DNA of 53,206 nucleotides from positions 1 through 53,206 of the forward strand of contig JAGCXL010000014.1 in the NCBI GenBank assembly GCA_017961295.1. Direction: 5' to 3'. This DNA is from Elusimicrobiaceae bacterium. GTDB lineage: Bacteria; Elusimicrobiota; Elusimicrobia; Elusimicrobiales; Elusimicrobiaceae. Both the position numbers and the translations under genes were made by a program. This document shows, in pieces, positions 1-53,206 of this stretch. How positions within the stretch are numbered: the first letter of the stretch is position 1; every line of letters begins with the position of its first letter. The notes beneath the pieces were generated by a model, which saw only the letters and a list, made by a program, of their open reading frames with translations, searched no databases and was not told the origin of the DNA.

Positions 1-64
1 GAAGGGAATCGAACCCTCGTCACAAGCTTGGAAGGCTAGTGTTCTACCATTGAACCACGCCCGC
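1..64 (-). tRNA. tRNA-Gly (anticodon TCC), 3' end cut by window edge
   Basis: Read on the minus strand, the sequence starts with acceptor strand GCGGGCG (64 down to 58), followed by a D-arm with TTCAATGGTAGAA, an anticodon loop CTTCCAA giving anticodon TCC, and a T-arm with GGGTTCGATTCCC. The 3' half of the acceptor stem lies outside the window. It reads glycine codon GGA (and GGG by wobble). A TATAAT box lies 16 nt upstream. Confidence 0.95.
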
Positions 65-79
65 AAAACCTACCCTAAC

Positions 80-108
80 ATTATACCAAAATTTACACCA
101 AAACAAAA
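80..108 (-). promoter_or_regulatory. Putative promoter of tRNA-Gly
   Basis: On the minus strand a perfect -10 TATAAT occupies 80-85 with an extended TGG just before it; the -35 region around 101-108 is T-rich but not a good match. The box is 16 nt from the tRNA 5' end, which fits a tRNA transcript with a short leader. Confidence 0.55.
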
Positions 109-130
109 CCTTTGTAGGGCGTAAGTACCG

Positions 131-158
131 ATAAAAACGACCCCCGTAGGGGTCCCTT
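131..158 (-). terminator. Putative intrinsic terminator
   Basis: GACCCC (139-144) pairs with GGGGTC (149-154) around a 4-nt loop. On the minus strand it is followed by GTTTTTAT, so it would stop leftward transcription before the tRNA-Gly promoter. The nearest leftward gene ends at 951, so which transcript it serves is unclear. Confidence 0.5.
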
Positions 159-227
159 ATAGTTTTATTATACCAAATTGCCAAAAAGAGTGCAACACCG
201 GGTTAAAAAATATTTTTAAAATAGGCC

Positions 228-255
228 TTGAAATTTTTTCATATATGCTTATACT
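228..255 (+). promoter_or_regulatory. Strong sigma70-type promoter of a small RNA candidate
   Basis: TTGAAA (228-233), a 16-nt spacer and TATACT (250-255), preceded by an A/T-rich stretch (about 211-222) that could act as an UP element. The predicted transcription start is near 262, just before a structured RNA. Confidence 0.55.
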
Positions 256-261
256 AGCAGT

Positions 262-332
262 AAGGGAGAGCCACCACAGACCCGATTTAACGGGAACGTC
301 TCTTGTAGGGGACATCGGCCTCCCGTTTTTTT
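262..332 (+). ncRNA. Putative small structured RNA with three-way junction and terminator
   Basis: Three helices can be drawn. P1 pairs GGGAG-A-GCC (264-272) with GGCCTCCC (317-324), with A269 bulged. P2 is CCCG (281-284) with CGGG (291-294) closing loop ATTTAA. P3 is GTCTC (298-302) with GGGAC (309-313) closing TTGTAG, including one G-T pair. P1 is followed by G and seven Ts (326-332), so it doubles as the terminator stem. A good promoter ends 7 nt before the start. I do not recognise a known family: no SRP GGAA loop and no 6S-like long rod. Any open reading frame across it overlaps repeat sequence and looks spurious. Structure and promoter are seen; being a stable transcript is inferred. 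Confidence 0.45.
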
Positions 333-350
333 GTCTTCTTAAAAAGAGTT
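315..350 (+). repeat. Direct repeat copy 1 (terminator tail plus AAAAAGAGTT)
   Basis: Starts TCGGCCTCCCG, then a T-run, then GTCTTCTTAAAAAGAGTT. It recurs at 476-512 with one extra T. The unit includes the 3' arm and T-run of the small RNA candidate at 262-332. Confidence 0.8.
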
Positions 351-453
351 ATTTCGTTGTTGCGCCCTCGGTCGGATACCTCCGCGCTACCGCGCGCGTC
401 CCGCCAGTATTCCTCCCTCGTCCGCGCCTAGATCTAACTCTTTTTTCTTTGAC
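333..453. repeat. Small element bounded by imperfect inverted repeats (MITE-like)
   Basis: The left end GTCTTCTTAAAAAGAGTTA (333-351) is an imperfect inverted copy of the right end TAACTCTTTTTTCTTTGAC (435-453); 14 of 19 positions match. The interior is GC-rich with alternating CG-rich words (for example CGCGCTACCGCGCGCG near 382-397). No transposase or plausible reading frame is present. Part of the left end recurs at 476-512 and the interior resembles 760-830, suggesting mobile or recombining repeats. Confidence 0.4.
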
Positions 454-475
454 AAAATCCCAAATTATGCTCTCT

Positions 476-512
476 TCGGCCTCCCGTTTTTTTTGTCTTC
501 TTAAAAAGAGTT
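476..512 (+). repeat. Direct repeat copy 2
   Basis: Same unit as 315-350, with eight Ts instead of seven in the T-run. Only the 3' half of the upstream small RNA candidate is duplicated, so this copy cannot form the same three-way structure. Confidence 0.8.
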
Positions 513-586
513 TTATATTATCTTGTCATTTCCGAGTGTTTTTGTCGGGAATCTTCCCCTTGTTGGCGTTACTCATTTTATGATAT

Positions 587-615
587 TTGCGCCCCCGAGT
601 TATTTTTGCTATAAT
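587..615 (+). promoter_or_regulatory. Promoter of tRNA-Cys
   Basis: TTGCGC (587-592), 17-nt spacer, perfect TATAAT (610-615) with an extended TGC directly before it. The tRNA starts 27 nt downstream. The same TTGCGC -35 hexamer occurs before glmU. Confidence 0.65.
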
Positions 616-641
616 GAATATACAATTTAAGTTGTTTTGAC

Positions 642-713
642 GGTGCGGTGGCCAAGTGGTAAGGCGAGAGTCTGCAAAACTCTTATTCGTGGGTTCGATT
701 CCCACCCGCACCT
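642..713 (+). tRNA. tRNA-Cys (anticodon GCA)
   Basis: Acceptor GGTGCGG (642-648) pairs with CCGCACC (706-712). The anticodon stem AGAGT/ACTCT encloses loop CTGCAAA, giving anticodon GCA; the T-arm is GTGGGTTCGATTCCCAC. CCA is not encoded: T residues follow the discriminator. The 3' end is duplicated about 213 bp downstream. Confidence 0.95.
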
Positions 714-722
714 TTCTTTTTC
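702..722 (+). repeat. Direct repeat at tRNA-Cys 3' end, copy 1 (att-like)
   Basis: CCACCCGCACCTTT followed by CTTTTTC forms the T-arm/acceptor 3' end of tRNA-Cys and its tail. It recurs at 915-936, as expected when a DNA element integrates at, and duplicates, a tRNA 3' end. Confidence 0.65.
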
Positions 723-914
723 TTCGTAAAACTCTTTTCTTCTTTGTCGTTCACTTGCTCGAATACCTCGGCGCTACCGCGCCGCTTCGCACAGTATACT
801 TCGCTAGTTCACTTCGCGAATTAAAGCGTTTTCCTTTGAAAAAGACCCCTCGCAGCATACCGCGAGCCGGGGCCGCGAGCGGCGAGGGGCAACGAGCCGA
901 CTTGTAGCCGATGT
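723..914. other. Non-coding GC-rich palindromic segment between the duplicated tRNA-Cys ends
   Basis: No convincing gene. The segment contains GGCGCTACCGCGCC, CTTCGCGAA and a long inverted pair CCCCTCGC (846-853) / GCGAGGGG around 881-888, enclosing CGCGAGCC and GGCCGCGAG words. Its left part aligns loosely with the interior of 333-453 (shared ATACCTC, GCGCTACCGCG, CAGTAT). It looks like intergenic repeat DNA, not the remnant of a recognisable gene. Confidence 0.5.
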
Positions 915-936
915 CCACCCGCACCTTTTCTTTTTG
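915..936 (+). repeat. Direct repeat of tRNA-Cys 3' end, copy 2 (att-like)
   Basis: CCACCCGCACCTTTTCTTTTTG matches 702-722 apart from one inserted T and the last base. Only the tRNA 3' end is present, so this is not a second tRNA gene. Confidence 0.65.
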
Positions 937-950
937 TCTAAAATTGTTTT

Positions 951-1556
951 CTAAGAAAAAACAAAAAATAGAAACATACAACAAAGCGTCCCAATAAACA
1001 ATAGGCAACCTAAAATGTCCAAGATAAAATTTGCTCTTGGATGCGCTTTCAATATGTTTATATTTTCCAACTTTGTGATCATTCCCAACACTTGAGGACT
1101 TCCACGCTTACAAAAAAAGCAAAAAAGATCCGTAAATAAAACAAACAAATTATAGATTATAATTATTGGGGTTACTAGTATTACCGGAATTCCAACAACA
1201 AACATCACCAACCACCCGGCCCCTTGCGCAAGTGCCGTCGCAGGAGTATTGCCTTCTATTTTATCTGCTACTATGAAAACGGACATAAATAATACTACCA
1301 AAACAAAAATAGCTCCGTACAACAGCCCAGACCACTTCATAGTTTTGCGCGTAACCGTAAATAAAGGGCAATTCTGTCCCGCATCTACACAAGTTTTGCT
1401 ATTGAAAAAGGTAGCTAACAAAAAACTTACTCCGGTAGACAACAAATAGGGAACCACAGAAATTCTAAAATCTCTCATATGTGCTATCAAATATGCAGGA
1501 ATAGGAAAAAAACTTATTATCAAAAATAGATAGGCCAAAATTTTGCTTTTCTTCAT
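951..1556 (-). CDS. Hypothetical polytopic membrane protein
   Basis: A 201-residue protein that I cannot assign to a family. Hydrophobic segments lie near residues 7-25, 33-50, 75-95, 110-135 and 180-200, with a Lys-rich start (MKKSK), so it is probably an inner-membrane protein. Two cysteine clusters (TCVDAGQNC around 55-63; CFFCK near 145) might bind metal or form disulfides, which is speculation. The start is the ATG at 1556, because AAGGAG (1564-1569) sits 7 nt upstream; a longer in-frame start at 1592 lacks such support. That ribosome site overlaps the stop of the next gene upstream, so it is probably co-transcribed with sppA. Confidence 0.65.
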   Translation of the reverse strand: MKKSKILAYLFLIISFFPIPAYLIAHMRDFRISVVPYLLSTGVSFLLATFFNSKTCVDAGQNCPLFTVTRKTMKWSGLLYGAIFVLVVLFMSVFIVADKIEGNTPATALAQGAGWLVMFVVGIPVILVTPIIIIYNLFVLFTDLFCFFCKRGSPQVLGMITKLENINILKAHPRANFILDILGCLLFIGTLCCMFLFFVFS

Positions 1557-1567
1557 ATGCGTTCTCC

Positions 1568-2134
1568 TTAAAACAGCACAACCAAAAACCAAATAAAGAA
1601 AATCCCCACCAAACTAAACGCTACGCACACCGGAACTGCACCAAACAACCAACCCCCCAACGCTTCCCAGGTATCTACGTCCCACACGTGTTTGAGGCCG
1701 CGTACCAAATAGAGCAGTTGTAACACCCAGACAAGCAAAACGCCTAACGGGAAAGCCCATCCCAAATGTACTTGGGGAACCGCCGCGGAAATAAGCGCAA
1801 ACGCAATAAATAGCGCCTTTATAAAGCCGGAGCTTCCCACTAGCACAAACAACTGCGCGGAAGATACTTTTACGCGGCGCAAATCCAAAAATAAACCGCA
1901 CAACGCCGCCACAAAATACCCGGCTGTTATTTCCGCTAAAAACACAATAAACAACTTAAACAGTAGCGCAAAAAGACTCAGCTGATCGCCGATATTGAAA
2001 AATAACACCCAGCTCAAAGCGGCCACAAAATATCCGACGCACGCTTGCCGAAAGGAACGTCTTTCCAACAGGCGGCGCACCCCGGCGGCAGAATCTTGCG
2101 TATACAAAAAATAAGTATCCAGTAAATGTTTCAT
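1568..2134 (-). CDS. Hypothetical membrane protein (Yip1-like topology)
   Basis: A 188-residue protein with a soluble N-terminal helix of about 30 residues and about five hydrophobic segments (near 32-50, 55-80, 93-118, 123-143, 160-185). The layout resembles Yip1-domain proteins, but no diagnostic motif is visible, so this is only a suggestion. The ATG at 2134 overlaps the sppA stop (TAATG), which implies translational coupling; a GTG four codons upstream is an alternative start. It lies between sppA and another small membrane protein in a three-gene operon. Confidence 0.65.
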   Translation of the reverse strand: MKHLLDTYFLYTQDSAAGVRRLLERRSFRQACVGYFVAALSWVLFFNIGDQLSLFALLFKLFIVFLAEITAGYFVAALCGLFLDLRRVKVSSAQLFVLVGSSGFIKALFIAFALISAAVPQVHLGWAFPLGVLLVWVLQLLYLVRGLKHVWDVDTWEALGGWLFGAVPVCVAFSLVGIFFIWFLVVLF

Positions 2135-3180
2135 TAGTTCATCCACAAATAAGACACGCTGGGCGTAGCTAACGATTCCAACTGTTTAGCCAAACTTCTC
2201 CCTTCCATAGAAGAACCCATAGAGAAAATAAATTCCCGCAAATTGTCGGATTTAGACGAAATAATTTTCGGCTCTTTGACTCCTGCCATCTCCCCGGCTA
2301 AGTTAAGTGCTTCCTCTTCGCCGCCCAGTTTATCAATAAATCCTAAATTATACGCCCGTTGCCCGGTAAACACGCGTCCATCGGTATATTCTTGTAAAAC
2401 GGACTCTTCCACATTGGGTCGCCCGGCTTTTACCGCGGCAAAAAACTGAGTATACGTATCATCCACCATATCTTGTAAAAGTGCTTTTTCGGCTTCGGTC
2501 ATAGGGCGGTAAGCAGATCCGATGTCTTTGTATTTACCCGAGGTAATCGGTATCATTTTCACACCGATTTTTTCAAAAAGTCCTTCCACGTTGGCCCCTT
2601 GCATAATGACCCCTACCGACCCAGTAATCGTGCCCGGTTCGGCCACAATTTTATCGGCAGCCATGGCAATATAAAAACCGCCGCTGGCGGCTACGTCGCG
2701 AAAAAGAGCCACCACTTTTTTACCGTTCTTTTTGGCACGCAAAATTTCACTATAAATATTTTGAACCGACGCTACCGTCCCGCCGGGGGAATTAATGTCC
2801 AATACAATGGCTTTTACGTCATCCTCTTCACCGGCTTCGCGTATTTTTTTAGCAATCGCACTAGCCCCTTGCGGGCGGCTAAAGGGAGAAGAAGAATTAT
2901 CCGTAGCAATCACACCTCGCACCTTAATCCACGCTACGTTGCCTTGTTCGTTCTTCGCGGCCAAGGTTGATAATTTGGCACTTACTCCTTCTTTTTTATC
3001 GGTTTGTTTTTTGCATTTCATACCCGGTTTTACGGTTAAATAAATACCGCAAAGAGATGAAATTAAAAACAAAACCAACAAAAGCCCCGCCCATTTCCCG
3101 GGCCCTTGTTTGAGAGATATATTCCCGGTAATGCTACCCAGCAAAGATTCTTTTACTTCTTTTGACATTTCTTCAGTCAT
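2134..3180 (-). CDS. sppA: Signal peptide peptidase SppA (S49 family)
   Basis: A 348-residue membrane serine protease that degrades cleaved signal peptides and other membrane-associated fragments. One N-terminal membrane segment (about 31-50) precedes a periplasmic S49 domain. The Ser-Lys dyad is visible: Ser166 in VAASGGFYIA and Lys218 in SGKYKDIGS, with the supporting motif LDINSPGG (128-135). Its length fits the short, single-domain bacterial form, not the 600-residue double form of E. coli. AAGGGG precedes the ATG by 8 nt. It is first in a leftward operon with two small membrane proteins and diverges from dapA. Confidence 0.93.
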   Translation of the reverse strand: MTEEMSKEVKESLLGSITGNISLKQGPGKWAGLLLVLFLISSLCGIYLTVKPGMKCKKQTDKKEGVSAKLSTLAAKNEQGNVAWIKVRGVIATDNSSSPFSRPQGASAIAKKIREAGEEDDVKAIVLDINSPGGTVASVQNIYSEILRAKKNGKKVVALFRDVAASGGFYIAMAADKIVAEPGTITGSVGVIMQGANVEGLFEKIGVKMIPITSGKYKDIGSAYRPMTEAEKALLQDMVDDTYTQFFAAVKAGRPNVEESVLQEYTDGRVFTGQRAYNLGFIDKLGGEEEALNLAGEMAGVKEPKIISSKSDNLREFIFSMGSSMEGRSLAKQLESLATPSVSYLWMN

Positions 3181-3202
3181 ACAAAACCCCTTAAATAAGT
3201 TA

Positions 3203-3236
3203 CTTTATTATACCAATTAAATTGCTACAATATGAA
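3203..3236. promoter_or_regulatory. Overlapping divergent promoters for sppA and dapA
   Basis: Minus strand: TATAAT at 3207-3212 with TTCATA (3231-3236) 18 nt upstream, reading into sppA. Plus strand: extended -10 TGCTACAAT (TACAAT at 3226-3231), reading into dapA. The elements overlap within about 30 bp, so binding of polymerase in the two directions would compete. Confidence 0.5.
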
Positions 3237-3260
3237 CAAAGACCCACGCAGGAGGTTTTT

Positions 3261-4148
3261 ATGTTACAAGGTGTTTTTACGGCATTAGCCACTCCGTTTT
3301 TGCAAGACGGGTCCTTAGATGTCCCTTCCTTACTTAAACTGTTGCGCGCCCAATTAAATGCTGGCGTACAGGGCGTAGTTTTGCTCGGCACCACTGCCGA
3401 AACGCCTACTCTTAGCACAACAGAAAAGAAACAAATTTTAGATGTTTGCGTTCCCGAAATTAAAAAAACCGGTTGCCAACTGATTATCGGTTGCGGTACC
3501 AATTGCACTGCTTCCACTGTAGAAAACGTGCGTCTGGCCACCGCTTATCAGCCGGATGCCGCCCTCGTTGTTACGCCGTATTACAACAAGCCCAATCCAT
3601 CGGGCATGGTGGCACATTTTAAAGCCGCCGCTAGTGTCGGGGTCCCCCTTGTTTTGTATCATATCCCGGGCCGCACCGGGCAAAAATTAGCCGCACCCGT
3701 ATTGGCTGCTTTGCTTAAAGAAATCCCGCAGCTGATCGGTATTAAAGAGTCCGACTATGATATGGCACACGTCACAGATACGGCCGTTGCGTACAAAAAC
3801 CGCCTGGCCTATTTGTGCGGCAACGACGATTTATTCCCGCAATTTTTAGCGCTTAACGCCGCCGGAATTATTAGTGCGGCCGCTTGTGTGTTGGCCCCTG
3901 CTTTTGTGAAAATTTATGACTTATTTAAGCAAGGCCAAACGCAACAAGCATTTGCTGTTTTTGCACAAATTTATCCGCTGGTGAAAGCGTGTTATTTGGA
4001 AACTAACCCAACGTGTATTAAATATATGCTTAGTAAACTCGGGTACGGCGCACCCGCCGTACGTTTACCGCTTGGGGAAACTTCCACAGAGAACAAAACT
4101 AAAATTGATGCACTTTTAGCACAAACACCCAAGGAATTTTTAGTATGA
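3261..4148 (+). CDS. dapA: 4-hydroxy-tetrahydrodipicolinate synthase
   Basis: A 295-residue (beta/alpha)8 cytoplasmic enzyme that condenses pyruvate with aspartate semialdehyde, the first committed step to diaminopimelate and lysine. The Schiff-base lysine is K162 in GIKESD; Tyr133 in LYHIPGRTG and the TPYYNKP loop (105-111) complete the active site. The substrate loop reads GTTAETPTL where most DapA have GTTGE. Asp-rich C-terminal additions are absent. The start at 3261 is chosen because AGGAGG lies 5 nt upstream; an in-frame ATG at 3222 has none. The stop overlaps the asd start by 4 bp (ATGA). Confidence 0.95.
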   Translation: MLQGVFTALATPFLQDGSLDVPSLLKLLRAQLNAGVQGVVLLGTTAETPTLSTTEKKQILDVCVPEIKKTGCQLIIGCGTNCTASTVENVRLATAYQPDAALVVTPYYNKPNPSGMVAHFKAAASVGVPLVLYHIPGRTGQKLAAPVLAALLKEIPQLIGIKESDYDMAHVTDTAVAYKNRLAYLCGNDDLFPQFLALNAAGIISAAACVLAPAFVKIYDLFKQGQTQQAFAVFAQIYPLVKACYLETNPTCIKYMLSKLGYGAPAVRLPLGETSTENKTKIDALLAQTPKEFLV

Positions 4149-5026
4149 CTACAGTAGGTATCATCGGTATTAACGGGATGGTGGGGCGCAACGTAGAAGC
4201 CCAACTTAAAAAAATAAAAACTCCGTTTGAGCTCAAAACTTTTGGGCGTAATGACGAAATCCCGAATTTGGATATTGCGGTGCTCTGCACCGATAATTCC
4301 GTCAGCGCTGCCTTGGTCCCTCAACTTAAAAACCGGGTCAAATTTATGGTGGATATGTCGTCCGAGTTTCGCATGACTCCCGGTGTCCCGCTTGTAATTC
4401 CGGAAATCAACGCTCACACCATAACTGCACAAACACAACTGATTGCCAGCCCCAATTGCACGACAACCGGATTTGTAATGAGTCTAGCCCCGTTAGCTCC
4501 TTATTATCATATTATCGAAGCGTTTTTTTGTTCGTATCAAGCCATCAGCGGCGGCGGCAAAAAGCTGCTGGACGATTTCCACACGCCCGGTTCGTTATAC
4601 GAAAAAAACTGCGTGCCGCTCATCGGTTCTATCCAAGAAAACGGGCACACCAGCGAAGAATTAAAAGGCCTGTACGAAACCCGTAAAATTATGAATTGGC
4701 CCCATATTAAAGTTTATTGCCATACGGTGCGCGTCGGGGTGGAAGTTTCACACTCGCTGGGAGTTACCATTAAAGCACAGGAAAATTTTAACTTGGAACA
4801 AGTCAAAAAATTATGGAACACTTTTCCCAACGTAGTTTACAGTGAACAGATTATGACCCCCAAACAAGCCGCGGGCAAGGAAGAAACTTTTATCTGTCGC
4901 TTGCGCCTAGATGTAGAAGACCCCAAGGTTATCCATTATTTTGTAACAGAAGATAATTTACTTAAAGGGGCTGCCATGAACGGGCGTCAAATTGTAGAAT
5001 ATTTGTTGGAGCACTTTTTCAAATGA
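4145..5026 (+). CDS. asd: Aspartate-semialdehyde dehydrogenase (short form)
   Basis: Makes aspartate semialdehyde, the DapA substrate, from aspartyl phosphate. An N-terminal Rossmann motif GINGMVG (8-14) precedes MSSEFRM (71-77), catalytic Cys105 in SPNCTT, the QAISGGG segment (132-138) and a histidine-containing substrate motif with R196 and H203. At 293 residues it is shorter than the usual 330-370, mostly within the C-terminal domain. The related enzyme ArgC shares the fold, but the position between dapA and dapB with 4-bp overlaps on both sides supports Asd. No aspartate kinase is nearby. Confidence 0.85.
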   Translation: MTTVGIIGINGMVGRNVEAQLKKIKTPFELKTFGRNDEIPNLDIAVLCTDNSVSAALVPQLKNRVKFMVDMSSEFRMTPGVPLVIPEINAHTITAQTQLIASPNCTTTGFVMSLAPLAPYYHIIEAFFCSYQAISGGGKKLLDDFHTPGSLYEKNCVPLIGSIQENGHTSEELKGLYETRKIMNWPHIKVYCHTVRVGVEVSHSLGVTIKAQENFNLEQVKKLWNTFPNVVYSEQIMTPKQAAGKEETFICRLRLDVEDPKVIHYFVTEDNLLKGAAMNGRQIVEYLLEHFFK

Positions 5027-5709
5027 AAAAACAAATTCGCATTTTATTAAACGGTGCAAACGGGAAAATGGGGCAAGCGATTGCGCGCCTTATTAGCGAA
5101 AACCCACAAAAAAACTTGGTCGTTTCCGCCACGCGTAGCGCCGCACAGACGGACATACAAAACCCGTTTGATATCGTGGTAGATTTCTCCACTCCCATCG
5201 GAGCACAGGAAGCTTTTTTATTGGCTAAAAAACACAAAAAACCGTTTTTAACGGGTACTACCAATTTGCCCGAGGTTTTTTTATTCCAGTTACAATCGGA
5301 AGAAAAAATCCCTGTCTTTTTTGCCCCCAATGTTAGTTTAAGTGTGTACTTTTTTACCGAACTGATTAAACAAGCGTGCAAAATGTATAAGGGCTACCAA
5401 AAAGCGCTGCATGAAATTCACCACGTACATAAAAAAGACGCTCCCAGCGGCACCGCTAAACGCATAGCCGCGGAAATGGAATTGCCCACAGAACAAGTAA
5501 CTTATGAGCGCATTGGGGAAACCGTTGGTACGCATAGTGCCACGCTCACATCCAATTTAGATGAAATAACCCTCACGCATAAAGCCACCAACCGCGATTT
5601 ATTTGCCGCTTCTGTTTTGGATATTGCGGCCTGGCTCGTCAAACGGCCCAGTGGCTTTTACACAATGAGTGATTTTGCAAAATTTAAACTAAAGGAAAAA
5701 CAAAAATGA
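5023..5709 (+). CDS. dapB: 4-hydroxy-tetrahydrodipicolinate reductase
   Basis: A 228-residue NAD(P)H-dependent reductase acting after DapA. The nucleotide motif GANGKMGQA lies at residues 10-18, GTTN near 77-80, and the signature EIHHVHKKDAPSGTA around 131-145 holds the catalytic His pair and Lys and the substrate-binding SGT. Its length is a little below the typical 240-270. Overlaps of 4 bp with asd before and the Mur ligase after indicate one tightly coupled operon. Confidence 0.94.
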   Translation: MKKQIRILLNGANGKMGQAIARLISENPQKNLVVSATRSAAQTDIQNPFDIVVDFSTPIGAQEAFLLAKKHKKPFLTGTTNLPEVFLFQLQSEEKIPVFFAPNVSLSVYFFTELIKQACKMYKGYQKALHEIHHVHKKDAPSGTAKRIAAEMELPTEQVTYERIGETVGTHSATLTSNLDEITLTHKATNRDLFAASVLDIAAWLVKRPSGFYTMSDFAKFKLKEKQK

Positions 5710-7121
5710 AAATACACTTTGTAGGTATCGGCGGGGTAGGTATGTCCGCCTTAGCTCAACTTCACGCCATGAGTAATGACGAGGTTACCGGCTCGGATCG
5801 GCTAATCAGCAAAGGCTACACCGACATGGCCTTGTGGGATTATCTCAAAAAATTAGATATTAAACTTTATCCGCAAGACGGTAGTGGCATTGATGAAAAA
5901 ACCGAACTGGTTATTTTATCTTCCGCCATTGAAGAAGATAACCCGGAACTTATTAAAGCCAAGCAACTCGGTATCCCCACCCTGCACCGTAGCGAACTTT
6001 TGGCTCAGCACGTGGCCGAGCACCGCACGATTGCCGTCTCCGGCACCAGCGGAAAAAGCACCACAACGGCTATGGTCTATGATATTTTGGCTTTTGCGGG
6101 TCTGTCTCCGTCCGTCATTACGGGCGCAGCTATTTTATCCCTACAAAAAGAACAAGGCGTTTTTGGAAACGTTTACAAAGGCAATAGCGATATTTTAGTT
6201 ATTGAGGCCGACGAAAGCGACGGCTCTATTGTTAAATACCAACCCTACTTGGGCCTATGTCTAAACTTGCAAAAAGACCACAAAGAAATTGACATTTTGC
6301 AGGGTTACTTTAAACAGTTTATTTCCCATTGTAAAACCGCAATTATCAATGCGGAAGAAGAAAACTTACGTGCCCTGGGGGCCGACAAATCGTTCGGTAT
6401 TTCTCTGGGTGACGTGCACCCCACCGATATTAAAGTGGACGGTTTCGGTTCGGATTTTACGATTCAGGGCCAACCGTTCCGCCTGCAAATCCCCGGTGTG
6501 CACAACGTAGCCAACGCTACCGCCGCCGTCGCGGCCGCTTTGCATATGGGTGTAGATTTACAAACCTGCGCGCAGGCGTTAAGCCGTTTTACCGGGATTG
6601 CCCGCCGCTTTGCCTCTATCGGCAGTTACAACAAAATTGAAGTGGTGGACGATTTTGCCCACAACCCACACAAATTAGCCGCCACGATAGCGGCGGCGCA
6701 CCTACGCGGCAAACGCGTACTTGCTTTCTATCAACCGCACGCGTTTACGTCTATTAAACTTTTGTCGCACGAATTTGTGGACAGTTTTGCCAAAAGTATC
6801 GGCCCGGATGACCACCTGTGGCTCACGGAAGTATATTATCCCGGCGGCACGATTCCCGACGGGATTACCTGCAAAACCGTCTATGACGGGCTTAAAAAAC
6901 GCGGAGTAAATGTATCCTACGAAGCCTGCCGAGAACGCATTTTAGCCCAAATGGCGGCCGCAGCTCAGCCGGGTGATATTTTGCTTGTCCTCGGCGCGCG
7001 CGACCCCACTTTAACGGACTTTGCCCGCAAGTTACTTGCCGGTTTACGTGTGGCACAAAGTTTATGCAACTGCTCTAAATGTATGTTGGGCAACTGTTGC
7101 ATGGCCTTTGAAACAAAATAA
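5706..7121 (+). CDS. Mur ligase family protein, MurC/Mpl-like, with Cys-rich tail
   Basis: A 471-residue ATP-dependent amide ligase homologue. The N-terminal domain starts IHFVGIGGVGMSALA, as in MurC and Mpl (UDP-MurNAc binding). The central P-loop is GTSGKSTTT (113-121), where MurC usually has GTHGKTTT. The acidic motif EADESDGS (167-174), PGVHNVANA (263-271) and RRFASIG plus DDFAHNPHK (315-323) follow; the last resembles Mpl DDFAHHP more than MurC DYGHHP. The C-terminus carries five cysteines in the last 18 residues (454, 456, 459, 464, 465), which is not a usual MurC feature. Being fourth in a diaminopimelate operon suggests cell-wall precursor synthesis. MurC itself is possible; an Mpl-like recycling ligase is the alternative. 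Confidence 0.8.
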   Translation: MKIHFVGIGGVGMSALAQLHAMSNDEVTGSDRLISKGYTDMALWDYLKKLDIKLYPQDGSGIDEKTELVILSSAIEEDNPELIKAKQLGIPTLHRSELLAQHVAEHRTIAVSGTSGKSTTTAMVYDILAFAGLSPSVITGAAILSLQKEQGVFGNVYKGNSDILVIEADESDGSIVKYQPYLGLCLNLQKDHKEIDILQGYFKQFISHCKTAIINAEEENLRALGADKSFGISLGDVHPTDIKVDGFGSDFTIQGQPFRLQIPGVHNVANATAAVAAALHMGVDLQTCAQALSRFTGIARRFASIGSYNKIEVVDDFAHNPHKLAATIAAAHLRGKRVLAFYQPHAFTSIKLLSHEFVDSFAKSIGPDDHLWLTEVYYPGGTIPDGITCKTVYDGLKKRGVNVSYEACRERILAQMAAAAQPGDILLVLGARDPTLTDFARKLLAGLRVAQSLCNCSKCMLGNCCMAFETK

Positions 7122-7137
7122 AACAGGAGAATAAATT

Positions 7138-7638
7138 ATGAACAAACAAAAAGCACTTATTATTTTAAGCACACTTTTAGCGGTGCTTACCGTCGGTTGT
7201 GCGCATATTCCGCAACAAGCGCAGGTAGATGAAGCCAAGACCAATTTACGCGCTATCGGCGATAAACTGGGTACGTATTATGCCAAAAACAAAAAATATC
7301 CCGCGCAAGACAGTCAAGCCGACCGCTTTGCCGCGCTAAATATGCAAGATCCCTCTAACGACGTTTGGAAATACCGATTTTTCTGCAATAATCATGCAAA
7401 CACCTGCTTTGCCACTGCCCGTAATTTAGAAAAAGACGGCAAGCAAATGACGTTGCGCTTAAGCGTGGAAAAAAGCACCCCGCAATCTTTTATTTACGTG
7501 CAACAACAGCAAACAAAAGCAGCCAAACAACAAGGAGATTTGAAACTGTCCACCGAACAACGCTCACAGGCCAGCAAAAGTGCTTGTGAAAAAATCGGTG
7601 GTCGTTTTGATGAAAAAATGAGTTGTGTGTTAGAATAG
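7138..7638 (+). CDS. Putative lipoprotein with pilin-like N-terminal region
   Basis: A 166-residue exported protein of unknown function. The signal peptide ends in a lipobox with Cys21 (AVLTVGC). The mature region begins with a helix and the segment AIGDKLGTYYAKNKKYP, a pattern typical of the globular region of type IV pilins and pseudopilins (long helix, then an aromatic/YP motif). Four later cysteines (CNN, NTC, KSAC, MSC) could form two disulfides. AGGAG lies 8 nt before the ATG. It follows the Mur ligase by 16 bp and ends at a bidirectional terminator, so it is probably the last gene of the dap operon. Confidence 0.75.
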   Translation: MNKQKALIILSTLLAVLTVGCAHIPQQAQVDEAKTNLRAIGDKLGTYYAKNKKYPAQDSQADRFAALNMQDPSNDVWKYRFFCNNHANTCFATARNLEKDGKQMTLRLSVEKSTPQSFIYVQQQQTKAAKQQGDLKLSTEQRSQASKSACEKIGGRFDEKMSCVLE

Positions 7639-7660
7639 TTTTAAAGTAAAAACATTTGTT

Positions 7661-7690
7661 AAAAACCCGCTTTAACAAGCGGGTTTTTAA
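7661..7690. terminator. Bidirectional intrinsic terminator
   Basis: AAAAACCCGC (7661-7670) pairs with GCGGGTTTTT (7679-7688) around an 8-nt loop. It separates the rightward dap operon from the leftward pth operon; the pth stop codon lies inside the right arm. Confidence 0.9.
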
Positions 7691-8247
7691 TTAAACTCGT
7701 TCATGGCCTTTTGCAGGCCGTCTTTGAAATAACTTTCCAGCGCACAGACCGCGCGCGTAAGGGCAGGTTCCAACAATTCTTCTTCTTGCCGGGAAAACTT
7801 ACCCAGCACAAAATTAACTAAATCAAATTTTTCAGGTTTGGGTCCGATTCCGCAGCGTAGCCGCGCAATTTTGTCTGTACCCATTTGCTCAATAATGTTT
7901 TTCATGCCTTTTTGACCGCCGGCAGAACCACTGCCGCGCAAGCGTAACTTCCCTACCTCTAAAGAAACATCATCAAAGCAAACAATTACCCGGTCTGGCG
8001 TAATTTTATAAAACCGGGCCAGGCTACTCACAGCCTGACCCGATAAATTCATATACGTGTGGGGTTTTAACAAAAATACGTCACAGCCCGCCACGGATAC
8101 TTTGCCATATACTCCCAGTTTCTGCCAAGGTTGCCATTGTACGCCCCACTTACTTGCGGCTGCGTCCACCATGCGAAATCCCACATTGTGCCGCGTACGC
8201 TCGTATTCAGGGCCGGGGTTTCCCAAGCCAACCAGGAGGTATTGCAT
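7687..8247 (-). CDS. pth: Peptidyl-tRNA hydrolase
   Basis: A 186-residue enzyme that recycles tRNA from prematurely released peptidyl-tRNA. Asn10 (GLGNPG), catalytic His20 (RTRHNVGF), Asn67 (TYMNLSG) and the DD pair at 92-93 are present. The usual GGHNG loop reads GGQKGMKN (110-117), so the residue equivalent to E. coli Asn114 is Lys. It follows rplY by 3 bp as the last gene of glmU-prs-rplY-pth, and its stop codon lies within the terminator. Confidence 0.95.
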   Translation of the reverse strand: MQYLLVGLGNPGPEYERTRHNVGFRMVDAAASKWGVQWQPWQKLGVYGKVSVAGCDVFLLKPHTYMNLSGQAVSSLARFYKITPDRVIVCFDDVSLEVGKLRLRGSGSAGGQKGMKNIIEQMGTDKIARLRCGIGPKPEKFDLVNFVLGKFSRQEEELLEPALTRAVCALESYFKDGLQKAMNEFN

Positions 8248-8250
8248 AAA

Positions 8251-8931
8251 CTATTTTTTAGCCGCTTCGGTCCCTTTGGTAAGGTTTCCTTCTTCGTCTT
8301 TCTTACCTTTGGTAGAAGAGCTTTCCGGTTGGGCAGCAGCTGCATCGGCAGCGGCGGCGGGAGCGGGCGTTTCTTCATCTTTCGGAATCGCCAAGTGCAC
8401 CACCGGGGCTTCTTTGTCGGTTTTAAGTTCAACACCTTCCGGCAATTTAATATCACCGGCCACAATACCTTTGTTGATGGTCATGGGGGTAATATCTACC
8501 ACAATTTCGTGCGGGATGGCACTTACTAAAGCGCGTACTTCAATTTCGCGCATAATGTGTTCCACGATAGCACCGTATTGGGCAATATCGGCACAAGTCC
8601 CTTCCAAGCGGATCGGTACCACCACGTCCATTTTGTCTTTCATGCTTACGCGTTGAAAGTCGGCATGGATCGGTTTATCGGTTACCGCGTGGTATTGTAC
8701 TTCTTTAACTAGCGCCAGTTCTTTGGTCCCGTTGAGGTTTACTTCTACTAACGTATTTTTACCGGCTTTAATGATTTTATCCAAATCTTTCATGCTGACG
8801 GTTACGCTAACAGGTTCTTTGTGCCCGCCATACACTACGGCCGGTACATTTTTTTCGGCTCTAATCTTAGAGAGAGCCCCTTTTACGCCGATGCCTTCGC
8901 GGGCGGCGGCAGAGATACTTACTTTTTCCAT
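8251..8931 (-). CDS. rplY: 50S ribosomal protein L25 (Ctc/TL5 form)
   Basis: A 226-residue 5S rRNA-binding ribosomal protein. The N-terminal L25 domain (about 1-92: REGIGVKGALSKIR, VPAVVYGG, VQYHAVTDKPIHADF) is followed by the beta-rich Ctc/TL5 domain (about 95-185), then a low-complexity Ala-, Lys- and Glu-rich tail. The usual linkage of this gene to prs upstream and pth downstream is seen here. AGGAG-like sequence lies just before the ATG. Confidence 0.95.
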   Translation of the reverse strand: MEKVSISAAAREGIGVKGALSKIRAEKNVPAVVYGGHKEPVSVTVSMKDLDKIIKAGKNTLVEVNLNGTKELALVKEVQYHAVTDKPIHADFQRVSMKDKMDVVVPIRLEGTCADIAQYGAIVEHIMREIEVRALVSAIPHEIVVDITPMTINKGIVAGDIKLPEGVELKTDKEAPVVHLAIPKDEETPAPAAAADAAAAQPESSSTKGKKDEEGNLTKGTEAAKK

Positions 8932-8957
8932 CTTATTTCTCCTTTTATTTTAAAAAT

Positions 8958-9902
8958 TTAGTTAAACATACCACTGATGGATTGTCCGTCGTGGTTGCGT
9001 TGGATTGCGTCTGCTAAAATATGTGATACAGACAGCGTTTCCACTTTCGGTCCCAAATCACGCACCGGCAAAGAATCGGTAATAATCAGCTTTTTAATTT
9101 CACTGTTATTAATACGTTCTACGGCGTTGCGCGAGAGCAACCCATGGGCACACGCTGCATATACTTCACGCGCACCCTGTTCTTTAATTTTATTGGCTAC
9201 GGTGGTTAAAGTGCCCGCCGTATCTACAATATCATCAAAAATAATACACACTTTGTCTTTCACGTCCCCGATGACGTTATAAACAACCGCTTCGTTGGGT
9301 TTAGGGCGTCGTTTATCAATAATAACAAGCCCCGCGTCCATTTTGGCGGCAAATTTACGGGCACGTTCTACGCCCCCTACGTCCGGGGAAATAACAACCA
9401 AATCTTCCCGCTTAAATTCTTGGAAGTAATCCAAAAACACTTTGCGGGCACGTAAATGGTCTACGGGAATATCAAAAAATCCCTGAATTTGTCCGGCGTG
9501 CAAGTCAATCGCCATCACCCGGTCCGCCCCGGCCTGCGTGATTAAGTTACAGGCCAATTTAGCGGTAATCGGCACACGCGGCGAAGATTTGCGATCTGCA
9601 CGGGCGTAGCCAAAATAGGGAATTACCGCTGTAATTTTGCCCGCACTGGCGCGTTTAAACGCGTCAATCATAATTAAAAGCTCCATCAAGTTTTCATTGA
9701 CAGGCGGGCAGGTAGGTTGAATAATATAGCAGTCATGCGCACGTACAGACTCCAGAATTTGTACGTCTACTTCTCCGTCGGCAAAGCGTTCTACGTGCAA
9801 TTTGCCAAGCTCTATATTTAAATGTTCGCAGATTTTCTGGGCCAGGGGTAAGTTTGCATTGCCGGAAAAAATGCGCAAGTCGCCATTTACGCTTTTAGTC
9901 AT
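8958..9902 (-). CDS. prs: Ribose-phosphate pyrophosphokinase
   Basis: A 314-residue cytoplasmic PRPP synthase feeding nucleotide, histidine and tryptophan synthesis. Visible motifs: FSGNANLPLAQKI near the N-terminus, the ATP-binding YFGYARADRK with flexible-loop lysine and SSPRVPITAKL, the PRPP-binding loop IIFDDIVDTAGTL, and the divalent-metal region VMAIDLHAGQIQGFF. Length is standard. Its start overlaps the end of glmU by 8 bp. Confidence 0.97.
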   Translation of the reverse strand: MTKSVNGDLRIFSGNANLPLAQKICEHLNIELGKLHVERFADGEVDVQILESVRAHDCYIIQPTCPPVNENLMELLIMIDAFKRASAGKITAVIPYFGYARADRKSSPRVPITAKLACNLITQAGADRVMAIDLHAGQIQGFFDIPVDHLRARKVFLDYFQEFKREDLVVISPDVGGVERARKFAAKMDAGLVIIDKRRPKPNEAVVYNVIGDVKDKVCIIFDDIVDTAGTLTTVANKIKEQGAREVYAACAHGLLSRNAVERINNSEIKKLIITDSLPVRDLGPKVETLSVSHILADAIQRNHDGQSISGMFN

Positions 9903-11292
9903 CTTTTTTCACACCTTTTTTTTCTAGAACGACCTGGCGCGAACGGGCAATTGCCAATCCTTGGGAAGCCACTTCCTTGGTAATGGTTGACCCCGCGCCG
10001 ATTTTTGCATATTCGTGCACCGTAACGGGTGCTACAAAATTCACGTTAGACCCTACAAACACATGGTCCTCAATGACCGTAGTATGTTTGTTTTTTCCGT
10101 CGTAGTTACACGTAATGGTTCCGGCGCCGACATTTACCCCCGCGCCCATTTGAGTGTCCCCAATGTAACTTAAGTGATTGACTTTGGACCCTTCGCCAAT
10201 AACGGCTTTTTTAATTTCAGAAAAATTGCCCACTTTGGCACCTTTTTTGAGAATAGATTTCGGGCGCAAGTGTGCATAGGGCCCTAATTGGCAGTTTTCT
10301 GCTACTTCGCTCTCTTCAATGTAGGTACCCAATTTAAGAGTTACGTCGTTATGAATAATAGAATTGTTGATATATACACTGCTTTCCAGCGTGCAGTTTT
10401 GACCGATTTGCGTATTGCCCAGTAAATAACAACCCGACGCAATTACGGTGTCTGCGCCGATTTGTACCCCCGCATCAATATAAGTGTCTTGTGGGTTAAT
10501 GAGCGTAACCCCGTTATCCATATGATAGCGGTTAATGCGCGCGCGCATAATTTGCGCCGCTTGCGCCAGTTGTTCGCGGCTATTAACACCCAAGGCTTGC
10601 TCATAATCATTAGAAGCAAACACCACCGCCGGCATTTCTTGTTTGATAAGCGCTAGCGTATCGGTTAAATAATACTCGTGCTTAGGCCCTTGCGGTTTTA
10701 ATTGAGCAAGCGCCTTTTGCAAAGCCGCGCTATTAAATACATACATCCCGCTGTTAATTTCGCAGATTTTCTTTGTTTCCGCGTCGGCATCAGCATCTTC
10801 TACGATTTTTTCAAATTGATTTTGTGCCCCACACACAATACGCCCATAACCCGCCGGATTGGGTACTTTTACCGCCAGTACCAATGCACCGGCTTTTGCA
10901 TGTTCAAATGCGGTTTGCATGGCTTGCAACGTATCTGCCTGCAACAGCGGCACATCCCCATTTAAAATCATCACATTATTGTGCTTTTGTAAAAAAGGCA
11001 GGGCGGCTTTGACAGCCGAGCCCGAACCGGCCAGTTCGGTTTGCTCGTAAAACTCCACCGGGGCAGTAATACCCCACGCGGCGGAGTTGTCTAAAACGGT
11101 TTGTTTAACTTGATTGGCCCCATGCCCGATAACAATACCGATCCCCGCAGGATTTAATGCCTGCGCAGCTTTTAAAATATGCGCTAATATAGGGAACCCG
11201 CAAACCGCGTGGAGCGGTTTAGGGAGGTTAGATTTCATTCGCGTGCCTTTACCGGCCGCGAGGATTAAAACACTTCTATTTTTGGCTACCAT
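9895..11292 (-). CDS. glmU: Bifunctional GlmU: GlcN-1-P acetyltransferase / GlcNAc-1-P uridyltransferase
   Basis: A 465-residue enzyme making UDP-GlcNAc, precursor of peptidoglycan and LPS. The N-terminal uridyltransferase domain has LAAGKGTRMKSNLPKPLH (11-28) and ILNGDVPLL. The C-terminal half is a left-handed beta-helix of hexapeptide repeats with the acetyltransferase motifs HLSYIGD and GAGTITCNYDGKNKHTT. Both activities therefore look intact. It is the first gene of a leftward operon with prs, rplY and pth, preceded by its own promoter close to the end of atpC. Confidence 0.97.
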   Translation of the reverse strand: MVAKNRSVLILAAGKGTRMKSNLPKPLHAVCGFPILAHILKAAQALNPAGIGIVIGHGANQVKQTVLDNSAAWGITAPVEFYEQTELAGSGSAVKAALPFLQKHNNVMILNGDVPLLQADTLQAMQTAFEHAKAGALVLAVKVPNPAGYGRIVCGAQNQFEKIVEDADADAETKKICEINSGMYVFNSAALQKALAQLKPQGPKHEYYLTDTLALIKQEMPAVVFASNDYEQALGVNSREQLAQAAQIMRARINRYHMDNGVTLINPQDTYIDAGVQIGADTVIASGCYLLGNTQIGQNCTLESSVYINNSIIHNDVTLKLGTYIEESEVAENCQLGPYAHLRPKSILKKGAKVGNFSEIKKAVIGEGSKVNHLSYIGDTQMGAGVNVGAGTITCNYDGKNKHTTVIEDHVFVGSNVNFVAPVTVHEYAKIGAGSTITKEVASQGLAIARSRQVVLEKKGVKKDD

Positions 11293-11336
11293 TTTGTTTA
11301 ACTCTTGCCTAAAAATAAGATAAATTGAACAAATAT

Positions 11337-11365
11337 ATTATACAAAACTAGCGTAATCGGCGCAA
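11337..11365 (-). promoter_or_regulatory. Promoter of glmU-prs-rplY-pth
   Basis: On the minus strand TTGCGC (11360-11365), a 17-nt spacer and perfect TATAAT (11337-11342). No clear terminator separates it from atpC, so read-through from the ATP synthase operon could add to this promoter. Confidence 0.65.
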
Positions 11366-11370
11366 GGACA

Positions 11371-11777
11371 TTACAAATGTTTCTTTTTGACTTTCATGCG
11401 GGCAATGGCTTGCTTAATTTCCAGTTCTGCCAGTTCAAAATCAATATCTGCGTCTTTATTGGATAATGACTCTTTTAATGCCTTGATACGCTGTTTCTCT
11501 TTTTCTTCGTCAATTTCACCGGCCAAAGCGGCACTTTCGGCAAACACGTTGACTACATCATTAAGCACTTCCACAAACCCGCCCAACGCGGCAAATTCTT
11601 CCTCTTTACCGTCCGCTTTATAGCGTAGTGACCCCATCCCAAGCTGCACAATCGTTTTAACGTGACCGGGCAAAATGCCCATTTCTCCCAGCAAAGCCGG
11701 CAAAATTACCATATCCACCGGCATTTCTTTGATGAGTTGTTTTTCGGGCGTAATCAAATTAAGGGTCAGCTTTTTCA

Positions 11778-11778
<1 letters not shown>
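11371..11778 (-). CDS. atpC: ATP synthase epsilon subunit
   Basis: A 135-residue central-stalk subunit that couples and inhibits F1. The N-terminal beta-barrel (about 1-85, with LLGEMGILPGHVKTI and ALGGFVEV) is followed by a C-terminal alpha-hairpin rich in Lys and Glu (about 88-132), the inhibitory domain. It is last in the ATP synthase operon and its ATG overlaps the atpD stop by one base. Confidence 0.95.
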
Positions 11779-14113
<2,335 letters not shown>

Positions 14114-15052
14114 TTATCTGTTTTCCGCTTTTAAAATTTTTACGTAATCGGCAATCCCGGCTTCCAGCGTATAATCGGGCGTATATCCCAATTTCTCTTT
14201 GGACTTGGTAATATCCGCCTGTGTTTTTACCTGAAAGAACGCCTTGTACGGGTTGTCAATATATTCCGGTTCCAAGTTAGTTCCCATTTCTTTATTAAGA
14301 CAGGCAATAATCTCGTTAAAATTGCGCGGGATTCCGGTAGCGGCGTTGTAAACACCGGTTTCTTTGCCGTTATTTACGGCACACAAATTGATTTTGACAA
14401 TATCTTTTACGTACACAAAATCGCGTTGTTGTTCTCCCATTTTAAACACGCGCGGACGTTTGCCCTCTTTCATTTGCAAATAAAGCTGATAAATCATACT
14501 GGCCATTTTGCCTTTGTAATATTCGCCCGGCCCATAGACGTTAAAATAACGCAGTCCGATAATCGTCATGTCGTGATTTTCTTCGGCAAATTGGCGCGCT
14601 ACATTGTCCATAATGGCTTTAGAAAAACCGTATACATTTTCGGGGTGAGTAGGTTGCGTTTCCACGTTAGGTACAGGGCCGTTTCCGTAAGTTGCCGCAG
14701 AAGAAGCATACACTACTTTTTTTATTTCATTTTCAGCCGCAAAATTAAGTAAATTTTTAAACGCTTCCACGTTTTGTTCCATCATAGCTTTTTGATCCGT
14801 TACCGTCGTATCGGTAATGGCGGCTTCGTGGATAATGGCATCAAAATACATCGGGGCCGGCACACACTCAAACAAATCGGCGGTAATCACGTTGCCTTTA
14901 AAACCGATTAAATTTTTAAAGTGTCCGTTTTTTCTAAAATCGTCTAATACGGTAACTTCGTGTCCTTGGGCTTCTAAGGTTTTGGCAATATTGCTACCAA
15001 TAAAACCGGCTCCGCCCGTTACGAGATATTTTTTTCTATTTTTCGTTTCCAT
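14114..15052 (-). CDS. hldD: ADP-glyceromanno-heptose 6-epimerase
   Basis: A 312-residue extended short-chain dehydrogenase that epimerises ADP-D-glycero- to ADP-L-glycero-D-manno-heptose for LPS inner core. The Rossmann motif GGAGFIGSN (13-21), YASSAATYG, the catalytic YGFSK (Tyr-x-x-x-Lys) and the HldD-like segment FNVYGPGEYYKGKMAS are present. Other UDP-sugar epimerases share the fold, but the last segment favours HldD. The gene lies between atpA and atpG: AAGGAG lies within the 9-bp gap after atpA, and the atpG start directly follows its stop. No insertion scar or compositional change is visible. Confidence 0.85.
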   Translation of the reverse strand: METKNRKKYLVTGGAGFIGSNIAKTLEAQGHEVTVLDDFRKNGHFKNLIGFKGNVITADLFECVPAPMYFDAIIHEAAITDTTVTDQKAMMEQNVEAFKNLLNFAAENEIKKVVYASSAATYGNGPVPNVETQPTHPENVYGFSKAIMDNVARQFAEENHDMTIIGLRYFNVYGPGEYYKGKMASMIYQLYLQMKEGKRPRVFKMGEQQRDFVYVKDIVKINLCAVNNGKETGVYNAATGIPRNFNEIIACLNKEMGTNLEPEYIDNPYKAFFQVKTQADITKSKEKLGYTPDYTLEAGIADYVKILKAENR

Positions 15053-15061
15053 ACTTTCTCC

Positions 15062-16585
15062 TTACGCCGGTTTAAAAACCGTTTTAAATTCGTCTAATAC
15101 GCTTTTTATTTTGTTTTCTACTTCTTGCGTTAATTCCGTTGCGGTGTTTAGTACATCTAACGTATCTTGTTTTTGCGCATGCATATACGCCAAAAGTTCC
15201 TTTTCATAACGCAGCACGTCCGTTACTTCTATATCGTCTAAATATCCGTGCGTACCCGCATATAAAACAAGCACCTCTTCCCCTACTTTTAAGGGAGCGT
15301 ATTGGTTTTGTTTAAGTAATTCGGTCATGCGTTTACCGCGGGCAATTTGGCGTTGGGATTCTTTATCCAACTCCGACCCGAACTGCGCAAACCCGGCCAG
15401 TTCCTGGTATTGGGATAAATCAATACGCAGCGTTCCGGCTACTTTGCGCATGGTTTTGCGCTGCGCACTGCCGCCCACGCGGCTGACGGAAAGCCCCACG
15501 TTTACAGCCGGTTTAATACCGCTTAAAAAGAGGTTGCTTTCCAAATAAATCTGTCCGTCTGTAATTGAAATTACGTTGGTAGGAATATAGGCAGATACGT
15601 CATTGGCCTGCGTTTCAATAATCGGCAATGCAGTAATAGAGCCGCCGCCGTTCTCTTTAGAGAGCTTACACGCACGCTCCAATAAACGGGAGTGCAAATA
15701 AAACACGTCACCGGGGTAAGCTTCGCGTCCTGGCGGACGGCGCAACAAAAGCGACATTTCGCGGTAAGCCTGTGCATGTTTGGACAAGTCATCATACACA
15801 ATAAGAATATCTTTGCCCTGCCACATAAAATATTCGCCAATGGCACACCCGGCATAAGGGGCAATATAGAGCATAGAGGCTGGGTCAGACGCGGTGGCTG
15901 ACACCACAATTGTATAATCCATCGCTCCAAAATCGGTCAAGGTTTTAACTACTTGCGCCACGGTACTTTGTTTTTGGCCTACCGCCACATAGATACAAAT
16001 GCAGCGTTCGTTTTCCGGGATATTTTTTTGGTTGATAATCGCGTCAATGGCAATGGCGGTTTTGCCGGTTTGCCGGTCGCCGATGATAAGCTCGCGCTGT
16101 CCTTTACCGATGGGCACCATGGAGTCAATAGCTTTAATCCCGGTTTGCAACGGTTGCTTTACCGGTTGGCGGTCAATAATCCCCGGGGCCACAATATCTA
16201 GCGGCATATTTTTTTCCGGCGCAATTTCGCCTTTGCCGTCTAGCGGTTTACCTAGCGGATCCACCACGCGCCCGATAACACCTTTCCCCACCGGGATGCT
16301 GATTACTTCCCCGGTACGTTTTACAGTATCTCCTTCGTGCACCAACGTATCGGCCCCCATCAGTACACACCCTACGTTGTCATACTCCAAGTTAAGTGCC
16401 ATGCCTTTTACGCCGTGACCAAAATCTACCAACTCACTGGCTTTTACGTTACTAAGTCCGTACACGCGGGCAATTCCGTCGCCCACCTGGATAACGGTTC
16501 CCACTTCGCTTACGTCTAAGGACGTATCAAAATGTTCAATTTTTTCTTTAATAATTTTTGTAATTTCTTCGGGTCTAATCGCCAT
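15062..16585 (-). CDS. atpA: ATP synthase alpha subunit
   Basis: A 507-residue non-catalytic nucleotide-binding F1 subunit. The N-terminal [17 protein letters not shown] helix contacts delta; the P-loop GDRQTGKTA (about 171-179), the arginine-finger region (RVGGSAQ, near 375) and [20 protein letters not shown] are standard. It is followed 9 bp downstream by hldD instead of atpG. Confidence 0.97.
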
Positions 16586-16593
16586 AAATATCC

Positions 16594-17121
16594 CTATTTT
16601 GTGATTTGCTGACGTAATTTTTCAAGTCGCGTTTTCAAACTGCCGTCCAGAAGTTCGCCATTGCACCGGGCGGTTAATCCCCCCAGTAAGGCTGGGTCCA
16701 ACTCAAAGGACGCCTCTATCGTTTTGCCGTAACGTATGGAAAGTGATTCTTTGGCGGTTTGTTTTTGCACCGCATTTAATATACGCGCGGTCGTCACAAT
16801 CGCGCGGGAAATTCCTTTTCTGTCATCCAAAAGCGTTTGCACTTGCTCGCAAATGGCACCCAGCAAATTAAGCCTTTTGGCGTCAATAAGCACGCCGATA
16901 AACGCAGCGGCTTGCGGCAATTCTTTGAGCGTTTCGTTAAGTATCAATTTTTTTTGCACGCCGGATAAGCGCGGGTTTTGCAAAGCACTGCCTACTTGCT
17001 CCAATACTTTAGTAGCTGTTGTTAATTCTTGGGCATTTTTTTCGGCTTGCTCTATATTTTGGCTTAAAGCATCATAGGCAGCCGCATAACGCACAGTAGC
17101 AATACGATTTTGGGAATTCAT
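16594..17121 (-). CDS. atpH: ATP synthase delta subunit
   Basis: A 175-residue peripheral-stalk subunit joining F1 alpha to the b subunits. The N-terminal helical domain ([15 protein letters not shown]) and C-terminal segment ending in [20 protein letters not shown] match the family pattern DPSLIGGv.v..gd.viDgS. It sits between atpF and atpA in the usual order. Confidence 0.92.
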
Positions 17122-17122
17122 A

Positions 17123-17617
17123 TTATTTTCCTTTTATTTCTTTAAGCACTTGGTCAACAATTTGGTCTGCCGCGCCGTCTTTTACTTCCCGTTCCATCAC
17201 GCGCGAAGCCGCCAGCACACTTAGCGTTGCAACTTCACTGCGCACATCGGCCAATGCTTTATTTTTTTCAGCCTCAATTTGCGCTTTGGCTTGCTCTAAA
17301 AGGCGGGTGGCTTGCTCTTGTGCTTGCTTTAAGAGTTGTTCTTTTTGTGCTTCGCCCGCTTTTACAGCTTGCGCCATTTTTTGCGTAGCTTCGTTAGAAA
17401 TTTGGGCCAAACGGTCGTCCAATTCCTTTTTAAGATTTTCAGCACTTTGGCGTGCCTGAGCAGCGGTTTGTTTGTCCGTCGCTATTTGGTTTTCGCGTTT
17501 TTCTAGCGCCCCGATAATAGGACCCCACGCAAATTTTTTAAGCAAATAGACGAGCAAAAGAAAGTTACAAACCGTTAATGCCAGTACACCAAAGTCCGGT
17601 TTTAACAAATCTTCCAT
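17123..17617 (-). CDS. atpF: ATP synthase b subunit
   Basis: A 164-residue peripheral-stalk subunit. One N-terminal membrane segment (about 10-27, LALTVCNFLLLVYLLKKF) is followed by a long charged, Ala/Glu/Gln-rich coiled coil (30-160). Only one b gene is seen, so the stator probably uses a homodimer. It starts 3 bp after atpE. Confidence 0.93.
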   Translation of the reverse strand: MEDLLKPDFGVLALTVCNFLLLVYLLKKFAWGPIIGALEKRENQIATDKQTAAQARQSAENLKKELDDRLAQISNEATQKMAQAVKAGEAQKEQLLKQAQEQATRLLEQAKAQIEAEKNKALADVRSEVATLSVLAASRVMEREVKDGAADQIVDQVLKEIKGK

Positions 17618-17620
17618 AAT

Positions 17621-17851
17621 TTATTTCATGACCATGGTAAGTAAACAAATCACCAAGCCTAACATCGCGGCCCCTTCCAACAAGGCAGCAATAATAATCA
17701 TGGTGGTGCGTAAATCGCCGGCGGCTTCGGGTTGGCGGGCAGCGCCTTCCAAAGCGGCCGCACCGATTTTACCGAGTCCAAACCCAGCTCCCAATACGAC
17801 TAAACCGGCACCGATACCGGCAGCAATATATTTAAGTGCAACTAGTTCCAT
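17621..17851 (-). CDS. atpE: ATP synthase c subunit (rotor ring)
   Basis: A 76-residue hairpin of two membrane helices around the polar loop ARQPEAAG (38-45). The ion-binding carboxylate is Glu59 in ALLEGAAM. The residues that bind sodium in Na+-type rings (Gln in helix 1; Ser next to the helix 2 Glu) are replaced by Leu and Gly, so proton coupling is the better guess. The start is ATG 17851, with AAGGAG 8 nt upstream; a start seven codons earlier lacks support. Confidence 0.95.
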   Translation of the reverse strand: MELVALKYIAAGIGAGLVVLGAGFGLGKIGAAALEGAARQPEAAGDLRTTMIIIAALLEGAAMLGLVICLLTMVMK

Positions 17852-17887
17852 ACGTTTTCTCCTTACGGGCAAAGGCCCTGTTTAAAT

Positions 17888-18649
17888 TTAGTGCGTGTGA
17901 ATGACCGAGCCCGCAAAAATAGCGGTCAGCAAGGTAAACACATACGCCTGTAAAAAAGCTACTAACAACTCCAAACACGTCATAAAAATCTCTAAGAGCA
18001 TGGCAGGGAACATAGACACCACGCCAAAAAATTTACTCATTTCCCCGATGATAAAAATGATGAGTAACAAGCAAATCAGCACCATATGCCCCGAAAGCAT
18101 ATTGGCAAATAAACGGATTGCCAACACACATACTTTAATGACTAAACTAATTACTTCCAGCGGGAAAATAAGCGGCACCAGCCACCCGGGCGTACCCGAC
18201 GGAACAAAGCCTTTTAAAAAGCCCACTAGCCCGTGAAATTTAAGTCCGCTCCCTATGATGAGCGCCCCCGAACAAAGCGCGAGCGCCGCCGTTACGGAAA
18301 TGTTAGAAGTGGCGGTTTTCATCTCCGGAATCATACCGGCTAAATTCACACATAAAATAAATAGAAACAACGTACAAAAATACGGCAACATTCCGCGCCC
18401 TTCTTCGCCCATATTGGGCAGCACAATTCCACCGCGAATAAAGGACACATATTCTTCCATTAGAACCGAAATTAATTTGCCGGCGTGGCTTTTATGCGCG
18501 CGTGCCGCCCAAGCTAGTGTTAAAAGCAAAAGGACGCTTACACAAAAGATGGTTACGGAGTGCGTGGTAATCGGGATCCGAAATCCACCCAATACAACGC
18601 CCCAGTCGTGGTCCAAAATATGGTGTGATATCGTTTCAGCTACGTCCAT
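17888..18649 (-). CDS. atpB: ATP synthase a subunit
   Basis: A 253-residue stator membrane subunit providing the ion half-channels. About five or six hydrophobic segments are present; the essential arginine is R179 in LAIRLFANMLSGH, and the family segment LVAFLQAYVFTLLTAIF lies near the C-terminus. The ATG at 18649 overlaps the end of the preceding atpZ-like gene by 14 bp and lacks a clear Shine-Dalgarno, so translation is probably coupled. An alternative TTG at 18676 is less likely. Confidence 0.93.
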   Translation of the reverse strand: MDVAETISHHILDHDWGVVLGGFRIPITTHSVTIFCVSVLLLLTLAWAARAHKSHAGKLISVLMEEYVSFIRGGIVLPNMGEEGRGMLPYFCTLFLFILCVNLAGMIPEMKTATSNISVTAALALCSGALIIGSGLKFHGLVGFLKGFVPSGTPGWLVPLIFPLEVISLVIKVCVLAIRLFANMLSGHMVLICLLLIIFIIGEMSKFFGVVSMFPAMLLEIFMTCLELLVAFLQAYVFTLLTAIFAGSVIHTH

Positions 18650-18866
18650 TTTTTTTCTTATTTGCGTTACGGGCAACCGCTACAATCCGCACGATTCCCA
18701 ACGCAAACCCTATTAGCACGCCGCCCACCAAACACCAGGGAAGCGTACCCAATTTTGTGTCTAACCAATACCCGGCGGCCGCACCCAAAATTTCGGTCAG
18801 CGCAATTTCCGTCCCCAAGGAAGCAATTTCCAATTGGTCCTGCGCACCAAACGGCTCCAAAGGCAT
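18636..18866 (-). CDS. AtpZ/AtpI-like small membrane protein
   Basis: A 76-residue protein with two hydrophobic segments (about 17-34 and 42-64) and a basic tail (NANKKKNGRS). It has the size, topology and G-x-x-x-G/D pattern (AAAGYWLDTKLGT, GGVLIGFALG) of the AtpZ/AtpI family encoded first in many atp operons and proposed to help assemble the c ring or carry Mg2+. AGGAG lies upstream of the ATG, and it is the first gene after the operon promoter. Confidence 0.75.
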   Translation of the reverse strand: MPLEPFGAQDQLEIASLGTEIALTEILGAAAGYWLDTKLGTLPWCLVGGVLIGFALGIVRIVAVARNANKKKNGRS

Positions 18867-18896
18867 TGGTTTTTCTCCTGTAAAGGTTCTACTTAC

Positions 18897-18925
18897 ATTA
18901 TAAAAAAATCGGCGTAAAATTTCAG
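18897..18925 (-). promoter_or_regulatory. Putative promoter of the ATP synthase operon
   Basis: A perfect TATAAT (18897-18902) on the minus strand lies 30 nt before the atpZ-like ATG, preceded by a T-run. The -35 region around 18919-18925 (CTGAAA/TGAAAT) is weak. Confidence 0.5.
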
Positions 18926-18936
18926 CCGAATTTTAG

Positions 18937-18970
18937 GATAAAAAACTCCCAAAGGAATGCCCTGGGAGTT
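18937..18970 (-). terminator. Intrinsic terminator after the GH13 gene
   Basis: AACTCCCA (18944-18951) pairs with TGGGAGTT (18963-18970); on the minus strand the stem is followed by TTTTATCC. It closes the leftward GH13 gene just before the ATP synthase promoter. Confidence 0.8.
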
Positions 18971-18997
18971 ATACAAATCAGCTTCTCTGTGCCGTTG

Positions 18998-20455
18998 CTA
19001 AATACTAAACGTAAAAACCTTGCACTCGTACGGTTTTAATACCAGTTCCATGCCTTGAGCGGCCAATTCCGGCGGCAAGTTAAAGGTTTTTCCTTCAATT
19101 TCTTCGCGCACTTGATACTCGGCAATCCCTTTAAAGGGTACGCGGCATTGAGCCGGATCTGCACTATAGTTGATGATAACAAATTTACCGGTATGGCGTT
19201 GTTTCCACTGCCAACACAAAATATTTTGGCACGAAGTTTCCCCCGCATAAACCGGAATACTTTCCTTTAGCGCCCATTGTCCGCCGTGGAACGCAGGGTC
19301 GGAAGCTATTTCCAAAATTTTCCAATAATATTTTTCTACCGGCTCATCCAGTTTAAAATCGTCGTTAATGTATTGAATCGGCATCCGTGCGGGGCGGCCC
19401 AACAGTTGGAATAAATGGAAAAGACGCGCCCCGGGCAAGGTGGCAATAATCGTAGCCGCCGCCAGCGATTTTTCGCGTCCAAAGGCTTTTAACGGTTCTT
19501 CTTCATCGTGGTTGGCAATAAAACGCAAAGAACGCATTTGGAACAGGTGTTCTGCACGCAAGTGCATGCGGATACTATCGGCATTGGCAAAACGCAAGCG
19601 GTCATAGAGCACTTTATCGTAGGTATAATCAAACCCCAGCTCCTGAATGTCCCACTCCAGCCCCCAATATACTTCGGCCATAAATACAAATTCGGGATGT
19701 TCGGCCCGCACAGCGTTTAGGGCTTGGGTCCAAAATTCTTCGCGCGGCAGTTCCCCGCCGATAAATTCCCACCAGGTATCGCGCTGTACTTTGTTTAAGG
19801 ACAACATCGCCATATCACAACGCACTCCGTCGCACATATTGGCCACTTGCAACAGTTTTTGCGTCATAAAATCGCGCGTTTGCGGATTAAAATAATTAAA
19901 TTGTGCGGTATCGGTCCACGGGGCAAAGTACGGGTCGCGTCCATGGGCAATATAGTCACCATTTTGGGTTTTAAAAAACCAATCCGGGTGAATATGAGGT
20001 GGGGTTTTCCCCGTCGTAATAAAGAGTTCCGGGTGTTCCAACACAGCCGGGGAATCAATAGCGATATGATTACCCACAAAATCTAAAAACAGTTGGATTC
20101 CGCGTTCGTTTAAATTTTTGCGAAACGTTGCCAATGCTTCATTTCCGCCCAATTCTTCGTCAACGGTATAATCGTATACCGCATAGGGGGAAGCCCCTAT
20201 ATCTTCCAGGGCAAAATCCGGCTTAATGGAACGAACTTGGTTTTTAATATCTTCATTTTGGCGGGCAATTTGCTCGGCGGCGGGACTGCGTTTCCATACG
20301 CCCATCAGCCAAACGGCATCAAATCCGTTGCGTTGGATTTTATCCCACACGTCGCTGGTAATCTCCGCTAACGTAACCGGACGACCAACGCGAGCCGCAT
20401 GGCGTTTAAGCCACGCGCGCGCATTAATTTCCAAAATGTGCGGATTGTTACGCAT
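18998..20455 (-). CDS. GH13 (alpha-amylase family) glycoside hydrolase/transglycosidase
   Basis: A 485-residue cytoplasmic enzyme (no signal peptide) with a GH13 TIM barrel. Region I DFVGNH (125-130), region II GVRCDMAM with nucleophile Asp214, region III FMAEVYW with acid/base Glu261, and region IV IANHDE with Asp317 are all visible; a beta-sandwich C-terminal domain follows. Substrate is unknown; an intracellular alpha-glucan or maltodextrin enzyme is the natural guess. The start is ATG 20455 with AGGGG upstream; a longer frame to 20542 crosses the promoter and gyrA terminator. It has its own promoter and terminator and no other glycogen gene nearby. Confidence 0.85.
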   Translation of the reverse strand: MRNNPHILEINARAWLKRHAARVGRPVTLAEITSDVWDKIQRNGFDAVWLMGVWKRSPAAEQIARQNEDIKNQVRSIKPDFALEDIGASPYAVYDYTVDEELGGNEALATFRKNLNERGIQLFLDFVGNHIAIDSPAVLEHPELFITTGKTPPHIHPDWFFKTQNGDYIAHGRDPYFAPWTDTAQFNYFNPQTRDFMTQKLLQVANMCDGVRCDMAMLSLNKVQRDTWWEFIGGELPREEFWTQALNAVRAEHPEFVFMAEVYWGLEWDIQELGFDYTYDKVLYDRLRFANADSIRMHLRAEHLFQMRSLRFIANHDEEEPLKAFGREKSLAAATIIATLPGARLFHLFQLLGRPARMPIQYINDDFKLDEPVEKYYWKILEIASDPAFHGGQWALKESIPVYAGETSCQNILCWQWKQRHTGKFVIINYSADPAQCRVPFKGIAEYQVREEIEGKTFNLPPELAAQGMELVLKPYECKVFTFSI

Positions 20456-20474
20456 GATTTCATCCCCTTGTATT

Positions 20475-20504
20475 TTTATACTAATTTTCGGGCGTGGTTG
20501 TAAA
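20475..20504 (-). promoter_or_regulatory. Putative promoter of the GH13 gene
   Basis: On the minus strand TTTACA (20499-20504), an 18-nt spacer, then TATAAA (20475-20480), 19 nt before the ATG. Confidence 0.5.
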
Positions 20505-20534
20505 GTATTTTCAAACAAGTGTTTTAGCAAACCA

Positions 20535-20561
20535 AAATGCACCCTTTTTGGGGGTGCATTT
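20535..20561 (-). terminator. Putative terminator after gyrA
   Basis: AAATGCACCC (20535-20544) pairs with GGGTGCATTT (20552-20561); on the minus strand TTTTGG follows. The T tract is short, so termination may be partial. Confidence 0.55.
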
Positions 20562-20593
20562 GATCTAAATAAACACTCTTTTACGTCAGCAGC

Positions 20594-23122
20594 TTATTTT
20601 TCGGCGGATTCTTCCGTTTCCTCTTCTGCTTTTACTACCGGCGCAATACGTGCAATTTTGTCACCGCCATCCATCTTGGCCAACGTAACACCTTGCGCGT
20701 TACGTCCTACGGAGCGGATATCTCCGCAGCGTAGGCGGATGGTCATGCCTTTTTCGGTAATAATCATGAGGTCTTTGGTTTCATCTACCAGTTTAATCCC
20801 CACTACTTTGCCGTTACGGGCGGACGTCTTAATGGTAATCACTCCCATACCGCCGCGGTGTTGGCGTTTGTACTCGCTAAATTCGGTACGTTTTCCAAAA
20901 CCGTTTTCACAGACGGAGAGCACGTCGGGTTGTATGGAGCCGTCGTTGGGGGCCTGTTCCATCCCTACCACTACATCGCCGTCCTCTAAACTAATGGCGC
21001 GTACCCCGCGGGCTTGGCGGCCCATGGCGCGTACTTCGTTTTCGTCAAAGCGGATTGATTTTCCGTTTTGAGTAGCCACTAAAATATCACTCTTGCCAAA
21101 GGTCATTTGCGCGCTGATGAGCACGTCTCCTTCGTCAAGCCCGATGGCAATAATACCGGAGCGGCGGATATTGGCAAAATCTTTTAACGCCACACGCTTA
21201 ATCGTTCCCAAGCGGGTGCACAGCGTCAAGTAAGCGTTTTGCAATTCGCTATGTTCCTGCGTATCAAAGTCTTCAATGGCTAAGGTAGAAGTTACTTTTT
21301 CTTCGCCGGTTAACTGCAATAGATTGAGGAGCGCTTTGCCCTTAGACATACGGTTGCCTTCCGGGATTTCAAACGCGCGTAGTTGGAACGCACGTCCGCG
21401 ATTGGTAAACATCAAAATCGTCGCATGCGAAGACGTAATAAAGAGGTTTTCCATAAAGTCTTCCTCTTTGGTCTTGCTACCAATGATCCCCTTTCCGCCG
21501 CGATTCTGGCTGCGGTAAGTGGAAAGCGGAATGCGTTTGGCATAGCCGTCGTTGGAAATGGTAATGACCACATCTTCCTTCTCAATAAAATCTTCCATCG
21601 AGAAGTCTTCCATATCCGGCCCGATTTTGGTGCGGCGCGGGTCATCAAAATCTTTTTTAAGTTGCGAAAGTTCTTCCACAATGATGTCTAAAATCTTTTG
21701 CGGGCTTGCCAAAATACCTTGTAATTCCGCAATCAGTTTTAGTAAATCTTTCCGTTCATTTTCAATAGCCAAGCTGGACAGTTGTGTCAGTTGATGCAAG
21801 CGCATATCCAAGATTGCCTGGGATTGCACTTCGGTCAGCGTAAAACGCTTCATCAAAGTAAATTTAGCCTCGGTCGGATCCTTGGCACTGCGGATAATGG
21901 CCACCACTTCATCCATATTGGCAATGGCAATGAGTAACCCGCTTAAAATATGTTCGCGTTTTTGTGCTTTGTTGAGGTCAAATTTTGTGCGGTTGGTAAT
22001 CACTTCTTGGCGGTGGCGCACATAGGCCTTCATCACTTCTTTGAGCGATAGCACACGCGGGCGTCCGTCCACAATCGCCAGCATATTGACCGGGAAAGAC
22101 GTTTGCAGTTGCGTATGTTTAAAGAGGTGATTTAAAACTACTTGCGCGTTTCCGTCGCGTTTTACTTCAATGACTAACCGCATACCGCGTCGGTCCGACT
22201 CGTCGCGGATATCGGCAATATCGGTTACTTTTTTATCACGCACCAAGCCGACAATAGATTCAATTAAAGATGTTTTATTGACTTGGTACGGAATTGCCGT
22301 AACGATAATGGCTTGCCGTCCACCTTTGCGTTCTTCAATTTCGGTATCGGCTTGCACTTTTACGCTGCCGTGACCGGTTTCAAAATATTCGTAAATGGCT
22401 TTGGTACCGCGGATGGTAGCTCCGGTCGGGAAGTCCGGCCCTTTAATGATTTTCATCATTTCTTTGGTCGTAATATCGGGGTTTTTAATGTAGGCAATAA
22501 TTCCATCACATACTTCGCCCAAGTTATGGGTAGGGATATTGGTCGCCATACCCACGGCAATTCCAGCGGACCCGTTTACCAAAAGTGCAGGTAATTTGGC
22601 CGGCAATACGGAAGGTTCCAACAAAGAACCGTCGTAGTTGGGCACCATTTTAACAGTATCTTTGTCTAAATCGTCCAGCATGGTGTCGGAAATTTTTTCC
22701 AAACGGCACTCGGTATAACGCATGGCCGCGGCAGAGTCTCCGTCAATGGAACCGAAGTTCCCTTGTCCGTCCACCAACGGTTTACGAATGGAAAAATCTT
22801 GCGCCATACGTACCAACGTATCGTATACGGCGGTGTCTCCGTGCGGGTGATATTTACCCAACACGTCTCCCACCACACGGGCGGATTTCTTATACGGGCG
22901 GTTGTATTTAAGCCCCATTTCGTTCATGGAATAGAGCACGCGGCGGTGTACGGGTTTTAAGCCGTCGCGCACGTCGGGCAAAGCACGCCCGACAATCACA
23001 CTCATCGCGTAGTCAATATAATAAGAACGCATTTCCGTAGCAATATCGCGTTGTTCAATATCGCTAAACAAATCGGTTTTAATGTTTACTGCTTGTTGCG
23101 GGTTATTTAATTCTTCACTCAT
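20594..23122 (-). CDS. gyrA: DNA gyrase subunit A
   Basis: The 842-residue breakage-reunion subunit. The active-site tyrosine is Tyr136 (AAAMRYTE); the region facing quinolones reads [17 protein letters not shown] (92-108), with Thr where E. coli has Ser83. The C-terminal beta-pinwheel has a GyrA box QNRGGKG (539-545) in place of canonical QRRGGKG, so it should still wrap DNA. The tail is Glu-rich. It lies 31 bp after gyrB and is the last gene of the dnaA-dnaN-dciA-gyrB-gyrA series. Confidence 0.96.
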
Positions 23123-23153
23123 TTAAAAATCTCCTAAAACGGGATTGCCGTTA

Positions 23154-25934
<2,781 letters not shown>

Positions 25935-25935
<1 letters not shown>

Positions 25936-27044
25936 TACGCCCTCATCGGCATAATCACATACTTAAACGAACTTTCTTCTACCGGTTCCATCAGCATCGG
26001 TTGAGAGGCATTTACAAACGCAAAAGAAACTTTTTCCGCCGATACATTTTTAAGTACGTCAATAATATATTGTGGTTTGAAATTTGCTTCAAACGCTTCC
26101 CCTACATATTCTACCGGTAATTCGTCGGTAAAATCCATATTTTGGGAATTAGAAGAAACGGTTAGTTTATTATCTTCCACCTTATACTTTACAATACTGC
26201 CAAATTCGCCCGCACATAGTGCAGCCCGGCGGGTAGAAGCCAATAATTCTTTGGCAAACACTTCAAATTTAATATTCGTCTTGGTGGGAATTACTTGTTT
26301 ATAGTTAGGAAAATTTCCTTCAATTAAGCGCGAAATAAACGTCGTATCTTTCATAATAAAACTTACCTGATTAGACGCTACATTTACCTCGATTTTATCA
26401 TCGCTACCAGGTTTAGCAATCCCGATAAAACGGCATACTTCCGTTAAAATTTTTGTGGGGATAATCACTTTAAAATCTTTTACTCCGGCCAAGGGTGCCT
26501 GAGAGGCTACCGCCAAACGTCCTCCGTCGGTAGCTACCACCTCAAACCCTTCGGCACTGCTACTCCACAAAAGTCCGTTTAAAATATAGCGCGTTTCTTG
26601 CGTAGAGGCAGAAAAAGCTGTTTTTTCCACCATTTGTTGCAAGAGTAGCGGGTCTAATTCTATTTTTCCGGAACGTTCAATCTCCGGGATGGCCGGATAT
26701 TCACTTTTCGGGGTTCCAATCACCCAAAATTTACTCTTGCCGGATTTAATATGAAATTTATTATTTTCATCACTGGTTAGCGTAATTTCTTTATCATCTG
26801 CCAAATTTTTAATAATATCTGCAAATTCCTTTAACGGAACCGTAATGCTTCCTTCTTCTACAATCTCCGCGGGTACAAAATGCACGGTTGCCATTTCCAT
26901 ATCCGTACGTACCAACTTTAATTTTCCGTTTTGTGTTTCCATCAGCACATTATGCAAAATAGGCAGTGTTGTACGGGATGAAACACCGGAAGAGACAATT
27001 TGAATTCCTTCCAGAAGGGTTGCTTTAGTAATATTTATTTTCAT
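25935..27044 (-). CDS. dnaN: DNA polymerase III beta subunit (sliding clamp)
   Basis: A 369-residue clamp that tethers the replicative polymerase and partners. Three clamp-fold repeats are evident, with the N-terminal SSRTTLPILHNVLM motif, VATDGGRLAVAS in the middle domain and the conserved C-terminal end YVIMPMRA (usual YVVMPMRL). AAGGAT precedes the ATG. The gene follows dnaA after a 168-bp gap that carries DnaA-box-like sequences. Confidence 0.97.
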
Positions 27045-27230
27045 ATTTATCCTTAATTATATGTCTTGTGGATTGTGTGCACACTGTGAATTATAAGATA
27101 CATCCTTGTTTTTCTGTTTGTGTATATCTACTTCCTTTTTTTCACAGGTTTCACTTTTCCTTTATAAAAACACAATGAAATGGAGTTTATTTCCCCTATT
27201 TCACAACTTTATCTACACCTTTTCCACAGC
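27045..27230. other. dnaA-dnaN intergenic region with DnaA-box-like sites (oriC candidate)
   Basis: Near matches to the DnaA box TTATCCACA occur: TTATCTACA (27209-27217) and TTTTCCACA (27220-27228), each with one mismatch and overlapping the dnaA 3' end, and TGTGGATTG (27067-27075, opposite orientation, two mismatches), next to a perfect palindrome GTGTGCACAC (27075-27084). The rest is AT-rich. An origin between dnaA and dnaN is known in other bacteria; assigning it here is inference. Confidence 0.45.
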
Positions 27231-28583
27231 CTTGATATCCGCTACAATTTGGTTAATTTCAGCTGAAAAAAATGGATCTGTAGTCACTTTATCCTTTACC
27301 AAGTCGCGCGCGTGTACTACAGTACTATGGTCTCTATTAAACTCTCGGCCGATTTCCGGTAATGATAAATCTGTGAGTTCTGTAGTTAAATACATGGCAA
27401 TTTGACGAGGCCACGCAATAGACTGTGTTTTACGTTTGGCATTAAAATCTTCCATACGCACATTAAAATGTTTTCCTACAATCTTTTTAATGGTGTTTAC
27501 AGAAACCGCATTATCTTTTTCAGTAGTCAAATAATCTACTAATAGTTCTTTAGCAATGGGAATAGTCGGCGTAATGCCATGAGTCGCACAATACCCGCGC
27601 AACGTATTTAATGCTCCTTCTAATTGACGGATGTTTGTTTGCATTCCCTCTGCTAAAAAGGTAATTACATCGTCCCCCACAATAAAATTCATGGAATCGC
27701 GTTTTTGGCGTAAGATAGCGATACGAGTTTCCGTATTAGGATATTTAATTTCCGTACAAATTCCAGAAAGTAACCTGGAAGACAAACGCTCATCCCATTC
27801 CAGCTGTTGCGGAGAACGGTCCGAAGATAATACTATTTGTTTTCCGCTTTCAAAAAGAGCGTTAAATGTGTAGAAAAATTCCTCGGAACAGGCAGATCTA
27901 CCCGCCACAAATTGTATATCATCTACCAAAAAACAATCCAAAAATCGATATTTTTTCCGAAACGCATCCGCTGTTTTTTGTTGTATGGATACGATGTATT
28001 CGTTTACAAATTCTTCGCCGGACATATACATTACTTTAGCGGCCGGATTTTCTTTTAAAATTTGGTTCCCGATAGCTTGTAATAAGTGTGTTTTTCCTAG
28101 TCCGGGTGCAGAATAAATGACCAGTGGATTATTTTCCCGCGCGCCTAGCTTATGTACTACCGCTTTAGCAGATTGATAAGCAAACCGGTTGGATGGAGAT
28201 TCAATAAAGTTATCAAACGTATAATTCGGGTTAAATAAAGAAGAAAAAGAATTTGTAACAGGCGCGACGGTATCCGGTACCGAGGACATAACATCCTGTG
28301 CCGATACGATAGACGGAGCTGTTTGATTTTGGGGGGTATCTACCCTATATTGAACAGTAATTACGGTACCGGTTTGTTTTAAAAACGCATCGGTAATAAT
28401 TTTTTGATAACGAGATTCAATAGTTTGCCCCCACGTTGCATTGGGAATAGTCACAGTCAACACCGTTCCCTCTAACGTAAAACCGGCGGCTTTAAACCAC
28501 AACTCATACGTTTCTTTTCCGATAATTTGTTCTACTTCTTGAAAAATAGGAAGCAAATTTGCATCTAATTGAAAATTGTCCAC
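27213..28583 (-). CDS. dnaA: Chromosomal replication initiator DnaA
   Basis: A 456-residue AAA+ initiator. Domain I (1-80) includes WF (29-30); a linker (80-118) leads to the ATPase with Walker [10 protein letters not shown] (159-167) and Walker B FLVDDIQF (218-225). The C-terminal DNA-binding helix-turn-helix reads [19 protein letters not shown]: one residue shorter than the common FGGRDH form, but RDHSTV is kept. The start is GTG at 28583 with GAGGA about 9 nt upstream; no suitable ATG is nearby. It heads the leftward replication cluster. Confidence 0.96.
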
Positions 28584-28615
28584 CGTAAAAAATCCTCACA
28601 AAAAGAACTCCCTTT

Positions 28616-28644
28616 ATTGTACTACTTATCCCTTTGTTTTTCAA
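28616..28644 (-). promoter_or_regulatory. Putative dnaA promoter
   Basis: On the minus strand TTGAAA (28639-28644), a 17-nt spacer and TACAAT (28616-28621), giving a leader of about 25-30 nt before the GTG. Confidence 0.55.
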
Positions 28645-28783
28645 TGGGGTAAAAATCGTTAAATGCGCTTAAACGGCTAAAAATGGGGATACGAGCCATT
28701 TTTTAAAAAATCCGCCATTTTCCCAAAAAACCCTATTTTTTATAAAATAAACCGTTTTTGGCAAAACTAATCATTTTTTTGGG
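28645..28783. other. AT-rich divergent intergenic region upstream of dnaA
   Basis: No gene. It has A- and T-runs, two GCCATTTT words (28695 and 28713 areas), two copies of AATGGGG (28643-28649 and 28682-28688), and inverted AAAATGGGGA / CCATTTTCCC segments. Genes run left on the left side and right on the right side, so this is the local switch of coding strand and an alternative place for origin unwinding. No good 9-mer DnaA boxes were found here. Confidence 0.35.
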
Positions 28784-28814
28784 TTGTCAAAAGGTTCAGT
28801 ACGTATGTTATAAT
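28784..28814 (+). promoter_or_regulatory. Promoter of the oxygen/superoxide defence operon
   Basis: TTGTCA (28784-28789), a 19-nt spacer (18 if TTATAA is used) and TATAAT (28809-28814), 35 nt before the desulfoferrodoxin ATG. No obvious repressor operator such as a Fur- or PerR-type palindrome was recognised. Confidence 0.6.
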
Positions 28815-28848
28815 AACAGTAACCAAAAACCATAAAAAGGGGGAAAAT

Positions 28849-29235
28849 ATGACTCAGTTAAATGAAATCTATAAATGTTCCGTATGCGGAAATATGGTAG
28901 AAGTAGTTCACGCCTCAGCCGGGGAACTCTCTTGCTGTGGAAAACCCATGCATAAAATGGTAGCCGGGGAAACAGACGGTGCCGCCGAAAAACATGTCCC
29001 GGTGCTGGAAAAAACGCAAGACGGTTACCTGATTAAAGTGGGCTCAGTTCCGCATCCGGCTACGCCCGAGCATCACATTGAATTTATTGAGCTAATTTGC
29101 AACGAGTGCCATCAAGTGCAACGCGCTTATATTAAGCCGGGGGATCCTGCCCAAGCTACCTTTAAAGCCTGTTCGGACGATGTGACGGCGCGCGAATATT
29201 GTAATTTGCATGGTTTATGGCAAAGCAAAAAATAA
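28849..29235 (+). CDS. dfx: Desulfoferrodoxin (superoxide reductase, 2Fe type)
   Basis: A 128-residue cytoplasmic enzyme reducing superoxide to peroxide without making O2. The N-terminal desulforedoxin domain has Cys10, Cys13, Cys29 and Cys30 for the FeCys4 centre. The catalytic FeHis4Cys centre is visible as EKHVPV (Glu48, His49), PHP (His69), HHIEF (His75), Cys118 and His121 in CNLHGLW. A strong GGGGG ribosome site precedes the ATG. Rubredoxin downstream is the expected electron donor. Confidence 0.95.
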   Translation: MTQLNEIYKCSVCGNMVEVVHASAGELSCCGKPMHKMVAGETDGAAEKHVPVLEKTQDGYLIKVGSVPHPATPEHHIEFIELICNECHQVQRAYIKPGDPAQATFKACSDDVTAREYCNLHGLWQSKK

Positions 29236-29288
29236 TATAATGTGTAAAATAATCCCCTGCCTGGGGCGGGGTCTTACAAGGAGATTTT

Positions 29289-30482
29289 ATGAAAGCATTG
29301 CAAATTTCTCCCCATGTTTACTGGGTGGGTGCGATTGATTGGAATTTACGCGATTTTCATGGCTACGCCACTACACGCGGTACGACGTATAACGCGTACC
29401 TGATTTTGAGCGAAAAGCCCACGCTGATTGATACCGTCAAAAAACCGTTTTATCACGAGATGCTTGCCCGTATCAAAAGTGTCATAGACCCCCAGAAAAT
29501 TGAAATTATCGTTTCTAATCATGCCGAAATGGATCACTCGGGTGCTCTATGCGAAGTGGTGCAAGAAATGCAACCTACGGCCGTTTATGCCTCGGCTATG
29601 GGCGTAAAAAATTTGCAAGCGCAGCTTCACCCTTCTTTTGAAATCAAACCCGTTAAAACCGGGGACAAGATTGACCTGGGGAGCGATACGCTTTCCTTCG
29701 TCGAAGCGCGGATGCTCCATTGGCCGGACAGTATGCTGGCGTACCTGGTCAAAGAAGACGTCCTTTTTACCAACGACGTTTTCGGCATGCATTTAGCCAC
29801 CTCTAAACTTTTTGACGATGAGAATGACGAAGAAATTTGGATGCAAGAGGCCCGCAAATACTATGCCAATATCGTGCTTCCGTATAGCGATATTGTGACG
29901 CGATTTTTGGGCCAGGTCCAGCAAATGGGGCTTAAACCTAAAATGATTGCGCCGGACCATGGCTTTATTTGGCGTAAAGACCCGGCAAAAATTGTAAATT
30001 TGTATGCTAAAATGGCTGCCCAAAAGCCTACTGATAAAGCGGTTATCGTCTATGACACCATGTGGGGCAGTACCGAAAAAATGGCCCAAGCTATTGCCGA
30101 CGGAGTGCGCCAAAACGGTACAAAAGTACAACTGATGTCCATGCACGCCAACCACCGCAGTGACGTAATTACCGAGCTATTAGACGCAGGGGCAATTATC
30201 GTCGGTACGCCGGTATTAAATAGCCAAATTTATCCCGCCATGGCAGATGTACTTTGCTATTTAAAAGGACTTAAAAAGAAAAACTTAATCGGGGCCGCGT
30301 TCGGTTCGTATGGGTGGAACGGATCTCCCGTCGACAGTTTAACTAAAATGTTGGAGGAAATGGGTGTGGAAGCGGTAAGCCCGGCCGTCAAATCTCTTTT
30401 TGTACCCGACGAAACCAAACTCAAAGAATGCGAAGAACTCGGCCACCTTGTCAGCCAAAAACTCAAGGAGAAACTAAGCTAA
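29289..30482 (+). CDS. Flavodiiron protein (A-type flavoprotein, oxygen reductase)
   Basis: A 397-residue enzyme that reduces O2 to water (or NO to N2O) with electrons from rubredoxin. The N-terminal beta-lactamase-like domain binds the diiron site: H78-x-E80-x-D82-H83 (NHAEMDHSG), His144, Asp163 and His224 (PDHGFIW). A C-terminal flavodoxin domain (about 251-395, starting VIVYDTMWGSTEKMA) binds FMN. AAGGAG precedes the start, and its stop overlaps the next ATG (TAATG). Oxygen versus nitric oxide preference cannot be told from sequence alone. Confidence 0.94.
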   Translation: MKALQISPHVYWVGAIDWNLRDFHGYATTRGTTYNAYLILSEKPTLIDTVKKPFYHEMLARIKSVIDPQKIEIIVSNHAEMDHSGALCEVVQEMQPTAVYASAMGVKNLQAQLHPSFEIKPVKTGDKIDLGSDTLSFVEARMLHWPDSMLAYLVKEDVLFTNDVFGMHLATSKLFDDENDEEIWMQEARKYYANIVLPYSDIVTRFLGQVQQMGLKPKMIAPDHGFIWRKDPAKIVNLYAKMAAQKPTDKAVIVYDTMWGSTEKMAQAIADGVRQNGTKVQLMSMHANHRSDVITELLDAGAIIVGTPVLNSQIYPAMADVLCYLKGLKKKNLIGAAFGSYGWNGSPVDSLTKMLEEMGVEAVSPAVKSLFVPDETKLKECEELGHLVSQKLKEKLS

Positions 30483-30988
30483 TGGAAGCGTGCGTGTGTG
30501 AAAGTTTAAATTGCATTTCCTACGGCTTATACCTGGTAACGTCGTCAGATGGATCACGCCACAACGGGCTTATTGTAAATACGGCTTTTCAAGTATCGGC
30601 CGATCCGGCCAAAGTAGCCGTATGTGTATGCAAAAACAGTCTTACGCACGAAATTATTTCCACAAGCAACGTTTTTGCCGTTATGCCCTTGGAACAAGAA
30701 ACTCCTATGGTTTTTATCGGCAATTTCGGGTTTCGTACCGGGCGTAATTTTGATAAATTTGCTAAAGTACCTTTTATAAAAGGGCAAACGGGTGCTCCCA
30801 TCGTACGCGAACACACGCTTTCTTGTATAGAAGTGCGTGTTACGCAGGCGGTGGACGTAGGCACCCACACGTTGTTTATCGGCGACGTTGCGGCCGGACA
30901 ATTTTTTAAAGAAGGTATCCCTTTAACGTATGCTTATTATCATACGGTCATTAAAGGAAAAACCCCTGCAGGGGCAACTCATTTATAG
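30482..30988 (+). CDS. Flavin reductase-like FMN-binding protein
   Basis: A 168-residue protein of the flavin reductase-like domain family. Features: start region YGLYLVTSSDGSRHNGLIVNTAFQVS (split-barrel FMN-binding fold), then SLTHEIISTSNVFAV and a C-terminal VGDVAAGQ-like strand (IGDVAAGQFF). Such domains are known fused to, or next to, flavodiiron proteins, where they pass electrons from NAD(P)H to rubredoxin/flavodiiron. Start is ATG 30482, one base overlapping the previous stop; longer upstream starts lie inside that gene. Confidence 0.88.
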   Translation: MEACVCESLNCISYGLYLVTSSDGSRHNGLIVNTAFQVSADPAKVAVCVCKNSLTHEIISTSNVFAVMPLEQETPMVFIGNFGFRTGRNFDKFAKVPFIKGQTGAPIVREHTLSCIEVRVTQAVDVGTHTLFIGDVAAGQFFKEGIPLTYAYYHTVIKGKTPAGATHL

Positions 30989-30997
30989 GAGAAAGCT

Positions 30998-31159
30998 ATG
31001 GTAAAATACGTTTGTGAAGTATGTGGTTATGTATACGATCCTGCCGTCGGAGATCCGGATAATGGTATTCCGGCCGGTACTGCCTGGGAAAATGTAAAAG
31101 AAGATTGGGTATGCCCGGTATGTGGGGTGGGCAAAGACCAGTTTAAACCGGCAGAATAA
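30998..31159 (+). CDS. Rubredoxin
   Basis: A 53-residue single-iron electron carrier. Two knuckles are clear: CEVCGY (Cys6, Cys9) and [11 protein letters not shown] (Cys39, Cys42), with the typical [16 protein letters not shown] loop between. AGGAG lies 8 nt before ATG 30998. It is the last gene of dfx-flavodiiron-flavin reductase-rubredoxin and should feed both the superoxide reductase and the flavodiiron protein. It is short enough to be missed by a 60-codon cutoff. Confidence 0.97.
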
Positions 31160-31186
31160 AACTTAAATTCTAAGACGAAAAATATC

Positions 31187-31231
31187 AAAAAACCGGGGCC
31201 TATAAATTGAATTTTGAGGCCCCGGTTTTTC
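31187..31231. terminator. Strong bidirectional terminator
   Basis: AAAAACCGGGGCCT (31188-31201) pairs with AGGCCCCGGTTTTT (31217-31230) around a 15-nt loop; T-runs follow on both strands. It lies between the converging rubredoxin and parB genes. Confidence 0.9.
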
Positions 31232-31245
31232 CTTTGCGTAAGGGG

Positions 31246-32163
31246 TTATAACATCTTGCTTTTTAACCGGTCAGCCAGATTATTAAGCTGCTCTATAGAA
31301 TGGTAATGAATCACAAGAGTGCCCCTTTCGGGGTTTTTACCGTATTTTACCTCTACTTTTGTGCCTAACGATTCTTGCATCTGTTGTTCAAAGTAAATAA
31401 CGTCCCCCCCCTTAAAACCTAGGGCAGAAGCGCGTTTTTTACGCATAGGGGCTTCAATAATATCATTGGCTGCTTTTTCCGCCTGACGAACAGACCATTT
31501 ATTTTTGATAATTTTATTAAATAAATCAGTGCGCAGTTTCCCGGCTGCCAACATCAAAAGCGCCCGGGCATGGCCTTCTGTAATGGTGCCGTCTTGCAGG
31601 GCTTGTTGTACCTCGGGATCTAATTCCAAAAGACGTAACGTATTGGAAATGGTTGATTTTGATTTTCCGCAATAGGCAGCCAAGTCTACCTGCTTAATGA
31701 AAAACTTGTTCATTAAATTGCGGTATCCCAAAGCCGTTTCTATGGGGTTTAATTCTTCGCGCTGGATATTTTCAATTAAAGCTAAGGCACAGAGTTGTTG
31801 GTCATCTAAATGTTTGTGAATAATAGCATCAATGGAAGTCAGCCCGGCTAATTGGCTGGCGCGAAAACGCCTTTCTCCGACGACAATTTCGTATTTATCC
31901 AAGCTTGCATCATAGACTACCACTATAGGTTGAGTGAGCCCATGTTCTTTAATGGAAGTTGCTAATTCTTGCAGTTTTTCCTCGTCAAAAACCCGACGGG
32001 GCTGAAAACGGTTGGGTACAATTTTAGTAAGATCAATTTTTTGTACACTCATTTCCGGTATATCTTGCACCGCTTGCGTAGCTTGTTCTACATTGAGATT
32101 AGAAATTTCTTGAGTTTGTTTGAGAAGAGCATCTAACCCTTTTCCTAAAGCTTGTCTGGCCAT
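31246..32163 (-). CDS. parB: Chromosome partitioning protein ParB
   Basis: A 305-residue CTP-dependent DNA clamp that loads at parS and spreads. The N-terminal ParA-activating segment (KGLDAL) leads to the CTP-binding motif GERRFRAS (96-103) and ENIQREELNPIETA (131-144), then a helix-turn-helix LAAYCGKSKSTISNTLRLL (161-179) that reads parS. ATG 32163 is preceded by GGAGGA at 4 nt; a TTG at 32175 is less likely. It follows parA by one base. Confidence 0.96.
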   Translation of the reverse strand: MARQALGKGLDALLKQTQEISNLNVEQATQAVQDIPEMSVQKIDLTKIVPNRFQPRRVFDEEKLQELATSIKEHGLTQPIVVVYDASLDKYEIVVGERRFRASQLAGLTSIDAIIHKHLDDQQLCALALIENIQREELNPIETALGYRNLMNKFFIKQVDLAAYCGKSKSTISNTLRLLELDPEVQQALQDGTITEGHARALLMLAAGKLRTDLFNKIIKNKWSVRQAEKAANDIIEAPMRKKRASALGFKGGDVIYFEQQMQESLGTKVEVKYGKNPERGTLVIHYHSIEQLNNLADRLKSKML

Positions 32164-32164
32164 T

Positions 32165-32998
32165 TTATCCTCCAAAATCGTAATTTAAGGGGGTATCCCC
32201 TGCTAATTTAAAATCGCGGTAGTCTTCTATTTTAGCCCCGCGGCGAACCAAAAATTCTATTGCTAACTTAATATAGGCTTCCGCTCCGCGGCAAGCCGGT
32301 TCATAGTCAAAAATTGCTTGTCCAAAACTGGGGGCTTCCGCCAAGCGGATATTACGAGGGATAGGGGTTTTATAAATTTTATCTCCAAAAAAACGGCTAA
32401 CTTCTTCCCGTACTTGTTTGGCTAAGTTAAGGTGGGCATCATACATTGTTAATACACCGCCGTCCATTTTTAATTTAGGGTGCAGAAACTGTTTAATTTT
32501 ATTAACGGTTCCCATAAAGTGGGCTAACCCTTCCATGGCATAATATTCGCACTGTACGGGCGTAATTACGCTATCAGCAGCCATCATAGCATTTAAGGTA
32601 AGAAGCCCTAAAGAGGGAGGGCAGTCTATAATGATAAATTGGTACATATCACGGATAGGGGCCAATGCGTCTTTAAGCATATTTTCCCGTCCGCGCACAT
32701 TTACAAGCTCTACTTCGGCCCCCGCTAAATCTTTACAAGCGGGTAGCACATCTAAAAATTCATTAGAGGTTTGCCGTACTACTTGGTCAAAAGGAGCTAC
32801 CTTTGTCAGTAAATGATAAACAGATTTCCCCCCCTCTTCCACTGTTACTCCCAAGCCGGAACCTGCGTTACCTTGCGGGTCAAAATCTACTAAAAGCACT
32901 TCTTGGTTTAGGCAAGCAAGTGCGTATGCTAAATTGATAGACGTGGTAGTTTTTCCTACGCCGCCTTTTTGGTTTGCTACTACTACAATTTCTGCCAT
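32165..32998 (-). CDS. parA: Chromosome partitioning ATPase ParA (Soj)
   Basis: A 277-residue deviant Walker-A ATPase that drives origin segregation with ParB. It has KGGVGKTTT (11-19) with the signature Lys, the Walker B region IIIDCPPSLG and VLTMYDAH. A strong AGGAGGA lies just upstream of the ATG. The N-terminus lacks a plasmid-type helix-turn-helix, so it is the chromosomal type. A parS palindrome lies about 40 bp upstream. Confidence 0.96.
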   Translation of the reverse strand: MAEIVVVANQKGGVGKTTTSINLAYALACLNQEVLLVDFDPQGNAGSGLGVTVEEGGKSVYHLLTKVAPFDQVVRQTSNEFLDVLPACKDLAGAEVELVNVRGRENMLKDALAPIRDMYQFIIIDCPPSLGLLTLNAMMAADSVITPVQCEYYAMEGLAHFMGTVNKIKQFLHPKLKMDGGVLTMYDAHLNLAKQVREEVSRFFGDKIYKTPIPRNIRLAEAPSFGQAIFDYEPACRGAEAYIKLAIEFLVRRGAKIEDYRDFKLAGDTPLNYDFGG

Positions 32999-33013
32999 AA
33001 ATCCTCCTGTATA

Positions 33014-33043
33014 TATTTAATCATAAATAGAAAAAAAGTGCAA
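33014..33043 (-). promoter_or_regulatory. Putative parAB promoter overlapping parS1
   Basis: On the minus strand TTGCAC (33038-33043), an 18-nt spacer and TAAATA (33014-33019). The -35 box shares four bases with the end of the parS1 palindrome, so ParB bound there could repress parAB. The -10 match is moderate. Confidence 0.4.
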
Positions 33044-33069
33044 GAAGTTTTCACGTGAAAACTTCTTGC
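33040..33069. promoter_or_regulatory. parS site 1 (30-bp perfect palindrome)
   Basis: Core GTTTTCACGTGAAAAC (33047-33062). The inner TTTCACGTGAAA is identical to the centre of the bacterial parS consensus TGTTTCACGTGAAACA. The palindrome extends to GCAAGAA on the left and TTCTTGC on the right. On the minus strand a T-run ACTTTTTTTC follows, so it can also act as an intrinsic terminator for transcripts arriving from lepB. Confidence 0.9.
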
Positions 33070-33086
33070 TTGGGTTTAAACTGTTT

Positions 33087-33114
33087 TAAAAAGTTTTCAC
33101 GTGAAAACTTTTTA
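33087..33114. promoter_or_regulatory. parS site 2 (28-bp perfect palindrome)
   Basis: The same 16-bp core at 33093-33108, extended by TAAAAA and TTTTTA. It lies 11 bp after the lepB stop and 18 bp from site 1. The A/T flanks make it terminator-like in both directions. Confidence 0.9.
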
Positions 33115-33124
33115 GTTGTGTTTA

Positions 33125-34096
33125 TTATTTTATTAGGCCGATTTTATTTAGCGGCCAATGGATAAACCAGGCTTTACCTTTAATGTTTTCCCGCGGGACA
33201 GGACCCCAGAAACGGGAATCGCAAGAATTGTCGCGGTTGTCCCCCATTACAAAATAGTTGTCGGCAGGAACGGTCACCGGACCAAAGGTGTCTCTTAATT
33301 CTACACCTAAGTAGTTGTCTAACAGGTGCTCTTCCCAAATTTTTTGATAGAGTTCCGGATCGTCATTACTGCTTTGAAGTACGCGGGGAATATCCTCATA
33401 TACTTCATAGGGTTGGGGGGGGAGTTCTTTTCCATTTACCCAGGGACGGCCGTTTTTGATTTCTACCGTATCTCCCGGGCCGGCAATCACACGTTTTACA
33501 AAGTCACGCCCGTATTGGGTTTGTTCCCCGCAATTAATTTGCTGGCGATCTTTAGCGGGGAATTGAAAAATAACAATATCGCCAGGTTGAATTTCTTTAA
33601 ACTTCCCAAAGCGGATATTTGTAAAGGGAACTTTAAAGCCATAAACCGCTTTATTTACAAATAAATGGTCCCCTTCCACTAATGTATAGCGCATAGAAGC
33701 TGAAGGAATTTTAAAAGCCTGAATAAAAAAGAACATTACAATAGAGGCTACAAATCCGGCAAAATAGACCGTATTACACCAGTCTAAATCTGCCTTTATA
33801 ATTTTTTCTTGTGTTTTTTGATTGGCTTTTCCGGCAGAAATATATCCGTAAATAGAGATTCCTAGCACTATTAGTTCCCCAATTATGAACTTTTTAACCG
33901 GGTAGGGCTCCCCTAATCCTCCGTTCATTACAAATAAAAAGATATAGAGAGCACAAGTTAAAATTAAGAATAGAAAAGCCGCATGCCACTTGTTAAAAAT
34001 AGTAGGTAACGTTAGTTTATTATGTTTTTTAAGCCAACGCGTCAGTAGCATAAAGCCGTACATAATACACGCCGCTAAAAAGAGTCTTGCTTCCAT
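33125..34096 (-). CDS. lepB: Signal peptidase I
   Basis: A 323-residue membrane protease removing signal peptides. About four hydrophobic segments lie near 1-19, 38-58, 68-88 and 108-128, more than the usual one or two. The catalytic Ser134 is in IPSASMRYTL, the general-base Lys201 in GRDFVKRVIAGPGD, and the conserved VMGDNRDNSCDSRFWG box follows. AGGAGA precedes the ATG. Between parS sites 2 and 3; prepilins need a different peptidase, so this one serves general secretion. Confidence 0.95.
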   Translation of the reverse strand: MEARLFLAACIMYGFMLLTRWLKKHNKLTLPTIFNKWHAAFLFLILTCALYIFLFVMNGGLGEPYPVKKFIIGELIVLGISIYGYISAGKANQKTQEKIIKADLDWCNTVYFAGFVASIVMFFFIQAFKIPSASMRYTLVEGDHLFVNKAVYGFKVPFTNIRFGKFKEIQPGDIVIFQFPAKDRQQINCGEQTQYGRDFVKRVIAGPGDTVEIKNGRPWVNGKELPPQPYEVYEDIPRVLQSSNDDPELYQKIWEEHLLDNYLGVELRDTFGPVTVPADNYFVMGDNRDNSCDSRFWGPVPRENIKGKAWFIHWPLNKIGLIK

Positions 34097-34107
34097 AATT
34101 TAATCTC

Positions 34108-35217
34108 CTAAAAAGTTTTCACGTGAAAACTTTTATCTAAAATTTGTTGATAAAGCTGTTGATACTGTTGAGCGCTATCTACCTTTTTAGTATTCTTTTT
34201 CAATATATTTTCTTCCATAGATAGCCGTAGCGCTGTATTTTCATATAATTCCGCCAACAGACAACTGATAATCATTTCATCTTGCGGGTTGCAGATAAAA
34301 CCGGTTTTTCCATGTTCTACATATAAAGGCATGTCCCCTACGCGGCTGACAATACAGGGGCGCCCTGCTTGCTGGGCTTCCAGTAAAGAGAGGGGTAAAG
34401 ATTCCTCCCGGGACAGCAATACAAAAACATCTGCCATATTAAGCCAGTCGTTTATGTTTTTTTGAAAACCTACTAAAAAGATATTGTTGGATAGATTTTT
34501 TTCTTTTATAAATTTTTCTAAAGCCGTACGTTCTTCCCCTTCCCCCACTAAAACTAATTTAGCATGCGGACAGTTTGTAAGAATTTTGGAAAAAGCAGTT
34601 AAAAGCATTTTAAAATTTTTAACCGCGGCTAAACGCGCTACACTTAAAAAAATAATATCCTCCGGTAAAAAACTCATTTTTTGGCGCATTTGTTTTTTGA
34701 TAGAATTATCCTTAAAAAATAAGGACTTTTCTACAGAATTGGCTATAAGGGCCGTTTTTTGGGGGGGGTAATGCTGAACATCCCGCAAATAGTTATATGT
34801 GCTAGTGGATTCGGCTGTGCTCACAGTATCTATGCTTTTAAGTGTGCGGTCTAGCCAGCGCATCCATAGCGGTTTTTTGGATAAATCAAAATGGGGGGTG
34901 GTAATTAATTTAATGTTTTGGCCCGCACAAGCTAAACGCGAAAATTCTATCGCACGAAATAACAATGCGTGTACGATATCGGGTTTGAAAGATTCTATTT
35001 CGCGTTTTAATTGAGAAACACATCCTAGGCCTGCACCGGTCATTTCCAAGGACGTAACAGACGCGCCGAGTTGTTGTAAATCCGTCGCCAAAGGGCCGCA
35101 TTTTTTTAAACTCACTACGCGTACGGTGTGACGAGGGGAGAGTGTTTTAACTAAACGAACTAAAGCTGTTTCCGCACCGCCTACGTCGGTGGAAGTGATG
35201 ACGTATAAGAGTTTCAT
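34108..35217 (-). CDS. Glycosyltransferase family 4 protein
   Basis: A 369-residue GT-B enzyme, probably for surface polysaccharide or LPS. The N-terminal acceptor domain starts MKLLYVITSTDVGGAETALVR (glycine-rich GGAE loop); the C-terminal donor domain has LSVARLAAVKNF, LVGEGEER and the EESLPLSLLEAQQAGRPCI region with the E-x7-E pattern. Substrates are unknown. The last codons (FHVKTF and stop) are formed by parS site 3. The -10 TATAAT (35225-35230) lies 7 nt before the ATG and no Shine-Dalgarno is seen, so the mRNA may be leaderless. Confidence 0.9.
   Translation of the reverse strand: MKLLYVITSTDVGGAETALVRLVKTLSPRHTVRVVSLKKCGPLATDLQQLGASVTSLEMTGAGLGCVSQLKREIESFKPDIVHALLFRAIEFSRLACAGQNIKLITTPHFDLSKKPLWMRWLDRTLKSIDTVSTAESTSTYNYLRDVQHYPPQKTALIANSVEKSLFFKDNSIKKQMRQKMSFLPEDIIFLSVARLAAVKNFKMLLTAFSKILTNCPHAKLVLVGEGEERTALEKFIKEKNLSNNIFLVGFQKNINDWLNMADVFVLLSREESLPLSLLEAQQAGRPCIVSRVGDMPLYVEHGKTGFICNPQDEMIISCLLAELYENTALRLSMEENILKKNTKKVDSAQQYQQLYQQILDKSFHVKTF
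34111..34134. promoter_or_regulatory. parS site 3, inside the end of the glycosyltransferase gene
   Basis: The core GTTTTCACGTGAAAAC (34115-34130), with AAAA and TTTT flanks, is identical to sites 1 and 2. It encodes the last residues of the glycosyltransferase, so the site and the protein end evolve under a shared constraint. Confidence 0.9.
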
Positions 35218-35224
35218 TAGGTCT

Positions 35225-35230
35225 ATTATA
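35225..35230 (-). promoter_or_regulatory. -10 box of glycosyltransferase gene (leaderless type)
   Basis: Perfect TATAAT preceded by an extended TGC, 7 nt before the ATG at 35217. The expected transcription start coincides with or is one base from the A of the ATG. Confidence 0.55.
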
Positions 35231-35269
35231 GCAAGTTTTTATTGACGATAAAATATCCACTTGGTAATG

Positions 35270-35310
35270 TAATATAAAAAATAAAACACCCGCTTTGGTA
35301 GCGGGTGTTT
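35270..35310 (-). terminator. Intrinsic terminator after outer-membrane protein gene
   Basis: AAACACCCGCT (35284-35294) pairs with AGCGGGTGTTT (35300-35310); on the minus strand an AT-rich tract with TATTTTTTAT follows. Confidence 0.85.
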
Positions 35311-35329
35311 GTGATTTCTAAAACAATGT

Positions 35330-35950
35330 TTAGAAGTAGAAGCGGCCAGCTAAAGCGGCACCAAAGCCAGAGCGGTCAGACAAGATTTCTCCGTCCTTTT
35401 TCACTTTAGCGGCAATGTTATAGCGGGCATCTAAACCGAGGGCAAATACTTCGGTAAAGCGGTATTCTACACCAGCTACGAGGTGCGGAAATACTCTATT
35501 TTTGGAATCACTATTGTTCCCAAAGAAAGCACCATCGCTTTCTACCTTGGTATGCATAATAGTGACACCAGCACCACCGAACCAAGAGAATCTATTTACA
35601 CCGTTATCGCGTCTGTAATAAACAGTGAAAGGGAAGGCATAGGATTCTTCCGTTACTTTGCCACCGAAAGTTTTGTTTTCGATTTTGTTTTCACCGTAGA
35701 AGTCCAAACCGATTTTGGCACCGAGTTTGTTAGCTTCGTCGTTAAGAGCCCATTCGTGTAAGACTTCCAAGCTCAGGTATCCCGGTGCTTTATCCATTTC
35801 CTTGCTTCCCGGCATAGCATCATAAATGGATTTCATGTCTTTCGGATCGTTTTGACCGGCACCGAGTTTTACGGCAGCACCCCAATCTTTAGCCATTACG
35901 GCCGGGGCGATAAACAATACTGCGAGTACAGCAATTGCTAGTTTTTTCAT
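35330..35950 (-). CDS. Putative outer-membrane beta-barrel protein
   Basis: A 206-residue exported protein. The signal peptide (MKKLAIAVLAVLFIAPAVMA, cut after residue 20) is followed by alternating polar/aromatic strands (for example YAFPFTVYYRRDNG, RFSWFGGAGVTIMHTK, VAGVEYRFTEVFALGLDARYN), ending in a C-terminal Phe (AGRFYF) as many Omp barrels do. It resembles OmpA/OmpW-type small barrels in layout, but no family motif is certain. AAGGAG precedes the ATG. A second protein of the same style is encoded at 40445-41071. Confidence 0.8.
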   Translation of the reverse strand: MKKLAIAVLAVLFIAPAVMAKDWGAAVKLGAGQNDPKDMKSIYDAMPGSKEMDKAPGYLSLEVLHEWALNDEANKLGAKIGLDFYGENKIENKTFGGKVTEESYAFPFTVYYRRDNGVNRFSWFGGAGVTIMHTKVESDGAFFGNNSDSKNRVFPHLVAGVEYRFTEVFALGLDARYNIAAKVKKDGEILSDRSGFGAALAGRFYF

Positions 35951-36057
35951 GTTTTCTCCTTGTGTAAAATAATTGACCCTTATACTTTATAAAACGCTAT
36001 TAAAAAAGGCAAGTGTTTTTTAAGAGAAACAAAAGTACAATGATAAGTAAGGTAAAG

Positions 36058-36089
36058 ATCCCCGACAAAGACACTCGGGGATGACTTTT
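36058..36089 (-). terminator. Hairpin after mgtC-like gene
   Basis: ATCCCCGA (36058-36065) pairs with TCGGGGAT (36075-36082) around a 9-nt loop. The T-run lies on the plus side (CTTTTT), so on the minus strand it is a weaker stop. The form GAT-stem-CAA...-stem-ATGAC is shared with the hairpin at 36781. Confidence 0.45.
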
Positions 36090-36093
36090 TATT

Positions 36094-36726
36094 TTATTGA
36101 AACAGACTGTGGACTTCGGGCATTTCCAAAAGTTCTTTGGTAACCGTTTGAAATTCGTGCGCGGTAAAAGAAGCCACAATGTTGACGTGAAACAGATTTT
36201 CTTGTTTGGTTACTTCACTTTTTAAGATACGAATTTTTTGTTTTTCAATTTGCGTTGTGATTTTTTCGACAACTGCCCAGTGCGGGTCGCAGGTGAGGTA
36301 CAAAGTGTCGTAATGGCGCATTTGTTCTACCCAAATAAGTGCCCGGCGCAAGAAAAGCTGAACAAGCAAGATAGCCGTTGTACAACAAGCGGCCCAAATA
36401 TATTCGCCGTAACCAATCGCCATACCGATAGCGGCCACCAACCATACGCCGGCCGCGGTAGTAAGCCCGGAAATTTTGTTGCCGTCACGCAAGATGGACC
36501 CCGCACCGATGAAACCGACACCCGTTACAATTTGCGCGGCAATACGGCCCGGATCTCCTCCGGCAAGACCCATTACTTGGGATAAAATGGTGAACAGCAT
36601 GGCCCCCAAACAAATCAGGCAGTTGGTGGCAAAGCCGGCGGGTTTGTCGTGATATTGGCGTTCCATTCCGAGCGCGCCGCCGAGGACTAAAGAGAGAAAA
36701 ATTTTAATCAGCATTTCGGTTGTCAT
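36094..36726 (-). CDS. MgtC/SapB family membrane protein
   Basis: A 210-residue inner-membrane protein. It has the MgtC hallmark segments LGGALGMERQ, PAGFATNCLICLGAM, DPGRIAAQIVTGVGFIGAGSILRDG and GLTTAAGVWLVAAIGMAIG across four or five membrane helices (to about 135), then a soluble C-terminal ACT-like domain (about 140-210). Family members influence Mg2+ homeostasis and ATP synthase in pathogens; here the role is unknown. TTGCAT (36756-36761), a 17-nt spacer and TAAGAT (36733-36738) end 6 nt before the ATG, with no ribosome site: likely leaderless. Confidence 0.92.
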   Translation of the reverse strand: MTTEMLIKIFLSLVLGGALGMERQYHDKPAGFATNCLICLGAMLFTILSQVMGLAGGDPGRIAAQIVTGVGFIGAGSILRDGNKISGLTTAAGVWLVAAIGMAIGYGEYIWAACCTTAILLVQLFLRRALIWVEQMRHYDTLYLTCDPHWAVVEKITTQIEKQKIRILKSEVTKQENLFHVNIVASFTAHEFQTVTKELLEMPEVHSLFQ

Positions 36727-36732
36727 ATAAGT

Positions 36733-36761
36733 ATCTTACCAATACCGACGGTAAAATGCAA
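36733..36761 (-). promoter_or_regulatory. Promoter of mgtC-like gene (leaderless type)
   Basis: TTGCAT, a 17-nt spacer, TAAGAT, then ACTTAT and the ATG at 36726. With start 7 nt after the -10, transcription would begin at the A of the ATG. Confidence 0.6.
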
Positions 36762-36780
36762 GAGAAAAAATAAGGAGAAG

Positions 36781-36805
36781 ATGCTGAGCAACGGCGACTC
36801 AGCAT
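36781..36805. repeat. Short hairpin repeat
   Basis: ATGCTGAG (36781-36788) pairs with CTCAGCAT (36798-36805), loop CAACGGCGA. It has the same GAT...CAA...ATGAC frame as the hairpin at 36058 on the other side of mgtC, with a different stem sequence; on the minus strand a late T-run follows. Confidence 0.5.
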
Positions 36806-36882
36806 GACAATAAAAATAGAAAAAGGAAGAGCTCCCGTATAAAAGTATTACGGGATGGCAAATTATGATAACGGCAAATAAT

Positions 36883-36903
36883 AAGGGTGCCAGAGGCACC
36901 CTT
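36883..36903 (-). terminator. Terminator after TPR protein gene
   Basis: AAGGGTGCC (36883-36891) pairs with GGCACCCTT (36895-36903), loop AGA; minus-strand tail ATTATTTGCC. The T content is low, so efficiency is uncertain. Confidence 0.6.
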
Positions 36904-36925
36904 GCTCAGTAAGACTTGCAGAATT

Positions 36926-38119
36926 TTATAATGGAGGAAGCGGACCCACGCCGTCCGCGGGAACCTGATAGGGTTTTTTAGAGTAGCTTTTTGCCAAATC
37001 GTCAAAACCCCATTTGTCTTTAAACGAAAGCACATACTTATACTGCGCTTTGGCTTTTTCGCGCTCACCCAGCACGTCATACACTTGCCCTAAACGCAAG
37101 GCGTTCCATACACCCCAACGGCTGGGCTCTTGGTTTTTGATTTTGTTTTGGCCTTCTTCAAAAAGTTGGCGGGCACGCTCAAAATTTCCTTGTGCCATTT
37201 GTGTAGTTCCTAAGGCGGTGTAGGCACGAGGGATATAAATGTCTTTATAAAATTTATCGGTACCGATAAGTTTTAAAAATTGCTGGGCTTGCGTTGTAAC
37301 ATCCTCGTAATTTTTGGTTTCGTACAAGCAAATAATTTCCACGTAGTGCATCAGCGGATTTTTAGGAAACTTGGCACGGAGTTGGCGGATAAATTCCAAA
37401 GATTTTTCCGGTGCGTAAAAATTACCCAAGCGGTTATTTTGTACTTCAATTAAAATAAGTTTGGCACTATCGGAAGTGAAATGGGCTTTTTCCCGCGCGG
37501 TGTTTAGAAATTTTACACCCTCTTGCGGATCGCCTTTAATGGCTACAATTTTAGCAAGCACTTTAATAACAGAGGGCAGTGTGCCGGCGTAATATTCGTA
37601 AATGCCCAAGCCAAAGTAGGCGTCGTAATAAGTGGGATCTAATTTAAGTGATTTTTCTAAATTGCTAATGGCTTTGCGGCCCGCAAAATACGACGTAATC
37701 CAGTTGCGGTTACGCATATTGAACAGGGCGCGTAGCCCATACAAAGCACCAATCCCCATGTAGCCGTTGGAATCTTGCGGATTTTTTTTGATCCAGCGTT
37801 TAATACCGGAAATAGAATCGTCCAAGATTTTTTCAAAGACTTTACGTTGTGCGTCGTCGCTGGTTTCAAATTCATACTCGTAGCGGCTCCAAGCAATCAT
37901 GGCGTTACCAAAGTGCGCAAAAGGGTGGTCCGGATAGTGTTCAAATACCCAAGCGATATTTTCCTCTGCGGTGTCAAAATCTAAACTATACACACCGTTA
38001 ATACCTACGGTAGCGTGGTGCATGACGTCGGGCGGGAGTGTAAGTTCCGCGCGCGTGGGGAGTATGGTAGCTGTAAGCAAGAAGAATAGCGCTACCCCTA
38101 TGTGCAAAATTTTACGCAT
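36926..38119 (-). CDS. Exported tetratricopeptide-repeat protein
   Basis: A 397-residue protein with a signal peptide (hydrophobic 5-20, cut near TRA-E at 24-25). TPR-like helical pairs follow (for example ISNLEKSLKLDPTYYDAYFGLGIYEYY near 150-176, and AYTALGTTQMAQGNFERARQLFEEG near 312-336). It is probably periplasmic or surface-bound and acts in protein contacts; no enzyme domain is seen. The ATG overlaps the serS stop (TAATG), which implies coupled translation with serS. Confidence 0.8.
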   Translation of the reverse strand: MRKILHIGVALFFLLTATILPTRAELTLPPDVMHHATVGINGVYSLDFDTAEENIAWVFEHYPDHPFAHFGNAMIAWSRYEYEFETSDDAQRKVFEKILDDSISGIKRWIKKNPQDSNGYMGIGALYGLRALFNMRNRNWITSYFAGRKAISNLEKSLKLDPTYYDAYFGLGIYEYYAGTLPSVIKVLAKIVAIKGDPQEGVKFLNTAREKAHFTSDSAKLILIEVQNNRLGNFYAPEKSLEFIRQLRAKFPKNPLMHYVEIICLYETKNYEDVTTQAQQFLKLIGTDKFYKDIYIPRAYTALGTTQMAQGNFERARQLFEEGQNKIKNQEPSRWGVWNALRLGQVYDVLGEREKAKAQYKYVLSFKDKWGFDDLAKSYSKKPYQVPADGVGPLPPL

Positions 38120-39405
38120 TATTTGACCTCAATTTTATCTTTACCAAAGTATGGTACAAGAGCTTTGGGGATACGCACAGAGCCGTCTTTTTGTTGGAAG
38201 TTTTCTAAGATAGCGGCAAAGGTGCGCCCGACGGCAAGGCCGCTGCCGTTAAGGGTGTGGACATATTCCAATTTCCCTTGTGCATTTTTAAAGCGTAATC
38301 CCATGCGGCGGGCTTGAAAATCCAAGCAGTTGGAACAAGAGGAAATTTCGCGGAATTTGTTTTCGCTGGGCATCCAAACCTCAATATCGTACGTTTTGGC
38401 GGACGAAAAACCGATGTCCCCACTGCATAGTTCCACGACGTGGTAAGGAATTTCTAATTGTTTAAGCACATCTTGTGCGTCTAAGACCATTTGCTCGAGC
38501 ATTTGGTAAGAATTTTCGGGCTTAGAAAGCATAACCAGTTCTACTTTGTCAAATTGGTGATTGCGAATTAAACCACGCGTATCTTTGCCGTAAGTGCCGG
38601 ATTCTTTACGAAAACAGGGCGTATAAGCGGTCAGCTTAATGGGGAGTTCTTCTTCGGCCACCGTGCGGGTGCGGTTTAAGTTGGTAAGCGGAATTTCGGC
38701 GGTGGAAACAAGAAATTGTTTTGGCTCGCCGGTTAGTTCGTACATATCTTCGCGGAATTTGGGAAGTTGCCCGGTACCGACTAAAATGTTTTCATTAACG
38801 ATAACAGGGGGCATAATTTCCGTGTAGCCTTTCTTAGCGTGCAAATCCAGCATAAAAGCAATAATGGCACGTTCCAGTCGGGCACCGTCCCCTTTGAAAA
38901 GCGCAAAGCGGCTGCCGGACAATGCGGCGGCAGCCTCAAAATCTAAAATACCTAATTTTTCGCCGACGGCTTGGTGGTCTAAAGGGGTAAAATCAAAATG
39001 CGGAAGAGGGAGGGAACAAGGAACTACTTCGGGGTTGTCTGCATCGCTGGTACCGAAGGGAATTTTTTCGTTTGGCAAGTTAGGGATGCTGAGTAAGAGG
39101 TTATCAATTTCTGCTTTGGCAGGCTCCAGTTCGCCCTCTTTGGCGGTCATTTCTTCTTTGAGTTTTCCCACTTCCTTCATGGCTTCTTGGGCGGCTGCGT
39201 CGCCTTGTTCTTTTTTGATTTTGCCGATAGATTTGGACATTTCGTTGCGTTTGGCACGCAATTCTTCCACGCGGGCTAAAATTTTTTTATAAGCGGTGTA
39301 TTTGGCTAAAACGTCGTCAATTTGAGCGGCCAATTCCGGCTTGCGCAAAGAAAGACGTTTTTTAATTTCTTCGGGGTTTGCAATAATTTGTTTAATGTCC
39401 AACAT
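38119..39405 (-). CDS. serS: Seryl-tRNA synthetase
   Basis: A 428-residue class II synthetase. The N-terminal long coiled coil (about 28-100, Lys/Glu-rich) binds the tRNA-Ser long arm. Class II motif 2 (TPCFRKESGTYGKDTRGLIRNHQFDKVEL) and motif 3 (NGSGLAVGRTFAAILENFQ) are complete, with EISSCSNCLDFQARRM between. GAGG precedes the ATG. The downstream gene overlaps by one base. Confidence 0.97.
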   Translation of the reverse strand: MLDIKQIIANPEEIKKRLSLRKPELAAQIDDVLAKYTAYKKILARVEELRAKRNEMSKSIGKIKKEQGDAAAQEAMKEVGKLKEEMTAKEGELEPAKAEIDNLLLSIPNLPNEKIPFGTSDADNPEVVPCSLPLPHFDFTPLDHQAVGEKLGILDFEAAAALSGSRFALFKGDGARLERAIIAFMLDLHAKKGYTEIMPPVIVNENILVGTGQLPKFREDMYELTGEPKQFLVSTAEIPLTNLNRTRTVAEEELPIKLTAYTPCFRKESGTYGKDTRGLIRNHQFDKVELVMLSKPENSYQMLEQMVLDAQDVLKQLEIPYHVVELCSGDIGFSSAKTYDIEVWMPSENKFREISSCSNCLDFQARRMGLRFKNAQGKLEYVHTLNGSGLAVGRTFAAILENFQQKDGSVRIPKALVPYFGKDKIEVK

Positions 39406-39415
39406 AAAGACCTCT

Positions 39416-39655
39416 TTATTTAGTGTTTAAATCTATTACGTACGGCTCCGGAAATAAGTGGCGGTACGGCTTAAATGTGGAGACAGCATATTCCATAGCG
39501 TAAGTTGTCAGCAAATTTACACTTACCGGGGCTACGCGGCTTTGCCCGGCAATCAAAACAATTACCAGTACCACAAAACCAGCCAAAATAGCTTTAAAAA
39601 AAGCAAAGAACATCCCAAAAGTTACCGAGATAGAATCTTCAGAAAGAGTTCTCAT
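39416..39655 (-). CDS. Small single-pass membrane protein
   Basis: A 79-residue protein of unknown function. A hydrophobic stretch (about 12-37, FGMFFAFFKAILAGFVVLVIVLIA) is followed by a short, probably periplasmic tail with two Tyr and several Pro. The ATG at 39655 overlaps the stop of the upstream CsgG-like gene by 4 bp (ATGA), so it is translationally coupled and likely works with it. A longer frame reaching into that gene is rejected. Confidence 0.7.
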   Translation of the reverse strand: MRTLSEDSISVTFGMFFAFFKAILAGFVVLVIVLIAGQSRVAPVSVNLLTTYAMEYAVSTFKPYRHLFPEPYVIDLNTK

Positions 39656-40326
39656 TTCCGTTTCTCCCGTTTGGATAATTCTTTGGTAAAACTTTTGACC
39701 AGTTGGCGGGCCATGTAATCTGCCGCGTCCAGCGCGCGGGAACTTTCCTGACTGTCCGAGCCGATCCACACAATTTCTGCCGTTTCAACATCCACCAGTT
39801 TAGCAATTAAAGCTACTTTGGCATTAATGGTATACTCAGTGGGGCGAACATCTACGGAGTTAGAAACTTGGGTGCCCACCGGGCGTTGGTAACCTACGTA
39901 GGTGCCGTCCGGCATGCGCATTACGTCTTGGCGCATAATGGGTTGCGATTCTGTACGGCGTGAGGAGGTAAGGGCAAGCTCGGTACGGGCGGGCGTATAA
40001 GAACTAACCTCGCCGATTAAGAGGACATCTACCCCTAAAATACGGCCGATTTCGCGCGTAGTATCTGGGGATAAATAGCCGGAAACGGAAATGTTGTGTT
40101 CCCGCAAAACGCTTTCCAATTGCGCGCGCTCTACGACCTTAAAACCATTGCGGATTAAATATTTGGCAAACAAGTTTTCTACCCCGTTTAAGTCCGCCCA
40201 CGAGTTGGAAAACGCCATAATCCCAATGCGGTTAATTTGGCTAAAATCGTAACTGGGACTGAGCACCGTTTTGGGCGCACAAGCCAAGAATAGAAAAGCT
40301 ACGAAAAAAGCGGCATATCTCCTCAT
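39652..40326 (-). CDS. CsgG/HfaB-like lipoprotein
   Basis: A 224-residue lipoprotein: signal with lipobox LFLAC (Cys16), then a CsgG-type region IGIMAFSNSW, NGFKVVERAQLESVLREHN, TREIGRILGVDVLLIGEVSSY and, after a variable loop, AKVALIAKLVDVETAEIVWIGSDSQESS. CsgG forms outer-membrane secretion channels for curli; relatives without curli genes may have other export roles, and no curli genes are seen here. The start at 40326 has no ribosome site, but a TATAAT (40333-40338) ends 6 nt before it, suggesting a leaderless mRNA. A TTG at 40392 would give a poorer signal. Confidence 0.75.
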   Translation of the reverse strand: MRRYAAFFVAFLFLACAPKTVLSPSYDFSQINRIGIMAFSNSWADLNGVENLFAKYLIRNGFKVVERAQLESVLREHNISVSGYLSPDTTREIGRILGVDVLLIGEVSSYTPARTELALTSSRRTESQPIMRQDVMRMPDGTYVGYQRPVGTQVSNSVDVRPTEYTINAKVALIAKLVDVETAEIVWIGSDSQESSRALDAADYMARQLVKSFTKELSKREKRK

Positions 40327-40332
40327 ACTAGT

Positions 40333-40338
40333 ATTATA
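40333..40338 (-). promoter_or_regulatory. -10 box of CsgG-like gene (leaderless type)
   Basis: Perfect TATAAT, then six bases, then ATG at 40326. A -35 match at the usual distance is weak (TGCCGC). Confidence 0.5.
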
Positions 40339-40385
40339 TAATTTTTGCAAGGAGTGCGGCAGAACAAGCCGTGGGTTTAAATCTA

Positions 40386-40414
40386 TTGCCAAATGAAAAG
40401 AAAATTTTTACAAT
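40386..40414 (+). promoter_or_regulatory. Promoter of outer-membrane protein gene
   Basis: TTGCCA (40386-40391), a 17-nt spacer and TACAAT (40409-40414), about 30 nt before the ATG. Confidence 0.65.
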
Positions 40415-40444
40415 ATAGGTATCTTACGTAGCACAAGGAGAATT

Positions 40445-41071
40445 ATGAAAAAGTTAGCATTACTCGCGGCTTTGTTCTTTACTTTTTCTGCCGCTAAAGC
40501 ACAAAATTATTACCCTATCAATGATATTGGCTTGATGAGCGGAACTACTCGTTTAGAACTTTACGGGGGTATGGTGTTGCCGCAAAGCGACTGGGATTAC
40601 CAAGGTCAAAAAGTAGATTTGGGTACGACCGGCTGGACGGCCGGATTAGGCTTTTACCGCAGCTTAACAAGTGTAATCACCTTAGGTTTAGACGGGAACT
40701 ATGCCCAGTTTGGAGATAGCGATAAAGCAAAAGACGGTTCTTTCCTTCGTACGGGAGCCGCTACGGGTTTAGTAGCTTTGCGTTTGAATTTATTTCCGCG
40801 TCACTCTACCCGCGTATATATTCCGGCCGGTATCGGGGTGGGACATATTTTTGCTCGCCAAAAATTTGATGACGGTTCCCACAAAACTTATGACAGTACC
40901 GATTTAGCCGGTATGGCCGGTTTGGGTTTGGAGTTTGATATTGAAGACATTATCTTCGGTTTAGAAGGGCGCTATTACAGAATGCGTACCCGCAATGACG
41001 TGAAAGAGGCTTTTGGAAAAGGGCATATTCACTATACGGAAATAATGCTTAAATTTGGGTTTAGATTCTAA
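40445..41071 (+). CDS. Putative outer-membrane beta-barrel protein
   Basis: A 208-residue exported protein with a signal peptide ending SAAKA-Q (residues 1-19), then eight or so amphipathic strands with aromatic ends (TRLELYGGMVLP, WTAGLGFYRSL, TGLVALRLNLFP, RVYIPAGIGVGHIF, GLGLEFDIEDIIFGLEGRYYRM) and the C-terminal motif LKFGFRF with terminal Phe, a barrel-insertion signal. AAGGAG precedes the ATG. Function unknown; style matches 35330-35950. Confidence 0.8.
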   Translation: MKKLALLAALFFTFSAAKAQNYYPINDIGLMSGTTRLELYGGMVLPQSDWDYQGQKVDLGTTGWTAGLGFYRSLTSVITLGLDGNYAQFGDSDKAKDGSFLRTGAATGLVALRLNLFPRHSTRVYIPAGIGVGHIFARQKFDDGSHKTYDSTDLAGMAGLGLEFDIEDIIFGLEGRYYRMRTRNDVKEAFGKGHIHYTEIMLKFGFRF

Positions 41072-41092
41072 AGCCCCGGTTGTGATTTTAGT

Positions 41093-41123
41093 AAATAGGC
41101 CCCGCTTGAAGCGGGGCCTATTT
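41093..41123. terminator. Bidirectional terminator-like hairpin
   Basis: AAATAGGCCCCGCT (41093-41106) pairs with AGCGGGGCCTATTT (41110-41123), loop TGA. It separates the converging outer-membrane and TPR protein genes. T tails are short on both sides. Confidence 0.75.
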
Positions 41124-41140
41124 GCGTAATAGAATCAAAT

Positions 41141-42496
41141 TTATTGGGGGGTTGTTTCATTATCCGAGAGAGTTAAATTCCCATCAGATAGGCAAACGGT
41201 GTAACCATAATATTTATAATATTCTACAAGCTCGTTTTTAGGAATTTCTACTTTAGGGTTACGTTTGTGGCGCGCTTGCATAACATAATAATACGGTACG
41301 GTTTTTAAGTCATTAGAATCGGCAGTAAGTACAAAATAACGATAGCGTTGTTTGGTAACCGGTAAATAGAGTACCCCTAGTTTTTCTTTGAGCGTTTCGG
41401 CAGAGCATAAAGTTTGGGTTTCCAACATTTTTAGTTCCGGGTGGGAAATTTCAAGGTACCCTTTACTGAGTAAATTTTTAGCACGTCGGTTGGCTTTTTG
41501 TGTTTCCTCCGGGGTGGGGGGGACAGCTTGATTAGGAAGCAAGTATTCTTTTTTACCGGCAAGAGCTTGCGTATAAACCTGGAAGCCTTCCTCGGTTAGT
41601 GTGCTTTCTTTGGTAAAGACGGGTTTGCCTTCTTTGTTACGCAGTGCAAATACGTCTTGTATAGAAATTCCCATGCGTTGAAAAACGGTTACAGCGTCTT
41701 GCCCGATATTTTTTTGCAGGGTGTTATATCCGTTCAGGGTTAATAGTTCGCGTGCAAAATCGGTTCCCGAGTTTAGAGTGACTATATAGTCTTTTGTATT
41801 TTTGCCGTATTTGTTTTTTAAATAATCAATTCCTTTGTGTTGTTCTGCCCAGTGAATTTTTTCAAAAAGGGCACGGTTTTTTTCAGTAAGTTCTTTTTGA
41901 TCCGGTTTGACGGCATAACGTTGTTTTAAGGCGGTTAAAATTTCTTCGTCGGTTAAATAATCCGGTTCCAAACTAATAAGCCGTTGGCGGGCAATTACGT
42001 TAAGTGGCTCAACGGCCAAAGCGGAAGTATAAGTTTCGGCTGCGCTTTGTTTGTCCCCCTGGGCTTCTAACAAAACACCTTTGCCGATTAACGAGTTTAC
42101 GTTGGCGGTGTTATATTCCAATGATTTGGTATACAAAGAAAGTGCTTTTTTATTTTCCTTTTGTTTCAGCGCAATATCCCCCAGCATGGAGTATGTGTAA
42201 GACCAATAAGGGCTATTGCGTTGCATATGTTGCAAAGCAGCTTCAAAATGAGATTGGGCACCGGATAAATCATTCTGTGTGAGTAAAACACCGGCCAAAG
42301 ACAAATGGGCTTCTACGTTGGTTTTGTCCAGCGTAAGACAATGGGTAAATGTTTTAGCGGCCTCTGCGTAGGATTGCTTGGCGTATTGTTCTTTGCCTTG
42401 GTCCAAACAAGCCGACAAGGTCTGTTCCCCGTAGGAGGGGGTTGCAAGTAAACCGGCGGCCAGTAATCCTTCAAAAAAGTGTTTTGATAAGCGCAT
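41141..42496 (-). CDS. Exported tetratricopeptide-repeat protein
   Basis: A 451-residue protein. A signal peptide (about 1-23, cut near PSYGEQ) is followed by TPR repeats (roughly 25-185: QYAKQSYAEAAKTFTHCLTL, EAHLSLAGVLLTQNDLSGAQ, YSMLGDIALKQKENKKALSLY) and an unassigned C-terminal region of about 250 residues rich in Lys and Tyr. ATG 42496 is chosen because it gives the best signal; it overlaps the upstream synthase gene by 26 bp and lacks a clear ribosome site. A TTG at 42520 is possible. Confidence 0.75.
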   Translation of the reverse strand: MRLSKHFFEGLLAAGLLATPSYGEQTLSACLDQGKEQYAKQSYAEAAKTFTHCLTLDKTNVEAHLSLAGVLLTQNDLSGAQSHFEAALQHMQRNSPYWSYTYSMLGDIALKQKENKKALSLYTKSLEYNTANVNSLIGKGVLLEAQGDKQSAAETYTSALAVEPLNVIARQRLISLEPDYLTDEEILTALKQRYAVKPDQKELTEKNRALFEKIHWAEQHKGIDYLKNKYGKNTKDYIVTLNSGTDFARELLTLNGYNTLQKNIGQDAVTVFQRMGISIQDVFALRNKEGKPVFTKESTLTEEGFQVYTQALAGKKEYLLPNQAVPPTPEETQKANRRAKNLLSKGYLEISHPELKMLETQTLCSAETLKEKLGVLYLPVTKQRYRYFVLTADSNDLKTVPYYYVMQARHKRNPKVEIPKNELVEYYKYYGYTVCLSDGNLTLSDNETTPQ

Positions 42497-43268
42497 ATAA
42501 CACCATTTGTATTTTTTCAAATCGGGTCAGTTTAACGGTTTTTGTAAACGTAAAGTCCGCTCTCTCTATTTTAGCAAGATTTTTTTGGTACGTGTAGCCC
42601 ATTACGCGGCAGGGCAATATTTGGGTGGGCCAAAAAGACTGCATTTGCTTAAACGCGAGTGCATATCTTTCTTGTGCGCGGGCGGCCGTTTGCCGCAAAA
42701 GTTGTTGCACCTGGTCTGCGTGGGTGCCTGCTAAAATTTCTTGCGCGGTAAGCGTGCAAGGCAAGTATACGCGGCCCAAACGAGCGTCGTCATATACGTC
42801 GCGCACGATGTTGGTAAGTTGCGCCGCTTGCCCTAAAGACAAAGCCAACGCATCCGCTTGCGGGCCTTTTACGCCTAAAATATCAAGCGTAGCTTGCCCG
42901 ACAATTACGGCCACGCGGTACAAATACCACTCCAATTCTTCAAAAGTGGCGTAACGTTTTTTTTCTAAATCGGCCTGCATGCCTTCTAACAAAAGAGTGA
43001 AACGGTCTTTGGAGATTTGAAAATCTTGCACGTCTTGCCGGAGTACTTGCCCTAAATCCGTTTTGGGAACACCCGCATAAATGAAGTCAATTTCTTGCGC
43101 TAAAGACTTTAATTCCTCTTGAGGGTTTGTGCGGCTGGGTTCATCGGCAATGTCATCGGCCAAACGACAAAACGCATAATAATCCGCCAGGGCGCGTCGT
43201 TTTCTTTTTTTCAAAAAGAAAAAAGCGGGGCCAAAGCTGGATTTTTTATACGTTTGAGGTTGGTTCAT
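42471..43268 (-). CDS. Squalene/phytoene synthase family protein
   Basis: A 265-residue prenyl-prenyl transferase. The first aspartate-rich motif is YAFCRLADDIAD (31-42), the second NIVRDVYDDARLGRVYLP (153-170, Asp157 and Asp161); the N-terminal SSFGPAFFFL helix is typical. It would join two prenyl diphosphates head to head, giving presqualene/squalene or phytoene, but no later carotenoid or hopanoid gene is in view. The ATG at 43268 overlaps the stop of the pantothenate kinase gene (TAATG). A frame extending to 43454 lies inside that gene and is rejected. Confidence 0.88.
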   Translation of the reverse strand: MNQPQTYKKSSFGPAFFFLKKRKRRALADYYAFCRLADDIADEPSRTNPQEELKSLAQEIDFIYAGVPKTDLGQVLRQDVQDFQISKDRFTLLLEGMQADLEKKRYATFEELEWYLYRVAVIVGQATLDILGVKGPQADALALSLGQAAQLTNIVRDVYDDARLGRVYLPCTLTAQEILAGTHADQVQQLLRQTAARAQERYALAFKQMQSFWPTQILPCRVMGYTYQKNLAKIERADFTFTKTVKLTRFEKIQMVLYALIKTLF

Positions 43269-44104
43269 TAGCGCGGATCCTTTTTGTGCAGATAAGACAG
43301 CGCTGCCCCAGTGGCGGTAGCGTAGAGCGCATTTTTGGGGATAATAAAGTTGATTCCATGCATTTGGTGCAGCATTTGGAAAGTTTGTTTGGCTAACGGC
43401 ACTTGCGAGAGAGTGCCCGTTAAAATAACATCTTTCATTTGCTCGTTGCGGCAAGCAAAAACAGCCATCATACCTACCGTTTGGAACACCATATTGAGCA
43501 CACCGGCGGCTAAATCGGCCGGAACAAGACCGTCTTCCATTTTGCCGAAGTTAGAGGCGGTAATATCTTTAGTTAAGTTTGAAATGGCTTTACTGGAGAT
43601 ATCTCCAATGTTTAAATCTACTTTATTTAGGCGGCCTTTTTCAGCCAAATTTACAACGGTACGGAACGATTTTATTCCGCAGAGTTGATTGCATAAACCT
43701 ACTACGGTTCCACCGCCTACGCCGGACCCGCCGATATGGAAAATACCTTTCTTTCCGGCGCGTACAAAAGCGGTTCCGGTGCCCATACTCACAATAAGGC
43801 CTTCTTCTTTTTTGGAAAGTGCCAGCCCACCTAAACCAATGGCTTTAAATTCGTCCACCGTTGAGGCCGGAACACTATAAACTTTCTTTTTAAATTGGGC
43901 TGCACCTACGCCGGTTAAAATAATTTGTCGAACGGCACTAAGAGACAAATTATTTTCGTTAATAAATTTGCCCAGAGCACCATATGCGGAAGTTTGCGGA
44001 TCAGCCGCTTCCACTTTGAGCATGCCAATCAATTTTGCCTGGTCTGTGTAACCTACAATTTTGGTGGTGGAACCGCCCACGTCAATCCCGATAATTACGC
44101 TCAT
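43268..44104 (-). CDS. coaW: Type II pantothenate kinase
   Basis: A 278-residue ASKHA-fold kinase phosphorylating pantothenate in CoA synthesis. The phosphate-1 motif GIDVGGSTTKIVGY (5-18), a glycine-rich MGTGTAFV (106-113) and GGSGVGGGTVVGL (124-136) match eukaryotic and staphylococcal PanK-II enzymes. BadF/BcrA-type activators share the fold but have iron-sulfur cysteines not seen here. Four-base overlap (ATGA) with the upstream M3 peptidase gene and one-base overlap with the downstream synthase gene make one operon. Confidence 0.85.
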   Translation of the reverse strand: MSVIIGIDVGGSTTKIVGYTDQAKLIGMLKVEAADPQTSAYGALGKFINENNLSLSAVRQIILTGVGAAQFKKKVYSVPASTVDEFKAIGLGGLALSKKEEGLIVSMGTGTAFVRAGKKGIFHIGGSGVGGGTVVGLCNQLCGIKSFRTVVNLAEKGRLNKVDLNIGDISSKAISNLTKDITASNFGKMEDGLVPADLAAGVLNMVFQTVGMMAVFACRNEQMKDVILTGTLSQVPLAKQTFQMLHQMHGINFIIPKNALYATATGAALSYLHKKDPR

Positions 44105-46146
44105 TTTTCCTCCAAGCCAATCGCTTTTAAGAACGGCCCGTTTTGTGCCGGGCGGCCCAAGAAATTTTCAACCAGTTTTTCCTCGTCTTCACTGCCGCCT
44201 TTTTCCAAAATTTCGCGGCGGAATTTAAGACCAATTTGCGGATTAAAAATACCGTTTTGTTCAAACTGGCTAAAGAAATCTTCCGCGATGACTTCCGACC
44301 ATAAATACCCATAATAGCCGGCATCATACCCACCCATGATGTGCCCAAACGCAGCTTGCGGATATGTGTTTTTGGTAAGAGGTAATGCACGGATTTTTTT
44401 GGTTAAATCAAAGTAAACTTTAGTGGTGTCCGGCGTTTTGGGGGCGGTGTGAAGCGTCATATCGTACTGGGCAAAAAAGTTTTGCCGCAAGTACGTGCCG
44501 CCATTGCCGAAATTTTTGGCAGCCAGCATACGCTTAATTAAATCGTCCGGTAACGGTTCACCCGTTTTATAGTGCTTGCTGATTTTTTTAAGCACGGTGG
44601 GGTCCCACGCCCAGCGTTCAAGCATTTGGCTGGGAGCTTCCACAAAATCCCAACTTACGCTCGTACCGCTGAAGGCTTTGTATTTGGATTTGGTAAGTGC
44701 GTTGTGCAGGACATGTCCAAATTCGTGAAAGAGTGTTTCCACTTCGCCGTGTTTGAGTAGAGAAGGCGTATCTTGGGACGGTTTGTTCATGTTCGCTACG
44801 ATGGCTACAAACGGCATTTGATAGGAACCATCGTCTTTTTCAAATCCTTCCACGAGATCAAAACACGCGGCGTGTTTATATTTGCCTTCGCGCGGGTAGA
44901 GGTCCATGTAAAAGTATGCTACCGGGGCGGAAGACTTTTTGTCTTTAATTAAAAAAGCTTTGACGTCCGGGTGCCAGGTGGGGATATTGACGGGCTCAAA
45001 AGTAATACCAAAGACATTGCCGAAAATTTCCAACATGCCGTCAATAACAACTTGAGAGGGGAAATACTCTTTGATTTTTTCGCTGTCTAACTGTAAGTTT
45101 TCTTTGCGGTATTTGTTGGCCCAGTAACCTGATTCGTACGGATAAATGGTGCGGGATTTTTTGCCACTTTTTTCGTTTTTGTAAGCAATTAAGAATTTGT
45201 CCTCTTTTTTGCCCATGGGTTTTAGTTTCTTTTGCAAATCTTTTAAAAACGTCATGACGGTTTTGGGGTTTTTAGCCATGCGGTTTTCTAACTTCAAATC
45301 TGCGTGTGTGGGGTACCCTAACAGCTGTGCAATTTGGCGGCGCAGCGTGAGCGTTTTTTCCAAAAGTTCTACGTTTTTTTCGCCGCCGCGGCGGTTGTAT
45401 TTAAATTCCAATTCTTTGCGTGCTTGCTCGTCATCAGCATTTAACATAAAGGGGACATAGTCCGGGTAATCGAGCGTAACCAAATAGTTGCCGTTTTCGG
45501 TTTTTTGTAATTTGCCGATATAATCTTCCCCCAGCCCTTGGAGTTGTTCGCGCGTGACAGTTAGCGGGTCTTTATATTCTTGGATATTTTTGTCGTACTC
45601 AATAACGTATTGCGCTTCTTCTTTGTTTAGCGCTTTAAATTTTTCCAAGTCTTCGTCGTTTAAGTCCATACCGCTGTGCTTAAAACCGATGAGCATTTCT
45701 TTGACAAGTTTAGCTTCCACAGGGCCTAGTTGGGGATTGGTATCGGTATATTCTTTAATGGCTTTGTAGACGTCGCGCCGGGTGGCTACGTCCACCATGT
45801 ACTGGCTGATTTGCAGTTGCAAATCACGCGCGGTATCGCGAAATTTCTGGTCGGTAGATACGTAAGAAAGGAAACCGCTCATTCCCAAAGCATCACCGTA
45901 TTTATCAAAGGCTTTTTCATAACCTAGGATGGTATTTTCAAAGGTGCGTTCTTGCGCCGGGATTGCAATTAAGGCGGCAAGGTCTTTTTCTAATTGTTGG
46001 CGGGCAGCTTGTTCGGCGGGGGCCAGGTCCTCGGCTTTGTAATTAAAGTGCAGGACACCGTCCTTAGTAAACATATTTGGCATAGCAAAAACTCCCGTGG
46101 TTAAAAATAAAAAAATAAAAAAAAGGATCGTCTTGTTTCTCTTCAT
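44101..46146 (-). CDS. Exported M3 family metallopeptidase (Dcp/oligopeptidase A-like)
   Basis: A 681-residue zinc peptidase. The signal peptide MKRNKTILFFIFLFL...FAM is followed by the M3 fold; zinc motif HEFGHVLHNAL (His-Glu-x-x-His) and the downstream Glu in WDFVEAPSQMLERW are intact. Substrates would be short peptides in the periplasm, in the manner of dipeptidyl carboxypeptidase. ATG 46146 has no ribosome site, but an extended -10 TGCTATCAT (46153-46161) ends 6 nt before it, so a leaderless mRNA is likely. First gene of an operon with coaW, the prenyl synthase and a TPR protein. Confidence 0.9.
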   Translation of the reverse strand: MKRNKTILFFIFLFLTTGVFAMPNMFTKDGVLHFNYKAEDLAPAEQAARQQLEKDLAALIAIPAQERTFENTILGYEKAFDKYGDALGMSGFLSYVSTDQKFRDTARDLQLQISQYMVDVATRRDVYKAIKEYTDTNPQLGPVEAKLVKEMLIGFKHSGMDLNDEDLEKFKALNKEEAQYVIEYDKNIQEYKDPLTVTREQLQGLGEDYIGKLQKTENGNYLVTLDYPDYVPFMLNADDEQARKELEFKYNRRGGEKNVELLEKTLTLRRQIAQLLGYPTHADLKLENRMAKNPKTVMTFLKDLQKKLKPMGKKEDKFLIAYKNEKSGKKSRTIYPYESGYWANKYRKENLQLDSEKIKEYFPSQVVIDGMLEIFGNVFGITFEPVNIPTWHPDVKAFLIKDKKSSAPVAYFYMDLYPREGKYKHAACFDLVEGFEKDDGSYQMPFVAIVANMNKPSQDTPSLLKHGEVETLFHEFGHVLHNALTKSKYKAFSGTSVSWDFVEAPSQMLERWAWDPTVLKKISKHYKTGEPLPDDLIKRMLAAKNFGNGGTYLRQNFFAQYDMTLHTAPKTPDTTKVYFDLTKKIRALPLTKNTYPQAAFGHIMGGYDAGYYGYLWSEVIAEDFFSQFEQNGIFNPQIGLKFRREILEKGGSEDEEKLVENFLGRPAQNGPFLKAIGLEEK

Positions 46147-46152
46147 ACGTAT

Positions 46153-46158
46153 ATGATA
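46153..46158 (-). promoter_or_regulatory. -10 box of M3 peptidase operon (leaderless type)
   Basis: TATCAT with an extended TGC, six bases before ATG 46146. No convincing -35 hexamer. Confidence 0.5.
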
Positions 46159-46182
46159 GCATTTCTGCAGGGAAAATACCCA

Positions 46183-46209
46183 TTTACAAACCCCCACATT
46201 TGTTATAAT
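46183..46209 (+). promoter_or_regulatory. Putative promoter of arginine decarboxylase gene
   Basis: TTTACA (46183-46188), a 15-nt spacer and TATAAT (46204-46209), 34 nt before the ATG, which has its own CAAGGAG ribosome site. Confidence 0.5.
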
Positions 46210-46243
46210 ATATACATACTTATCTTACACCAAGGAGTGTGCA

Positions 46244-46795
46244 ATGTACGAAGCATTTGTACCCAAAGAGATCTTTTTAACCAAAGGGATCGGCCGTCAT
46301 AAAGAAAAACTCGCGAGCTTTGAAGAAGCGTTGCGTGATGCCAAAATTGCCAGCTTTAACTTAGTGCCTGTTTCCAGTATTTTTCCGCCCGGTTGCAAAA
46401 TTGTGCCGGTGGAAAAGGGTCTTAAAAAACTAAATGCCGGTCAAATTTTGCACTGCGTGATTAGCCGCAACACCAGCAACGAATACCGCCGCATGATTGC
46501 CGCTTCCGTCGGTGTAGCAATTCCCAAAGACCGTACGCACCATGGTTATTTGTCCGAGCATCACTCCTTTGGTGAAACCGACAAACAAGCCGGCGATTAT
46601 GCCGAAGATTTGGCCGCTTTAATGTTATCCACCACCTTGGGTGTGGACTTTGATAACGATACTACGTGGGACCAAAAAGAAGAAATTTGGAAGATGAGTG
46701 GCAAAATTGTGCGCACTTCCAACGTAACCCAATCTGCGGTATGCGCTAACGGGGTATGGACCACCGTTATTGCCGCTGCGGTATTTGTACAGTAG
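46244..46795 (+). CDS. Pyruvoyl-dependent arginine decarboxylase
   Basis: A 183-residue proenzyme that turns arginine into agmatine with a covalent pyruvoyl group. It is expected to cut itself between Ser44 and Ser45 in [11 protein letters not shown], the second Ser becoming pyruvoyl on the beta chain. The conserved [12 protein letters not shown] (103-114) and GKGRH-like GIGRHK N-terminal region match the PvlArgDC family (archaea, Chlamydia and scattered bacteria). The agmatinase gene starts 8 bp later, so the pair makes putrescine and urea from arginine. Confidence 0.94.
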
Positions 46796-46803
46796 GATTT
46801 TTT

Positions 46804-47676
46804 GTGAGCGACAACGTACAGACTGATAAGTTTATGGGGCTAGAGAGCAAAAAAAGTTCTCTAGCCTCTTGTAAGTTCGTAGTAGTGCCTGTGCCGTTTG
46901 AAAAAACGGTGTGTTACGGGCATGGTACTGCCAAAGGGCCGGCGGCCGTTATAGAAGCTTCCACCCAAATTGAACTGTGGGACGAAGAAACCAAAACCGA
47001 GACGTGGGAGTTAGGCATTAACACCCAGCCCGCGGTAAACTGCAAAGGCTCCACGAACACCGTTTTTAAAAATATCGATAAAACGGTACGTACTTTAATG
47101 CAGTACAAGGCCATTCCGTTTTACATCGGCGGAGAACACACTGTTACCCAAGCGCTGGCCCAGCCCTATATTGATAAGTATAAAAATTTGAGCATTTTGC
47201 ACTTTGATGCGCATGCCGATTTGCGTGAAACTTTTGAAGGAACGCCCAAATCACACGCGTGTGCGTTATTCCCGGCCAGCCGGCAAGTGCCGGTGGTACA
47301 GGTGGGAATCCGCAGCGTGGCGAGTGAAGAAAAACAATATTGCAACGCCGGCAAAGTAACCACGTTTTTAATGCATGAACACCGTGACGTTAAAAAGTTA
47401 ATTCCGCAAGTGCTTAAAAAGTTGACCGATACGGTGTATATTACGATTGATGTGGACGGGTTTGACCCGTCGGTTATCCCGGCAACGGGAACGCCGCAAC
47501 CCGGCGGTTTTATGTGGTATGAAGCCCTGGACTTATTCCGCGAGGTGATTAAGCACAAAAAAATTGTGGCGGTGGACGTGGTGGAAGCGTGTGCCCGCAA
47601 GGCCGACACGATTACGGAGTTTAATGTGTCTAAGCTGATATACCGCTTAATGGGATATTTGGCACTTAAAAAATAA
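46804..47676 (+). CDS. speB: Agmatinase
   Basis: A 290-residue ureohydrolase converting agmatine to putrescine and urea. The two-manganese ligands are all present: His112 (GGEHTVT), Asp135, His137 and Asp139 (HFDAHADLRET) and Asp216 and Asp218 (ITIDVDGFDPS). The start is taken as GTG 46804 because AGGA lies 6 nt upstream; the first ATG (46834) lacks a ribosome site. Arginase is the alternative within the fold, but the upstream decarboxylase supports agmatinase. Confidence 0.92.
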   Translation: MSDNVQTDKFMGLESKKSSLASCKFVVVPVPFEKTVCYGHGTAKGPAAVIEASTQIELWDEETKTETWELGINTQPAVNCKGSTNTVFKNIDKTVRTLMQYKAIPFYIGGEHTVTQALAQPYIDKYKNLSILHFDAHADLRETFEGTPKSHACALFPASRQVPVVQVGIRSVASEEKQYCNAGKVTTFLMHEHRDVKKLIPQVLKKLTDTVYITIDVDGFDPSVIPATGTPQPGGFMWYEALDLFREVIKHKKIVAVDVVEACARKADTITEFNVSKLIYRLMGYLALKK

Positions 47677-47704
47677 CGCCGGCTTGATAAAGTTGCGTTT
47701 TTGT

Positions 47705-47741
47705 AACAACCTTCGGTATAACCGGGGGTTGTTGCTTTTTT
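47705..47741 (+). terminator. Intrinsic terminator after speB
   Basis: AACAACC (47705-47711) pairs with GGTTGTT (47727-47733), with an inner CGGT/ACCG helix; GCTTTTTT follows. Confidence 0.85.
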
Positions 47742-47765
47742 GGAAAAGTTTTTGATTAAAAAAGG

Positions 47766-47801
47766 CAAGCGCCTAAAAGCGCTTGACTTGTTTTTTTTTT
47801 T
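47766..47801 (+). terminator. Second hairpin with 11-T tract (terminator and/or promoter spacer)
   Basis: CAAGCGC (47766-47772) pairs with GCGCTTG (47779-47785), followed by ACTTG and eleven Ts (47791-47801). It can back up the speB terminator. The same Ts lie between TTGACT (47783-47788) and TACGAT (47804-47809), the likely promoter of the prepilin-like gene. Confidence 0.5.
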
Positions 47802-47812
47802 GCTACGATACT
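47783..47812 (+). promoter_or_regulatory. Promoter of prepilin-like gene with poly-T spacer
   Basis: TTGACT, a 15-nt spacer made mostly of a T11 tract, and TACGAT with extended TGC; GATACT (47807-47812) gives an 18-nt spacer instead. Changes in tract length would alter the spacing and so the promoter strength. Confidence 0.45.
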
Positions 47813-47840
47813 ACTATACGACGAAGACCTGAGAAATGTT

Positions 47841-48365
47841 ATGTTAAGTAAAGGACAAGGTTTTACTTTGATTGAGTTGTTGATCGTAGTGTTAATTATC
47901 ACTGTTTTGGTGGCGGTAGCTGTGCCGCAATATCAAAAAGCAGTGATTAAAAGCCGGATATTTGGCTATATGCCTTTTGTTAAAAGTTTGGTGCAGGCGC
48001 AAGAAGCCTATTATTTGGCAAACGGGCGGTATGCAACGTATTTTGAAGATTTAGATGTGGATTTCCCGAAGAGCTGTAAACTACAAGACAATAAATACAA
48101 GAATATGATTTATTGCAATGACTCAATAATTATAGACAATGGTATGGCTTATAGCCTACCAATAGGAGATATTGCTATTAAATATTGCCCGAAAGGAGCT
48201 TCCTTGCGTGAGGATTGCAGTAATAAGAGGAGGCTTGTAATCAGATTTTATCTTCGACATGCAGACGCAGAAAGTATGCAAGGAAAAATGCGTTGTGAGT
48301 CCCCGGCAGACAATTTGGCAAAGCAAATTTGTGATGCTTTTAATGCGCAGTATCGAAAAAATTAA
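47841..48365 (+). CDS. Type IV prepilin-like protein (type II secretion/pilin N-terminal motif)
   Basis: A 174-residue protein. The leader MLSKGQG is cut before F8 in [14 protein letters not shown], leaving the standard N-methylated hydrophobic helix with Glu at position 5; [11 protein letters not shown] closes the helix. The soluble domain has [20 protein letters not shown] and six Cys that could form disulfides. No assembly ATPase or prepilin peptidase gene is nearby, as often seen for dispersed pilin genes in Elusimicrobiota. The ribosome site is weak. The end overlaps the convergent ligA stop by 4 bp. Confidence 0.9.
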
Positions 48366-50347
48366 TTTTTGCCAATCAGTTTTAAAAATTCTTCTTCGGT
48401 CATGACCGGTATGCCCAACTCTTGCGCTTTGCGTAATTTGCTGCCGGCATTTTCTCCGGCTACTACAAAAGAGGTTTTTTTGGATACGCTCCCGCTGGCG
48501 TAACCGCCGTATTGTTTGGCCAATAATTCGGCCTCGGTGCGTTTTAGTTGTTGTAATTCCCCAGTAAAAACAATGGTTTTTCCTTCCAAGATATTGCCGG
48601 AAAGTTCTTTTTTGGGTTGCGTGAAATTAACGCCTGCCTGCCGCAACAGTTCCAGCTGTTCACACACTTTTGGATCCCGGAAGAAATCATAGACGCTTTG
48701 AGAAACGGTCTCGCCGATTTCACGCAAAGATTGTAATTCTTCTAAACCGGCGGCTTTAAGGGCGTCTAACGTGCGGAATTTATCGGCTAAAATTTCGGCT
48801 GTTTTTTCACCCACAAACGTAATGCCGAGGGCATACAGCAATTTGGAAAGCGGTTTGTGTTTGCTTTCTTCAATGGCATCCAAAAGGTTTTGTGCTTTTT
48901 TGTCTTTGAAATTTTCCAAATTTAATACATGAAAAAAGGTCAGGTGGTAAATGTCGGCAAAGTCTGTTAAAAATTGGCGTTCTAAAAGTTGGTCCATGAC
49001 CACATCCCCTAGTCCGTCAATATCCATGGCGTTGCGGGAAGCAAAATGGAGTAAACGCGCGCGCAGTTGTGCCGGGCAGGAAGGGTTTACACAATAATAA
49101 CCTACTGTGTCGGCCTCTTTATAAATGTGCCCGCCACAGGCCGGGCAAGTGGTAGGGGGAAGGATATCTTGCGTGCCTTTTTGCTCTACTACCTTTACGA
49201 TTTTGGGGATTACTTCTCCGGCGCGTTCTACAATGACTGTGTCCCCTACGCGCACGTTTAAGCGTTTGATTTCGTCAAAATTATGTAAGGTGGCATTAGA
49301 AATGGTCACGCCACCGATAGCAACAGGTTCTAACTCCGCCACCGGAGTAACAATGCCCGAGCGGCCCACCGAAAATATTACGTTCTTAAGTGTAGTAGTG
49401 GCTTGCGGTGCCGGGTACTTAAAGGCAATGGCCCAGCGCGGGCTTTTGGCGGTAGCGCCTAAAATTTGTTGCTCTTTAAAGGAGTTTACTTTGACTACCA
49501 AACCGTCCACGTCAAAAGGGAGTTGGTGGCGCGACTCATTAAACTTATCATAAAACGTAATAATATCTTCTATGTTTGTGGTTTTAGTGCGTACCGGGCC
49601 GACGGAAAAACCCCAACTTTTGCATAAGTCAATAAATCCGCTAAAGCTGTCTGCCGCTACATCCCCCGTACCGAACGAGTGCGCAAAAAATTTAAGAGGA
49701 CGTTGAGCTACTACCTCTGTATTTTTGTGACGTAAAAAACCTGCCGCTGCGTTGCGCGTGTTGGCAAAGGTATTTTCGTTTTTTGCTTGCTGAATTTTAT
49801 TAAGCGCATCCAAATCTTTTTTATCCAAGTAAACTTCACCACGGATTTCTAACCGGCCTTGCGGGGCGTTGCCCTGTAACGTGTGCGGGATACTTTTAAT
49901 GGTGCGTACGTTGGCGGTGATATCTTCACCTACTTTGCCGTCTCCGCGGCTGGCTGCTAAAACCAGTTTGCCGTTTTCATACGTTAAAGAACAGGAAACT
50001 CCGTCAATTTTAGCTTCCAACACCATTTCAAAGCTATGGGTTTGCAAAATTTTGGCGGTGCGTTCGTGCCAGGCGCGGATATCGTCGGCATTATACGAAT
50101 TATCCAAAGACATCATGGGTACTGCGTGCGTAATTTGCGTGAACGATTTGCTGGCCTTGCCACCCACACGTTGGGTGGGGGAATTTTTAGTGCGAAATTG
50201 GGGGTAAGCGTCTTCCAGGTCTTTTAGACGGCGGTAAAGCTCATCGTACTGAGTGTCCGACAAGATAGGGGCGTCCAAATTGTAATACAAATTGTTGTGA
50301 TAATTGATTTGCTTTTTGAGCGCTTCAATTTCGTCCTTTGGGTGCAT
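48362..50347 (-). CDS. ligA: NAD-dependent DNA ligase LigA
   Basis: A 661-residue replication and repair ligase. The nucleotide-binding domain has AMP-accepting Lys113 in [20 protein letters not shown] and LEIRGEVY; the OB fold, the four-Cys zinc finger (CPACGGHIY ... CVNPSCPAQ), helix-hairpin-helix repeats and a C-terminal BRCT domain (about 588-661) are complete. It follows nusB by 9 bp on the same strand. Confidence 0.97.
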
Positions 50348-50356
50348 AAGAAACCC

Positions 50357-50767
50357 CTATTTTTTGCGTTCTTTTTTGAGTTGATCCAAAAGCCCGTTAA
50401 TAAATTTGCCGGAATTTTCGGTTGAGAATTTTTTGGCTAGTTCAATAGCTTCGTCGATAATAGCGGGGATGGGAGTTTTTTGCGGGCTAAAAATCATTTC
50501 ATAAGTGGCCATACGCAAAATGGAGCGGTCCACTGCGGACATACGGGAAATCGTCCAATTTTTGGCATAGGCAGAAACAAGAGCGTCTATTTGGGCCAAA
50601 TGTGCGGCGGTGCCGTGTACAAGTTCTTCACAAAACGGGAAACACTCTGCCAATTCCCCTTTAAATTGGGCCATATAGGCGGCGGTTACTTCGGGCGCCA
50701 GGTTGGCGCTGTCGGCGTAATAAAGCGATTGCAAGGCACATTCGCGTGCTTGTCTGCGGTTGCTCAT
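50357..50767 (-). CDS. nusB: Transcription antitermination factor NusB
   Basis: A 136-residue all-helical RNA-binding protein acting with NusE on rRNA operon boxA. It shows the N-terminal RRQARECALQSLYYAD, the middle VSAYAKNWTISRMSAVDRSILRMATYEM and the end IPAIIDEAIELAKKFSTENSGKFINGLLD of the family. ATG 50767 has AAGGGG upstream; an in-frame start at 50830 does not. First gene before ligA. Confidence 0.96.
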   Translation of the reverse strand: MSNRRQARECALQSLYYADSANLAPEVTAAYMAQFKGELAECFPFCEELVHGTAAHLAQIDALVSAYAKNWTISRMSAVDRSILRMATYEMIFSPQKTPIPAIIDEAIELAKKFSTENSGKFINGLLDQLKKERKK

Positions 50768-50869
50768 AAGTCCCCTTAAAATTGTAAAAGAAGTTACTTT
50801 TATTCTATCAAATTTTGTGCAGGGGTGCACTTCTTATTTGGGGTAAAAGAACTAATTAATTTTTGTACT

Positions 50870-50897
50870 TTGAAAATGAAAGTTGCTTTGTTAGGAT
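50870..50897 (+). promoter_or_regulatory. Putative promoter of DUF2807-like gene
   Basis: TTGAAA (50870-50875), a 16-nt spacer and TAGGAT (50892-50897), 22 nt before the start. Confidence 0.5.
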
Positions 50898-50919
50898 ATT
50901 TTCACACAAGGAGGGAACT

Positions 50920-51711
50920 ATGATGAAAAAATGGATAGTATTTTTGACGTTTGTGGCCCTGGGTATGGCATTAGCCGGCGTAGCCCGGGCAGAAACGGTC
51001 CGCGGCGAAGGACGGTATATGGAACAACAAATAACCGACTTAATGCCTTTTCATGCGATTGATGTGCGCGGCGATGCGCATGTAGATATTTGGCAACAGG
51101 GGAAACAAAGTGTGCGTGTAAGCGGAAAACAAAATTTAGTGGCTTTGGCTAATTTGCATGTAGAAGATCAAACGCTGATTATTGAGTTTAAACGTCCAAT
51201 ACACATCAAAGGAGCACATGCATTACAAGTGACGGTTACGATACCGGAATTGACAACACTTTCTGTGCATAGTGACGGCAGAGCCCGTATCCGGGGGCCG
51301 TTTGAGGTGAAAAATTTGTCGCTAACTGCGGCAGATAAAGCCGAGATTGACGGAGATTCTATCAAGGCAAAACTACTGCGGTTGCAAGTAATGAATAAAG
51401 CCGATATTGACTTGGAACGGATACAGGTAAAAAAATTGGAAGCGGCCAACTTTGACCGGGGAAATCTTGAACTTTCCGGGCATGCCGAAGAGGCGCGACT
51501 CACCAATAACGGGCATGACGATATAGATGCCGCAGACTTGCGTATCAATAGCGCGCAGGTGGCGGTCAATGCCAGGGGTGACGTGGAAGTGTTTGTCATG
51601 CACTCTTTAAAAGCACAGGCTAACGGGAGTGGCAAAATTACTTACCACGGACAGCCCACGTTAACACGCGGCGGAAATATGAAGAAAATTCAGCCTGCGT
51701 TTGATGATTAA
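50920..51711 (+). CDS. Exported GIN-domain (DUF2807-like) beta-helix protein
   Basis: A 263-residue protein. The signal peptide (MMKKWIVFLTFVALGMALAGVARA, cut before ETV) is followed by FHAIDVRGDAHVDIWQQGKQSVRVSG, the usual start of DUF2807 domains, then repeating short strands with a Gly/Asp/Asn turn pattern (for example LTTLSVHSDGRARIRG, LRLQVMNKADIDLER, ARLTNNGHDDIDA, QVAVNARGDVEVFV), as in a right-handed beta-helix. Family function is uncertain; adhesion or a surface role is proposed. AAGGAGG precedes ATG 50920 by 5 nt (ATG 50923 is equally possible). Confidence 0.8.
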   Translation: MMKKWIVFLTFVALGMALAGVARAETVRGEGRYMEQQITDLMPFHAIDVRGDAHVDIWQQGKQSVRVSGKQNLVALANLHVEDQTLIIEFKRPIHIKGAHALQVTVTIPELTTLSVHSDGRARIRGPFEVKNLSLTAADKAEIDGDSIKAKLLRLQVMNKADIDLERIQVKKLEAANFDRGNLELSGHAEEARLTNNGHDDIDAADLRINSAQVAVNARGDVEVFVMHSLKAQANGSGKITYHGQPTLTRGGNMKKIQPAFDD

Positions 51712-51722
51712 GCAGAAAATTA

Positions 51723-51747
51723 GCCCCCGAAAGGGGGCCTTTTCTTA
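51723..51747 (+). terminator. Intrinsic terminator
   Basis: GCCCCC (51723-51728) pairs with GGGGGC (51733-51738) around GAAA, followed by CTTTTCTTAG. It ends the GIN-domain gene and directly abuts the next promoter. Confidence 0.85.
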
Positions 51748-51748
51748 G

Positions 51749-51754
51749 TATAAT
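51749..51754 (+). promoter_or_regulatory. -10 box of short exported-protein gene (leaderless type)
   Basis: Perfect TATAAT, then six bases, then ATG 51761; a second overlapping TATAAT (51754-51759) is too near the start to serve. The -35 would fall inside the preceding terminator hairpin. Confidence 0.5.
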
Positions 51755-51760
51755 ATAATT

Positions 51761-52201
51761 ATGAAAAAACTGATCTTATTACTGGTAGCACTTGTTTTGT
51801 TGGTAGTATTAGTGATTGTATATATTCCGTTCACGCCTTCTCAAACAGCTGAGCCCAGAGTAGGCGCGGACCGCGATGCGCATAGCTGCATTGCTTCGGC
51901 CGGATACACATATAGCGCGGTGCGTGGGGAGTGCATCCGTTTGTGGGAAGCGGGAACGGCATTGTTCCCGGTCATCCAAGTGGAAGAGCCGGTGCTTGCG
52001 GCGTATGTAGTGCAAAGTGAAAACGGGCGTGAGGCGGAAGTTTTTTTGCCCGGCTTTGAACAAGGGCTGTTGATGAACCAAGCCGAAGATGCGGATGTGC
52101 CCACTTGGACGGCTAACGGTTGGACGCTTACCTATGACCCGGACCAAGGGTGGAAACTCTTTCAAGACGGCGAGGAAGTGTATACCAGCAAAGCACAATA
52201 A
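51761..52201 (+). CDS. Hypothetical membrane-anchored protein
   Basis: A 146-residue protein of unknown family. An N-terminal hydrophobic helix (about 4-23, LILLLVALVLLVVLVIVYIP) without a clear cleavage site suggests a membrane anchor with a periplasmic domain. That domain has a Cys pair in HSCIASAGYTYSAVRGEC (42-59) that could form a disulfide and a beta-rich tail (AYVVQSENGREAEVFLPG, WTLTYDPDQGWKL). No ribosome site precedes the ATG; a -10 box 6 nt upstream suggests a leaderless mRNA. Confidence 0.7.
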   Translation: MKKLILLLVALVLLVVLVIVYIPFTPSQTAEPRVGADRDAHSCIASAGYTYSAVRGECIRLWEAGTALFPVIQVEEPVLAAYVVQSENGREAEVFLPGFEQGLLMNQAEDADVPTWTANGWTLTYDPDQGWKLFQDGEEVYTSKAQ

Positions 52202-52204
52202 AGT

Positions 52205-52234
52205 TTGACACCTGTATTGATAAATTAGTATAAT
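52205..52234 (+). promoter_or_regulatory. Promoter of infC-rpmI-rplT
   Basis: A consensus TTGACA (52205-52210), an 18-nt spacer and TATAAT (52229-52234). The predicted start is near 52241. Confidence 0.75.
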
Positions 52235-52237
52235 AAA

Positions 52238-52266
52238 ATTGTCCCACAAAAGGGGCAATTTTTTTC
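52238..52266 (+). promoter_or_regulatory. Hairpin plus T-run in the infC leader (attenuator or upstream terminator)
   Basis: ATTGTCCC (52238-52245) pairs with GGGGCAAT (52252-52259), one G-T pair, followed by seven Ts. It lies after the infC promoter and before the ATG, so it may be an early attenuator; it may instead just terminate the upstream gene. If transcription starts at 52241 only five base pairs form. Confidence 0.5.
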
Positions 52267-52279
52267 AAAAGAAAAATAA

Positions 52280-52819
52280 ATGGCAAGATTCGATAACAGA
52301 AGAGAATACAAAAAAGATCTCTACCGCAGAAACCATAACATCCGCGTGCCTGAAGTACGCGTGATTGATACCGACGGTACTATGTTAGGCGTAATGCCGG
52401 TCATGCAAGCCGTCAGTTTGGCCAAAGAACGGGAACTGGATTTAGTAGAAATTTCCCCCAACGCGAATCCTCCTGTGTGCAAAATTTTAGACTACAATAA
52501 GTACGTCTATGAACAGGGCAAAAAGGCAAGCGAGGCCAAAAAGAAACAAGCCAAAGTAACGCTTAAAGAGCTGCGGATTAAATCGCACATTGCCGAGCAT
52601 GACCTGGAAGTACGTATGCGCCAAATTGAAGAATTTTTGCGCAAGAAAAACCAGGTACGCTTTGTGGTGGTGTTCCACGGACGTGAAAACCAACACAAAG
52701 ATATTGGGATTGATATTTTAAATAATACCGCCAAACGCATGGCCGAACTGGCCACCGTGGACGGAAATATGCAATCCATGGGAAACAGGATGTTTATCAC
52801 CCTGATCCCCAAAAACTAG
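52280..52819 (+). CDS. infC: Translation initiation factor IF-3
   Basis: A 179-residue factor that keeps 30S free and checks the start codon. The N-domain (IRVPEVRVIDTDGTMLG), linker (Lys/Ala-rich KKASEAKKKQAK) and C-domain (LKELRIKSHIAEHDLEVRMRQ ... VVFHGRE) are complete. The start is ATG, not the rare AUU of E. coli infC, and there is no clear ribosome site before it (A-rich CAAAAGAAAAATAA). First gene of infC-rpmI-rplT. Confidence 0.97.
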   Translation: MARFDNRREYKKDLYRRNHNIRVPEVRVIDTDGTMLGVMPVMQAVSLAKERELDLVEISPNANPPVCKILDYNKYVYEQGKKASEAKKKQAKVTLKELRIKSHIAEHDLEVRMRQIEEFLRKKNQVRFVVVFHGRENQHKDIGIDILNNTAKRMAELATVDGNMQSMGNRMFITLIPKN

Positions 52820-52917
52820 ATTTTTTGGCTCTTTTTGCAGTGACTGCGTTCGGGGCGGACCGGCTCCTGCCGCAGGTAGGATAAATAAGAGCACATTAAA
52901 AAAGAGGTATATATAAA
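52820..52917 (+). other. infC-rpmI intergenic leader with palindrome
   Basis: No gene. It contains GCAGTGACTGC (about 52837-52847) and CCTGCCGCAGG (about 52866-52876), which could fold and, by analogy with other bacteria, bind L20 to regulate rpmI-rplT. A GAGG ribosome site follows. The regulatory role is inferred. Confidence 0.35.
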
Positions 52918-53124
52918 ATGCCAAAATTAAAAAACCACAGTGGCGGCAAAAAGCGTTTCCGCAAAACCGCTACGGGTAAATTCACCCACAGAAAAGCCGG
53001 CAGAAAACACTTGCTAACGCCTGTTTCTGCCTCACGCAAGCATGATATGCGCCAAACCGGTGTAATCACGCCTGAGTCTAACAAAGGCAAAATCTTAGCC
53101 AAGTATTTGCCGATGGCGAAATAA
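52918..53124 (+). CDS. rpmI: 50S ribosomal protein L35
   Basis: A 68-residue basic ribosomal protein with the family pattern MPKLKNHSGGKKRFRKTATGK and RRKAGRKHLL-like basic segments, ending around KILAKYLPMAK. Order infC-rpmI-rplT is the normal one. Confidence 0.96.
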   Translation: MPKLKNHSGGKKRFRKTATGKFTHRKAGRKHLLTPVSASRKHDMRQTGVITPESNKGKILAKYLPMAK

Positions 53125-53135
53125 GAGGTTGAAAC

Positions 53136-53206
53136 ATGAGAATTAAATTCAGCGTTCCTAGACACGCAAGAAAGAAAAAAGTATTGAAAGCCGCCAGCGG
53201 CTACTA
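53136..53206 (+). CDS. rplT: 50S ribosomal protein L20 (5' part, cut by window edge)
   Basis: Only the first 23 codons are in the window. They read MRIKFSVPRHARKKKVLKAA and continue SGYY, matching the L20 N-terminus (R-x-x-K-x-x-V-x-x-x-x-R-x-K-K-V-L-K-x-A-x-G-Y). GAGG precedes the ATG. L20 often represses its own operon by binding the mRNA. Confidence 0.93.
   Translation, partial: MRIKFSVPRHARKKKVLKAASGY

Follow-up and report, generated by a model that had tools for sequence, protein, structure and literature searches.

Between a tRNA-Gly gene, inside which the 53,206-nucleotide stretch of Elusimicrobiaceae DNA analysed here (the window) begins, and a tRNA-Cys gene lies a short segment that raises the question of whether it encodes a small RNA and, if so, how such an RNA would act. 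An earlier note on this DNA had described a promoter followed by an RNA of three helices that ends in a T-run, and had offered two readings, a housekeeping or trans-acting small RNA or a short riboswitch-like terminator. Comparison with related genomes points to a genus-specific, trans-acting, structured and probably protein-binding small RNA as the most likely answer, with the function inferred from the sequences.

The candidate RNA in the window

The elements of the locus are as follows.

218 to 227, forward strand: conserved box directly 5' of the -35 (AAAATAGGCC in the window; family consensus approximately AAnTTnGGnC), from column conservation in 57 promoters
228 to 233, forward strand: -35 hexamer TTGAAA, with TTGA in 57/57 relatives
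250 to 255, forward strand: -10 hexamer TATACT, with a spacer of 16 in 49/57 and 17 in 8/57
262 to 332, forward strand: small structured RNA (predicted transcript ~70 nt, with predicted ends), from covariance models R1/R2
264 to 272, forward strand: 5' arm of P1 with A269 bulged, from the minimum free energy (MFE) fold and compensatory change in 7/8 P1 pairs
281 to 294, forward strand: P2 hairpin (281-284/291-294), from the MFE fold and compensatory change in 3/4 pairs
298 to 313, forward strand: P3 hairpin (298-303/308-313), from the MFE fold and compensatory change in 4/5 pairs
317 to 324, forward strand: 3' arm of P1, from the MFE fold and covariation
326 to 332, forward strand: U-tract of the predicted terminator, from the sequence and from runs of four or more Ts in 46/57 relatives
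642 to 713, forward strand: tRNA-Cys gene, found near the RNA throughout the genus (outside the RNA, listed for context)

The MFE fold of positions 258-332 consists of exactly the three helices that the earlier note had named, all of them at the coordinates it gave: P1 (264-268 and 270-272 paired with 317-324, leaving A269 bulged), P2 and P3. The promoter it had proposed is likewise present, with 16 nt between TTGAAA and TATACT, and a -35/-10 pair was found in 57/57 relatives; seven Ts (326-332) do come after G325. The folding energy of 258-332 is -25.8 kcal/mol (z = -2.6, with 2/200 shuffles equally stable), which makes the fold moderately unusual for a single sequence, and the promoter matches at 10/12, where 3.2 promoter-like sites are expected by chance in 2 kb. 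Neither the z-score nor the promoter match is decisive alone, and comparative evidence was therefore needed.

Repeated and folded sequence was also observed nearby and at related loci. Window positions 476-512 hold a partial direct repeat of the 3' arm and tail of the RNA (TCGGCCTCCCGTTTTTTT...AAAAAGAGTT), which follows a GC-rich stretch of ~125 nt and was found only in the window's genome. Two related GC-rich intergenic stretches at 355-435 and 740-835 share the core ATACCTCsGCGCTACCGCGC and look like a dispersed repeat family; a similar stretch lies upstream of tRNA-Cys in the sister-genus locus L132. Upstream of tRNA-Cys in two loci of sister genus g3 (L129 and L130), a long GC-rich hairpin, preceded by a possible 9-codon ORF, carries a T-tract that points towards tRNA-Cys.

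Distribution and covariation

In 150 related genomes searched at the nucleotide level, 26 clear homologues were found, in the same genus and with identity down to 73%. The covariance model R1, built from 25 sequences, matched in 54/66 genus genomes, and R2, built from 41 sequences with divergent members among them, matched in 57/66; the genus, to which the window belongs, consists of UBA1436-type Elusimicrobiaceae from rumen and gut. The RNA is present in 36/36 genus genomes with completeness of 90% or more and contamination of 5% or less, always as one copy per carrying genome, and the named carriers are uncultured Elusimicrobium or Elusimicrobiaceae, several of them from the rumen and UBA1436 itself included. 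Nine genus genomes are without a match; one of these (G012) also lacks a tRNA-Cys match, and the other eight are less than 90% complete. Outside the genus, the covariance search found the RNA in 0/275 other genomes of the phylum, and a search of sister-genus tRNA-Cys loci with filters off found no homologue. The weakest true matches within the genus still adjoin tRNA-Cys; since the search took no account of position, this counts as independent evidence. Three weak matches away from tRNA-Cys (L086, L087 and L088) were dropped, being without promoter and fold. A single pattern match in IMG/VR (L120), located in phage DNA, has no 5' arm and no model match and was attributed to chance.

The 57 sequences (54 distinct; pairwise identity mean 0.70, minimum 0.41) are paired at 92.6% of the cells of the consensus structure. 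Compensatory double changes occur in 14/17 base pairs, compared with 1-6 when the partners were slid as a control, and all three helices covary (P1 in 7/8, P2 in 3/4 and P3 in 4/5 pairs). The number of double-change cells is 64 and compares with 11.9 in shuffles, of which 0/500 reach 64, and the covariation score is 0.272, against at most 0.101 with slid partners. Parsimony on a tree made from the RNA sequences themselves places double changes that retained pairing on 14 separate branches. Single-sequence folds of divergent members give the same three-way junction, for example at L080 (z -3.9) and L085 (z -2.9); the exception is L070, whose single-sequence MFE differs from the consensus and which fits the model at 66.9 bits. 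The sequence of P1 differs among clades (GGGAG-n-GCC, GGGAACGC, GAAGGCC and GGGAA-CCC), so selection acts on the helix rather than on a particular sequence. Small indels in J1/2 and in the P2 loop of relatives argue against a coding role.

Conservation of sequence is concentrated at particular unpaired positions. The adenosine after P1 (junction A, column 13) and one U of the P2 loop both have a frequency of 1.0, and parts of the P3 loop are also conserved. Columns 14-18 of J1/2 are variable, with top-base frequencies of 0.41-0.62. Within the main clade J1/2 varies while the P3 arm and loop (CUCUUGUAGGGG) are identical in ~20 species.

A chance fold or plain terminator with no functional RNA would agree with the only moderately unusual z of the window sequence, and is extremely improbable: the covariation in three helices contradicts it, and both the promoter in every relative and the occurrence in every near-complete genus genome stand against it. 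Because there are 57 orthologues, 14/17 compensatory pairs and a promoter in 57/57, we regard the existence of the RNA gene as settled by this comparison to near certainty. The small-RNA reading of the earlier note, which had named conserved pairs with compensating changes as its support, is borne out by these pairs and by the covariance search.

Promoter and termination

The box upstream of the -35 is conserved nearly as strongly as the -35 itself, with column frequencies among the 57 promoters of 0.96/0.98 for A, 0.91 for T, 0.91 and 0.93 for the two Gs and 1.0 for C. The distance from the -10 to P1 is near-fixed (8 nt in 43/52 and 7 nt in 5/52), which suggests that the RNA begins with the 5' strand of P1. 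In nearly all species of the genus, the neighbouring tRNA-Cys and tRNA-Gly promoters have no clear -35 and carry a T-run and an extended -10 (TTTTTTGnTATAAT), and the pattern GGnCTTGA was absent from them in 57 and 48 cases, respectively. The promoter of the RNA, with its strong -35 and additional conserved box, is thus unlike those beside it, and the RNA is probably controlled separately from the neighbouring tRNAs.

A genome-wide search for the promoter pattern, allowing a gap ~3 nt longer than the exact spacing at the RNA, found the box with this slightly longer gap twice more in the window's genome and 0 times with a reversed-pattern control. At L141:1440-1670 (G000:C18, ~12440-12670), a promoter with the same box (AAATTGGGTCTTGAAA...TATACT) precedes a 178-nt non-coding region (L141:1493-1670) flanked by a mazG-like gene and a gene resembling that of a sodium:alanine symporter. 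This region is unannotated and strongly folded (z -3.4), has a canonical strong terminator and gave no Rfam match; it is possibly a second RNA of the same promoter class. At L140:1540-1885 (G000:C14, ~35040-35385), GGGCTTGACA and TATACT precede ~300 nt without an ORF, and this promoter is divergent from a LexA/XRE-S24-like repressor gene.

At the 3' end, 46/57 members have four or more consecutive Ts within 12 nt of P1, and the longest run in the other 11 is 3. A simple scan found a second hairpin, GC-rich and with a T-tract, 10-30 nt downstream at about two thirds of loci and none at the window locus. The earlier note had held that folding and termination are linked through P1; this applies to the window and to most members but is not general, given the 11/57 members without a proper U-tract and the second hairpin at about two thirds of loci. 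Closure of P1 would end transcription in most species, with a back-up hairpin in many. Taken together, the comparison shows a dedicated, conserved promoter, P1 directly after the expected start site, three helices selected for pairing and, as a rule, a U-tract immediately behind P1.

Mode of action and relation to known RNAs

The gene downstream of the RNA is not constant. In the genus, the RNA adjoins tRNA-Cys within a tRNA-Cys/Gly/Thr-tuf region, and among the sister-genus genomes examined most have tRNA-Cys, -Gly and -Thr in one orientation, with no such RNA found beside tRNA-Cys. Three loci (L011, L080 and L122) retain this tRNA order, and there the RNA and tRNA-Cys diverge. In most species a block made up of the RNA and tRNA-Cys seems to be inverted with respect to tRNA-Gly, and in the window's clade (L003/L004/L008) the RNA alone is reversed. 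These rearrangements have placed different genes behind the RNA: tRNA-Gly, tRNA-Cys or any of several genes for unrelated proteins. The variable downstream gene and the inversion of the RNA alone indicate an independent transcription unit and not a cis-regulator. A cis-acting leader or orphan riboswitch, in which the junction would sense a ligand and P1 would be a regulated terminator for the downstream gene, is accordingly quite improbable, even though P1 and the U-tract are laid out like an expression platform and three-stem junctions are common among riboswitch-like motifs (PMC8632094); the second terminator ahead of the next gene at many loci also speaks against it. The earlier note's option of a short riboswitch-like terminator is disfavoured on the same grounds, namely a downstream gene that differs among genomes and a conserved promoter of the RNA's own.

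The remaining explanations concern what an RNA acting in trans would contact. Its independent promoter and U-tract, together with a P3 arm and loop that are invariant in the main clade while J1/2 varies, would suit a riboregulator that pairs with mRNAs as a trans antisense RNA through an apical loop (GUAAA, GUUAA or UUGUA of P3, or UUUUA of P2) without Hfq. We give this reading serious weight and consider it unlikely, as the loops are only ~5 nt, AU-rich and clade-specific, most of the RNA is paired, its single-stranded J1/2 is variable, and Hfq (PF17209) was detected in 0/149 genomes of the order by a search that matched 5/14 control genomes. Replacement of a missing housekeeping RNA, either a 6S-like binder of RNA polymerase or the SRP RNA, would accord with the detection of 6S RNA (RF00013) in 0/149 genomes of the order and of SRP RNA in 0/66 (RF00169) and 0/149 (RF01854), the SRP result being a soft negative since the search also missed the B. 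subtilis control. This replacement is very improbable: on inspection the RNA has neither the rod-and-bubble shape of 6S RNA nor SRP domain IV features (no GGAA loop or AGCA motif), it matches neither RF00013 nor RF00169, and sister genera that do not carry it are also without 6S and RF01854 matches.

We favour, as an inference, a compact protein-recognised RNA over a seed-and-target antisense RNA, because conservation covers the fold, the junction adenosine and parts of the loops and does not extend to J1/2, the possible antisense seed, and because no Hfq was detected in the order; the conserved loops themselves would also fit base pairing or tertiary contacts. The predicted transcript of ~65-70 nt would fold as it is made, P2 before P3 and P3 before P1, and would be trans-acting, its likeliest role being that of a compact scaffold or decoy whose junction and apical loops are recognised by a protein. 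This whole explanation, including the mode of action of an independent, trans-acting, structured and protein-recognised RNA that is a core feature of genus UBA1436, seems to us reasonably probable. A bolder form is speculative and rather doubtful: the RNA may be a genus-specific core RNA whose binding partner is a central machine (RNA polymerase, a translation factor or the ribosome), in a lineage where neither 6S RNA nor Hfq is detectable, and may share a specialised promoter box (approximately AAnTTnGGnCTTGA) with a set of small RNAs of which L141:1493-1670 would be another.

Other candidate assignments were rejected. A bacterial Y RNA was rejected on finding the Ro/TROVE protein (PF05731) in 0/66 genus genomes, and neither a CsrA-decoy motif (GGA) nor an anti-Shine-Dalgarno motif (CCUCC) is conserved in divergent members. 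Kissing between the P2 and P3 loops, considered by eye, was dropped, as UUUA/UAAA fits the GUAAA clade and not the UUGUA or GUUAA clades.

The claim that the RNA belongs to no known family withstood a search of Rfam 15, in which the window RNA had no match at the gathering threshold, only sub-threshold matches on the other strand, and ten divergent orthologues had none at E<=10. Judged by these searches, it represents a new family among the structured small RNAs of bacteria. Our literature searches found no report of small RNAs in this phylum, to which a well-supported family is now added, and the alignment and the two covariance models allow the RNA to be annotated in any genome of the genus. 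Such an RNA, single-copy, confined to one genus and found in all of its near-complete genomes, where neither Hfq nor 6S RNA is detectable, offers a clean entry to small-RNA roles there.

The RNA shares with bacterial trans-encoded small RNAs a sigma70-type promoter of its own, an intergenic position, a predicted length in their range of ~60-120 nt, a predicted 3' U-tract or terminator and no conserved reading frame. It differs from them in that nearly its full length is a closed three-way junction without a conserved single-stranded seed, in an order without detected Hfq. 6S RNA and Y RNA (YrlA, RF02553) are small housekeeping-type RNAs with pairing ends, and the end stem of Y RNA is bulged, as P1 often is here. 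However, 6S RNA is a ~180-nt rod with a central bubble, unlike the present RNA, and Y RNA needs the Ro/TROVE protein, while RF02553 has no match to this RNA. The icd-II and ldh2 three-stem-junction motifs (PMC8632094) likewise arrange three helices round a junction with P1 formed from both ends, but each precedes one type of gene, whereas the RNA described here has its own promoter and predicted terminator and is followed by varied genes.

Follow-up and report, generated by a model that had tools for sequence, protein, structure and literature searches.

Five genes in the 53,206-nt stretch of DNA analysed here (the window), which comes from a metagenome assembly of an Elusimicrobiaceae gut bacterium with a genome of about 45% GC, begin with an ATG placed six or seven bases downstream of a −10-like box. 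Are these boxes promoters that set the start of transcription on or beside the start codon, and do they mark a class of genes in this genome? Each start was re-read, and the boxes and spacings given in the preliminary description were confirmed, four with a spacer of six bases (N6) and one with seven (N7) (Table 1). The lack of a ribosome site claimed for all five was also borne out, no Shine-Dalgarno (SD) motif being visible upstream of any of these starts on direct reading. Pfam matches were obtained for four of the products (glycosyltransferase, MgtC, CsgG and Peptidase_M3); the short protein encoded at 51761 had no Pfam match. In the MgtC promoter, direct reading places TTGCAT 17 nt from TAAGAT. 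The longest ORFs of the CsgG-like and M3 genes start too early relative to the ATG that follows the N6 box.

Table 1. Box, spacer and start codon positions of the five window genes, with the adjoining hairpin element
Feature	Coordinates	Strand	Elements
Glycosyltransferase gene	34108..35217	-	ATG 35215-35217; spacer 35218-35224 (N7); -10 TATAAT 35225-35230; TGC before box
MgtC gene	36094..36726	-	ATG 36724-36726; spacer 36727-36732 (N6); -10 TAAGAT 36733-36738; -35 TTGCAT 36756-36761
CsgG-domain lipoprotein-like gene	39652..40326	-	ATG 40324-40326; spacer 40327-40332 (N6); -10 TATAAT 40333-40338
M3 peptidase gene	44101..46146	-	ATG 46144-46146; spacer 46147-46152 (N6); -10 TATCAT 46153-46158; TGC before box
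Short protein gene, hydrophobic N-terminus	51761..52201	+	-10 TATAAT 51749-51754; spacer 51755-51760 (N6); ATG 51761-51763
Terminator-like hairpin with T-rich tail	51723..51748	+	hairpin 51723-51738; directly 5' of the -10 of the 51761 gene

A count of spacings against a control had been set beforehand as one test of the preliminary description, and an excess at N6 is present in the source genome. TATAAT-N6-ATG occurs 36 times in the whole genome, compared to 8 times for the reversed pattern and 11 times for TATAAT-N11-ATG, a second control added because the reversed pattern is an imperfect one, TATAAT followed by GTA being itself common at some spacings. Since the excess pooled over spacings 2 to 16 is weak (182 versus 143 for the reversed pattern), it is located at N6-N7. 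In a sample of 451,206 bases, made up of the window and 20 stretches of the same genome, TATAAT precedes ATG 16 times at a spacing of 6 and 12 times at 7, compared to 1 to 7 times at each of the 24 other spacings in the range 0-25. ORFs of at least 80 aa are opened by 14 of the 16 matches at N6, by 5 of the 12 at N7 and by 0 to 3 per spacing elsewhere. Among 367 genes called with a home-made gene caller, an in-frame candidate ATG with a −10 within one mismatch was found 32 times at N6 and 7 times at N7, against a background mean of 4.4 and a maximum of 9 at 29 other spacings (range 0-30). The leaderless-like class thereby exceeds the five genes first named, with 36 starts among the 367 called genes, about 5 of them expected by chance, and would represent roughly 8% (one in thirteen) of the genes in this genome.

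A TG lies one base upstream of the −10, as in an extended −10 element, at 14 of the 32 N6 starts, compared to 6% per site in upstream background; it played no part in selecting these starts and is common among them, not universal. A TTGACA-like −35 box located 16-18 nt upstream of the −10 (at least four of six matches) was found at 8 of the 32, versus 1 to 5 of 32 at control spacings, a weak signal for the −35 box as a defining feature of the class. The start codon of the class is AUG, as near-consensus boxes occur at N6 before ATG candidates only: none of the 367 called genes has one before a GTG or TTG candidate, and the 4 loose TANNNT boxes found there are within background. The base at −1 is T in 33 of the 36 leaderless-like starts, compared to 107 of 175 SD-led ATG starts (P = 2×10−4). 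T also predominates at SD-led starts (61%) and where a −10-like box stands at some other distance from the ATG (90/126), so we downgraded it from proof of the start site to partial support; a relative from the same class has C at this position in 22 of 30 matches.

No SD motif was found at the leaderless-like starts (0/36). Their upstream neighbour is divergent in 20 of 34 cases, compared to 24 of 177 for SD-led genes (P = 8×10−8) and 27 of 134 for genes with neither signal, and the median gap to a codirectional neighbour is 129.5 bp, compared to 14 bp for SD-led genes. Judged from this gene layout, the leaderless-like genes appear mainly to head transcription units, a view well supported by sequence. 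The terminator-like hairpin that abuts the −10 of the 51761 gene is no general feature, as one lies just upstream of the box at 2 of 32 N6 starts versus 4 of 190 SD-led starts. The suggested bias towards exported or membrane proteins was not supported, hydrophobic N-termini being present in 16 of the 36 leaderless-like genes and 102 of the 331 others (Fisher P = 0.13).

The N6 box is kept in the five ortholog families though much of the upstream sequence differs. It was found in all 30 orthologs of the CsgG-like gene, in 26 of 30 for MgtC (4 without), in 27 of 30 for the short protein (3 without) and in 29 of 36 for the M3 peptidase (7 without); the glycosyltransferase orthologs have N6 in 18 of 30 loci (12 without) and N7 in 11. 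An SD-like motif precedes the candidate ATG in 3 of the 156 loci of the five families. As a control, the SD-led gene adjoining the M3 gene has a box at N6 in 0 of 36 loci and an SD motif in 34 of 36. The leadered gene on the other side of M3 (at 46244), which we take to be arginine-decarboxylase-like, has none at N6 in 33 loci; an SD motif was scored in only 1 of these 33, because the purine-rich motif seen by eye lies mostly further upstream than the range searched, and the gene served solely as a control for the absence of a −10 at N6. Two-mismatch matches also cluster at other spacings (10 at k = 0 for CsgG; 16 at k = 0 and 10 at k = 3 for M3; 15 at k = 11 for MgtC; 13 at k = 9 for the glycosyltransferase), pile-ups that arise partly from overlapping AT-rich words. 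Two further neighbours, presumably TPR-like and Omp-like genes, were excluded from the argument, as the start was included in just 3 loci out of 60 for the first and 8 out of 60 for the second; the N6 count was zero in both. Fixed spacing, the ortholog footprint, SD absence and head-of-unit position lend good support to the earlier claim that two modes of initiation coexist in this genome, in which SD-led genes form the larger class.

We consider it highly probable (about 0.9) that the genes are leaderless, with promoters that would start the transcript on the AUG or one base before it. The promoter would be of the sigma-70 type, its −10 often accompanied by an upstream TG and sometimes by a −35. 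Its placement is such that the usual start, the seventh base after the box, would be the A of the ATG at N6 and the base before the ATG at N7. The mRNA would then begin with AUG (or AAUG), and initiation would have to proceed without Shine-Dalgarno pairing, the 5'-terminal AUG presumably being bound by the 70S ribosome or by a 30S-fMet-tRNA complex. The preliminary description had transcription begin on the ATG itself in all five genes; this would hold for the four N6 genes but not for the glycosyltransferase, where the canonical position would fall on the A that precedes the ATG.

The best-surviving alternative, still an improbable one, is that the −10 is a promoter with its start point 1-4 nt before the ATG, so that the leader would be too small for an SD motif. 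Transcription start points usually vary by one or two bases, which would favour such very short leaders, as would the N7 cases in the window glycosyltransferase and its orthologs. The other families are sharply N6, however, which puts the usual start position on the A of the ATG, and genes with such leaders would functionally be almost the same class as leaderless ones. Less probable still, the box would lie within an mRNA that starts further upstream at another promoter, and would act there as an AT-rich, unstructured or S1-binding element. AT-rich words do overlap the region, and AT bias upstream of non-SD genes can mean S1 sites or leaderless promoters, according to passages of PMC5397173; yet the fixed 6-nt spacing, the Pribnow-specific letters, the TG element, the position of the genes at the heads of transcription units and the hairpin set against the box at 51761 all argue against this reading. 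The least probable explanation is that chance AT-rich matches were chosen by eye. In its favour are the abundance of single TATAAT-like words in a 45% GC genome and the lack of an N6 peak for the loosest box (TANNNT before any ATG in raw sequence, 190 versus 150-260 at other spacings), a peak emerging only when the box is fuller or gene starts are considered. As a general account it is refuted by the N6 peak, which is seen in the genome counts, at the gene starts and in the five ortholog sets; chance may still explain individual genes among the 36.

The leaderless gene start is an already known kind, here in a little-studied lineage and conserved among relatives. Sections of Zheng et al. 2011 describe TA-led (leaderless) genes whose TANNNT or TATAAT lies some 12 bp before the start codon, coexisting SD-led genes and, for some low-GC genomes, a peak of TG ahead of the box (PMC3160421); all three features are alike here. 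The groups listed in those sections do not include Elusimicrobiota, and one unclassified genome is included. In Deinococcus-Thermus, according to excerpts of PMC12340547, a −10 a few bases before the ORF is a promoter that yields leaderless mRNA and has a spacing requirement. The adjoining −10 with fixed spacing is alike, established by experiment there and from sequence alone here, whereas the share of ORFs (about 30% there, about 8% here) and the box (TANNNT there, a fuller TATAAT with frequent TG here) differ. Cappable-seq of gut bacteria, as reported in part of PMC4782308, assigned leaderless start sites a share of 10% in Akkermansia muciniphila and 15% in Bifidobacterium pseudolongum, a scale similar to ours, with start sites measured there and inferred here. 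The string 'elusimicrob' is absent from all four main texts (PMC3160421, PMC12340547, PMC5397173 and PMC4782308), and we found no earlier report of leaderless starts in the phylum Elusimicrobiota in the open-licence literature searched. Our results indicate a sizeable leaderless gene class in a mostly uncultured gut lineage. Gene starts in assemblies of this sort could be annotated better with a simple rule, a −10 at N6 before ATG, as the CsgG-like and M3 genes illustrate, and a defined, conserved gene set is now at hand for the study of 5'-AUG initiation in a new lineage.

Among 142 genomes of the class Elusimicrobia, 139 have a higher count at N6 than at N11; elsewhere in the phylum this holds for 47 of 105 genomes, and no N6 excess is seen in the counts there (4335 versus 4432). 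Despite this, restriction of the leaderless mode to the class is a claim weakened by one genome outside it (G137), in which 21 of 30 matches are followed by an ORF of 80 aa or more, and several of these ORFs have convincing N-termini. More tentatively, and at less than even odds, leaderless initiation may be an ancient second mode that the class has conserved, with individual genes retaining it across deep divergence. In the extreme case of some loci, two divergent leaderless genes would share one palindromic −10 (CAT-N6-ATTATATAAT-N6-ATG), with 22 bp between the start codons, so that one polymerase site would be forced to choose between them.

The window is contig C36 of its assembly (38 contigs totalling 897,454 bases, completeness 66.65%). 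The preliminary description had proposed that five of its genes carry a -10 box six or seven nucleotides before the ATG and lack a Shine-Dalgarno (SD) site, and direct reading of the window bore out the boxes and distances at all five. Four have a spacing of six nucleotides (N6); the N7 spacing of the glycosyltransferase gene means that a canonical transcript would begin on the A preceding the ATG. The CsgG-like and M3 peptidase starts lie inside longer TTG or GTG open reading frames (ORFs), and the inner ATG opens a signal-peptide-like N-terminus. These starts are best explained by a sigma-70-type promoter whose transcript would start on, or one base before, the AUG.

Coordinates of the candidate leaderless starts and associated features, with ortholog counts
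Feature	Position (strand)	-10 box, spacing	Ortholog loci with N6 box	Ortholog loci with SD-like motif
Glycosyltransferase	35217 (-)	TATAAT, N7	18/30 (N7: 11)	0
MgtC	36726 (-)	TAAGAT, N6	26/30	1
CsgG-like	40326 (-)	TATAAT, N6	30/30	1
M3 peptidase	46146 (-)	TATCAT, N6	29/36	1
Short protein	51761 (+)	TATAAT, N6	27/30	0
Control gene adjoining M3	43268		0/36	34/36
Gene divergent from M3	46244	TATAAT, ~34 nt	0/33	
M3/46244 intergenic region (97 bp)	46147-46243			
Terminator-like hairpin	51723-51738			
Shared palindromic -10 (own genome)	G000:C14:20796-20823	ATTATATAAT, N6 both ways		

This spacing is commoner than chance: TATAAT-N6-ATG occurs 36 times in this genome, against 8 for the reversed pattern and 11 for an N11 control. 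Thirty of these 36 matches were checked, and 26 of the 30 begin an ORF of 80 aa or more, in 18 cases with a short upstream extension. A 451,206-base sample (the window plus 20 stretches of the genome) holds 16 matches at N6 and 12 at N7, compared with 1-7 at each of the remaining 24 spacings from 0 to 25; 14 of the 16 and 5 of the 12 lead into an ORF of 80 aa or longer. Before 367 genes called with a home-made caller, a near-consensus box (at most one mismatch) lies at N6 in 32 and at N7 in 7, the 29 other spacings averaging 4.4 with a maximum of 9, and exact TATAAT gives 15, 4 and 0-3, respectively. The N6 excess over background comes to about 28 of the 367 genes (roughly 8%); no GTG or TTG candidate start in this set has a near-consensus box at N6. 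The loosest box, TANNNT, shows no peak at N6 in raw sequence but does peak there before gene starts (42 genes versus 6-21 at the remaining spacings from 0 to 30). The N6 genes and those with exact boxes at N7 form a leaderless-like set of 36, about 5 of which are expected by chance.

The following signals had played no part in start selection. An extended -10 TG precedes 14 of the 32 N6 starts (background 6%); their -35 signal is weak. T occupies -1 at 33/36 leaderless-like starts versus 107/175 SD-led ATGs and 71/114 starts with neither signal; the corresponding figures are 90/126 for ATGs whose box lies at another spacing and 28% for ATGs overall.

The leaderless-like genes tend to stand first in their transcription units. 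Their upstream neighbour is divergent in 20/34 cases, versus 24/177 for SD-led genes and 27/134 for genes with neither signal, and median codirectional gaps are 129.5, 14 and 3 bp, respectively. At the short-protein gene, a terminator-like hairpin and its T-rich tail run up to the -10 box, which counts against a longer transcript there; as a general feature, such hairpins before the box were not found (2/32 N6 starts). AGGAG peaks 5-8 nt upstream of candidate starts and 190 of the 331 genes outside the leaderless-like set have an SD-like start, so two initiation modes coexist, as the preliminary description had held. Its exported or membrane protein theme fared less well, being not clearly enriched (16/36 leaderless-like versus 102/331 other genes, P = 0.13). 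Between M3 and its divergent neighbour, the M3 side looks leaderless and the other side has TATAAT and AGGAG, so that both modes are opposed within the intergenic region.

Orthologs were compared using a -10-like TA...T box with at most two mismatches, in the best 30 loci for each of the four genes other than M3 (which matched 61, 61, 61 and 47 of the 61 genomes in the genus) and in the 36 of 37 M3 loci in which the start is present. The lowest identities are 48% among the glycosyltransferase loci and 34% among those of the short protein; the genomes are related, and their counts are not independent events. At this setting the box also matches at k=0 (CsgG-like and M3), k=3 (M3), k=11 (MgtC) and k=9 (glycosyltransferase), k being the spacing, in part through overlapping AT-rich words. 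The control gene at 43268, which we take to encode a BadF-like ATPase, is SD-led. Geometry and conservation together suggest that transcription would start on the ATG; translation would then proceed from the 5′ AUG, as in established leaderless-mRNA work.

Thirty-six of the 37 M3 match loci are labelled Elusimicrobium, Elusimicrobiaceae, Elusimicrobiales or Elusimicrobia and one (L065) uncultured bacterium; several come from rumen, colon or rectum samples. Six M3 orthologs (L060, L061, L062, L064, L066 and L071) have a GTGTAACA element farther upstream and no clear N6 box, perhaps reflecting a shift from leaderless to short leader. At nine others (L038, L039, L041, L042, L050, L052, L056, L063 and L067) the -10 box is directly followed by an in-frame ATG, six bases before the predicted leaderless ATG; the first ATG may be the choice of automatic annotation.

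Counted in 247 genomes from the phylum, TATAAT-ATG matches at N6 outnumber those at N11 in 47/47 genomes of the genus (this one included; totals 2221:504), 18/18 others of the family (970:377), 34/35 others of the order (1787:958) and 40/42 others of the class (983:365), or 139/142 for the class together. Outside the class they do so in 47/105 genomes, whose counts contain no N6 excess (4335:4432); in the one of these that was inspected, 21 of 30 matches begin an ORF of 80 aa or more and individual convincing starts are present. In G189, a relative of the same class, C occupies -1 in 22/30 matches; an ORF of at least 80 aa starts at 29 of the 30, the frame staying open for fewer than 40 codons upstream in 16 of these, and the matched spacers are GC-rich, which, if true of the whole genome, would make long ORFs commoner by chance.

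Published studies describe leaderless genes in many bacterial groups, their TA-type box lying about 12 bp upstream (PMC3160421), demonstrate them experimentally in Deinococcus (PMC12340547) and, for two gut species, class 10-15% of the start sites as leaderless (PMC4782308); another tabulates Elusimicrobia and Endomicrobia with the anti-SD CCUCCUUU (PMC10783764). Among the main texts of the open-licence papers searched we found no earlier report of leaderless genes in Elusimicrobiota, so the type of gene start is a known one, in a lineage unnamed in the leaderless-gene texts consulted.

Bidirectional promoters as such are known. At one site in this genome, two divergent leaderless-like starts (L079 and L273) have one palindromic -10 in common, in the layout CAT-N6-ATTATATAAT-N6-ATG, with 22 bp between the ATGs of a 305-aa protein, presumably an Era-like GTPase, and a second protein, of 206 aa, whose N-terminus is signal-like. 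Exactly this layout is present at 7 sites in 6/247 Elusimicrobiota genomes (reversed control, 0); 5 of the sites are flanked on either side by ORFs of at least 150 aa and 2 are not.
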